Shown here: positions 1 through 34,066 of the stretch, one piece after another
Layout of the letters: each line of letters opens with the position of its first letter
Position numbering within the stretch: position 1 is the stretch's first letter
The notes under the pieces: model-generated
What the model saw: the letters and a program-made list of their open reading frames with translations, nothing else
Database searches by the model: none
Told to the model about the DNA's origin: nothing
Virus record (IMG/VR): IMGVR_UViG_3300021178_000011
Location: 1 to 34,066 of that record
Reading direction: 5' to 3' (one strand)
DNA from: a virus
DNA: 34,066 nt
Made by a program: the position numbers and the translations under genes

Positions 1-127
1 TCCTTATAATTTTTGGACGTTTCTCGCTGACCCGGGCGCAGCTTCAGCAGTGGAACTGTTTAACCTCAACGGCAATTTAGCCACGCTAGCATCAAACACT
101 CGCAATTACACAAACGAACTTGCCGCA
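1..127. repeat. Terminal redundancy, left copy
   Basis: These 127 bases recur without a difference at the other end of the window (33940-34066). A reading frame runs through both copies in the same phase: the gene that starts at 33257 enters the copy at 33940 and continues at base 2. This shows that the sequence is a closed circle and that the ends are an assembly overlap. 127 is a usual maximum k-mer in short-read assemblers, so a true packaged terminal repeat is less likely. Confidence 0.95.
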
Positions 128-1231
128 GCCCACATGGAGTGCGATCACAACGGAACCGGCACACTCGCCTTATGCATCGGATGGTCAGGAGAAGCGTTCA
201 ACCTTGGGAATGGAACAGTAACTCGATTAAATGGTGTCACCGCTGACGCTGGGACTTTGAACGCCGGAAACACCGGACCAATCACCGAACTAGACGCGTA
301 CTGGGCTGCCCTTTTCAATCAAGGCGGGGGCACAGTGACCAACGCCTACGGATTTCACGTTGTCTCACCCATTGGAACAACTGGAGTGTTCACAAACTAC
401 ACTGCACTCCAAATTGATTCCCTTGCTTTCAACGCGGTCCACAATCCAAACGTGCTAGCTATCAATGTGACCGATGGCAACAGCAATTTTGGGAGTGGAA
501 CGGTTACTGTCGCCAATGAGGTGTTGGGATCGGGAGGAACGGGAAGCCTCTTCATAAATCACGTGGGCTCGAATGCTGCACTTACACTGCAACTGGGCGC
601 AACCAACAACGGTTTCTATGGTTCCAGTTCGATAATCACAACGATTCAAGGCACGGATTCTGCCATCACTGATTTCTCGTTCGGTCAAACAATGCTGGCA
701 GGGGATGGATTTGGATTTTCCAGTGGGGCGGTTGGGAGTCGGGACTTGTCCCTATCTCGATCCGCTGGGGCAATTTTGAATGTCGGCTCAGGGGCGTTGG
801 GCAGCACCGCTGGCACCATGGACACTTCTCGCGTCCGAACAGGTTCTCTCACTCCTACATGCACGTTTACCTCGGGCGGCGGCACGAGCCCATCCTGCGC
901 CTTCGGTCAGGGTTCAAGTGATGCTGCCGGAACAATCATCGCAACGACTGGGACGGGGGCACCGGCAGGCACAGGAACGATCACGCTTACATTCTCGGCG
1001 GGCACAACATTCGCAGTCCATGCTTCGTCGTGCGTCTTCATGGCTAACGATGGCGGGGCTGGAACTTGGGCTGGACTTCCTGTCATGAAAAACAAGACGC
1101 CGGGCACAACCTCCGACTTATTCACGTGGACCAATCAGCCTGCCGCAACGGGAGCAAATACGATTGCTGTTCCGACTCCTCTGGCAACTTCAACGGCCTA
1201 CTGGATCGATTATCACTGTTGGGCGATTTGA
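2..1231 (+). CDS. Secreted spike/adhesin-like protein, C-terminal part (gene continues from 33257)
   Basis: This is the distal part of a gene whose first 683 bases lie at 33257-33939. Joined across the circle, it encodes about 637 aa. The GTG at 50 is only an internal codon; the frame is open from base 2. The segment is rich in Gly, Thr, Asn and Ser, with short repeats of the type NAYGFHV and NYTALQI, as in beta-helical phage fibres. It ends in a separate C-terminal unit with paired cysteines (TPTCTF, SPSCAF, SSCVF, YHCWAI). The full protein starts with a Sec signal peptide and a module shared with the protein at 1624. I infer a surface or receptor-binding role. No enzymatic motif is visible. 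It is followed after 21 bases by the small secreted protein at 1253. Confidence 0.8.
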   Translation, partial: PYNFWTFLADPGAASAVELFNLNGNLATLASNTRNYTNELAAAHMECDHNGTGTLALCIGWSGEAFNLGNGTVTRLNGVTADAGTLNAGNTGPITELDAYWAALFNQGGGTVTNAYGFHVVSPIGTTGVFTNYTALQIDSLAFNAVHNPNVLAINVTDGNSNFGSGTVTVANEVLGSGGTGSLFINHVGSNAALTLQLGATNNGFYGSSSIITTIQGTDSAITDFSFGQTMLAGDGFGFSSGAVGSRDLSLSRSAGAILNVGSGALGSTAGTMDTSRVRTGSLTPTCTFTSGGGTSPSCAFGQGSSDAAGTIIATTGTGAPAGTGTITLTFSAGTTFAVHASSCVFMANDGGAGTWAGLPVMKNKTPGTTSDLFTWTNQPAATGANTIAVPTPLATSTAYWIDYHCWAI

Positions 1232-1252
1232 AAAAGTTTTAGAGTTGAGCTG

Positions 1253-1627
1253 ATGAAAAATACGATTCTTCTCTCTATTGCGCTCTGCTCCTCCTCTCTT
1301 CTCTTCGCCAAAGACAAGAAAGAGGACAACTCACCGCCTGTCCTGACGCAGGATCAAAAAATCGAACTTTTGACACTGCAACGCGATGCAGCGATCAGAG
1401 CGGCTGAGGCGCAGCCGTACCTTCTGCGCATGCAACAGGCAAACGAACGATACCAACAAAAAGTACAGGAGAGGATGAAGGACGTAGATCAAAGCAAGTG
1501 GTCCTTAGATTTCATGACTCTCGAATTCTCAGCGGTTCCTGTACGTCCTATTCCTGGAAGTGCACTGAAAGATGCTGCGCCCATTGAGGGTAAAGGTAGC
1601 GCCAATCCGCCGACGCCTCCGAAATGA
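1253..1627 (+). CDS. Small secreted protein, helical
   Basis: A 124-aa product that starts with a signal peptide (residues 1-19, hydrophobic ILLSIALCSSSLLFA, then a charged KDKKED stretch). The middle (about 30-85) is a charged helical region with many Gln, Arg and Glu, possibly a coiled coil. The tail is rich in Pro and Gly. It lies between the two large secreted spike-like genes and its stop overlaps the next start (ATGA at 1624), so the three form one transcription unit. It could be a chaperone or connector for the spikes, but that is only context. I recognise no family. Confidence 0.75.
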   Translation: MKNTILLSIALCSSSLLFAKDKKEDNSPPVLTQDQKIELLTLQRDAAIRAAEAQPYLLRMQQANERYQQKVQERMKDVDQSKWSLDFMTLEFSAVPVRPIPGSALKDAAPIEGKGSANPPTPPK

Positions 1628-2787
1628 GATTCTTTCGCCATCTCGTGTTGCTTGCTCTTTTGGTGCTGCCAGCTGCGGCACAATTCACCACCGTAACCGG
1701 CACCGTCACAGACCCCAACGGCCTGCCCTATGCGCAGGGCACCATCTCATCTACGCTGGTCTCGAGCGGCTCTCCCACGCTGAGCGGCTTCGCTTACAGT
1801 CCGCCAACGCAACCCACAGGCCTCGATCGCAGCGGAAAATTCACCCTGCGCCTGGGCGACAACACCGTGCTCTCTCCCGGGGGTAGCACGTGGAGCTTCC
1901 ATGTGTGTTCGGCGGTTGGGACGGTGGCGCCCGACTTCGGCAAAGGGCCGGTCTGCTTCGATGTCACAGGGGTAACCATTTCGAGCTCTTCGCAGGATAT
2001 CGGCGTAACTTTGACCGCGGCGGCGCTGGCACTGACGGCGAACTTTGGCTCGAGCGGCTCAATCACGGCCGTGACGGTGCCCGAAATCAATGCCATCTAC
2101 CAGATCGCGCAAGGCGGTCCGGTTGGCTTCGGTTCGGTCTGTCCCGGCAATATCGGATTTGCGACAGGCACAGGCAGCACTCAGGTACTCCCGACCGCTA
2201 CGAGGCGCGCGGGGATCACTTATTTCATCACCCCGGCTGCTTCCACTTCCACCGTGGTCGGGATGGACTGCGGCCAAAATGGCAACAACTCACTCTTCCC
2301 TATCGTCGGCTGGAATCACTACACCACACAATTCTCGATTGGATCGCTTACCAATGCCCGATATTGGCTTGGGCTGGCCACCTGGAACATTGGCAGTGGG
2401 CTAGGGACAAACAGCGTCAACATCCTGAACACCACGAAGTTTGCCACGGACACACCCGCCAGCAACACGATTGGATTCCGCTTCTCAAGCGGAACGGACA
2501 CCACCTGGAAAGCGGTCACCGTTACCGCTGGCGGAAGCTCGACAATCGTCGACACATCGGTGACAGCGGACACAAACTTTCACATCTTCGAAATGACGAA
2601 CAACCTGACGGGGACTGCCATTCAATTTCTGATCGATGGCGTCGTGGTGGCTACCATCACGACCAACATACCGCCGGGCGTGCAAACTAGTGACGGACTG
2701 GCCGACATCTTCTGGACAGGTGACAACAAAAACACCGTCACCAGTCCATCGGCCACTTTCTACATGGCCCAGCTCACACTAAAGTAG
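1624..2787 (+). CDS. Secreted adhesin-like protein with lectin-like C-terminus
   Basis: A 387-aa product. Residues 1-19 are a signal peptide ending in PAAAQ. Residues about 20-150 are a beta-rich module beginning QFTTVTGTVTDPNGLPYA, closely similar to the module in the gene that starts at 33257 (same PTQPTGL, LSPGGSTWSF and GKGPV blocks). The rest differs: residues 180-387 look like a concanavalin/LamG-type sandwich, with NFHIFEM, IQFLIDGVVVATI and a terminal ATFYMAQL strand. I infer a second surface-binding protein made from the same export and anchor module with a different binding domain. It is the last gene of the plus arm and ends 7 bases before the convergent minus arm. Confidence 0.8.
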   Translation: MRFFRHLVLLALLVLPAAAQFTTVTGTVTDPNGLPYAQGTISSTLVSSGSPTLSGFAYSPPTQPTGLDRSGKFTLRLGDNTVLSPGGSTWSFHVCSAVGTVAPDFGKGPVCFDVTGVTISSSSQDIGVTLTAAALALTANFGSSGSITAVTVPEINAIYQIAQGGPVGFGSVCPGNIGFATGTGSTQVLPTATRRAGITYFITPAASTSTVVGMDCGQNGNNSLFPIVGWNHYTTQFSIGSLTNARYWLGLATWNIGSGLGTNSVNILNTTKFATDTPASNTIGFRFSSGTDTTWKAVTVTAGGSSTIVDTSVTADTNFHIFEMTNNLTGTAIQFLIDGVVVATITTNIPPGVQTSDGLADIFWTGDNKNTVTSPSATFYMAQLTLK

Positions 2788-2794
2788 TGGTGAC
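2788..2794. other. Convergence point of the two transcription arms
   Basis: The plus arm stops at 2787 and the minus arm stops at 2795, leaving 7 bases. I see no stem-loop with a U-tract on either strand here. Only a weak 4-bp stem (CTCG/CGAG) lies just inside the minus gene. Transcripts from both arms may therefore run into each other or end by a factor-dependent route. Confidence 0.6.
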
Positions 2795-3025
2795 CTAGCT
2801 CGGCCGCGAGATGCGTGGCGCTTCGACCTCGTCCGGAATGAAAACAATCTGCATGGTCAAGATCTTGCGGCACTCCTCGTGCGAGCACGCCACGGCAAAC
2901 GTCATCGAGTGGGGCGTGGGCCACTGGAAGGCGATGACGGCGGGGAGCTCCTTGCCGCAGTGAGGGCAGCAGGGGATGGGGATGGGGATGTTTACGTCGG
3001 GCTGGTACTTATTGGGGGTGCTCAC
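2795..3025 (-). CDS. Small zinc-finger protein
   Basis: A 76-aa product with a GTG start (3025-3023) that overlaps the stop of the ATPase gene by four bases (GTGA), which decides the start. It has CCPHCGKEL near residue 19 and a second pair CSHEEC near residue 48, a likely four-cysteine zinc ribbon. The N-terminus is Pro/Ile-rich. It is the last gene of the minus arm and directly follows the packaging-type ATPase, so it may be an accessory DNA-binding factor. No specific family is recognised. Confidence 0.75.
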   Translation of the reverse strand: MSTPNKYQPDVNIPIPIPCCPHCGKELPAVIAFQWPTPHSMTFAVACSHEECRKILTMQIVFIPDEVEAPRISRPS

Positions 3026-4095
3026 GGTTTCGCCTCTCCGCGCTCTCGGTCAAACTCTTGCACGATCGCCCGGGCGCTGTCCACGGATTCCTCGCCGCGG
3101 GCTATCGCCTCCGCGTGCAACGCGCTGCGCATCCATGCCGGCCACACGTAGGTTTTGAACATCTCCTGATCGAAGCACACAATAAATTCGCCTTTCCCCA
3201 GCGTCGCGATATCTGATCTCGACGGCCGCGGATAAAGATTTTCGGGGATGGCGTCCAATGTCTTTTCGATTTCCGAGCGCAGGCGCTGCACACCAAACAA
3301 CCACACCCGGATCTGGCTCAGCAGTACCGCACTGATGCCGGAAATGTTCTGGGAGTCAATCCAGAGGAAATTCTCGAGCGCGGCTCCCTGGCGGATGAAC
3401 TCTTCCGCGGCGTCGCGCACTGGCGATCGGCGCTGCGCCGGCGCAAACCTCCACGCCTCTGGCATGGCCACGATCGTGCGAAAGCTGTGCTGGTGCACCC
3501 ACCGGATCACGGATCGCACAATGAGCGATTGGATGTGGAACTCGTAGCGCTCCAGGTCGATCACGTTCAAGCCGAATTCCAGATCTGGTTTGGCGGAACT
3601 GGTTTTGAGTTTTGCGAGCTCTTCGATAGCGGTTTTCAGATCGTCCTGAATTTCGCCGAAGATCATTTCGCGCTGTCCAGTCGCTTTCGCGAGGGCGATG
3701 CTGACATTCTTCACCACGTCCTCGAGCGTGTCGGGCCGCGGCCACTCTGCAAAGAGCTTGGAGCCGGGCCGCCCGGCCTGGCCGGCACGACAAACGGATC
3801 GCAGGCACTGCCGCTGGAACTTGTCCCAGCGCTCCTCCGTGAGCGCTTCGCAGAGGGTCCGCACCGTGCGCCAGTCGACATGGTCCTCGTAATAAGGTGG
3901 AAGCTCGCGCGACAGGCGGAAGGAACCTTCGCCGCGCTTGGTGAGGAAGGCAATGCACTTCGAATCGGAGCGGGAGGCGCAGGCCTCGAGGGCGGTTGTC
4001 TTTCCGGCGCGCTGGGTTTGACCCACGATTACCATGTGGCCTACCGGGAGGTGCACGGGGTTCCCGGTACCGGATTCAAAGCCGAGATGGATCAC
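3022..4095 (-). CDS. HerA/FtsK-superfamily ATPase, candidate genome-packaging ATPase
   Basis: A 357-aa product with a GTG start overlapping the methylase stop (GTGA). Walker A is at residues 25-34 (GQTQRAGKTT). The Walker-B region is IVAMPEAWRFAP near 207-218, where the usual Asp-Glu pair reads Pro-Glu. A downstream IDSQN (246-250) matches the sensor Gln block of HerA-like enzymes, and NVIDLERYEFHIQ (about 177-189) is also typical. HerA/FtsK-type ATPases pump DNA, and tailless membrane-containing viruses use this class for packaging. Conjugation or plasmid-partition ATPases are alternatives, but no other conjugation gene is present. The class is firm; the packaging role is inferred from the lack of any terminase and from the virion-type plus arm. 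Confidence 0.8.
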   Translation of the reverse strand: MIHLGFESGTGNPVHLPVGHMVIVGQTQRAGKTTALEACASRSDSKCIAFLTKRGEGSFRLSRELPPYYEDHVDWRTVRTLCEALTEERWDKFQRQCLRSVCRAGQAGRPGSKLFAEWPRPDTLEDVVKNVSIALAKATGQREMIFGEIQDDLKTAIEELAKLKTSSAKPDLEFGLNVIDLERYEFHIQSLIVRSVIRWVHQHSFRTIVAMPEAWRFAPAQRRSPVRDAAEEFIRQGAALENFLWIDSQNISGISAVLLSQIRVWLFGVQRLRSEIEKTLDAIPENLYPRPSRSDIATLGKGEFIVCFDQEMFKTYVWPAWMRSALHAEAIARGEESVDSARAIVQEFDRERGEAKP

Positions 4096-5012
4096 GCGAA
4101 CATCTCCGCGTGCTCAAACAGTCGCTGCGGCGTGTGTTTGCAGGCCTGCGCATTCATCCAAACGACTTCTGTGCGGGTTTGCGCGTTCGTGTTGGCACTG
4201 CATAGGTTGCCCGCGGTCCACGACATCTTGCGCCATCCGCGGAAGAGTTCGTCGTACAACTCGCTTGGGTAGCTGGAAATGATAACCATGCCGGCGAGAT
4301 CTTTTAGGCATTCCGCGAGCTGGCGGTGGTCCTCGTCGTTCATCTCCCAGCGGTAGCGATGCTCCGGTGTGGATCCGTTGCCGGTTCGCCTGGTGCTCAT
4401 TGGATAGGGTGGATCCACATAATGCAGCGCGTCGTGACGGTCCACTTTGGGTAAAATTTCGAGTGCGTTGCGATTTTCTATCGTGACACCCTGCAGGCGA
4501 TCGACAAATGTGGAAATGTAGTTTGGGTAGTTCCTCCAGTCCGTCGCGGCCGTCGTGCCGGATCGGTTTGCGTTGTAGCGAAACCCGGTCGACATCGTGG
4601 ACGAGATGCGAGTGTTAAAACCGGCGCGGGTCGCCTTCAGGCGCGAAATGGAGTCAGAACCGAAACCCATGAATGAGCGAATGATGGTGCGGCGGGCTCG
4701 CTCGACGTCGGTGGCGCCTGGCATATAACTCAAGTCGAATTCCTCGCGGGAGAACGGAGTCACCCGCAAAAGCGCCTCGAGGTGTTTCGCCTTCACTCGG
4801 TTCTGCAGGACGCGGAACACGTTCACGACTTCGCGATCGAGGTCGTTGTAGAGTTCGCTGTAGGTCCTGGGCTTCATCATCAAGACGCTTCCGCCTCCGC
4901 CGAACACCTCGGTATAGACGCGGTGAGGTGGGAAGATTGCGAGCAGCTTGGGCGCGAGTCGAAATTTGCCTCCGTGATACCTGAGGACTGGTCGCGCTGG
5001 TACCTGCGTCAA
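4092..5012 (-). CDS. D12-class DNA adenine-N6 methyltransferase (Dam-like)
   Basis: A 306-aa product. It shows the three hallmarks of the MethyltransfD12 family: an N-terminal RYHGGKFRL block (11-19), the AdoMet-binding FGGGGS (37-42) and the catalytic DPPY at 200-203. It should transfer a methyl group from AdoMet to adenine N6. The start is a TTG (5012-5010) preceded by a strong AGGAGG five bases upstream, and the frame has no better start. No cognate restriction enzyme is recognisable, so it is probably an orphan phage methylase that protects the genome from host restriction or marks it for packaging or replication. It lies directly upstream of the ATPase, with a four-base overlap. Confidence 0.93.
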   Translation of the reverse strand: MTQVPARPVLRYHGGKFRLAPKLLAIFPPHRVYTEVFGGGGSVLMMKPRTYSELYNDLDREVVNVFRVLQNRVKAKHLEALLRVTPFSREEFDLSYMPGATDVERARRTIIRSFMGFGSDSISRLKATRAGFNTRISSTMSTGFRYNANRSGTTAATDWRNYPNYISTFVDRLQGVTIENRNALEILPKVDRHDALHYVDPPYPMSTRRTGNGSTPEHRYRWEMNDEDHRQLAECLKDLAGMVIISSYPSELYDELFRGWRKMSWTAGNLCSANTNAQTRTEVVWMNAQACKHTPQRLFEHAEMFA

Positions 5013-5078
5013 AAAGACCTCCTAAAGGCGCATCGTTTCCGGTTTTTCGGACCCGCGTAAAACCTGTGCAAAACTCAC

Positions 5079-5690
5079 CTACTTTTCTATACCTTTTTGA
5101 CGCAGGCTAGGGGGCGATTTAAGCACGCGTCGGACACTAGCCTCTGAGACTCCGACCCGCTTGGCAATCTCGCGCAGGGAGTAGCCGCGCGTCCGCAACA
5201 CTACGATCTGAACATGATCGGCCTGGATCACGGGCCGCCCGAACCGCTTGCCCTGCTCTCTGGCTCTGGCCATGCCGGCGCGAACTCTTTCCCCCAGCCG
5301 GATGCGCTCTTGCTTGGCGATCGTGGCCAGAATTCCTATGACGGCATCCTTAAAGAGCCCGCATGTGTCGAGGTACTGCTCGGTGTAGCTGCGAAACCCG
5401 ACACCGTACGACGTGAGCAAATTGAGATAGCGCAGGGTTTCGTAGGCGCCTTCACGCGTGAATCGATCGAGAGCCCAAAAGAGCACGACGTCGGCCTTGC
5501 CCTGGCTGCAGGCCAGAAACATCGCCTGCAGTTCCGGCCGGTCTGCTTTGGATCCGGTTACTTTGTCGATGTACTCGTGTACGAGCTCCCATCCCTGGCG
5601 CCGGGCGAATTCGCGCAGCTGGGCAAGCTGGTTCTCTACTTCCTGCCCCTTGTCACTGGTCGACACTCGAGCATAGAGAAAGGCTTTCAC
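5079..5690 (-). CDS. Small serine recombinase (resolvase/invertase family)
   Basis: A 203-aa product, the usual length of the family. The catalytic Ser is in YARVST (Ser10), the conserved Arg cluster is in ALDRFTREG, and a C-terminal resolvase-type helix-turn-helix follows (about 160-190: YSLREIAKRVGVSEASVRR). I chose the GTG at 5690 because it overlaps the upstream stop by four bases and has AAGGA upstream; a longer frame begins at 5762. Enzymes of this class resolve multimers or invert DNA segments, and the large serine integrases used for phage integration are much longer. On a circular genome the likely role is to resolve replication dimers. I saw no clear res site nearby. Confidence 0.9.
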   Translation of the reverse strand: MKAFLYARVSTSDKGQEVENQLAQLREFARRQGWELVHEYIDKVTGSKADRPELQAMFLACSQGKADVVLFWALDRFTREGAYETLRYLNLLTSYGVGFRSYTEQYLDTCGLFKDAVIGILATIAKQERIRLGERVRAGMARAREQGKRFGRPVIQADHVQIVVLRTRGYSLREIAKRVGVSEASVRRVLKSPPSLRQKGIEK

Positions 5691-5863
5691 GGGCGTGGTT
5701 CCTTGGCAGAATGGCGCTCTGCGCGGCTTTCGGCCACCATAGATGACTTGGAGAGTTCCCAATCGTCGGCAGGCACCAGGTTGGCTAGTTTCTTAGCGTC
5801 GCCTGCGGAGAGCGCATCAATCTCGATTGTGTATTGCCGTGTGTAGGTTACGAGGTATTTCAT
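5687..5863 (-). CDS. Small protein, unknown
   Basis: A 58-aa product starting MKYLVTYTRQYTIEI. The ATG at 5863 has AAGGGGGAAG directly upstream. The frame extends further upstream, but that extension reads like an out-of-frame translation. The C-terminus is charged (ESRAERHSAKEPRP). Its stop overlaps the resolvase start by four bases, so the two are translationally coupled. The beta-strand start followed by a helix (SAGDAKKLANLV) and an acidic DDWE segment would suit a small regulatory protein, but I recognise no family. Confidence 0.65.
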   Translation of the reverse strand: MKYLVTYTRQYTIEIDALSAGDAKKLANLVPADDWELSKSSMVAESRAERHSAKEPRP

Positions 5864-5882
5864 CTTCCCCCTTCTCTGACTA

Positions 5883-6161
5883 TCATCCGAGAATCCTCCG
5901 CCACCATGGGCGCTTGGGTGTGTGCGCTTTGCGGATTTCGAAATAGCCCAAGCTGGCCCCACCGGGATAATTTGAGTAACCACCGGTTGGCACGAGCACG
6001 AGTTCCGAATCTTCATGCTGGCGCAGGAATTCGCGCAGGAGCTCGGTCTGCGGATCGTGGGCGCGCTCATTCAGTTGAATCAAGATGGCCAGCCCGTTCC
6101 ACGTCTTCCCGATTTGTAGCGTGCTCGGGTCGTCTAAGTGCGGATCGTCGCAATAGTCCAT
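5883..6161 (-). CDS. Unknown 92-aa protein
   Basis: The frame encodes a well-formed product with WNGLAILIQLNERAHDPQ, a helix with LLREFLRQHEDSELVLV, a Gly/Tyr-rich stretch (PTGGYSNYPGGASLGYFEIRK) and a basic Trp-rich end (KRPWWRRILG). I prefer the ATG at 6161; a longer form from 6227 is possible. The first 95 bases overlap the end of the upstream gene (6067-6279) in another frame. Both frames look coding, so one start may lie further in. Function unknown. Confidence 0.6.
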   Translation of the reverse strand: MDYCDDPHLDDPSTLQIGKTWNGLAILIQLNERAHDPQTELLREFLRQHEDSELVLVPTGGYSNYPGGASLGYFEIRKAHTPKRPWWRRILG

Positions 6162-6279
6162 ACTTGTGGCTTTCCAGTAGGTCTCGCAGTTCGTATAACT
6201 CGTGCGTGCTGCGCACAATTTCGACATGCAGGGCGAGGAGCAAGGCGTCGCGCGGGCTGCGCTGGCGGGCTCTTTTCAC
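6067..6279 (-). CDS. Small helical protein, unknown
   Basis: A 70-aa product with a GTG start at 6279 that overlaps the stop of the upstream gene by four bases. It is Arg/Leu/Glu-rich (LLLALHVEIVRSTHELYELRDLLE), compatible with a short coiled coil. The C-terminal third overlaps the 92-aa gene. No domain is recognised. The case for it is the coupled start and the helical composition. Confidence 0.55.
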   Translation of the reverse strand: MKRARQRSPRDALLLALHVEIVRSTHELYELRDLLESHKYGLLRRSALRRPEHATNREDVERAGHLDSTE

Positions 6280-6464
6280 TTCATTCCTGCCATTTTCCGG
6301 AGTTCTGTCAGTTCGCGATCTTCTTCGGTCGGCTGATTGCGTATGAGTTCTTCCTGCGCGCGATACCTCCCGGTCTCGATGCCAATGGCTCTTCCCAGTG
6401 CGAAGGCAGCCGCGGCGATGAGAAAGGCAAAGAGCTGTCCGAGTGCGGCTATCAGCGGGCTCAC
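6276..6464 (-). CDS. Small single-TM protein
   Basis: A 62-aa product with a GTG start overlapping the upstream stop (GTGA). Residues 4-25 form one membrane helix (LIAALGQLFAFLIAAAAFALG), followed by a charged Glu/Arg-rich cytoplasmic-type tail (EELIRNQPTEEDRELTELRK). It is one of several tiny membrane proteins in the early arm. Possible roles include altering host membrane functions or excluding other phages, but nothing in the sequence decides this. Confidence 0.65.
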   Translation of the reverse strand: MSPLIAALGQLFAFLIAAAAFALGRAIGIETGRYRAQEELIRNQPTEEDRELTELRKMAGMK

Positions 6465-7093
6465 GGCTGCACCCCCGGCGGCGGGTCCGTGGGCTTGCGC
6501 GGGTCGGGCAGGATGGCGCGGGCCTTGCGCTTGGGCTTCGGTGGCTCTTCCGGCGTCGCTGCTTTCGGAATCAGATCGTGGTCACCATCATGGTCGACGA
6601 AGAGTGTGCATCCGGGGAATGGGCAGAGGCGCGTCACTTCCTCCTGGCACTTCTCCGGCGCAGGTGCTGGTTCTTCGGCGAGTTTCTCGAGGTTTGCGGC
6701 GCTCAGGTCGCTTACGCTGGGCTCTGGCGCCGTCGACTCGGCGAGCGGAAACTGAATCGTTTCCTGCTTCTCTTCCCATGACATGTCGTGGGTTTCTACC
6801 AGTTCGTTGCGGTCCATCCGGAAATAGGATTTCTTGCCGGGCTCGGGATGGTCGTAGCGGATGTCGCAGCCGATTTGTGCGGTTTCTCCGCCCTTGTTGT
6901 AGCGCTTGGCGTGGCTCGCGACATCGGCCGAGAGTTTTTTTATGCGCTCATTGAAAGCGGCATCGGAGACTTTCTTCTCGGTTTCTACGCCTTCTAGGTC
7001 GCTGATCGCTTGCGCCATCTGCTGCGCGGTGGTGGTGAGCTCTTCCGGGGCGTACTTCTCAAAAATTGCGAGTGTGATGCTGTCGGATCTCAT
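6461..7093 (-). CDS. Unknown 210-aa protein with C-terminal Cys/His motif
   Basis: The start at 7093 (MRSDSITLAIFEKYAPEEL) has AGAGGAG nine bases upstream and overlaps the upstream stop by four bases; the longer frame to 7147 is not supported. The N-terminal half is helical and charged (VASHAKRYNKGGETAQIG). The middle is acidic and Pro-rich. Near residue 165 comes CPFPGCTLFVDHDGDHD, a C-x4-C/H-x3-H pattern of the kind that binds zinc in many small phage proteins. The end is Lys/Pro-rich. Function unknown. Confidence 0.7.
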   Translation of the reverse strand: MRSDSITLAIFEKYAPEELTTTAQQMAQAISDLEGVETEKKVSDAAFNERIKKLSADVASHAKRYNKGGETAQIGCDIRYDHPEPGKKSYFRMDRNELVETHDMSWEEKQETIQFPLAESTAPEPSVSDLSAANLEKLAEEPAPAPEKCQEEVTRLCPFPGCTLFVDHDGDHDLIPKAATPEEPPKPKRKARAILPDPRKPTDPPPGVQP

Positions 7094-7257
7094 GCGGTGT
7101 GCTCCTCTCGTGCGGCTACTCTGCGGATGTCTTGCTCGGCTCTCCATTCGGCCGTTTCCCTGCTAAGGTTCCCCATAAATTCGATGATCGCGGCGCGTTC
7201 GCTCCACAATTCCAGCCATCTGGCGGGCCAGCGGTCGCGACTGAGGGGAAGGTTCAC
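7090..7257 (-). CDS. Small Trp/Arg-rich protein
   Basis: A 55-aa frame, starting GTG at 7257 and ending with a four-base overlap onto the next start at 7093. The product is helical and charged, with five Trp (RWPARWLELWSERAA, ETAEWRAEQDIRRVAAREE). Upstream pairing to the ribosome is weak. Support comes from the coupled stop, the natural composition and its place in an otherwise gapless gene string. No family is recognised. Confidence 0.5.
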   Translation of the reverse strand: MNLPLSRDRWPARWLELWSERAAIIEFMGNLSRETAEWRAEQDIRRVAAREEHTA

Positions 7258-7273
7258 GGCTCAGTCGTCCCAT

Positions 7274-7384
7274 CTAGCTGCCGATTGAATTCTCGTATTC
7301 AAAGTCGGCGAAAACCTCTGCCGAAATGCCCCAAACGGTGAGCACCAAACAAATCGCGAGAGTGATCCATCCAAAAATCTTCAT
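7274..7384 (-). CDS. 36-aa membrane or secreted peptide
   Basis: The ATG at 7384 overlaps the upstream stop (ATGA) and the frame ends with TAG at 7274. Residues 4-25 are hydrophobic (FGWITLAICLVLTVWGISAEVF), followed by a short acidic tail (ADFEYENSIGS). This is either a one-pass membrane peptide or a signal peptide with a tiny mature part. Its size suits a phage accessory membrane peptide. Confidence 0.5.
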   Translation of the reverse strand: MKIFGWITLAICLVLTVWGISAEVFADFEYENSIGS

Positions 7385-7575
7385 CGGCTGAGCCTCACAA
7401 TCACATCCAGCAAAAAATCGACGTCCACGGCGCTAACCATGAAGCGGTTCGCCCGATCGCGCGCGATCCGGAACAGCCTCTTGCGCTCTTCGTCGCTGAG
7501 GGGCAAACTGCGGGCCGGGGTGGCGGGCTCGGTGGCACTCCTGGCAACTCCATAAGACTCCGGCGCTCGTGTCAT
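7381..7575 (-). CDS. Small helical protein, unknown
   Basis: A 64-aa product from the ATG at 7575, which has GGAG nine bases upstream. A longer frame to 7674 is Ser/Thr-rich and less convincing. The C-terminal half is a clear helix (LSDEERKRLFRIARDRANRF) followed by a hydrophobic end (VDFLLDVIVRLSR). The first 143 bases overlap the end of the HNH gene (7433-7789) in another frame. Function unknown. Confidence 0.55.
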   Translation of the reverse strand: MTRAPESYGVARSATEPATPARSLPLSDEERKRLFRIARDRANRFMVSAVDVDFLLDVIVRLSR

Positions 7576-7789
7576 CTCGATTAGCTCCGTGCTTTTTGTG
7601 GGAGAGTTCCCCGTGCTTGAGCCCATCCCATCCCGCGAATCGGTTGCAGCGCTTTCCGTTTCGGATTTCTTCACAGCGTCCCCCTGACCGGTTGTAGACG
7701 GCGCGGCGCAGATCGGTCTTGTCCTGGCCGCGGAGTTTGACTCGTCCGGTGCGCCACAAGACTTTGCTGCGCGGATCCTTGAACTTCAT
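7433..7789 (-). CDS. HNH endonuclease-like protein
   Basis: A 118-aa product starting MKFKDPRSKVLW at 7789, with the start overlapping the upstream stop by four bases. The core is a zinc-bound HNH fold: GGRCEEIRNGKRCNRF, then GELSHKKHGANRDDTSAGVLW and CQECHRARHPG. HNH proteins cut DNA. In phages they act as homing nucleases or as packaging or recombination nucleases. Here the gene is collinear with its operon, unlike the antisense insertions at 22103 and 26605, so an integral role is possible. The C-terminal 30 residues are Arg/Gln-rich and overlap the next gene. Confidence 0.75.
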   Translation of the reverse strand: MKFKDPRSKVLWRTGRVKLRGQDKTDLRRAVYNRSGGRCEEIRNGKRCNRFAGWDGLKHGELSHKKHGANRDDTSAGVLWSCQECHRARHPGPQFAPQRRRAQEAVPDRARSGEPLHG

Positions 7790-7992
7790 GGGTAGTTCGC
7801 CTTTATGTACTCCGCAACTTTGTCCGCCACTCGCCAATTGTTGGTGGCGCCGTTGTGGCACTCGAAGTCTGGGTATTTGGCGCAGAGTTCGCGGGTCGCT
7901 TCGGCGACTAGGGCGAGAAGATCAGCTAAAGGGACCTGAGTGCGCACCCAACGCTCAATCGCCCCTGTCCATTCGTTGTCACTCCGCCTCAT
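7786..7992 (-). CDS. Small helical protein, unknown
   Basis: A 68-aa product starting MRRSDNEWTGAIERWV at 7992; the start overlaps the Gp37/Gp68-family stop (ATGA). It continues with PLADLLALVAEATRELCAKYPDFECHNG and ends VADKVAEYIKANYP, an all-helical pattern. Two Cys and one His lie mid-protein. Its stop overlaps the HNH start, so the three genes are coupled. I recognise no family. Confidence 0.65.
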   Translation of the reverse strand: MRRSDNEWTGAIERWVRTQVPLADLLALVAEATRELCAKYPDFECHNGATNNWRVADKVAEYIKANYP

Positions 7993-8942
7993 GCGCTCAC
8001 AACCTCGGCTTTCTGGCTGGGGAACTCGCGGACGCGCAGTGCTTCCGGCCACTCGGCAGGATCTCCGCCCTTGCGATCGCGCACACTCTGCCGCGTGAAT
8101 CCGTCTGATCCTCCACTCGATATCAACTTTTCCCGGGCCTCGGTTTTCCAGTAGGAATTACTGCCGAGTTGCTTCATAAAGAACGGCACATCCGCGGCGT
8201 GGCACTGCTCGAGCAGTGATTCCGCCCATGCCAGATTGAACGGGCGCGCACCTGGTCCGGACTCTCCGCCACAGATGACCCAATCGATTCCGGGAATTAC
8301 CGGGTCGCATCCATCGAAGCCCGTTAGGTAGGAAATCCATCCCACCTCTGGCGTGTCGTGGCCTAGGTCGATGTGCTCGAGTTGCGGCTCTACGCTTAGG
8401 AAGCGGACAGCGGCAGGGGTTTCTTGCAGGCGCGGGATGCGCTCAAGCGCGCGCTTCCGATCTTCGACGGACACGCCGCACCAAATGTGTGGCGGCGGCG
8501 GACCTGGGGTAAATGTAAACAGTAGTATTTCCTGCATGCGAGCGGCGCGCTTCGTGAGCAGCTGGAACGTGTGCTGGGGGCAGCGCACCATCACGTCGAG
8601 CACGGTTGCGATTAGGAACGGGCCTATAGCCTCATGGAATAAATCGAACATGTCACCCACGAAGATGCGCGCGGGTTTCGTGCGGCGCAGCGGTTCCTCG
8701 AGGATCTTCTCGTCAATGAAGAATTCGATGTGCTTGAGGTTTGGGACGGTGTACTCGAGTCCGTTGCCAAATCGCTTGTTGATGACGGAGGCGTAACAGT
8801 GTGTGCATCCCGGCGATATGCGGGTGCAGAACGTGCCTTTGCGGATCGTCCGTTTTGCATCTTCTGGCGACTGATAGCCTTTAAGTGCGGCGCGGATCGG
8901 GTTCCACGTAAAGTCCGTCCATTCGATTGACGTCTTGTTCAT
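7989..8942 (-). CDS. Phage Gp37/Gp68 family protein (DUF5131)
   Basis: A 317-aa product with the hallmark start TSIEWTDFTWNPI and the cysteine motif CTRISPGCTHCYA (residues 39-51), then QLLTKRA, WCGVSVED, RFLSVEPQLEHIDL and WVICGGESGPGARP. All are characteristic of this family, which is widespread in phages and mobile elements. The three-cysteine motif resembles a radical-SAM-type iron-sulfur site, but to my knowledge the reaction is not established. The start ATG lies at 8942 after a 126-base gap with a GGAAAGG-type site. Family assignment is firm; the role is unknown. Confidence 0.93.
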   Translation of the reverse strand: MNKTSIEWTDFTWNPIRAALKGYQSPEDAKRTIRKGTFCTRISPGCTHCYASVINKRFGNGLEYTVPNLKHIEFFIDEKILEEPLRRTKPARIFVGDMFDLFHEAIGPFLIATVLDVMVRCPQHTFQLLTKRAARMQEILLFTFTPGPPPPHIWCGVSVEDRKRALERIPRLQETPAAVRFLSVEPQLEHIDLGHDTPEVGWISYLTGFDGCDPVIPGIDWVICGGESGPGARPFNLAWAESLLEQCHAADVPFFMKQLGSNSYWKTEAREKLISSGGSDGFTRQSVRDRKGGDPAEWPEALRVREFPSQKAEVVSA

Positions 8943-8951
8943 GATGTCCTG

Positions 8952-9050
8952 CTATCCTTTCCGGGGTGGGGAGCATTGTTGCCGGGTCGTTTCAATCGCT
9001 TCGCGAGGAATCAAAACGACTTCCTGAATATGGCTAACTGCTGTCCCCAC
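8952..9050 (-). CDS. Possible 32-aa peptide
   Basis: A short frame in the 126-base gap between the Gp37/Gp68-family gene and the next gene upstream. It starts GTG at 9050 and ends TAG at 8952 (VVLIPREAIETTRQQC in the middle). GAGG lies directly against the start, which is poor spacing. I list it because the gap is otherwise unexplained. It may equally be untranslated leader. Confidence 0.25.
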   Translation of the reverse strand: MGTAVSHIQEVVLIPREAIETTRQQCSPPRKG

Positions 9051-9068
9051 CCTCGGAACTTGCGTGTG

Positions 9069-9659
9069 CTAACAACTGCACGAAAAATATGAGGCACGGG
9101 CGATCATCTTCTTGCCTGTGACCACTTCCATGTGCTCCCAGAATTCCGGCGGAATCTCTCCGTGAGCATCCCTTCCTTCAAAGTGCAGGTACTCACCATC
9201 GTTGCTGTAAGGTGTGCCGCCGTAGGAAGCCAGAGCTTGAATCGGTTCACCGGCTGCGGCTGCAATTACGATGTCGTAATCTGGGCAGTCGGATCGGGCG
9301 ATAAAGTCGCGCAGCCACTCCTCTGATTGAGCTTTAGACTTGACGCTCCACCGGCCTGGCTCGTCCGGGAATGCGGGATGAGTCCACACATGCCGCAGTG
9401 AGTTGATTTGGCGCGGGTACACGACTAGCCAAAAACGGTCACCTGGTAGAACTGCGGATTTCAGGAACGGATCCACGATGCCAACGGGATTGTTCCGTGT
9501 TCCGTCCACTCCTACGTCTTGACCTGGGTAAAGTTTTTCCGCGGCGACGGTTGGCTCTACGGCCAAATGAATCGCGTCGCGCTTCTCCTGCGCGCTGATG
9601 ATCGTGCCCAATGTCGCCAACGCGTCGGTGTGAACGGAGCGCTTTTCGGCGTCACTCAT
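9069..9659 (-). CDS. Uncharacterised phage protein (VGIVDPF...WTHPAF type)
   Basis: A 196-aa product. I chose the second ATG (9659, MSDAEKRSV), which lies nine bases after AGAGG; the first ATG (9668) sits directly on that site. Conserved-looking blocks are NPVGIVDPFLK, DRFWLVVYPRQI and LRHVWTHPAFPDEP. The C-terminal half holds an acidic helical segment and GEIPPEFWEH, ending SYFSCSC. I recall proteins with this WxHPAF motif in other phage genomes, always unannotated, but cannot check that. It lies just downstream of the ERF protein, so a DNA-metabolism role is possible. Confidence 0.75.
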   Translation of the reverse strand: MSDAEKRSVHTDALATLGTIISAQEKRDAIHLAVEPTVAAEKLYPGQDVGVDGTRNNPVGIVDPFLKSAVLPGDRFWLVVYPRQINSLRHVWTHPAFPDEPGRWSVKSKAQSEEWLRDFIARSDCPDYDIVIAAAAGEPIQALASYGGTPYSNDGEYLHFEGRDAHGEIPPEFWEHMEVVTGKKMIARASYFSCSC

Positions 9660-9672
9660 CGTCGGCATCCTC

Positions 9673-10473
9673 TTAAATCGCGTACGGCTTATCCTTCGGC
9701 TGAAACTCCACGGTCTTGTTCCCGATGCGCATCTCCACGGGCGGGGCCGCCCGCAGCGGTAGCGCTGGCTGGGCTGGGACGGCCTGGGGTTTTGGGGGCG
9801 CGACGGTTCCGCGGCCGTCCGATGCCCACTTAAACAATTCCTTGAAATACTTCTGCTTCATCTGGGCGAGCTCGGCGGCGTGTCCGATGCCGGCGACAGC
9901 CTGCGACAGCTGCTCCTCCGTTTTGCCCGTGTTGGCCATGGCTTCGCGGATGTTGTCGATCTGGTAGGCGGCGAGCGGCTTTTCTTTCCGCGGGGTGCGC
10001 ATGGGCGCGGCGTCGTCCAAGGTTTCGCCGGCGGGTGCCTGACTGCCGTCCCATTCCGGATCGTCGACTTTTTCGGCCATGAGTCCGAAGCGCTTCAGGA
10101 GGGCTTTCTGTGCGCCGGTCTGGGCTTTGTAGAGTGCTTTGTCCTCAACGTCGCGGCCGATTCCGTTTACCGTGAACGGGCCGATTTCTCCGGTGGCATC
10201 TTTGAATGAGTACTTTACGGGCAGGCGGCATTCGGTGATCTGTTCGCCTCCGTTCGATTGCGCGACGGCGACATATTCCGGGGTGCCTTCGTCGTGGATT
10301 ACCAGCACGCCGCGGTCGAAGAATTCGAGGCGCACGGCTTCGAATACGTCAGTGGCGCGGGTCCACTTGTAACGGCGCTTCGTGTTGGTGCCGTTGCGCT
10401 GCAGCTTGCCCACGGCTTTGAAGGCCTGGGCGATCTTATCGACGAGCGGTACGGGTGTTTTAGGACGGCTCAT
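9673..10473 (-). CDS. ERF-family single-strand annealing protein
   Basis: A 266-aa product. Residues 1-150 match the ERF core: VDKIAQAFKAVGKLQRNG, YKWTRATDVFEAVR and the signature GIGRDVEDKALYKAQTGAQKALLKRFGL. ERF proteins anneal complementary single strands during phage recombination and genome circularisation. The C-terminal part is a helical region followed by a Pro/Ala-rich linker (PPKPQAVPAQPALPLRAAPP) and a short beta tail. The start at 10473 overlaps the upstream stop. No DNA polymerase, helicase or primase is recognisable in the genome, so this recombinase probably works with host replication proteins. Confidence 0.88.
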   Translation of the reverse strand: MSRPKTPVPLVDKIAQAFKAVGKLQRNGTNTKRRYKWTRATDVFEAVRLEFFDRGVLVIHDEGTPEYVAVAQSNGGEQITECRLPVKYSFKDATGEIGPFTVNGIGRDVEDKALYKAQTGAQKALLKRFGLMAEKVDDPEWDGSQAPAGETLDDAAPMRTPRKEKPLAAYQIDNIREAMANTGKTEEQLSQAVAGIGHAAELAQMKQKYFKELFKWASDGRGTVAPPKPQAVPAQPALPLRAAPPVEMRIGNKTVEFQPKDKPYAI

Positions 10474-10685
10474 TTCTTCATCCTCTTTTGGGCGACTTCT
10501 TCGGCGCGTTTCATCGCTTGCTCTTTCGTGAGGAATTCTCCGAATATGGCGCCATGTGAAGAGGTAATCCAGACGGTCTTGGGGCCGTGCTGCTGCACGC
10601 TGGCCTGGATTTCTCCGCTTTCGTCCTCAACGAAAAACCATTCAATCCAGCCAAGGCTGTGATCTGGAGATTCAATCCACTTCAC
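10470..10685 (-). CDS. Small beta-rich protein, unknown
   Basis: A 71-aa product with a GTG start at 10685, overlapping the HTH gene stop (GTGA). The longer frame is an Arg/Pro-rich artefact. It has GWIEWFFVEDESGEIQASV, then KTVWITSSHGAIFGEFLTKEQAMKRAEEVAQKR, a strand-rich half followed by one helix. It is coupled to the ERF gene downstream. It may be a small partner of the annealing protein, but this rests only on position. Confidence 0.65.
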   Translation of the reverse strand: MKWIESPDHSLGWIEWFFVEDESGEIQASVQQHGPKTVWITSSHGAIFGEFLTKEQAMKRAEEVAQKRMKK

Positions 10686-10882
10686 TGGTTCACCTCGGCA
10701 AATTGCACGGCTTTCTCGCGGCGCTGGATGAAGTCGGCGACGGCTTCCTCGCGGAAGCGGATGGAGCGGTGCCCGAAGCGCAGGTAGGCAATCTTTCGGT
10801 TGGCGCGCAGGACCTGCAGCGTCCGGATGCAGACGCCTAAACGTTGGCAGACCTCGCGGGTGGTGAGGAGTCGGTCGGTCAT
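10682..10882 (-). CDS. Excisionase-type (MerR/AlpA-like) HTH protein
   Basis: A 66-aa product starting MTDRLLTTREVCQRLGV at 10882, overlapping the HNH stop by four bases. The pattern LTTREVCQRLGV-IRTLQVLRANRKI-RFGHRSIRFREEAVADFI is that of the winged-helix excisionase/AlpA family: a helix-turn-helix followed by a short wing and a final helix. Such proteins bind DNA as excision factors or small regulators. With only a small resolvase present and no tyrosine integrase, a transcriptional role, for example at the palindromes near 14722-14775 or 17248-17293, is as likely as an excision role. Confidence 0.82.
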   Translation of the reverse strand: MTDRLLTTREVCQRLGVCIRTLQVLRANRKIAYLRFGHRSIRFREEAVADFIQRREKAVQFAEVNQ

Positions 10883-11331
10883 GCCGGATTCCTCCACGCC
10901 CACGTCGAACGCTCTGGCTCACGACATGGCGGCATCGCGGGAAATCCTTTGTATTCCGACATGCGGCGGATTTCCCTCAGGAGTGGATCGTTGTCCGGAT
11001 CGCAAAGCGCCCCTAAAGAAATAACCGTGGTGTAAAACTCTCCGGTCGTTTCCACAAGCGCTGGTTTCATCCGAAGGAATTCGTACACAGTGAGTTTCTT
11101 TTTCATGGAGTTGCAGCGCAGGCAGGAAGCCACAAGATTTCCACGGCAGGCGCAACCCCTGCGGATAAGTGGGACGAGATGGTCTTTCGTGGTTTTGTCC
11201 TCGGCTAAGATTTCCGCGCAATAGAAACAGCGAAATCCACAGGCGACGATGATGCGATTCCACTCCTCTGCGCTATGCGCCGGAAGTCTGCAGCCGTCTC
11301 GAGTGTGGCCCCACGAAACAATTCCGCTCAT
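10879..11331 (-). CDS. HNH endonuclease-like protein
   Basis: A 150-aa product. It has CGFRCFYCAEIL, then TTKDHLVPLIRRGCACRGNLVASCLRCNSMKKK, a typical zinc-bound HNH core in which DHLVPL carries the catalytic His. The C-terminal half is helical and ends with a Pro/Trp-rich tail. The start at 11331 overlaps the upstream stop. It shares the operon with the ERF and HTH proteins and may supply the DNA cut for recombination or packaging. The fold is clear; the biological role is inferred. Confidence 0.85.
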   Translation of the reverse strand: MSGIVSWGHTRDGCRLPAHSAEEWNRIIVACGFRCFYCAEILAEDKTTKDHLVPLIRRGCACRGNLVASCLRCNSMKKKLTVYEFLRMKPALVETTGEFYTTVISLGALCDPDNDPLLREIRRMSEYKGFPAMPPCREPERSTWAWRNPA

Positions 11332-11570
11332 AGTCCCATCCGTGCAATCACGCGGTTGGTGCGCTCGATGATGGTCTCTCCGCGCGCGGTTAGTTCGTCC
11401 CAGTCCGGATCCTCGTCCGGGTCGGGCGGTGCGTCGAGCAGTTGCACGATGGGTTGGGGTGGTCGGGTTCCGCCCAGCTGCAAGATGCGCCCGCCCAGCT
11501 GCACCATGCGCTTGGCAAGGAATTCGAAGCAGGCGGCATCGATTTCTAAGTCGCGAAGTAGTTGGCTCAA
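11328..11570 (-). CDS. Small acidic protein, unknown
   Basis: An 80-aa product with a TTG start (11570) preceded by a near-perfect AGGAGG six bases upstream, which decides the start. The N-terminus is helical (LLRDLEIDAACFEFLAKRMV). A repeated QLGGRILQLGG follows, then an acidic stretch (DAPPDPDEDPDWDEL) and a basic helical end. No domain is recognised. It is coupled to the HNH gene. Confidence 0.65.
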   Translation of the reverse strand: MSQLLRDLEIDAACFEFLAKRMVQLGGRILQLGGTRPPQPIVQLLDAPPDPDEDPDWDELTARGETIIERTNRVIARMGL

Positions 11571-11588
11571 CGGTAGCCTCCTAGATTT

Positions 11589-11693
11589 TTATTGCACTCC
11601 GTGCTCGAGAATGGCCCACAGGACAACGCAGAAAAGTGCCGTAATGAATCCCAGCGCCATGACAAACGCGATCTTTCCGGCCTTCTCAATCAT
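11589..11693 (-). CDS. 34-aa single-TM peptide
   Basis: The ATG at 11693 overlaps the upstream stop (ATGA) and has AGGGG five bases upstream. The frame ends TAA at 11589. After MIEKAGK comes one membrane helix (IAFVMALGFITALFCVVLWAI) and a short tail. The topology suits a phage membrane peptide. The next gene upstream also encodes a small membrane protein, so the pair may act together. Confidence 0.6.
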   Translation of the reverse strand: MIEKAGKIAFVMALGFITALFCVVLWAILEHGVQ

Positions 11694-11848
11694 GGCTGCC
11701 CCTTTTCCAGCACGAGGATGCCGCATTGCGCCGCGATGATGGTCAGCGGCAAAACCACGTGCCACTTGTGCGGGCTGTAGAACCACTCGTTTAGGGCCAA
11801 GTCCAGCGACAAGATGATGACGGTGAAGCGCTGCAGCGCGTCTTTCAT
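11690..11848 (-). CDS. Small membrane protein
   Basis: A 52-aa product starting MKDALQRFTVIILSLDLALNEW at 11848, with four-base overlaps at both ends. Two hydrophobic stretches (FTVIILSLDLAL and HVVLPLTIIAAQCGILVL) flank a short loop, EWFYSPHKW. It could span the membrane twice as a hairpin. Function unknown. Confidence 0.6.
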   Translation of the reverse strand: MKDALQRFTVIILSLDLALNEWFYSPHKWHVVLPLTIIAAQCGILVLEKGQP

Positions 11849-12327
11849 GCTCGCACCCCGATGACGTTCAGGTACTTGCCTTCCTTCGCGGGCACCACAT
11901 AGAGCGTGGTCAGTTGGCCGGATTGCTTGATGAGCCATGGCCAGAGCTTCTCGTCGAAGCAGTTGGCGTCAATGAATCCGTTGGCGTTCGGCCCGGCTGC
12001 TGCCCAGGTGACTTTCAGATATTTCGGGTATTGCTGGGTTTTCCAGATGGCGACTTCGCGCTCGGCGCATCCGGCGGGCCATGGCACTTCGTGGCCTTTC
12101 CTGTCCCTGGCCCAGCGGTCGCGCTGCTCGATGGGGGATGCAGCAGGCGCGGCCGCCGGGGGCGCTGTCGACGGCGAAAGAAGCGCACGGGCGGCTTGGG
12201 TGCCACCTGTGGGCGCCTCGATCTGTACGCGACAATTCGTCAACTTGCTCACAAACGTGCCGAGCGCGGCTGCCATGGCGGTGCGCTCGGATTCGGTGAG
12301 GGTGATGGTGTAGGTGGGCTCGCTCAT
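11845..12327 (-). CDS. Unknown 160-aa protein, possible OB-like C-terminus
   Basis: Starts MSEPTYTITLTESERTAM at 12327, overlapping the XF1762-family stop. The N-terminal 45 residues form a short unit. An Ala/Pro-rich linker follows (STAPPAAAPAASP). The C-terminal 90 residues have alternating strands (YLKVTWAAAGPNANGFIDANCF, LTTLYVVPAKEGKYLNVIGVRA). That ending, a strand with aromatic and Lys residues closing on YLNVIG, recalls OB-fold single-strand DNA-binding proteins. I treat this as a hypothesis only. An SSB would fit with the ERF annealing protein in the same operon. Confidence 0.7.
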   Translation of the reverse strand: MSEPTYTITLTESERTAMAAALGTFVSKLTNCRVQIEAPTGGTQAARALLSPSTAPPAAAPAASPIEQRDRWARDRKGHEVPWPAGCAEREVAIWKTQQYPKYLKVTWAAAGPNANGFIDANCFDEKLWPWLIKQSGQLTTLYVVPAKEGKYLNVIGVRA

Positions 12328-12794
12328 GCAACCTCCCAGAGAGTGCGGGCAATTCCGCCATTGCCGATTGGGTCTCGAAGTGCGGCAAGTTTTACGCTGC
12401 TTTCTTTCCAGCTTTTGCGGGCCTCGCGCTGGGCGACAACTTTCCATCCGGCCGCTTTGAGACTTACACCGGTTTCGCCCTCTTGCGTGTAGGTGATGAG
12501 TCGCGCGTAGCCCATTGCTCGACAAACGCGCCATGCGGCGGCATAGAGACAAGAATTCGCGTTCTTTGTGCCATCAGTGCAACTGCGCGTGACTTCGGCA
12601 GTTTGCCGATCATCGAAAGCCCTAGCGATTGGCCTGCCCACGATGATCACGCCGTGAAGTTCACCATCCTCGGTTTCGACTCCGAGAGAGAATTTCGCGC
12701 CTCTTGGCGGTTCGTGGTGCCGATGAAAACGCGCCACGAATTCTGCTGCGTCGCGAAAAGTTATGGGCACAATGCGTAAGGTGGGCTCGCTCAT
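12324..12794 (-). CDS. XF1762-family protein
   Basis: A 156-aa product. The sequence RIVPITFRDAAEFVARFHRHH, then PPRGAKFSLGV, GVIIVGRPIARAFDD, EVTRSCTDGTKNANSCLY and ITYTQEGETGVSLKAAGW follows the XF1762 family, common in prophages and mobile elements. The pattern resembles a GNAT-like acyltransferase fold, but I know of no demonstrated reaction. Four-base overlaps join it to both neighbours. The start at 12794 begins MSEPTLRIV, nearly the same first residues as the next gene (MSEPTYTIT). Confidence 0.85.
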   Translation of the reverse strand: MSEPTLRIVPITFRDAAEFVARFHRHHEPPRGAKFSLGVETEDGELHGVIIVGRPIARAFDDRQTAEVTRSCTDGTKNANSCLYAAAWRVCRAMGYARLITYTQEGETGVSLKAAGWKVVAQREARKSWKESSVKLAALRDPIGNGGIARTLWEVA

Positions 12795-12982
12795 GGACGG
12801 CCTTCCGGGTATTCGAATGTGCGGTCGCGAATGTCTAAGGGCTTCAGTCGCTCATTTAGTTCAGCGAGCTGTGCGGCGATTTCCATCAGGCAAAACGCTT
12901 GCATGCGGCCAGTCAGGCCAAACGAATGCCACCACTTACGCGGGCCAAGGCTGCATATTTTGCGGATTTCGTCGGCGGTCAT
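12791..12982 (-). CDS. Small helical protein, unknown
   Basis: A 63-aa product starting MTADEIRKICSLGPRKWWHSFG at 12982, overlapping the upstream stop. A helix (MQAFCLMEIAAQLAELNERLK) and a short tail follow. The much longer open frame upstream (to 13342) overlaps other genes and is rejected. No family is recognised. Confidence 0.65.
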   Translation of the reverse strand: MTADEIRKICSLGPRKWWHSFGLTGRMQAFCLMEIAAQLAELNERLKPLDIRDRTFEYPEGRP

Positions 12983-13212
12983 GGTTGCACCTCGCCGGAT
13001 TCCGACTTGAAAAGTTCCTGCGGCGACGAATGTTTTTCGTACCAAATGCCGACAACGACAGCGATCCAAATTAAGCCCATGAACGTCCAACATGCTCCCT
13101 TGATCCATCCAGCCGCATGAAACTTGTCGAGGAAGAGATATGTCAACGCAGTGAAGCTCACCGGTAGCTGCGTGGGCAGGAATCTTCGGCTCAAGACTTT
13201 CTTTTCTTTCAT
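12979..13212 (-). CDS. Small membrane protein
   Basis: A 77-aa product starting MKEKKVLSRRFLPTQ at 13212. A basic N-terminus precedes a moderately hydrophobic stretch (VSFTALTYLFLDKF) and a clear membrane helix (CWTFMGLIWIAVVVGIWY). A charged C-terminal tail with FKSESGEVQP follows. It is coupled by four-base overlaps to both neighbours. Function unknown. Confidence 0.7.
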   Translation of the reverse strand: MKEKKVLSRRFLPTQLPVSFTALTYLFLDKFHAAGWIKGACWTFMGLIWIAVVVGIWYEKHSSPQELFKSESGEVQP

Positions 13213-13622
13213 TGCACACGCCCATGCGCGGACATGGCCGCGGCGATGCCGTTATCAGCAATTCCAAAGAGCAGGACGGCGCGCGCCATCCTAGGGTGCC
13301 CGTGTTTGCGGAACTCGTGCGACAGCACAGCATCCAGCACAAAGCAGCCGACGAAGTAGCCGGCGGCGAGCGGTCGGCCGTGCGTCACGAATGGACGCGC
13401 GATGGGGTTCGACTCTCCCCCGCTTCCGGAATAGCAGTAGCTGCCCCACGGCGTGTTCGTTTTGCAGACCGTCTGGAATGCGGCGTTGTGGGTAGTGAAG
13501 TAAAAATCAGCGACTTTGGCGGCGCCGTCGATCGCCAGCAGAGCGCGGTCGGTCCTTGGAGTCTCCTGCCCCCAGCAAAGCGACGCGGTTATCGCGAACA
13601 AAAGCACGGCAATGACTTTCAC
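13209..13622 (-). CDS. Secreted/membrane protein, unknown
   Basis: A 137-aa product with a GTG start at 13622, overlapping the upstream stop, which rules out the longer frame to 13724. Residues 1-19 are a signal peptide (VIAVLLFAITASLCWGQE). A Cys-containing segment (TVCKTNTPWGSYCYSGSGGESNPIARPF) follows, then two hydrophobic helices (AAGYFVGCFVLDAVL and ARAVLLFGIADNGIAAAM). It is likely an envelope protein. Short host-derived membrane proteins of this type are a plausible source. I recognise no function. Confidence 0.7.
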   Translation of the reverse strand: MKVIAVLLFAITASLCWGQETPRTDRALLAIDGAAKVADFYFTTHNAAFQTVCKTNTPWGSYCYSGSGGESNPIARPFVTHGRPLAAGYFVGCFVLDAVLSHEFRKHGHPRMARAVLLFGIADNGIAAAMSAHGRVQ

Positions 13623-14164
13623 GCAGCCTTCTCTCTGCGCTCGGCTTTTGTGCCGGCGCATGGTTTTTTGGGGGAGGATGCGGAACCGAGCAGCGCTGCG
13701 CGTCGTGCGCAGATCGCCGGCCAAACTTTATCGGGATGAATGCCTAGAACTTGGTACGTAGCGTCGATGTGCGGCTGGGGATTGCCGCGGGAGGCGTATA
13801 GGACGGTGATCCACGCGATGCGGATGTCGTCGCGCAGCCACGGGTCGGATTCTTTGCGCTCGGCCGTTTCCAGGCGAACGAGGACGCGCTCGGACAGAGG
13901 CATGCTGCGCTCTGCAGGAAGCGCGGCGTAGGTTGTACACCCTAGAACCTCAATTCGAAACGACAGGACGGTGGCTGTTACGGAAAGCGGAAAAAGCGCA
14001 GAGGCCAGTAACCAGACAATCAGGCGCGGAATCAGGCTTACTTTACATAAGCTGATGGCTTTTTTGTATGTAGTTGATAACAGGCTAGTTGCAATACCTG
14101 TTATCGGACATTGTGACGGGGTGTCACATGTTACATCCGGCCGCGATGTGCCCCATGCCATCAC
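13619..14164 (-). CDS. Membrane-anchored protein, unknown; start uncertain
   Basis: From the GTG at 14164 (four-base overlap with the nuclease stop) the product is 181 aa. The first 45 residues read poorly and cover two palindromes (14076-14105 and 14112-14128), so translation may start later. From about residue 47 it has a membrane helix (LIVWLLASALFPLSVTATVL) followed by EVLGCTTY, which may be a lipobox. A helical domain (SERVLVRLETAERKESDPWLRDDIRIAWITVLYA) and a basic C-terminus follow. Function unknown. Confidence 0.6.
   Translation of the reverse strand: MMAWGTSRPDVTCDTPSQCPITGIATSLLSTTYKKAISLCKVSLIPRLIVWLLASALFPLSVTATVLSFRIEVLGCTTYAALPAERSMPLSERVLVRLETAERKESDPWLRDDIRIAWITVLYASRGNPQPHIDATYQVLGIHPDKVWPAICARRAALLGSASSPKKPCAGTKAERREKAA
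14076..14105. promoter_or_regulatory. Inverted repeat, operator-like
   Basis: GATAACAGG (14076-14084) and CCTGTTATC (14097-14105) are perfect inverse copies, 12 bases apart. Half-site centres are two helical turns apart, which suits a dimeric repressor. No U-tract follows on either strand, so a terminator is unlikely. It lies in the 5' part of the frame 13619-14164, which is locally AT-rich compared with its neighbours. Confidence 0.5.
14112..14128. promoter_or_regulatory. Second palindrome, CRP-like spacing
   Basis: TGTGAC (14112-14117) faces GTCACA (14123-14128) across 5 bases. The pattern resembles TGTGA-N-TCACA sites bound by CRP/FNR-type regulators, but the spacer is one base longer than the classic site. 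It lies 7 bases from the larger inverted repeat, so the two may form one control region. Confidence 0.35.
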
Positions 14165-14544
14165 GCGGTGACGCCTTCCTTGGCTGCGAGTGCGCGGACG
14201 GCGGCGCGGAGAACTTCCGTCACAGACAAATTCATCTTGTCGCGGAGGGCGGTGATAATCGCGATATCTTCTTCCGTGAAGCGGAAGCTGAGGCTGCGGT
14301 TCGGCACCGTAGGATCGTCGCAATGATAGACGTACGTTTTCACGCCAGCTTTCAGGAGCACTCGGTGCATTCTCTGCTGAGCTAGCGTCGGCTTCTGGTT
14401 TGGAGATTTCACCTCTACAGCAACAACCTCTGGCTCATCTCCAAAAAAACTGCGAATACAAAGAAAGTCTGGCCAGCCGCGCTTTAGAACACGCCATCCC
14501 GCTCTACGCAGATCGTACGCGACTCTTTTTTCTGACGGCGTCAT
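14161..14544 (-). CDS. VRR-NUC-type nuclease fused to ribbon-helix-helix domain
   Basis: A 127-aa product. Residues 1-75 show the PD-(D/E)XK pattern of VRR-NUC proteins: GWPDFLCI (catalytic Asp), VVAVEVKSPNQKPT (E-x-K), then LAQQRMHRVLLKAGVKTYVYH. Residues about 83-127 (LSFRFTEEDIAIITALRDKMNLSVTEVLRAAVRALA) form one strand and two helices like a ribbon-helix-helix DNA-binding domain. VRR-NUC proteins are small phage nucleases, often thought to act on branched DNA. The fusion with an RHH domain would target or dimerise the nuclease. Each half is recognisable; the joint function is inferred. It lies second in the operon behind the promoter at 14728-14756. Confidence 0.82.
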   Translation of the reverse strand: MTPSEKRVAYDLRRAGWRVLKRGWPDFLCIRSFFGDEPEVVAVEVKSPNQKPTLAQQRMHRVLLKAGVKTYVYHCDDPTVPNRSLSFRFTEEDIAIITALRDKMNLSVTEVLRAAVRALAAKEGVTA

Positions 14545-14717
14545 GCGGTTGCCCCTTCCGCCTGCTGCTGTGGGTGACGTTCGCGGTAGATCCGCTGGGC
14601 TTCGCGGTCATTGCATTTGCGGGAATGGAACTTCTGCCCCTTCACGCGGGGCACAAACATCACGTCGCAATCTCTGGCGGCGCATTTTGTCTTTTCTTTT
14701 CTCGGAGCCTTCGCCAT
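14541..14717 (-). CDS. Zinc-ribbon miniprotein, first gene after promoter
   Basis: A 58-aa product starting MAKAPRKEKTKCAARDC at 14717. Metal ligands are probably C12, C17, H31 and C35 (CAARDC ... KFHSRKC). The ends are Lys/Arg- and Gln-rich. The ATG is only 11 bases downstream of the -10 hexamer, so the mRNA would be nearly leaderless. The longer open frame to 14756 would begin inside the promoter and is rejected. It is probably a DNA- or RNA-binding regulator. Confidence 0.7.
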   Translation of the reverse strand: MAKAPRKEKTKCAARDCDVMFVPRVKGQKFHSRKCNDREAQRIYRERHPQQQAEGATA

Positions 14718-14721
14718 AACG

Positions 14722-14731
14722 TAAGTACTTA
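14722..14731. promoter_or_regulatory. Operator-like palindrome TAAGTACTTA, copy 1
   Basis: A perfect 10-bp palindrome that overlaps the end of the -10 hexamer and the probable transcription start of the minus-strand promoter at 14728-14756. A protein bound here would block RNA polymerase. The flanking bases CGTAAGTACTTA are shared with copy 2. Confidence 0.65.
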
Positions 14732-14756
14732 TAGGCGCGGGCGCGCGGAATGTCAA
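14728..14756 (-). promoter_or_regulatory. Strong sigma70-type promoter
   Basis: On the minus strand, TTGACA (plus positions 14756-14751) and TATAAG (14733-14728) are separated by exactly 17 bases. This is close to the bacterial housekeeping consensus. It should drive the early genes from 14717 downwards. Transcription would begin about 3-5 bases before the ATG at 14717. Confidence 0.8.
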
Positions 14757-14765
14757 CGAAAATCG

Positions 14766-14775
14766 TAAGTACTTA
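14766..14775. promoter_or_regulatory. Operator-like palindrome TAAGTACTTA, copy 2
   Basis: Second perfect copy, 9 bases upstream of the -35 hexamer and 44 bp from copy 1, about four helical turns. A pair of sites in phase on either side of a promoter suggests cooperative or looping repression. A third, weaker match (AAGTACTT) lies at 15059-15066 inside the 40-aa zinc-finger gene and may be chance. Confidence 0.6.
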
Positions 14776-14838
14776 AGGGCGCAGCCGAATAGGTACCGTT
14801 TTGCGCGGCATTTCCACAGGTACGGGGAAATTCACAGA

Positions 14839-14997
14839 CTAGGCGGATTTGGGCAGCGCTTTGCGGTCCATTCGGCGCGGCTTCCGCTTCATGTGGGAGT
14901 CGGCGATGCGGCTCACGCGCTCAATGAATCGGTCGATGCTGCGGAGCCATCCGGGATCGGACAGCATGGTCGGCGGATTGGGGGAGTTTTTCGGCAT
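14839..14997 (-). CDS. Small basic protein
   Basis: A 52-aa product starting MPKNSPNPPTMLSDPG at 14997, then a helix (WLRSIDRFIERVSRIADSHM) and a basic tail (KRKPRRMDRKALPKSA). There is no ribosome site, but palindromes lie 6-24 bases upstream, so it may be expressed from its own promoter there. A longer frame to 15120 crosses those sites and reads poorly. It could bind nucleic acid. Confidence 0.55.
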   Translation of the reverse strand: MPKNSPNPPTMLSDPGWLRSIDRFIERVSRIADSHMKRKPRRMDRKALPKSA

Positions 14998-15002
14998 AGC
15001 AC

Positions 15003-15021
15003 ATACATCTGTATCGTACAG
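15003..15021. promoter_or_regulatory. Overlapping palindromes upstream of the 52-aa gene
   Basis: ATACATCTGTAT (15003-15014, two 5-base arms) overlaps CTGTATCGTACAG (15009-15021, two 5-base arms around TCG). Both lie just before the start at 14997. The CTG...CAG frame recalls SOS boxes, but the spacing (7) is shorter than the E. coli LexA box. An operator is the simplest reading. The promoter itself is not clear. Confidence 0.4.
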
Positions 15022-15052
15022 TGCGCAAGGGCACAATCGGGTAGTTCCTTGA

Positions 15053-15175
15053 TTACGAAAGTACTTGCCCCTTTTTCTTCGCGCATTTCTTTCGGTGGCG
15101 CACCCGTGCCTTTTCTTCATCCTTCACTTTCGCGCCGCAATGAATGCATATAACAACCCGTTGCTTTTTCAACAT
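15053..15175 (-). CDS. 40-aa C2HC zinc-finger protein
   Basis: Starts MLKKQRVVICIHCGAKV at 15175 and ends TAA at 15053. Ligands form C-x2-C-x13-H-x3-C (CIHC ... HRKKC). The protein is very basic, with 12 Lys/Arg after the second Cys. There is no ribosome site at this ATG. The frame is open upstream and in phase with the 55-aa gene at 15287-15454, from which only one TAG separates it. Confidence 0.55.
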   Translation of the reverse strand: MLKKQRVVICIHCGAKVKDEEKARVRHRKKCAKKKGQVLS

Positions 15176-15223
15176 GCTAGAATGCGGAACAGTTCTTCGT
15201 GAATCGATTCGACTTGACGCCCC

Positions 15224-15249
15224 AAGAGCCTCGCTTCGGCGGGGCTCTT
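15224..15249. ncRNA. Stable stem-loop with UUCG tetraloop
   Basis: An 11-bp stem (AAGAGCCTCGC against GCGGGGCTCTT, with one T-G wobble on the plus strand) is closed by a C(TTCG)G tetraloop, one of the most stable RNA loops. On the minus strand the loop reads CGAA, and the wobble pair becomes an A-C mismatch, so the hairpin is better in plus-strand RNA. No U-tract follows. It could be a terminator without U-tract, an RNA stability element or part of a small RNA. No plus-strand gene is near. Confidence 0.45.
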
Positions 15250-15286
15250 CCCTGCCCTGGCTGATCTCCGCGACCTCCTCTCCTCG

Positions 15287-15454
15287 CTAGGATTTGCTTT
15301 CACCTGACACAATCAGATAGGCCGCAATCAAACAGTACACGATCGCACCCTCAAAAATCAGAACCGGCTTAGGCTCTACCAATGCGCAAGCAACAGCAAA
15401 CGTCACAATTAGTGCGCCGAGCATCCCGAGTCCGACTTTGCGGCGAAGCATCAT
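15287..15454 (-). CDS. Small membrane protein, possible amber readthrough
   Basis: A 55-aa product starting at tandem ATGATG (15454), which overlaps the upstream stop. Two hydrophobic helices (GALIVTFAVACALV and AIVYCLIAAYLIVS) are joined by a short EPKPVLIFEG loop. It ends with TAG at 15289-15287. The same frame stays open after the TAG through 37 codons into the zinc-finger frame ending at 15053, so a readthrough product would be a membrane-anchored zinc finger. Ordinary termination is the default view. Confidence 0.55.
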   Translation of the reverse strand: MMLRRKVGLGMLGALIVTFAVACALVEPKPVLIFEGAIVYCLIAAYLIVSGESKS

Positions 15455-15663
15455 TTAGTCCACGCTTCAAACATCTGCTGCTTACCGGCCAGTTCGCCCA
15501 TCTCCATCTCGAGCTCACCAAGCCGGACGACAACGGCCTCGAGCATCAGTGGATCATCGCGCAGATCTTCGGCCAGCAGAATCGAGCGCAGCAGATCCTG
15601 GGCCAAGCGAATCTCTTCGCTGGGTCGGACGGTGGCGTCGACAGTGCGGCGCGCGGTGGCCAT
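15451..15663 (-). CDS. Small helical protein, unknown
   Basis: A 70-aa product starting MATARRTVDATVRPSEE at 15663. It is strongly helical and acidic (IRLAQDLLRSILLAEDLRDDP, LMLEAVVVRLGELEMEMGEL), suggestive of a coiled-coil dimer, and ends KQQMFEAWTK. Its stop overlaps the next start by four bases. No family is recognised. Confidence 0.65.
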   Translation of the reverse strand: MATARRTVDATVRPSEEIRLAQDLLRSILLAEDLRDDPLMLEAVVVRLGELEMEMGELAGKQQMFEAWTK

Positions 15664-15686
15664 GGCGTTCTCACGTGCTCATCTTC

Positions 15687-15773
15687 TCACGGCGGCGGTA
15701 ATTTCCGACCGACCGAAATTCCATACAGCGTTCCAAGCGCCAGCCCGATGAGCAAGGCAAGCAAGCAGATCAC
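15687..15773 (-). CDS. 28-aa membrane peptide
   Basis: GTG start at 15773 with GAGG seven bases upstream, and TGA at 15687. The product is one hydrophobic helix (ICLLALLIGLALGTLYGISVG) with a short RKLPPP tail. It directly follows the 446-aa gene. Such tiny helices are common in phage early regions, but the evidence is only composition and the ribosome site. Confidence 0.4.
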   Translation of the reverse strand: MICLLALLIGLALGTLYGISVGRKLPPP

Positions 15774-15782
15774 TCACGCACC

Positions 15783-17123
15783 TCAGTTCGCCAGCGGTGG
15801 TGCCGTCGGCGGTTGCTGCTCGCCTTCCTGATCTTCGGCGTAGAGCTTTAAGAATGCGCGGATAAATTCAAGCAGGCGCGGCATGTTCCCGGTGGCGGGC
15901 TTCAGTTTCGGGCGAAACTGGAAGAGTTGCACAAGGCCGTTTTCGCCTAGTTTCGCGAGCTGCTCGACAGAGCCGTCGCCCTTTTTTACTTCGGGCCCGT
16001 CGGTGGTGTGGAGATACATCAGCACCGCGTCGGCGGCTTCGTCGGCGGAGATGGGCTGCTGCAGGATCTGGATAATGCGGGTTTCGATGAATTCAATGGA
16101 TGGGGCGCCCATGTTGTTCGCTCCGTTTGAATTGGGTGCTGGTGCGGGTGCGGATGGGGGCAGAACCTGGGGGCGCGGCTGGGGTGGCTGGGCTTGCATC
16201 TGAGGTGGCTGCGGGCTGCGGGCGGCGATCACCGTGTCGCGCTCGGCTTCCGCTTTCATGCGGACTTCGGCGGCGATCTGGGCTCCGTAGCTCAGCACTT
16301 GGGGTAACACGCCTGCGATGGCGGCGACGCCTGAGACTGAGCCACCATTGGACGCCACGGGTGGATTTAGTCCGCGCTCGATCACGGTGCTCATGAAACG
16401 CCCTATCATGCCGCTATCGATGCCGGCGATTCCGGATGGTGCTGGCGCGTCCATGCGGTCGAGCATTTTCTCGAACATCTTCAACTGCATCATCCTGAAA
16501 GCCTGATCCATTTCGGATGGGGGCTGGTTGCTCGGGCCATTCAATCGACTAATGGTTTCCGCGAGCTTTGAATTCAAATCGACCGTGGTGCGCATCGCTT
16601 CGAAGCCGATGGCGGCTTGATTGCGCTCCTGGGTGGTGAGCGCATCGAAGGCGCGGCCGGCGACGGTGGCGGCGGAGGAACCATCGTTGCTCGGAGTCAC
16701 GGTGGCGCCGCCGTTGCCGTTCTGTCCGTCCGCGGAAATCGTAATCGGACGCGCGGGTGCGTTGATCGAAATACTCCCGGCGGTGATGATCTGCGGGCCG
16801 CGCTTCACGAGAATGCGGAAAGTGCCTCCGCCAAAATTGTGCAAGAGGGCAAACTCGAGCTCTTGCTCATCGGCGATCGGTACGCGCTGCCCGTTGGGCA
16901 TCTGCAAGTGGGTTTCACTGCACTTGAAAATGGGAACTTTGGGCGCCGGTTCGGTTCTGTACCCATAAACGATGTGTCGCGACCAATCGTGGGGCGCAAT
17001 TGCGGCCAAATACGGCCAAAGTTCGGGAGTTTTTCCGTTTTCTGGGTCGCTGAGGGGAACTACACGCCTGGTGGTGCGGGTTTCTACGATTTCACCCGGT
17101 GCTGGCTCGGTTGCAGGCTTCAC
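15783..17123 (-). CDS. Leading early-arm protein, unknown, 446 aa
   Basis: First gene of the minus arm, GTG start at 17123. Residues about 30-120 form a compact unit: ELWPYLAAIAPHDWSRHIVYGYR, EQELEFALLHNFGGGTFRILVKRG. The central part (150-330) is helical, with FRMMQLKMFEKMLDRMD and a Gly/Ala-rich segment. A Pro/Gln-rich linker follows (PPQMQAQPPQPRPQVLPP), then a C-terminal helical unit (FIETRIIQILQQPISADEAADAVLMYLHT, PRLLEFIRAFLKLYAED). I recognise no enzyme. Its place beside the putative origin and early promoter would suit a replication initiator or main regulator, but no DNA-binding motif is evident. The N-terminal unit resembles unannotated phage proteins I recall. Confidence 0.8.
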   Translation of the reverse strand: MKPATEPAPGEIVETRTTRRVVPLSDPENGKTPELWPYLAAIAPHDWSRHIVYGYRTEPAPKVPIFKCSETHLQMPNGQRVPIADEQELEFALLHNFGGGTFRILVKRGPQIITAGSISINAPARPITISADGQNGNGGATVTPSNDGSSAATVAGRAFDALTTQERNQAAIGFEAMRTTVDLNSKLAETISRLNGPSNQPPSEMDQAFRMMQLKMFEKMLDRMDAPAPSGIAGIDSGMIGRFMSTVIERGLNPPVASNGGSVSGVAAIAGVLPQVLSYGAQIAAEVRMKAEAERDTVIAARSPQPPQMQAQPPQPRPQVLPPSAPAPAPNSNGANNMGAPSIEFIETRIIQILQQPISADEAADAVLMYLHTTDGPEVKKGDGSVEQLAKLGENGLVQLFQFRPKLKPATGNMPRLLEFIRAFLKLYAEDQEGEQQPPTAPPLAN

Positions 17124-17183
17124 GGCTACCTGTTTTCCGGCTCACCACACGGATGGCGCGCCTATGTTTTGATTGTCGCAAGG

Positions 17184-17212
17184 TTTATAGCAGGTTTTCC
17201 ACAGACACTCAA
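17184..17212 (-). promoter_or_regulatory. Early-arm promoter
   Basis: On the minus strand TTGAGT (plus 17212-17207) and TATAAA (17189-17184) are 17 bases apart, a good sigma70-type promoter. Transcription would start near 17177, giving a leader of about 55 bases before the GTG at 17123. The GGTGTT repeats begin 2 bases upstream of the -35 box. Confidence 0.75.
17195..17203 (+). other. DnaA-box-like sequence
   Basis: TTTTCCACA fits the DnaA consensus TTWTNCACA. It lies within the spacer of the early promoter. A single box is weak evidence on its own; it gains weight from the neighbouring repeats. Confidence 0.4.
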
Positions 17213-17247
17213 TGGTGTTTTCGTGGTGTTGGCTGGTGTGGGTCGGG

Positions 17248-17293
17248 AACACTCGAGTGTTAACACTAGTGTCGGCGCTTGGTGTAACACCAA
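17248..17293. repeat. Cluster of AACACT/AGTGTT palindromes
   Basis: Four half-sites of alternating direction follow one another: AACACT, AGTGTT, AACACT, AGTGT. They make a perfect 14-bp palindrome (17248-17261), an overlapping AGTGTTAACACT (17256-17267) and ACACTAGTGT (17263-17272). A further palindrome, TTGGTGTAACACCAA, lies at 17279-17293. All share the core ACAC(T/C). This looks like multiple binding sites for one dimeric protein, as in iterons or phage operators. Confidence 0.7.
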
Positions 17294-17359
17294 CTTGGTT
17301 GCACTTTCCCCCTGCGGGGTGGGATTCTCGCCTGCGTACTGGGGGAAGTTCAGCTCGGG

Positions 17360-17391
17360 CCCGGTGTTTGCTACACGGATGCAACACCGGG
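17360..17391. repeat. Inverted repeat CCCGGTGTT/AACACCGGG
   Basis: Nine-base arms (17360-17368 and 17383-17391) enclose 14 bases. With one bulged T, two more pairs form, leaving a 9-base loop. It carries the same GGTGTT/AACACC core as the cluster upstream, so it may be a distal binding site. It also lies 63 bases before the first late gene, so it could be a hairpin in that leader. Confidence 0.5.
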
Positions 17392-17454
17392 TCTCCGCAT
17401 TCTCCCCCTGTTCTCCCCTTCTAGTTTGGTTGGTTCGTTGTCCCTGGAGCGCGC

Positions 17455-18354
17455 GTGTCGCCGATTTTCATTGGACCTCAATCGAGCTCGCAGCGGTCTT
17501 CCACTCCCGGTCTCGGCTACCGGGTCCCACTTCTGAACGGAGAGCAAGGCACAGCGCAAACCGTCGCGCTCATGCGCAAACTGGTCGACGAAGCGCTGAA
17601 TGATGCGCAATTCGTACGGCAAGCCATTGAAATCGTGCGCGGCGTGGCCGCTTTTGACGATTTAGGGGAGTTACATGCCCTTTATCGGTGGGTAAAGGGA
17701 CACATCCGGTACACAAAAGACCCCGTTACCAAAGAGAAACTGTACCCACCGCAGGAACTGCTGAAGGTTCGGGCGGGGGACTGTGACGACATCTCGATGC
17801 TGCTGGGGGCGCTCGCGATCGCCATCGGTTATCCGGCACGGCTGATCACGGTTTCGGCGAATGCGCAGAGTCCGGAAGAGTTTTCCCATGTGTACGTGGA
17901 AGCGGAAGCGCCGGCGGGCTCGGGCAACTGGGTGCCGATGGATGCGGCGCGGCTCGATTCCGAATTCGGCGCGGAACCTCCCACTTATTTCCGGAAGCGC
18001 GCCTGGTCTCTCACCGAGGACAGCTACACCGATCTCAGTGGACACAAACGCCGATTCCCGTTTTTGAACGGCTATGTGTCCACTGGGCTCGGGCAGGATG
18101 GCATCGACTGGAGTCAGATTCTTGAGCAGGGACTGACGGAAGTGCCCGCGGTCGTTGCCGCGGCGAAGGGTTTGCCGTCGCGCACCACGAGCCCCTACGG
18201 ATCGTTTCAGACTTCGTACACCCCCGGGTACGGAATTCCGCCGGCAGGCTATGCTTCCCCAATTCCGGGCGGTTTTAGCGCGAGCATGGGCGGGATGATG
18301 CCCCTGCTTCTCATCGGCGGCTTGATTCTTCTGGCTACGCGGGGGCGCTCATGA
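17455..18354 (+). CDS. Transglutaminase-like cysteine protein with C-terminal TM
   Basis: A 299-aa product, first gene of the plus arm, GTG start with GGAG six bases upstream. Residues 70-170 are a transglutaminase-like (papain-fold) core with the full triad: Cys110 in RAGDCDD, His145 in EEFSHVYVEAE and Asp163 in VPMDAARL. The C-terminal region is Gly/Pro/Tyr-rich and ends in a membrane helix (MPLLLIGGLILLATRG). The family includes proteases and cross-linking enzymes. Here a virion-maturation protease, a cross-linker or an entry enzyme attached to a membrane is plausible. It overlaps the next gene by four bases. Confidence 0.85.
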   Translation: MSPIFIGPQSSSQRSSTPGLGYRVPLLNGEQGTAQTVALMRKLVDEALNDAQFVRQAIEIVRGVAAFDDLGELHALYRWVKGHIRYTKDPVTKEKLYPPQELLKVRAGDCDDISMLLGALAIAIGYPARLITVSANAQSPEEFSHVYVEAEAPAGSGNWVPMDAARLDSEFGAEPPTYFRKRAWSLTEDSYTDLSGHKRRFPFLNGYVSTGLGQDGIDWSQILEQGLTEVPAVVAAAKGLPSRTTSPYGSFQTSYTPGYGIPPAGYASPIPGGFSASMGGMMPLLLIGGLILLATRGRS

Positions 18355-19484
18355 GCACCGCCTGTCAAAAAGCGTGGACTGACTTCCTTGAGGAACATCC
18401 GATGTGCGCGCACGATGATCTGGAAAAAGTTCCGCCGGGCATCGCGGGCTACACTGTGGCGCCCTTCAATGCCTGGCCGGGCTGGCGCTACCGGATCCCG
18501 GGCGGGCCGATCGGCGGGCAGTATCACGGCTACATCGCATCGGACGATATCGTCGACGGTGTGGGCTGGCCTGCGGGACACGATGAGATTTACCGCGCAG
18601 TCGATAATCCCGCGGGACTCGGCGGCATGCCATGGCACGGATGGGATGATAACTGGGGCGGAATTCCGCTGAACGAAGGCGAGACGGTTTCCGATTATGT
18701 CTATCGCGGACCGGCGGAGATGCGGCCGCGGCCGAATGCAAGCGGCGGAGTGCACACGGTGCGCGCGGTGCAAACGCGGCGCAGTGCTGGCTATGCCCTC
18801 GCCCCTGGAAATTATCGCGGACTGGGCGCGCTCACCGACAATCCCATCGTACGTGGCCTCTTACCGCACACCGTGATGAGTCCCGGTGGACCGGCTCCTA
18901 TTGATCGCTGGCCGCGGGCATGTCCGGCCTGGGGTTGCGGGCCGGTGTCGTTCCTGCCGGGCTGGGAGAATCCGCCGGCGCCGGTGAATCCACCTGGCGG
19001 GCCCATTCATTCGTGCCCTGAGTTTATGCTGTCGCCGTGTCCGCCGGGGCAAACTCGCAGCAATAGCGGGCCCCCCTGCTATACGGAAAGCGGACCATGC
19101 ACGGGGCCAACGGTTCCTCAGCCTCCTCCGCCCTACTATCCGCAACCGGCTCCGATTACGGCCTCGGGCTGCCCGAGCGGACAATATCGCGACGCGGCCG
19201 GCAACTGCACGGCGGACTGGAGTCACCCGTCGCCGCTGTACCTTCCACCGGATCAGGGCTCCCCGCAACCTTCGCCGACGGTCTCCGCCAACACTTGTCC
19301 CACGGGCTACACGCAAGATCCTTCGACCGGCAATTGCTATCCTCCGGGCGCTGCACCGTCGGGCAGCGGCATCATGGCCTGGCTCGGGGCAAGTACCACC
19401 ATCGGCGGAGTGAATATTCCGAACGCGGCGATTGCCGGCGTAGGCGCACTGATCGCGATGAAGATGTTCGGGGGCCGTCGGTGA
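18351..19484 (+). CDS. Cys/Pro-rich protein with C-terminal TM, probable virion membrane protein
   Basis: A 377-aa product. Residues 1-110 are Trp/Gly/Pro-rich (GWRYRIPGGPIGGQYHGY, MPWHGWDDNWGG). Residues 180-330 contain many Cys, in repeats such as CPPGQTRSNSGPPC, CPSGQYRDAAGNC and CPTGYTQDPSTGNC, which resemble short disulfide-linked or metal-binding loops. Pro-rich spacers separate them. The last 25 residues form a membrane helix (IPNAAIAGVGALIAMKMFGG). The domain outside the membrane probably folds in an oxidising compartment. I infer an envelope or virion membrane protein. Confidence 0.75.
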   Translation: MSTACQKAWTDFLEEHPMCAHDDLEKVPPGIAGYTVAPFNAWPGWRYRIPGGPIGGQYHGYIASDDIVDGVGWPAGHDEIYRAVDNPAGLGGMPWHGWDDNWGGIPLNEGETVSDYVYRGPAEMRPRPNASGGVHTVRAVQTRRSAGYALAPGNYRGLGALTDNPIVRGLLPHTVMSPGGPAPIDRWPRACPAWGCGPVSFLPGWENPPAPVNPPGGPIHSCPEFMLSPCPPGQTRSNSGPPCYTESGPCTGPTVPQPPPPYYPQPAPITASGCPSGQYRDAAGNCTADWSHPSPLYLPPDQGSPQPSPTVSANTCPTGYTQDPSTGNCYPPGAAPSGSGIMAWLGASTTIGGVNIPNAAIAGVGALIAMKMFGGRR

Positions 19485-19651
19485 GCTGGGAGAAGCCCAG
19501 AATCGTTGTGACGTGTGCACTGTGTGGCGGTAAGTTTTCTCTTTTTAATCCGCCTCTCTTCGCTGGCCACTATAACCAACATTCATTTTTTCAGCGTGTT
19601 TGGCGTATGTTGCGCCGGCTGAAACCATGGGTTGAGGACCTAGGAAACTAG
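19481..19651 (+). CDS. 56-aa C2H2 zinc-finger-like protein
   Basis: GTG start overlapping the upstream stop by four bases (GTGA). Ligands form C-x2-C-x14-H-x3-H (CALCGGKF ... GHYNQH), then a basic helix (FQRVWRMLRRLKPW). This is too small for most gene finders, but the motif and coupled start are convincing. Three tandem CTAGGAAA units overlap and follow its stop. Confidence 0.65.
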   Translation: MSWEKPRIVVTCALCGGKFSLFNPPLFAGHYNQHSFFQRVWRMLRRLKPWVEDLGN

Positions 19652-19663
19652 GAAACTAGGAAA
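19640..19663 (+). repeat. Three tandem CTAGGAAA units
   Basis: The 8-base unit CTAGGAAA is repeated three times without change, and the last copy ends three bases before the ATG at 19667. Each unit carries AGGA, so the array offers three successive ribosome-binding cores. The last one has suitable spacing. The number of units could vary by slippage and tune translation of the 316-aa protein. Confidence 0.7.
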
Positions 19664-19666
19664 AGC

Positions 19667-20617
19667 ATGAGCACCGTCGCCGCACCTTCGGTTCCGCTCT
19701 ACGACATGGGGGCACTGACTCTGCGCGTTCGTCCGCGGGCGACGCAAGCGGTGCGCGAACCTGCGTACCCGCTCTATGACGGCTGGGGATTGCACGGCCT
19801 GGGCGCGAAGGCGGTTTCGCCGGGGACGATCGGGCCCTGGACGATCATCGGTCCGGCCACGGTTTGCAAAGGCGGTGGCACCGCTTGTTCGGCCGCGGCG
19901 TCGGCGGCGCAGGGTGCGGCGCAAGGTTTCGCCTTTGGCGGACCGATCGGCGCAGGCATCGGGGCAATCGCGGGCGCAATCGCTGGCATCTGGGCCTCGC
20001 ATGCGGCGCGGGTCAAGGGCGCGAAAACAGAAAACAAAGTCGTGGAGTCGGCGCTGCAGGCGTGGGATTCAGCCATGCAGGCGATTTTCCAAGCGGCTAA
20101 TTCTTCGGACCCATCGGTGAACATCAGCGGCTCGCAGGCGGCGAGCTTAGTGCAGCAGGTGTACCAGACCTGGTGGCAGAGTGTGTGTCCTTACACGAAA
20201 GGGCCGGGCGCGGCGGATACATCCGGATGCGGCACAAACTGCGGACAAGGATTGAATCCGGCGGGGCCGTGCGTCGGCGAGCCGTACGGGCACAAGTGCG
20301 ACAGATCCTGCACGGCATCATGTTGTGTCGGTTGTCAAGATCTCTACCCGTCGATGCTGCAGGCGGTGAACGTGCTGAACTCGCCGACAGGCGGCACGGT
20401 GCAAGTATGCGCCGTTGCAGGGTCGAGTTACGGAGTTTCTTCGCGCGGCGGATATTCGCTCACGTATACACCGCCAACGATTGCCGGCTCGGTGGCCGGT
20501 GCGGCTTCGGGGTTGCTTTCTGATTTGACCGGCGGGTTAACTGCAGGCGGGAGTGGCGGCGGCTCGTTGCTACTTCCGCTAGCACTCGTGGCGGGTTTGT
20601 TTTTTCTGATGAGGTGA
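19667..20617 (+). CDS. Cys-rich multi-TM protein, probable virion membrane protein
   Basis: A 316-aa product. The N-terminal 60 residues are Pro/Arg-rich. Residues 70-110 form a Gly/Ala-packed membrane hairpin (AAQGFAFGGPIGAGIGAIAGAIAGIW). A helical segment follows, then a Cys-rich part (CGTNCGQGLNPAGPC, CDRSCTASCCVGC). The C-terminus is Ser/Gly-rich and ends in a membrane helix (LLLPLALVAGLFFLMR). The LPLYDGWGLHGLG motif near the N-terminus is echoed in the next gene (WKLHGLGQ), which suggests a shared ancestry or contact. A membrane-associated structural role is inferred. Confidence 0.75.
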   Translation: MSTVAAPSVPLYDMGALTLRVRPRATQAVREPAYPLYDGWGLHGLGAKAVSPGTIGPWTIIGPATVCKGGGTACSAAASAAQGAAQGFAFGGPIGAGIGAIAGAIAGIWASHAARVKGAKTENKVVESALQAWDSAMQAIFQAANSSDPSVNISGSQAASLVQQVYQTWWQSVCPYTKGPGAADTSGCGTNCGQGLNPAGPCVGEPYGHKCDRSCTASCCVGCQDLYPSMLQAVNVLNSPTGGTVQVCAVAGSSYGVSSRGGYSLTYTPPTIAGSVAGAASGLLSDLTGGLTAGGSGGGSLLLPLALVAGLFFLMR

Positions 20618-20623
20618 ACGGCT

Positions 20624-21226
20624 ATTTCTTACGTGAATTACAACCACGGGCTCTACCGGACGGGCTTCCGGCCGTACGGGCACACGAATGCTTGGGCCGC
20701 GTCGCAGCTGAACGGAATGGACACGAGCGAAGCGGTGCTCTCGGGCTACCTCGGGCAGTCGCGACCGTTTGAGCCGGGCGGGGGGTGGAAATTGCACGGA
20801 CTGGGACAATCGCGCGCGTTTGCACCGTGGACGCTGCATGGGGGCATGGCTGTCTGCCTGGATCAGAGTCAAAACACGGTTGCATGTATGAGTCCGGACT
20901 GCACGTACGGCGATTGCGGCTCGAATGCCGAGCAGCAAGTCGGCGGAGCGCTCTGTCTCGATCAGGGTGAGAATCAAGTTCCCTGCTCGAGCCCCAGCTG
21001 CACGTTTGGCGATTGCACTGACAAGGCGAAGTCGACATTTCCGATCGCGGTCAATCTTCCACCTGGGCCGAGTCCGCGGGTTCCGGTACCGGTGCCGACG
21101 TCGAACGTTCCGAAGTCAACAATGCCGAGCACGATCATTCAAGGGATTCCCGACATTGCGGTTTTCGGCATTGGTGCGCTTCTGCTTGTCTCTATGGTCG
21201 GCGGCGGTGGAGGGCGGCGGCGATGA
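20624..21226 (+). CDS. Cys-rich protein with C-terminal TM; possible ATT start
   Basis: About 200 aa. The first standard start is GTG at 20633, but GAGGTG at 20611-20616 lies 16 bases from it and only 7 bases from an in-frame ATT at 20624, so ATT may be the true start. The product has two near repeats, CLDQSQNTVACMSPDCTYGDC and CLDQGENQVPCSSPSCTFGDC (about residues 80-130), then a Pro/Val-rich stretch and a C-terminal membrane helix (IAVFGIGALLLVSMVGGG). The repeated Cys units suggest disulfide or metal-bound knots. It is a likely virion membrane protein. Confidence 0.75.
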   Translation: MSYVNYNHGLYRTGFRPYGHTNAWAASQLNGMDTSEAVLSGYLGQSRPFEPGGGWKLHGLGQSRAFAPWTLHGGMAVCLDQSQNTVACMSPDCTYGDCGSNAEQQVGGALCLDQGENQVPCSSPSCTFGDCTDKAKSTFPIAVNLPPGPSPRVPVPVPTSNVPKSTMPSTIIQGIPDIAVFGIGALLLVSMVGGGGGRRR

Positions 21227-21714
21227 TGCTGGGCGAACTCTACGGGCTCGGCGATGACGCAGTAGGGGCGCCACCTGGGAGCGTGTTGCTTTATCAAGGC
21301 GTGTGGCAAGTAACACCAACCTTGAATGTGAACACTATCGTTTCGCGGGTGAGTCAGGCTGTGCGGATGTACGGCTTGCAGGTGACGAATTCCCAAAACG
21401 ACGGCGGGGCGCTCACGCTGGGGAATTTCAATGTGACGCTTCTCTTGCAGGTAACCGGCGGAGGCTACGCGCTTCCTTCGGATGCGGGATCGATGGTTGA
21501 TCACGCATATTACACCGTTGTCGGAGCGATGCCGGTATCTTCCTCGGCATTCCTGCAAAGTGCGGGGGGTGTATATGGTGGCGGAGTCCCGCCCAACGTT
21601 CCTCCTGGCGGTTCCGGTTCACCTCCGCCGGATTTAACAACTTGGCTCACGAGTAATGCATGGTGGCTCGCGCTTCTGGGTGCTGCTGTAGTGGTACTGC
21701 CCAAGATTTTATGA
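21223..21714 (+). CDS. Beta-rich protein with C-terminal TM
   Basis: A 163-aa product starting MMLGELYGLGDD, ATGA overlap with the upstream gene. Residues 20-110 alternate short strands (SVLLYQGVWQVTPTLNVN, FNVTLLLQVTGGGY). A Gly/Pro linker (GGGVPPNVPPGGSGSPPP) leads to a C-terminal membrane helix (WWLALLGAAVVVLPKIL). It is the fifth plus-arm protein in a row, counting only those over 100 aa, with this layout: an external domain, a flexible linker and a terminal helix. It probably sits in a virion or host membrane. No family is recognised. Confidence 0.75.
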   Translation: MMLGELYGLGDDAVGAPPGSVLLYQGVWQVTPTLNVNTIVSRVSQAVRMYGLQVTNSQNDGGALTLGNFNVTLLLQVTGGGYALPSDAGSMVDHAYYTVVGAMPVSSSAFLQSAGGVYGGGVPPNVPPGGSGSPPPDLTTWLTSNAWWLALLGAAVVVLPKIL

Positions 21715-22100
21715 ACGACCTGGTCCAAGACGAACTCAAGAAAGTGCTTTCCGAGTGGCATACCGGCAAGCAGGTGCAGGGCATCGCGCTGGGCCATTCG
21801 GTGCGTGAGGTTGAAGTTGACGGTGTGCGCACGCATGAGCACCACGTGTTTCGCCAGAAGAAAACCTATGCGTTCGTGTTTGATCTGATCGAAGCGAACC
21901 TCGAGGATCTTCCACTCGTGGATTTCGCAATGTTTGATGCGATTGCCGACGAGAAGGCGAAAGAGTTTGGGCTGTCGGCGGAAGAGCGCGGCGCGGGGGT
22001 GAGTCTCGCATGGGCTGCGTTGCGCCGTGGATGGTCGCGGGCGCTCAGTGGATTTCCGGATGGACACGAAATCACGCTGAAGCAGGAGACGCAGGCGTGA
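21711..22100 (+). CDS. Unknown 129-aa soluble protein
   Basis: Starts MNDLVQDELKKVLSEWHTG at 21711, overlapping the upstream stop; a longer frame from 21660 is spurious. The sequence has VREVEVDGVRTHEHHVFRQKKTYAFVFDLIEANLEDLPLV and a helical second half (MFDAIADEKAKEFGLSAEERG, AALRRGWSRALSG). No membrane segment is visible. It ends two bases before the antisense HNH gene. Function unknown. Confidence 0.7.
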   Translation: MNDLVQDELKKVLSEWHTGKQVQGIALGHSVREVEVDGVRTHEHHVFRQKKTYAFVFDLIEANLEDLPLVDFAMFDAIADEKAKEFGLSAEERGAGVSLAWAALRRGWSRALSGFPDGHEITLKQETQA

Positions 22101-22102
22101 GA

Positions 22103-22543
22103 CTAGCCAAACACATCCCACCACGGCGAGCGATCGGACTTGGCACGGTTCTTCGCCTTGGCGATCACTTTCAGATTGTCGGACGTGTTCCCGCCTCCGC
22201 GCGAATATGGCACCACATGGTCTATCTCGTGCTTTTTGGAATCGTAGCGCTCGCCGCGACGTTCGAATTCGGCAATGGCTCGCCGTCGATCGCGACGGGA
22301 GATATAGCGGGAATGGCGCGGGCGGAAGCGAGCACTGAGCAGAACTGCAGCGACAAGGGCAATCAGCAGCGCGTTTTGCTGGTTCGTGTATCTCTCAGAG
22401 ACGGCGTAGGCGAGACAGCCGAAACCGAAGAGCGCTGCCCCGTATCGGAAGCGCTGACGGATAACGTCTCGTCGTGCAGTGATCGAGGCGAGAACCATCA
22501 AGCCGAACACGATCAGCAGGAAAATTCCAGCGTTCTGATTCAT
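22103..22543 (-). CDS. Membrane-anchored HNH endonuclease
   Basis: A 146-aa product on the strand opposite to all neighbours. Residues 1-75 contain three hydrophobic helices (GIFLLIVFGLMVLAS, YGAALFGFGCLAYAV, NALLIALVAAVLLS). The C-terminal half is an HNH nuclease: HEIDHVVPYSRGGGNTSDNLKVIAKAKNRAK. Antisense placement suggests a mobile insertion or an independently expressed function. A nuclease fixed to the membrane could attack incoming DNA and so exclude other phages, but homing is also possible. It fits tightly between two plus genes, 2 bases on one side and 44 on the other. Confidence 0.8.
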   Translation of the reverse strand: MNQNAGIFLLIVFGLMVLASITARRDVIRQRFRYGAALFGFGCLAYAVSERYTNQQNALLIALVAAVLLSARFRPRHSRYISRRDRRRAIAEFERRGERYDSKKHEIDHVVPYSRGGGNTSDNLKVIAKAKNRAKSDRSPWWDVFG

Positions 22544-22587
22544 AGTGCGGCGGCACTTTATACCCTGTCGGGCGAGGTGTCAACCGC

Positions 22588-23835
22588 ATGAGCAAGCGGC
22601 GCAAAAACGCGGGCGAAGGCTACGGCTACATGTTCCATGGGGCCTTCAAGGACAAGAAGGACGCCGTCGCCAAAGAGCGCAAAACGAAAGGCGCCTGGGT
22701 GAAAGGCACCCCCACGAATCACGGCTACCGGTACATCGTGATGTCGCCGCGCACCAACCCGCGAAAGATGAAACCTAAGGTACCTAAGGTATCTAAAGCT
22801 AACCCCACCGAATTGCTGGTGATGGGCGCAAACCCGCAAACGCATGAAGTCACGGCGAACAAGGGCGACACGATCACCATCCGGGTTAATCCCACCGCAC
22901 TCTCGCGATCGACAGACGATTCGCGCTTCATGCTGGCTGCCGCTGCACAGCTCTATCCGGGCAAGAGTCTCGCGGCTTTGACGGGCGCGGAACTTTCCAA
23001 AGTGGCGATGCTGGCAGCGCGGCTGAAGCGCGAAAATCCCTACTTCGGTTTCGGTCCATCACGTCCCAGCAGGAAAGAATTGGCAGCATCGCGGCGGGAA
23101 TTCAAGGGCAACGTGCGGCGCAAGACGGAAGAGGATCGCGTATACATTCGCAGCCTGCGACCGAAACGGCGCGCGCGCGGACAGTCCAAGCTCGACCGAC
23201 TCTTCCACGAAGTCTACGGGCAGAATCCTGCAACGTGCGGCGCCATGATCGGCGGCTATACGTGCACGCGCAAACCAGGGCACCGCGGGCCACACCTCCC
23301 CCAAGGTGCGACACTGCGACCGCGTTCGCGGCACAGCTGGGGACCGCGGGGCAATCCTTCGGCCGAAGCGCTGCGCGAATCCTTCACGGGCACAGAAGTT
23401 GACCGCGTGACGGTGCACCGTGAGGGCCACATGCCGGCGGGCGATTATGCGCTGCTCGGCAAACTCCTGGCGCTCTACGTGAAACCCTTGGCGGGCGGAC
23501 AGGTGCAAGTCATTAAGCCGAAGGGTGCGCAAGTGGTCTCGGACGAATCGGCGCGGCAACTGTACTTTGTTGGCGGCGATCAGGACATCACACTAGCCCT
23601 GGGTGTCTTTGGCGCACGTGAACGAAGCGCGGGCCTGTTCGAACTAGGGCAGGCCACGCGAATTGACTATAAGCAGCGTAAAGAACACGTGCCTGACCCG
23701 GACGTCGACGAATGGCGGCACGAACTCGGTGAGGAGACGGGAGAGCGTCCGCTCGTGCTCTTCGATGCGAAACACAAACGTCTGTTGCTCGAGGGCGGCG
23801 CGTACGTCGTGCGAGCGGAAGGAATTGTGAATTAG
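22588..23835 (+). CDS. Basic protein with Cys/His motif, unknown, 415 aa
   Basis: Starts MSKRRKNAGEGYGYMFHGAF after GAGG. Residues 1-75 are strongly basic, with tandem PKVPKVSKA. Residues 150-215 are Arg-rich. Near residue 215 is CGAMIGGYTCTRKPGHRGPHLP, a C-x8-C/H-x3-H pattern. The segment from about 255 (NPSAEALRESFTG ... VVSDESARQLYFVGGDQDI) looks like an alpha/beta unit I recall from unannotated mobile-element proteins, which I cannot verify. The charge suggests that it binds DNA, perhaps inside the virion. It has no membrane helix. Confidence 0.75.
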   Translation: MSKRRKNAGEGYGYMFHGAFKDKKDAVAKERKTKGAWVKGTPTNHGYRYIVMSPRTNPRKMKPKVPKVSKANPTELLVMGANPQTHEVTANKGDTITIRVNPTALSRSTDDSRFMLAAAAQLYPGKSLAALTGAELSKVAMLAARLKRENPYFGFGPSRPSRKELAASRREFKGNVRRKTEEDRVYIRSLRPKRRARGQSKLDRLFHEVYGQNPATCGAMIGGYTCTRKPGHRGPHLPQGATLRPRSRHSWGPRGNPSAEALRESFTGTEVDRVTVHREGHMPAGDYALLGKLLALYVKPLAGGQVQVIKPKGAQVVSDESARQLYFVGGDQDITLALGVFGARERSAGLFELGQATRIDYKQRKEHVPDPDVDEWRHELGEETGERPLVLFDAKHKRLLLEGGAYVVRAEGIVN

Positions 23836-23856
23836 GTTTTAACGTCGGGCACTTGG

Positions 23857-24672
23857 ATGACTCGCGGAGTGCGATTGTTATCGACCTGCGACCCCAACGA
23901 ACCCGGCAAAGTACAGAGACTCCAAGAGAGGGTCACAAGAAAAATGGCAGCAGCACCCGCAATATTTGATCGGCCAAGTTTCACGGTCGCTGACCGCATG
24001 AAGATTCAGGCGCAGCGCATCCGTGACAAAGAGTACGTGATCGTCGGCCGACTCACCGCAATCCACTGGGAAGCCCAGCGCGACATTCGCGGACTCTCGC
24101 AATCGCACGCGCGTTACGGACACCCCGACGGGCCAAAACTCCTCGAGGATGCCGTGCGCCAGCGGCTGATGACGTCGCGGCAGGCCGACGCCATGAAACC
24201 GTTCAGCGAAAAGCAGACGGTGCTCTGGCAATCCACCACGCTCGACTGGTTGGACGGCAAGCGCGGGCCGCTCATCGCTCGCAGTCGCGATCAAAAAGAC
24301 TGGCTGCTCCCCGAAGGCATGCGTGCACTGCCTGATATTCCAGATCCGCGATGGGTACCGGCGCACGCCAATGCAGCCTGCCCCAAGGGCGAGAAGGGCT
24401 GCTCTGGATGCGTCGCTCCCCGAATCCCGCAGCTGCTTACGGGCTGCAAAGTGGTCGGCGATCGCGTGCAGCACAAGATCACGGAGCGTAACGGACACGT
24501 GTGGGGAATCCTGCATCCGATTCGTGAATTGTCGATCGTGGCCTGGGGCACGGACGGCTTCGGACATTTTCTGCGCGTGCGCGGCGGGCTTGATCAAAGC
24601 GAGGGCTTATATCCGGCGCTTCTGATCGATGACGAAATGCACGCTTACTTCGTGGGAGGGACTTTCTCGTGA
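23857..24672 (+). CDS. Unknown protein, 243-271 aa
   Basis: The first ATG (23857) has no ribosome site. A second at 23944 (MAAAPAIFDRPSF) has AGAGGG about 12 bases upstream and gives 243 aa. The product is Arg-rich and mixed alpha/beta, with DKEYVIVGRLTAIHWEAQRD, a Cys cluster (CPKGEKGCSGC) and a C-terminal strand-rich part (HVWGILHPIRELSIVAWG, LYPALLIDDEMHAYFVGG). No family is recognised. It overlaps the next gene by four bases. Confidence 0.7.
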   Translation: MTRGVRLLSTCDPNEPGKVQRLQERVTRKMAAAPAIFDRPSFTVADRMKIQAQRIRDKEYVIVGRLTAIHWEAQRDIRGLSQSHARYGHPDGPKLLEDAVRQRLMTSRQADAMKPFSEKQTVLWQSTTLDWLDGKRGPLIARSRDQKDWLLPEGMRALPDIPDPRWVPAHANAACPKGEKGCSGCVAPRIPQLLTGCKVVGDRVQHKITERNGHVWGILHPIRELSIVAWGTDGFGHFLRVRGGLDQSEGLYPALLIDDEMHAYFVGGTFS

Positions 24673-24932
24673 CACGTCCTGCAGATTTCGACGCCCTGGT
24701 TTTGTTTGCGATGGCTGCCTACGAAGCATCGGCGGAGCGCGCGGAAGCGATCGTGACCAACCATGCCGATGCGGTGCGGGCAGAAATGGAGCAAGCAAAG
24801 AAAACCGTGACCCCTTCTGGAAGTAATCGCAGGATGGAGGATCGGCCGGCGCGCGAAGAAACCCCGGCGGAAGAGAAGGCGCGAGAGGCTGCCGAAGAGG
24901 CAGAGGAAGACGCAGAGGATGTGCAGCCATGA
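24669..24932 (+). CDS. Small acidic helical protein
   Basis: An 87-aa product, GTG start with four-base overlap. A helical N-terminus (FDALVLFAMAAYEASAERAEAI) leads to an extended acidic tail (EEKAREAAEEAEEDAEDVQP). It is followed at once, with an ATGA overlap, by the protamine-like gene. An acidic partner encoded next to a very basic protein may act as its chaperone, but this is only an inference from charge and position. Confidence 0.7.
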   Translation: MTRPADFDALVLFAMAAYEASAERAEAIVTNHADAVRAEMEQAKKTVTPSGSNRRMEDRPAREETPAEEKAREAAEEAEEDAEDVQP

Positions 24933-25039
24933 AAAAGAAACGGCGCCGAAAGAAGAAAGCGGCGCGGCGCAGACGGAGAAATCCGACACCCCCGCGGAAT
25001 AGCAAGGGGCAATTCCGGAAACGGAAACGGCGGAGGTAA
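24929..25039 (+). CDS. 36-aa protamine-like protein
   Basis: ATG overlaps the upstream stop (ATGA), and TAA is at 25037. Twenty-three of 36 residues are Lys or Arg (MKKKRRRKKKAARRRRR, then NPTPPRNSKGQFRKRKRRR). It has no hydrophobic core. It resembles virion DNA-condensing peptides such as adenovirus mu or sperm protamines in composition only. In the middle of a virion gene cluster it probably neutralises packaged DNA. Its last codons also carry the GGAGG that serves the next gene. Confidence 0.75.
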   Translation: MKKKRRRKKKAARRRRRNPTPPRNSKGQFRKRKRRR

Positions 25040-25045
25040 ACGACT

Positions 25046-25639
25046 TTGGCAGAAGTAAGGGTGTTCAATCCGACCGCCTACACGCCGCGAAGCTATTTCG
25101 CGGAAGGCGAGCGAGAAGGGAGGCATACCGAAATGGCGAGACACAGGCATCACCATCGTCGGCGTCGCCACAATCCGTTTGGATTGTCTGGCGGCGTTGT
25201 GAAGGACGCGGCTTTTAACGCGGCTGGTGCGCTCGGCTCTCTGTTCCTGGCTGGCTTCGTTGGTCAGAGCGGATGGGCAGACGTAGCGGTCACGGGTGCT
25301 GCGGCTGTCGCTGCATCGTTCGCGGGCAAATTCGTCGGCGGGGCTTCGGCCTCCGAAGAATTGCTCAAGGGCGGGCTCACGGCCACCATCATCAAGGCGC
25401 TGCATCAGGCGGGCTTTGCGAAGTCGATCGGTCTCGGGCTGTACGCTCCGAGCTGGTTCGGCGTTCCCACGGCTTCAAGTCAGTACCTGCAGGCATCGCA
25501 GGCCAACATGGGACCGTATCGTCGCGGCGCGGGAACGATCTTCTTCCCGGGTCCGGGCGGCGCTCCTGCGCTCCCTCCCGCGGGCGTGGCCGGAATGGGC
25601 TTCCATCGCTTCCGGTCACGTTACGCAGGGAATTACTAG
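25046..25639 (+). CDS. His/Arg-rich protein with two membrane helices
   Basis: Two in-frame starts each have a good ribosome site: TTG at 25046 (GGAGG nine bases upstream; 197 aa) and ATG at 25133 (GGGAGG nine bases upstream; 168 aa, MARHRHHHRRRRHNPFG). After the basic His/Arg block come hydrophobic Gly/Ala helices (AAFNAAGALGSLFLAGFVGQ, VAVTGAAAVAASFAGKFVGG). The C-terminal 60 residues are Pro/Gly-rich and aromatic. A basic tail facing DNA with helices in a lipid layer is what a minor membrane protein of an internal-membrane virion would look like. Confidence 0.7.
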   Translation: MAEVRVFNPTAYTPRSYFAEGEREGRHTEMARHRHHHRRRRHNPFGLSGGVVKDAAFNAAGALGSLFLAGFVGQSGWADVAVTGAAAVAASFAGKFVGGASASEELLKGGLTATIIKALHQAGFAKSIGLGLYAPSWFGVPTASSQYLQASQANMGPYRRGAGTIFFPGPGGAPALPPAGVAGMGFHRFRSRYAGNY

Positions 25640-25753
25640 CCTTTAGCGCGGACACTGCGGTCGGTTCCGCGGGAGATGCGCTGGCGCTAGAACTGGAAAG
25701 TTTGCTGTGAGAAAGGCAAAAGGATTCTGACCTGGAAGGAGGCGAATACAAAC

Positions 25754-26539
25754 ATGGTCAACAAAGAAAAATTCTCATCCCGCTATGCTTCGCGTTTCGC
25801 GCGGTGTACGGAGATTGAGGAGCGGGAAGTCGGACGTCCCAAGACTCATCTGCTACGCAAAAACCCGATCGTCGCGGGGCAGTTGGAGTACTTAGTTCAG
25901 CCGATTTATGATTTTTACGCCGTCGCGGTTGCCACCGCGGTGACGAAACAATCACTGTTCTCGCTCCCCATCGGGCAATCCTACACCCCTTCCGGTGGCG
26001 CGGCATTCTCGAAAACCGTCTACCACACCAACCTAGTACAGGCTGGCATGCTGGACGCTCCGAAAAAGCTGCTCATCAAGGCGGTGGCAGGTGTGTTGCG
26101 TTCTGACTGCGCTATTCAGGACACGAACAGCTTCATCGGCACCACCTACGTGGAACTGGACATTTCCGGTAAACCCTACTGGCAATCCCTGTTCTCGAAG
26201 GTGCCGGCTGGGGCTGGAACGTTCGCAACCTTCGGCAACACGCAGACGCTGGCAGCTGGCGGCACGAGCGTGGTGGCGACGGCGAACGGCTGGCCCAGTG
26301 CGCAGAACGTAGCCACGATCACGGACCCCATGCCGCAAATTCCGGGCCTGGACCCCATGGAACCCATCATGGGCCAATTGATCGAGCAAAACCAGAACTT
26401 CGTCGTGATCTTAGATCCGACGATTTCCGGTGTGGCTGCATTCACCACGCTGGCGGCGGCGCCGGCGACGCAGTTCATCGGCACGGGCATCAATGCTCAT
26501 GTCTATTTGGAAGGTGTCTTAGCTCGCGCAATTTTGTAA
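25754..26539 (+). CDS. Candidate major capsid protein
   Basis: A 261-aa product with the best ribosome site of the arm (AAGGAGG at 25736-25742), as expected for the most abundant virion protein. The sequence is beta-rich, with no membrane helix or enzyme motif: LEYLVQPIYDFYAVAVATAVTK, TTYVELDISGKPYW, QNFVVILDPTISG. It ends NAHVYLEGVLAR, a strand whose pattern matches the ends of the two large proteins in the three-gene group downstream (VQIVFYGSVLR) and, less closely, the third. I infer a jelly-roll capsid protein. It lacks features of an HK97-type capsid protein such as a scaffold or protease neighbour. This needs a structure prediction. Confidence 0.6.
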   Translation: MVNKEKFSSRYASRFARCTEIEEREVGRPKTHLLRKNPIVAGQLEYLVQPIYDFYAVAVATAVTKQSLFSLPIGQSYTPSGGAAFSKTVYHTNLVQAGMLDAPKKLLIKAVAGVLRSDCAIQDTNSFIGTTYVELDISGKPYWQSLFSKVPAGAGTFATFGNTQTLAAGGTSVVATANGWPSAQNVATITDPMPQIPGLDPMEPIMGQLIEQNQNFVVILDPTISGVAAFTTLAAAPATQFIGTGINAHVYLEGVLARAIL

Positions 26540-26572
26540 ATGCGCGACGTAGTCCGCTCGCGACTTAGATTG

Positions 26573-26599
26573 GAGTGAACAGGCGAGCGATGTTCACTC
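26573..26599 (+). terminator. Hairpin after the capsid candidate
   Basis: GAGTGAACA (26573-26581) and TGTTCACTC (26591-26599) form a perfect 9-bp stem with a 9-base loop, 33 bases after the stop. The plus strand continues ACTCTTTAATTT, a weak U-rich tail. It may be a partial terminator that lets capsid mRNA accumulate, or a protective 3' hairpin. It also lies 5 bases from the end of the antisense LAGLIDADG gene, so it could belong to that insertion. Confidence 0.45.
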
Positions 26600-26604
26600 A
26601 CTCT

Positions 26605-27045
26605 TTAATTTGGCCACAAGTGATCGAGGGGGATGTGCTTCAATCGCTTTATTTCGCGCAACATGATGTCGCGTTGCTCGCGCACCGCAGCGGGTACACC
26701 GCGCTTGCAATATGCGCGAGTCTTTGTTCGTTGAAAGGCGATGCCGATTTCCGCTTGATCGCGTTTGATAACGAAGTAGGCAAGGCATCCTTCAAGCAAG
26801 GTGCGTGCGACATTTCCAGAAACAAGCCATTCGAGTGTTGCGCGTCGATTTTGTCTGCCTTTGCGAAAAGTTACCGAACCAACACCAAAAGTTTCTTTGC
26901 ACCAAAGTGGGAGACGTGGATCTGTGTTCACAACGACGATGCGCAGCTCGTGCCACTGTCGCTTGCTGCTCACGATGCGAATAAAGATGCTGCCCTCACT
27001 GTCGATATAAGCGGCGAGTCTCGCCCAATCAATTTCTTGCGGCAT
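26605..27045 (-). CDS. LAGLIDADG homing endonuclease
   Basis: A 146-aa product, antisense within the capsid cluster. The motif LAAYIDSEGSIFI (residues 10-22) is a LAGLIDADG helix with its acidic catalytic residue, followed by VVVNTDPRLPLWC and FGVGSVTFRKGRQNR, typical of the single-motif class that acts as a dimer. The start at 27045 has AAGGTGGAG upstream. Such genes spread by cutting an uninterrupted allele. Here it sits between two virion genes, not in an intron as far as I can see. Confidence 0.85.
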   Translation of the reverse strand: MPQEIDWARLAAYIDSEGSIFIRIVSSKRQWHELRIVVVNTDPRLPLWCKETFGVGSVTFRKGRQNRRATLEWLVSGNVARTLLEGCLAYFVIKRDQAEIGIAFQRTKTRAYCKRGVPAAVREQRDIMLREIKRLKHIPLDHLWPN

Positions 27046-27098
27046 AGCTCCACCTTTGAAAATCGGACCGGGGCATTCTACCGCAATGGAGGTGTGTC

Positions 27099-27533
27099 AT
27101 CGACCCCCTTTTAGACGATCAGTTCGAACGTCAATTCTTCTCCTACGTGCTCGACCGCGCTGTACCGGGGAACGCAACGCAGGATCCGAACCAACTGCAG
27201 ATCCTGAGCGACGCGGACTTCGAATGGTGGTGGGTGCTCGCGTCGCGTACGGATACGCGCATCAAGGTGATGATGAAAGAGCAGGCAACCGGGAGAGATT
27301 TCATTGGAACCACCGCGTCTGCCTCCTCTGGCCCAGCGACCTTTAATGGCATTTTTCTGGACAATTGGGCAGGAACGGCGCTGGCCACGGCGGCATTTCC
27401 GCTGGCGGTGCCTTACATCATGCCCGCAACGCGTGTCTACACTTTGCTTTTCACGGACACGAGCGGCGCGACGAACACGGTGCAGCTGGTGTTCTCGGGC
27501 TTCAAACTGTGGCCGCGGCCGAAGGTCGGCTAA
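27099..27533 (+). CDS. Candidate jelly-roll virion protein A; possible ATC start
   Basis: The frame opens after a stop at 27057, but the first standard start is GTG at 27147 with no ribosome site. GGAGGT at 27088-27093 points to an ATC at 27099 (5-base spacing), giving 144 aa beginning IDPLLDDQFERQFFSYVLDR. The product is beta-rich (DADFEWWWVLASRTDTRIKVMM, ATRVYTLLFTD) and ends NTVQLVFSGFKLW, matching the C-terminal strand of the two following proteins. The insertion of the LAGLIDADG gene just upstream may have removed a normal start. A capsid or vertex component is inferred. Confidence 0.65.
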   Translation: MDPLLDDQFERQFFSYVLDRAVPGNATQDPNQLQILSDADFEWWWVLASRTDTRIKVMMKEQATGRDFIGTTASASSGPATFNGIFLDNWAGTALATAAFPLAVPYIMPATRVYTLLFTDTSGATNTVQLVFSGFKLWPRPKVG

Positions 27534-27543
27534 CGGGAGACGC

Positions 27544-28176
27544 ATGCCGGGGAGATCACATCCCTACTCGCTTGATCATGTGCTGCAGAACCAGCTATCG
27601 AACCTGGTGCCTCTGCGGCGCACGAACCAGCAGTGTTACCAACTCGGTTTCCGTCATCCGTCCGGCGACCTGGATGGCTACGGGCCGATGTGGGAAGTGA
27701 TCACGATGCAGCTGAACGCTTTCGGCACGAAGGATGCGCGCGTTAATTTGCAGCGCGACTTTCATTTGCTAGGTGTGATCGGCAACGCCACCGGGCCGAA
27801 TGGATTCCGCACAGCGCTCTACGACGTAAAGAAGAAGCGACGGTTCGCGGATCGGCCGTTCGGGCACTTCAACATGCTGGGCGGACAAGGGGCGGTGTTT
27901 ATGCTGCGCCGGCCGTATCGCTTCGATGAGCCGAATTCGCAGCTGATGGTGATGGTGCAGAACCTGGATACCGTCGCCTCGACTGTGCAGATCGTGCTCT
28001 ACGGCTGCGTGCTGCGCTTCAATGACCCGCGGCCGTGGAAGCAGGGGCGGCACGGTCATCAGTACATGCGGCGGTTCCTGGATCCAAATCTGGGCCCGCC
28101 CTGGTACGCAAAAGCAGAAGAGCACCATTTGTCGATAGAGGAAGAAAAGGCAGGCGACGAAAATGGCCGGCGCTAA
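27544..28176 (+). CDS. Candidate jelly-roll virion protein B
   Basis: A 210-aa product from the ATG at 27544 with GGGAG four bases upstream; a longer frame from 27304 overlaps the previous gene and is rejected. It is clearly paralogous to the next gene: LDGYGPMWE, ARVNLQRDFHLLGV, NGFRTALYDVKKKRRFADR, RRPYRFDEPNSQL, VQNLDTVASTVQIVLYGCVLRFN. The beta-rich core suits a single jelly-roll. The C-terminal 45 residues are charged and His-rich. It may be one of a pair of capsid proteins, as in P23-77-like phages, or a vertex protein. Confidence 0.7.
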   Translation: MPGRSHPYSLDHVLQNQLSNLVPLRRTNQQCYQLGFRHPSGDLDGYGPMWEVITMQLNAFGTKDARVNLQRDFHLLGVIGNATGPNGFRTALYDVKKKRRFADRPFGHFNMLGGQGAVFMLRRPYRFDEPNSQLMVMVQNLDTVASTVQIVLYGCVLRFNDPRPWKQGRHGHQYMRRFLDPNLGPPWYAKAEEHHLSIEEEKAGDENGRR

Positions 28177-28735
28177 ACCCTACACGCTGCGATTCGTAAG
28201 CCAGCATCCGCTGGCCCGCATGCTGCCTCTGCATCGCTATCAGGATCAGGCGTACCGGCTGGGGGAAAAACTTCCGCCATCGGCGCTCGACGGGCACGGA
28301 CCGACGTGGGAAGCGGTGACAGTGGCGCTCAATGCGCGCAGCACCCTGCAGGTCCGCGTGAATTTACAGCGCGATTTTACCCTAATTGCGATTTCTGCAA
28401 GCTCTTCCTCCAGCGTGAACGGCGGATTCCGGGCGCAATTTTACGACAAAAAGAAGGGCCTGCGCTTCGCGGATCGCAACGTGAATCAAGTCAACTTCGC
28501 CGGCACGGTGGCGGGGGGCAGTAGTCCTGTATTCCTGCGCGAGCCGTATCGCTTTGATCTGCCAGACTCACAGCTTCTGCTCAACGTGCAGAATCTCGAA
28601 ACCGTCGCAAACACGGTGCAGATTGTGTTCTATGGCTCGGTGCTGCGCTTCAATGAACCAGCGGGGCGGAACTTTCCGGGCGGCGTGTTCACGGGCTACG
28701 ACTGGAATTTACCACCACAGAAGGGGCAGCGATGA
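28163..28735 (+). CDS. Candidate jelly-roll virion protein C
   Basis: A 190-aa product whose start overlaps the previous gene by 14 bases. It aligns along its length with protein B: LDGHGPTWE, VRVNLQRDFTLIAI, NGGFRAQFYDKKKGLRFADR, REPYRFDLPDSQL, VQNLETVANTVQIVFYGSVLRFN. Only a Ser-rich loop and the tail differ. Tandem duplication is the obvious origin. Two related barrels would allow a capsomer of mixed subunits. No other function is suggested by the sequence. Confidence 0.7.
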   Translation: MAGAKPYTLRFVSQHPLARMLPLHRYQDQAYRLGEKLPPSALDGHGPTWEAVTVALNARSTLQVRVNLQRDFTLIAISASSSSSVNGGFRAQFYDKKKGLRFADRNVNQVNFAGTVAGGSSPVFLREPYRFDLPDSQLLLNVQNLETVANTVQIVFYGSVLRFNEPAGRNFPGGVFTGYDWNLPPQKGQR

Positions 28736-29382
28736 GTCTCTATCAAAGTCGATTCTCGCGTTTCCCACGGCCGGTTACGAAAGATCAGCGCGGACTCACG
28801 CGCACCCTGGCAGGCCTGGGGCAGCCTCCGACGGTGCGCGACGTGGTGAACTCCTACCCCATGCCAGTGGATCAGTCGGAAGTGGATCCGTTTGGTCCCA
28901 GTTCGCAATCCGGACCGCAATCAACGCGCGATCTTCCCGTCTGGCTCTACCCTCCGCGCAACTGGGAAAACATCGATCAGCTGGCCTATACGCTTCTGCC
29001 GGCCATCAATTCCACGGCGATAATTCTCACGTACCTGGTGCCCATCGGCCGCAACGGTGTGATTAATAAAGTCGCGTGCAACTTCGTGGGCGGCGGATGG
29101 ACCGCGGGCACGGGCGATGTGGTGTGGCGCATCCTGATCGACGGCACGCCTCCGCCGGGGGCGACGAGTTACGACAATATCGTCGATTCGCTGGGCTCGC
29201 CGGCGCAACCGGTGGGAATTTCCGGCTTCCGTATTTTTGAAAACCAGACATTGACGGTCGTCATTTTCAACAATCCCGCGGGCGCAAACGGCGGCGTGGT
29301 CGTCGCCGGGCAACGGGCGGGCGCGCGCGTGCTGGGGCATCTCTATCCGCGCGACATGGAACTCGACGATCTGTGGATCTAA
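28732..29382 (+). CDS. Beta-rich virion protein D, possible vertex/penton
   Basis: A 216-aa product, ATGA overlap with protein C. The N-terminal 75 residues are Pro-rich and extended. The C-terminal 140 are beta-rich: NSTAIILTYLVPIGRNGVINKVACNF, DVVWRILIDGTPPP, ISGFRIFENQTLTVVIFNNP, RVLGHLYPRDMELDD. The second half looks like one jelly-roll, with no close similarity to B or C. A penton or spike-base role is possible. It completes the likely capsid operon. Confidence 0.65.
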   Translation: MSLYQSRFSRFPRPVTKDQRGLTRTLAGLGQPPTVRDVVNSYPMPVDQSEVDPFGPSSQSGPQSTRDLPVWLYPPRNWENIDQLAYTLLPAINSTAIILTYLVPIGRNGVINKVACNFVGGGWTAGTGDVVWRILIDGTPPPGATSYDNIVDSLGSPAQPVGISGFRIFENQTLTVVIFNNPAGANGGVVVAGQRAGARVLGHLYPRDMELDDLWI

Positions 29383-29385
29383 GCG

Positions 29386-29946
29386 ATGGTCGTGGCGATC
29401 AGGCACGGGCACACTTCGCTCAATGCGGCAAAGGGCGGAGGCGAGGCGGAACTGTACCGGGGAAACCTGGGGGTTCCGCTCGACGATCAGGGGCAGCGCG
29501 AGGCGCTGGAAGCGGCGCACAAGATCGGGCTACCGGTGCGGATGGTGGTGTCCGATTCCATGCCGCGGGATTTTGAGACGGGCGCGATCATCGCGGCGGA
29601 CCGGAAAGCAGTCCACCTGATCGATGAACGGCTGGCGCCCATCAACATCGGGCTTCTGTCGGGCAAGTCGGTGAAAGAAGTGGCAGACCTGGTGGACTGG
29701 TTCTTCCACAATCCGGACGTGCCCTTTCCGGAAGGCGACGCGGTGGGCGACTGGTACAAGAAGCAGCAAGACGCGATCTTTGATTACCTGAACGAGGACG
29801 ACGGAGACAAACACTCCGCCATTGTGCTGATCGTGCAGGGATCTACGTTTCGCGCACTACCGGCCATGATGAACGAGGACGACTGGAGCTTGATTGAGAG
29901 CACTACAGAAAGAATTCCGACTGGTGATATCGAATGGTTGACTTAA
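29386..29946 (+). CDS. Histidine-phosphatase-superfamily homologue lacking the second His
   Basis: A 186-aa product. IRHGHTSLN (residues 5-13) is the RHG signature with the phospho-accepting His7. VSDSMPRDFETGAII (55-69) matches the second Arg block, and LLSGKSVKEV the following motif. At the place of the second catalytic His (normally hGG) the sequence reads IVQGSTFRAL, with Gln151. Enzymes of branch 1 remove phosphate from small molecules or proteins. Loss of this His should reduce catalysis, so a binding role or altered activity is likely. It is unusual in a virion operon. It has no ribosome site and is probably coupled to the gene before it. Confidence 0.8.
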   Translation: MVVAIRHGHTSLNAAKGGGEAELYRGNLGVPLDDQGQREALEAAHKIGLPVRMVVSDSMPRDFETGAIIAADRKAVHLIDERLAPINIGLLSGKSVKEVADLVDWFFHNPDVPFPEGDAVGDWYKKQQDAIFDYLNEDDGDKHSAIVLIVQGSTFRALPAMMNEDDWSLIESTTERIPTGDIEWLT

Positions 29947-30755
29947 AAAAGTCTGTACGCGCGCTGCTGATTGTCGCGGTCTATGCGATCTGCGCTTTGC
30001 GTTGCGAGGCGCAGTTTATCGGGTACATATCCTCGCAGAGCACGACACAGACTGTGTTCACAAATCAGGCTGCCAATGCGACGAGTGCGGTGCTTACGAA
30101 TCTTGGTCAGTCATCGCATTTTTTGACAATCTGCAACAACCTATTTGTGGGCACTGTCAGTCTTGAAGCTAGTCCAGATGGAAATTTTGGCGCATCAAGC
30201 ACAACGACATTGGCGTCGGGCAGCTATGCGCTTCCATCTGGCCCTGGTGATACTGGATGCCATCTTCTACAAGCTGGCGGCTACTATCCGGCTGAACGAG
30301 TGCGAGTTAGCAACTTCCTTAGTGGCACGACTACCGTCACCTATGCAGGAATCGGCTCGCCGATCAGCGTCTCGCCTTCTGCTCTTAATTCGCAAGGTCC
30401 AGCGTCGCCCATTGCGTGCGATTTCGGTATCGGACCTTCCTCTATTGCGCAGAACACGGCTGCAACGAATTTACAGGCAGGTATCACAGGGCAGCGTATT
30501 TATGTCTGCTCGATCACCATCAGTTTTTCAGCAGCCACGACAACCGGGACGATTCAATTTTTGAGTTCATCGGGCAGTTGTTTGGCTGCGACGCAGGCCT
30601 ATACGTTGAACATCACAGCAAGTACTCCACAGATCGTTCACTTACTTGGTGGGCCTGGTGGCCTTTTCCGTTTGGCACCTGGGCAGCAGTTGTGTGTTTC
30701 AACCGGCGCACTCACGGCACAAACGTTGCTGGATATTTCGTTTACGCAGTTCTGA
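29934..30755 (+). CDS. Secreted beta-rich protein
   Basis: A 273-aa product that overlaps the previous gene by 13 bases. Residues 1-26 are a signal peptide (ALLIVAVYAICALRCEAQ). The mature part is Ser/Thr/Ala-rich, with alternating strands and several Cys (LTICNNLFVG, IACDFGIG, IYVCSITISF, GSCLAATQ, QQLCVSTG). The base composition is less GC-rich than in the surrounding genes, as in the spike genes at 33257 and 1624, which suggests transfer of a surface-protein module. It ends by a TGATG overlap with the next gene. Confidence 0.75.
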   Translation: MVDLKKSVRALLIVAVYAICALRCEAQFIGYISSQSTTQTVFTNQAANATSAVLTNLGQSSHFLTICNNLFVGTVSLEASPDGNFGASSTTTLASGSYALPSGPGDTGCHLLQAGGYYPAERVRVSNFLSGTTTVTYAGIGSPISVSPSALNSQGPASPIACDFGIGPSSIAQNTAATNLQAGITGQRIYVCSITISFSAATTTGTIQFLSSSGSCLAATQAYTLNITASTPQIVHLLGGPGGLFRLAPGQQLCVSTGALTAQTLLDISFTQF

Positions 30756-30919
30756 TGGCGCGCAAAAAAGCGGTCAATCGGGTGGTGTCGATCTGGTACG
30801 GCACGCACAACGTCGGGGTGATCAGCACGACGGACGATGAGTTTCTCGAGCACCTGAAGGAATGGGCGAAGCGCAAAGGGTACACGATCAAAGAAGGGCT
30901 GGAAGAACATGAAACCTGA
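30755..30919 (+). CDS. Small protein, unknown
   Basis: A 54-aa product starting MARKKAVNRVVSIWYGTHNVG at 30755, sharing one base with the upstream stop. A strand-rich first half leads to a helix (DDEFLEHLKEWAKRKGY) and an acidic end (TIKEGLEEHET). It overlaps the next start by 11 bases. No family is recognised; its position suggests the lysis or late module. Confidence 0.6.
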   Translation: MARKKAVNRVVSIWYGTHNVGVISTTDDEFLEHLKEWAKRKGYTIKEGLEEHET

Positions 30920-31328
30920 CCTGGTGCACGTTCTGATCTATAGCGCGGGCTGGATTCTCTTCGTGGCCGCACAAGCCTACAACTCCGTGCGCTCTTCCGC
31001 CAACGGGCTCTATGGCTGGGACGGATATCTGCGCTGGCTCAAACTGCAGGCGGTCAACCTGGCGACACGTGTTTTTTTCTGCGCGATTCTGTTTGGCTGG
31101 GTCATGCAGCTGGTCACTTCGAAGATTCAAACGGCAGGCCTCGGCCTCGAGTCGAATGCGATCGCCGGCATTGCCGGGTATGCGGCGAATGCGCTGCTCT
31201 ATCAGGCTTTCGGCTTGCTTCCCTTCCTGCGCGTGGAAGTGCAGGACCTGGCACCGCCGGCGAATGCGCAAGTTGTTCCCATACCTCCAACACCTCCAAC
31301 ACCTCCACCTTCGGAGACACGCTCATGA
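30909..31328 (+). CDS. Three-TM protein, holin-like
   Basis: A 139-aa product. Hydrophobic stretches are VHVLIYSAGWILFVAAQA (6-23), LATRVFFCAILFGWVMQLV (51-69) and AIAGIAGYAANALLYQAFGLLPFL (83-106). The C-terminus is Pro-rich (VVPIPPTPPTPPPSE), encoded by short repeats of ACCTCCA. Its size, topology and nearness to a lipoprotein and a muramidase gene fit a holin. Other membrane roles are not excluded. Confidence 0.65.
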   Translation: MKPDLVHVLIYSAGWILFVAAQAYNSVRSSANGLYGWDGYLRWLKLQAVNLATRVFFCAILFGWVMQLVTSKIQTAGLGLESNAIAGIAGYAANALLYQAFGLLPFLRVEVQDLAPPANAQVVPIPPTPPTPPPSETRS

Positions 31329-31858
31329 GAAACAGACCTGGAATGGTAAAAATTACACCGCTGATTCTACTGCTCGCACTTAGCGCGGCGTGCATTCACA
31401 AAACAGGCGGCGCGGTCACTCCATGGGAGAAGGTTCACACCTATAACGCAGCGCTTGCGGAAGCGAACAACGCAGTCGAGAAGGGTGCGGAAGCGGTCGT
31501 GACTTCGGGATTCGCGTCGCCGAAAGAGATGGCGCCCATCATCAACTGGACGGGGCAGGTGGCCATGCTGCACCAGCAGATCACCTCAATTCTGGCGCAG
31601 GGGCAGGCGACGCAGGCGAATATCGCAAGCGTGAAGGCATTGGTCGATGTGGTCAAGAGTTCGATGACTTCGCTTCCGCCGTCTTCGCTTGGGCTGAAGA
31701 ATCCGAAATCTGCACAGCTTTTCCAGAATGATGTGGCGAATATCGGCACGCTGGCGGATTCGGTGCTGGCAGCACTGCAAGCGGTTACCGGGCCGGTGAG
31801 TATCCGCACTCCGTACGAGCCGATTGCGCCGACTCCATACGCGGGAGGTGCCAAGTGA
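31325..31858 (+). CDS. Lipoprotein, possible spanin-type or periplasmic lysis factor
   Basis: A 177-aa product, ATGA overlap. The signal peptide ends in a lipobox (LALSAAC, Cys23), so the protein should be lipid-anchored in the envelope. The mature part is helical (NAALAEANNAVEKGAEAVV, AMLHQQITSILAQGQATQAN) with a flexible Pro-rich end. It lies after the holin-like gene. A spanin usually has a partner with a TM domain; 30909 could be that, but the pairing is uncertain. Confidence 0.7.
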   Translation: MRNRPGMVKITPLILLLALSAACIHKTGGAVTPWEKVHTYNAALAEANNAVEKGAEAVVTSGFASPKEMAPIINWTGQVAMLHQQITSILAQGQATQANIASVKALVDVVKSSMTSLPPSSLGLKNPKSAQLFQNDVANIGTLADSVLAALQAVTGPVSIRTPYEPIAPTPYAGGAK

Positions 31859-32124
31859 CACCGCAATTGATCGAGGAAATTGTCGCGCTGATTGTGCAGC
31901 TGGGTCCGCTGGGCATCGAGTTGTTTGTGAAGCTCGAGGGCTTGCTGAATCTCGGCCCGGATGAAAAGAAGAACATTGCGAACGCGATCGCCTCTGCGCA
32001 GGCAGCGGACCAGGACACGATAAACCGCGTCGCGGACTGGATGAAAGCGAACGGGTTTCAGCAGTCGGTGACGTTCGCGCCGGCTACGACTCCGCCGGAA
32101 GTACCGCCAACTCCGAAGCCTTGA
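31855..32124 (+). CDS. Small helical protein
   Basis: An 89-aa product with GTG start overlapping the lipoprotein stop. The N-terminus is amphipathic and hydrophobic (LIEEIVALIVQLGPLGIELFVKL), then helices (PDEKKNIANAIASAQAADQDTIN) and a Pro-rich tail (TTPPEVPPTPKP). Possibly membrane-associated and part of the lysis module. No family is recognised. Confidence 0.6.
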   Translation: MTPQLIEEIVALIVQLGPLGIELFVKLEGLLNLGPDEKKNIANAIASAQAADQDTINRVADWMKANGFQQSVTFAPATTPPEVPPTPKP

Positions 32125-32125
32125 G

Positions 32126-32320
32126 GTGCATGACTGCGTGGGAAGCGATTGGCAGATGCAGACCTGCACGGTCTGCTGGTACAACGACGGGGATCCACGG
32201 CCGAAGATGTGCTTCTACTGCCCGGTATGCGATGCCTGGATCTGCGAACGGGACGCGGATGCCTGGGGCCGCCGGGCGCTGGCGAGCGCGAAGCGGATCG
32301 CGGAGCAGATGAGGACATGA
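32126..32320 (+). CDS. Cys-rich zinc-binding miniprotein
   Basis: A 64-aa product from GTG at 32126, with GAGG overlapping; an alternative ATG at 32156 gives 54 aa. The core TCTVCWYNDGDPRPKMCFYC, then PVCDAWICERD holds six Cys in C-x2-C and C-x2-C-x2-C-x4-C arrangement, suggesting a zinc ribbon or two-metal knot. A basic helix follows. The ATGA overlap with the next gene fixes the end. Confidence 0.6.
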   Translation: MHDCVGSDWQMQTCTVCWYNDGDPRPKMCFYCPVCDAWICERDADAWGRRALASAKRIAEQMRT

Positions 32321-32532
32321 GACCGGGCGAAGCAAAGGTCGGGCAAAAGGTGCGCACGGTTGTAGCGTTCGCGGCCTATCCGGAAATCAAAATCGGAACA
32401 AAGGCCACCGTGATCCAAGTCTTGGCGCAGAAGGACGACGGGGAAACAGATGTGCTCTTCGTGCATCCCCACATCTGGAGGGGCGAGAAGGTGATGCCGT
32501 GCACCGCGGCGGAAGTGGAGCTCATTTACTGA
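32317..32532 (+). CDS. Small SH3-like beta protein
   Basis: A 71-aa product starting MRPGEAKVGQKVRTVVAF at 32317 (four-base overlap). The pattern VGQKVRTVV-IKIGTKATVIQVLAQ-TDVLFVHPHIWRG-VMPCTAAEVELIY looks like a five-strand SH3/KOW-type barrel. The longer frame from 32149 is a shadow. Function unknown. Confidence 0.65.
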   Translation: MRPGEAKVGQKVRTVVAFAAYPEIKIGTKATVIQVLAQKDDGETDVLFVHPHIWRGEKVMPCTAAEVELIY

Positions 32533-32774
32533 TGGCCTTTCTTCTCGAGGTGGCGATCATCGACGGCGGGGATGACACGGTCAAAGTCGTGCATCAATTC
32601 TTCGGGGTGACGGAGCGCGAAGTCGAAACCTACAAGCGGGAGCACTTATCCGGCTGCGAGTACTTTCGCACGGCGGAGCGCGAGGGGCGGACGATCGAGG
32701 ACCTAGAGGAAATCGACGCGAGCGAACTGCCCACCGCGGAGGATTACGAGCTCGAGGAGGACGAAAGTGCCTGA
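32532..32774 (+). CDS. Small acidic protein
   Basis: An 80-aa product starting MAFLLEVAIIDGGDDTVKVV at 32532 (TGATG overlap). Beta strands, then a helix (FGVTEREVETYKREHLSG), and a highly acidic C-terminus (EEIDASELPTAEDYELEEDE). It overlaps the muramidase start by 8 bases. No family is recognised. Confidence 0.6.
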   Translation: MAFLLEVAIIDGGDDTVKVVHQFFGVTEREVETYKREHLSGCEYFRTAEREGRTIEDLEEIDASELPTAEDYELEEDESA

Positions 32775-33252
32775 TTTCATTCCAACCTGGGCGGATGCCA
32801 TCGCGCGCTTTGAGGGGTTCTACTCTGCGGGCTCGCGGCCGGCACGAAACCACAATCCGGGCGATCTGAAATTCGCCGGGCAACCTGGTGCCATTGGACA
32901 GGACTCTGCTGGCTTCGCGATCTTCCCTGATGATGCGACCGGATTTCAGGCGCTCTACAACCAACTCTCGAAATATGTGCGCGACTTTCCGGGCTACTCG
33001 CTCCTGCAAATCATGGCGCACTATCTCGGCCAGCACGCTCCCACCACGGACGCACAGGGCAACGCTTTCAGTTACGCGAGCGCGGTGGCGGGCGAACTTG
33101 GAGTGGACACCAGTGCGACGCTAGCGGACCTCTCGAGCGGCGACACGACAGCGACCGGCGACGGCGGACCGGTTCCGGGCGATGGGGGAATGTTGGGAAT
33201 GGCCATCGTGGGCGCGCTCGCGCTCTGGCTGGCAATGAAGTTTTTCGGGTGA
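32767..33252 (+). CDS. Muramidase-like protein with C-terminal TM anchor
   Basis: A 161-aa product, GTG start. ARFEGFYSAGSRPARNHNPGDLKFAG (13-38) has the catalytic-type Glu16 and the NxNPGxLxF block of lysozyme-like muramidases; GFAIFPDDATGFQALYNQL follows as in that fold. A Gly/Asp-rich linker leads to a C-terminal membrane helix (MLGMAIVGALALWLAMKF). A cell-wall enzyme with a C-terminal anchor resembles virion-bound lytic enzymes of membrane-containing phages, which open the wall during entry, but could also act in lysis. Confidence 0.75.
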   Translation: MPDFIPTWADAIARFEGFYSAGSRPARNHNPGDLKFAGQPGAIGQDSAGFAIFPDDATGFQALYNQLSKYVRDFPGYSLLQIMAHYLGQHAPTTDAQGNAFSYASAVAGELGVDTSATLADLSSGDTTATGDGGPVPGDGGMLGMAIVGALALWLAMKFFG

Positions 33253-33256
33253 GCGG

Positions 33257-34066
33257 ATGCGGCGGGCTCTTGCCATCTTCGTGTTTGTCGCGCTGGCTGG
33301 TTCTGCGGCGCTCGCGCAGTTCACCACCGTTTCGGGCACGGTCACGGATCCGAATGGGCTGCCCTATGCAAACGGAACCATTTCGCCCGCGCTAGTCATC
33401 AGCGGTTCGCCCACTCTTGGCGGCTTCGCTTACACCCCTCCCACTCAACCGACTGGCTTAAGCACTGCAGGCAGCTTCACGATGCGCCTGGCGGATAATA
33501 CGCAACTGTCGCCGGGCGGAAGCACTTGGAGCTTCACCGTTTCTTGCGCAGCTGGGTGCATCCCTGCATCCGGCGGGAAAGGTCCGGTAACTTTCACGGT
33601 CACAGGAATCACGATTTCTGGCGCATCGCAGTCGATCACCGCAACACTCACAGCGGCGGCGCCTGCACTTTCTAACATCTCAGGGGGCGGCGGCGGCACC
33701 CCAGGCGCTCCTTCTACAGCAATCCAATTCAACAATGGCGGAGTCTTTACAGGGGACGCAAACTTTATCTGGAACAGCAACACAGGTTCCACGGTCCAAC
33801 TGCCTGCTAGATCACTGACCATCGGACCTACGACGAACATCGGTTACTACGGCACACTTGAATCCACGCCTCTGATCTATTCCGAAAACACCAACACCGA
33901 CTTGTGCCCCGGTTGTACGAGTCGAGGACCATTTACGGTTCCTTATAATTTTTGGACGTTTCTCGCTGACCCGGGCGCAGCTTCAGCAGTGGAACTGTTT
34001 AACCTCAACGGCAATTTAGCCACGCTAGCATCAAACACTCGCAATTACACAAACGAACTTGCCGCA
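33257..34066 (+). CDS. Secreted spike/adhesin-like protein, N-terminal part (continues at 2-1231)
   Basis: Starts MRRALAIFVFVALAGSAALAQ (signal peptide, cut before Gln). The shared module follows (FTTVSGTVTDPNGLPYANG ... LSPGGSTWSF ... GKGPVTFTVTG), with most residues identical to the protein at 1624. A Gly-rich hinge (SNISGGGGGTPGAPST) and AIQFNNGGVFTGDANF lead into the fibre-like part. The frame is open to the end and continues in phase at base 2. The complete gene (33257-33939 plus 1-1231) encodes about 637 aa. The window therefore splits one gene. Confidence 0.85.
   Translation, partial: MRRALAIFVFVALAGSAALAQFTTVSGTVTDPNGLPYANGTISPALVISGSPTLGGFAYTPPTQPTGLSTAGSFTMRLADNTQLSPGGSTWSFTVSCAAGCIPASGGKGPVTFTVTGITISGASQSITATLTAAAPALSNISGGGGGTPGAPSTAIQFNNGGVFTGDANFIWNSNTGSTVQLPARSLTIGPTTNIGYYGTLESTPLIYSENTNTDLCPGCTSRGPFTVPYNFWTFLADPGAASAVELFNLNGNLATLASNTRNYTNELAA
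33940..34066. repeat. Terminal redundancy, right copy
   Basis: Exact copy of bases 1-127. Removing one copy leaves a circle of 33,939 bp with an uninterrupted gene across the join. Confidence 0.95.

Follow-up and report, generated by a model that had tools for sequence, protein, structure and literature searches.

The uncultured virus analysed here most probably (about 0.75) has an icosahedral capsid that lacks a tail and encloses a membrane, and it would be part of a lineage resembling Salisaeta icosahedral phage 1 (SSIP-1). This reading is preferred because the 27099 family is modelled as a jelly roll, two proteins are linked to virion proteins of SSIP-1, no terminase or portal was found in the window (the whole stretch of DNA that was analysed, 34,066 nucleotides), and the virion arm is conserved in 14 near-complete genomes. 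A preliminary description had proposed a jelly-roll phage with an internal membrane and no tail, from a lineage not yet described, and these points agree with that much of it. Its reliance on the ATPase as the main argument fared less well (see below), as did the claim of an 'unusual size', made against known types of about 10-20 kb, since SH1 has 30,889 b and SSIP-1 has 43,788 b.

The window comes from an IMG/VR virus record whose ends are identical: bases 1-127 match bases 33940-34066 exactly, forming a direct terminal repeat of 127 b, and the spike-like gene 33257 (genes are named by their leftmost coordinate) is a single 637-aa frame running through the circle join. The window is therefore a complete circle of 33,939 b, in line with the 33.9 kb circle first proposed. 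End overlaps of 97-127 b occur in 11 relatives, and the relatives that are complete by this measure span 33.2-38.8 kb. The layout is also as first described, with a plus arm at 17.4-33.3 kb that continues past the join, and with a minus arm. Searches of the window for tRNAs and Rfam families gave no match. A small serine recombinase is encoded in the window, and the features that matter for the argument are as follows.

1..34066, no strand: complete genome, a 33,939-b circle with a 127-b end overlap (terminal repeat; gene 33257 through the join)
1624..2787, plus: second spike-like protein, sharing an N-terminal domain with 33257 (14/14 genomes)
2795..3025, minus: conserved small CxxC protein adjoining the ATPase (9/14 genomes)
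3022..4095, minus: HerA/FtsK-superfamily ATPase, candidate packaging motor (PDB profile matches to HerA; 14/14 genomes)
15783..17123, minus: conserved 446-aa protein, divergent from the virion arm (14/14 genomes)
17455..18354, plus: transglutaminase-like protein with a C-terminal TM helix, homologue of SSIP-1 virion protein gp34 (14/14 genomes)
18351..19484, plus: Pro/Gly-rich protein with an xGLG motif, probably a membrane-associated virion protein (13/14 genomes)
19667..20617, plus: virion-arm protein with a C-terminal TM helix and LHGLG motif (from sequence)
20633..21226, plus: virion-arm protein with a C-terminal TM helix and LHGLG motif (from sequence)
21223..21714, plus: virion-arm protein with a C-terminal TM helix and LYGLG motif (14/14 genomes)
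22588..23835, plus: conserved arm protein with NPTELLVMGANP motif (14/14 genomes; short resemblance to SSIP-1 gp44)
23857..24672, plus: conserved arm protein (13/14 genomes)
24929..25039, plus: protamine-like Arg/Lys-rich peptide, 36 aa (translation)
25046..25639, plus: candidate membrane or scaffold protein with a basic N-terminus and hydrophobic core, encoded immediately before 25754 (14/14 genomes)
25754..26539, plus: candidate major capsid protein (MCP), 261 aa (14/14 genomes; identity 67-98% in the near group, about 40% in the far group)
27099..27533, plus: single jelly-roll capsid-type protein, homologue of SSIP-1 gp47 (AF2 model, fold matches, hmmsearch)
27544..28176, plus: jelly-roll paralogue of 27099 (family hhalign 95%)
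28163..28735, plus: jelly-roll paralogue, tandem duplicate of 27544 (sequence repeat and family comparison)
28732..29382, plus: conserved, probably a capsid or vertex protein; LAGLG motif near the N-terminus (14/14 genomes)
32499..32774, plus: conserved small protein upstream of the muramidase (14/14 genomes)
32767..33252, plus: TM-anchored muramidase-like protein (PHROG endolysin 9e-12; C-terminal TM helix)
33257..34066, plus: spike-like secreted protein, continuing over the join to base 1231 (637-aa frame; family in 14/14 genomes)

Several smaller elements of the preliminary description are confirmed by this list, namely the 36-aa protamine-like peptide and the anchored muramidase, as well as the plus-arm proteins with a single C-terminal TM helix, of which there are five (17455, 19667, 20633, 21223 and 32767). 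The two spike-like genes share a 144-nt repeat that is 75% identical. An open reading frame at 26575-27114 (plus) was rejected as a gene; it lacks a homologue and overlaps a homing-endonuclease-like gene on the opposite strand.

Scans with 25754 recovered at least 28 IMG/VR contigs that share the virion arm, and the identity of this protein divides them into a near and a far group. The genes present in all 14 complete or near-complete genomes are the ATPase, 15783, 17455, 21223, 22588, 25046, 25754, 27099, 28163, 28732, 32499 and the spike family. Genes for DNA handling (ERF, Dam, recombinase and DUF5131) vary across the lineage, and DnaB is carried by the far group. The window and these contigs probably form a new lineage, with SSIP-1 as its nearest known relative.

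SSIP-1 is a tailless, membrane-containing phage with a T=49 capsid, a circular genome of 44 kb and two types of MCP (PMC6260650, PMC6356626, PMC4958249). It has stood nearly isolated since 2012, with a genome that 'hardly shares any similarity' with others (PMC6356626). The strongest connection to it is 17455, which matches Pfam Transglut_core at 4e-13 and finds gp34 by tblastn at 1e-7, the best E-value among 50,697 phage records. Profile comparisons agree (hhalign 99%; hmmsearch 2.8e-24), the Cys-His-Asp positions are invariant, and 17455 and gp34 alike have a TM helix at the C-terminus and a G[LM]G motif at an equivalent place. When 2.9 million viral contigs were scanned with the 17455 family, the matches were confined to SSIP-1 and members of the window lineage. 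Transglutaminase-like domains as such are also found in other viruses, for example in a Geoglobus pleomorphic virus.

The second connection is through 27099. Structure prediction, which had been proposed for this protein at the outset, gave an eight-stranded jelly roll (AF2, pLDDT 85; 54 homologues in the alignment, Neff 3.3 against 2.3 for 25754), with strands at 9-22, 29-34, 40-50, 55-61, 66-69, 100-108, 113-120 and 126-139. Its matches in the PDB are modest (best E 5e-3): a capsid protein of the tailed phage Pam1 (7eel_H) comes top, the small MCP VP7 of SH1 (6qt9_h) is matched with a probability of 1.00 and E of 0.017, and PHM and a plant-virus capsid are also matched. In the viral structure library BFVD, nine entries fall under 1e-3. 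Several BFVD matches are from tailed phages, and jumbo-phage proteins are among the top fold matches. One of the nine, I1ZBI0, has 256 aa and a TM-score of 0.64 to 27099; gp47 alone among SSIP-1 proteins has that length, so I1ZBI0 appears, by length rather than by accession record, to be gp47. Independently of the fold, the sequence profile of the 27099 family puts gp47 at the top in SSIP-1 (hmmsearch 1e-5, 17.2 bits, where the best of thousands of shuffles reached 10.9), and the gene lies after the shell candidates in the window as in SSIP-1. The cluster of beta-rich paralogues noted earlier is real, given that the families of 27099 and of 27544/28163 are homologous (hhalign probability 95%). 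The fold is not confined to tailless viruses: tailed phages have it too, as Pam1 7eel_H and several of the BFVD matches illustrate.

Beyond these two proteins, the window resembles SSIP-1 in having circular dsDNA of tens of kb, TM proteins in the structural arm and the gene order transglutaminase, TM proteins, shell candidates, jelly roll. The differences are considerable, however. The putative shell proteins gp45 and gp46 have no detectable similarity to 25754, and the packaging-ATPase candidate gp40 is unrelated to the window ATPase by profile, so no shared packaging ATPase was found. In addition, the genomes differ in size (44 kb against 34 kb) and in replication and other genes, and the host of SSIP-1 is a halophile. 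Given this lack of similarity in the shell proteins and the different ATPase, the relation is distant: the virus would work like SSIP-1 and probably descends from a common ancestor, while membership of a single family is not established. A short 'NPxEL' likeness between 22588 and gp44 was dropped as evidence because it is too short, and an extra capsid-like module in genome G020 (L113:15470-17195) was rejected as a bridge to SSIP-1; it matches 25754 (hhalign 95%) and no known virus.

Conservation and gene position suggest that 25754 is the major capsid protein. Its AF2 model, built with 10 homologues, reaches a pLDDT of only 36, and no profile similarity was found to gp45 or gp46, to the MCPs of FLiP, P23-77 and PM2, to any PDB chain, or to HK97-type capsid profiles in Pfam, PHROG and the PDB. 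It is possible, though not the favoured view, that 25754 by itself is a small double-barrel MCP of the kind used by PRD1, PM2 and FLiP, and that 27099, 27544 and 28163 are minor or vertex proteins. At 261 aa it is close to PM2 P2 (269 aa), and by conservation it alone looks like an abundant shell protein. All three phages are tailless and contain a membrane, and all but FLiP have an FtsK-HerA ATPase. However, their genomes are 9-15 kb, 25754 shows no sequence match to a double-jelly-roll MCP and no capsid-protein similarity emerged from comparison with PM2 and FLiP, and the specific homologues of the window proteins belong to SSIP-1, which has been placed in the group with two single-barrel MCPs (PMC4958249, PMC5332951). 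That arrangement is shared with the Halopanivirales (SH1, HHIV-2 and P23-77), which also have an internal membrane. The window resembles them in the fold of 27099, a single-jelly-roll trait that is not specific alone, in its HerA/FtsK-type ATPase, in its TM proteins and in a genome size like that of SH1. It differs from them in genome organisation, and from P23-77 in its transglutaminase-like protein, none being annotated there; homologues of the two Halopanivirales MCPs were not found by sequence, whether with P23-77 VP16/VP17 or among PDB chains. Profiles of the arm proteins compared with FLiP, P23-77 and PM2 gave nothing beyond the P-loop, to which the similarity of the ATPase to that of P23-77 is also limited.

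The ATPase was assigned correctly in the preliminary description. Initial Pfam and PHROG scans gave no match; a 34-member profile then matched HerA/DUF87 structures in the PDB (8yho 6e-4, 7f6d 2e-3, 4d2i 0.011), eight family members each matched AAA_10 and FtsK_SpoIIIE, and the motifs are those of a HerA-type motor. Its weight as an argument is another matter. More than 50 other viral contigs carry distant relatives at about 36-45% identity, and the large ORFs around them include terminases and portals (PHROGs). For example, the 29,980-b circle G026/L105 has an ATPase about 40% identical and, as read from its sequence, a terminase-like gene at 8858-10156, a portal-like gene at 7126-8904, and capsid-like and tape-measure-like proteins. 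Tailed phages of this type lack the virion arm and carry a terminase, a portal and an HK97-type capsid of their own, so the ATPase alone cannot prove a tailless virus. In an ATPase tree the tailless rows are spread over three groups, but the data do not reject a single clade for them (p-AU 0.48 and 0.23). Since the ATPase is universal in the lineage and the only recognised motor there, DNA packaging is its likeliest role.

The frequency of this ATPase family in tailed phages raises the question of whether the window belongs to one whose terminase, portal and tail went unrecognised and whose jelly-roll proteins serve as head decorations or fibres. The tailed-phage and jumbo-phage proteins among the top fold matches of 27099 point the same way, as do weak PHROG tape-measure matches of 19667 (1e-4), which run across a Gly/Ala-rich hydrophobic stretch and are probably due to composition. 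This explanation is nevertheless improbable. As the preliminary description had stated, no terminase, portal, HK97 protease or baseplate was found among the window proteins scanned (Pfam, PHROGs). The same holds for six relatives, whose 88 large ORFs were covered by the complete Pfam list and by the first 25 of the 53 PHROG families, and no HK97-type MCP was matched in either set. The large terminase subunit and portal that mark Caudoviricetes were accordingly not found in these proteins, while the terminases and portals found around the distant ATPase relatives indicate that the method detects such genes where they exist. No arm protein reaches the length of a usual tape measure, and a tailed phage would not account for the C-terminal TM proteins or the links to SSIP-1.

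More improbable still is a membrane virus or vesicle of pleomorphic or some other non-icosahedral form that displays the beta proteins on its surface; many TM proteins and a transglutaminase-like protein of the kind seen in the Geoglobus virus would suit it, but three jelly-roll paralogues adjoin a highly conserved protein of the abundant type, and the homologues are virion proteins from a phage that is icosahedral. It is very unlikely that the window is no virus at all but a plasmid, a conjugative element or a satellite. The circular genome, the HerA/AAA_10-type ATPase and the small serine recombinase would be at home in such an element, but no relaxase or type IV secretion match was obtained from the window proteins scanned or the relatives' Pfam list, the jelly-roll proteins are of capsid type, and a scan of 84,980 cellular genomes with 25754 found no relative.

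In the SSIP-1-like virion proposed here, 25754 would be the main shell protein, and 27099, 27544 and 28163 would supply additional vertical barrels or parts of the vertices. Within the shell, a vesicle made of host membrane would hold the proteins with C-terminal anchors, and these would link the vesicle to the capsid. The HerA ATPase would pump DNA into this vesicle, perhaps together with the protamine-like peptide. The spikes would bind the host, and the anchored muramidase would open the wall at entry.

The TM module has a further peculiarity. Across 16 genomes it contains 52 x-x-GLG motifs (often [LMFV]RGLG) where shuffles predict 7.1; other modules are not enriched, except mildly in 25046/28732, and in SSIP-1 alone the enrichment of G[LM]G is weak (9 against 5.0 in shuffles). 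The motif resembles the cleavage sites of adenovirus-type maturation proteases, and one may speculate that 17455 cleaves at x-x-GLG. To our knowledge, maturation by a transglutaminase-fold enzyme at such a site has no precedent in tailless membrane phages. A broader proposal, which is doubtful as a whole, is that of a tailless membrane-phage lineage at family or order level that has a HerA-family DNA pump in common with tailed phages across realms (in which the terminase is a different protein). In this proposal the anchored virion proteins would be matured at this type of site by a cysteine enzyme of transglutaminase fold that the virion itself carries.

SSIP-1 gains at least 28 distant metagenomic relatives, many of them complete genomes, so that in large tailless membrane phages core virion genes can now be distinguished from accessory ones. 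A HerA-like ATPase by itself is no marker of a tailless virus, given that the same family sits beside a terminase in tailed phages.

The jelly-roll gene of the capsid region is present in tandem copies at 27544-28735 (77% over 125 nt), and this duplication is recent; most relatives have a single copy. Further genes of note, in the window and in one relative, are as follows:

26605-27045 (-): homing-endonuclease-like gene of the LAGLIDADG type (LAGLIDADG_1 of Pfam at 5e-4, slightly under the cut-off)
29386-29946, between capsid genes: histidine-phosphatase gene (Pfam, 7e-14)
12324-12794 (-): Mom-like protein (Pfam, 2e-8)
L113:15470-17195 (-): additional pair of capsid-like proteins, in one far-group genome

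One protein of the L113 pair is a distant homologue of 25754, the candidate major capsid protein (hhalign, 95%); searches gave no further relative.

The homing-endonuclease-like gene is inserted between 25754 and the jelly-roll gene 27099, on the strand opposite to both. The latter has no ATG, GTG or TTG start; instead, GGAGG lies 6 nt upstream of an ATC (27088-27101), at the place where relatives have ATG. This ATC, adjoining the insertion, is perhaps a rare start codon.

Outside the window, the histidine-phosphatase gene occurs in the closest relatives alone. Among the relatives compared, the Mom-like protein is confined to the window, where a role in DNA modification is possible.

Members of the HerA-like ATPase family (L105/G026, L145, L146 and L147) also occur in tailed phages with terminase, as well as on contigs that binning assigns to Ignavibacteriota and to two archaea.

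In the module of transmembrane proteins (17455-21714) and its relatives, the GLG motif is strongly enriched (52 occurrences versus 7.1 in shuffled sequences), as is [LMFV]RGLG (19 versus 0.13). The conserved arm protein 22588-23835 shares an NPxELxV...NP stretch with gp44 of SSIP-1, which is too short as proof of homology; the stretch occurs repeatedly in the far group. SSIP-1 gp25 is matched by a PAPS-reductase gene of the far-group genome G020 (27641-28495; 2e-42), and P23-77 also has a PAPS-reductase gene.
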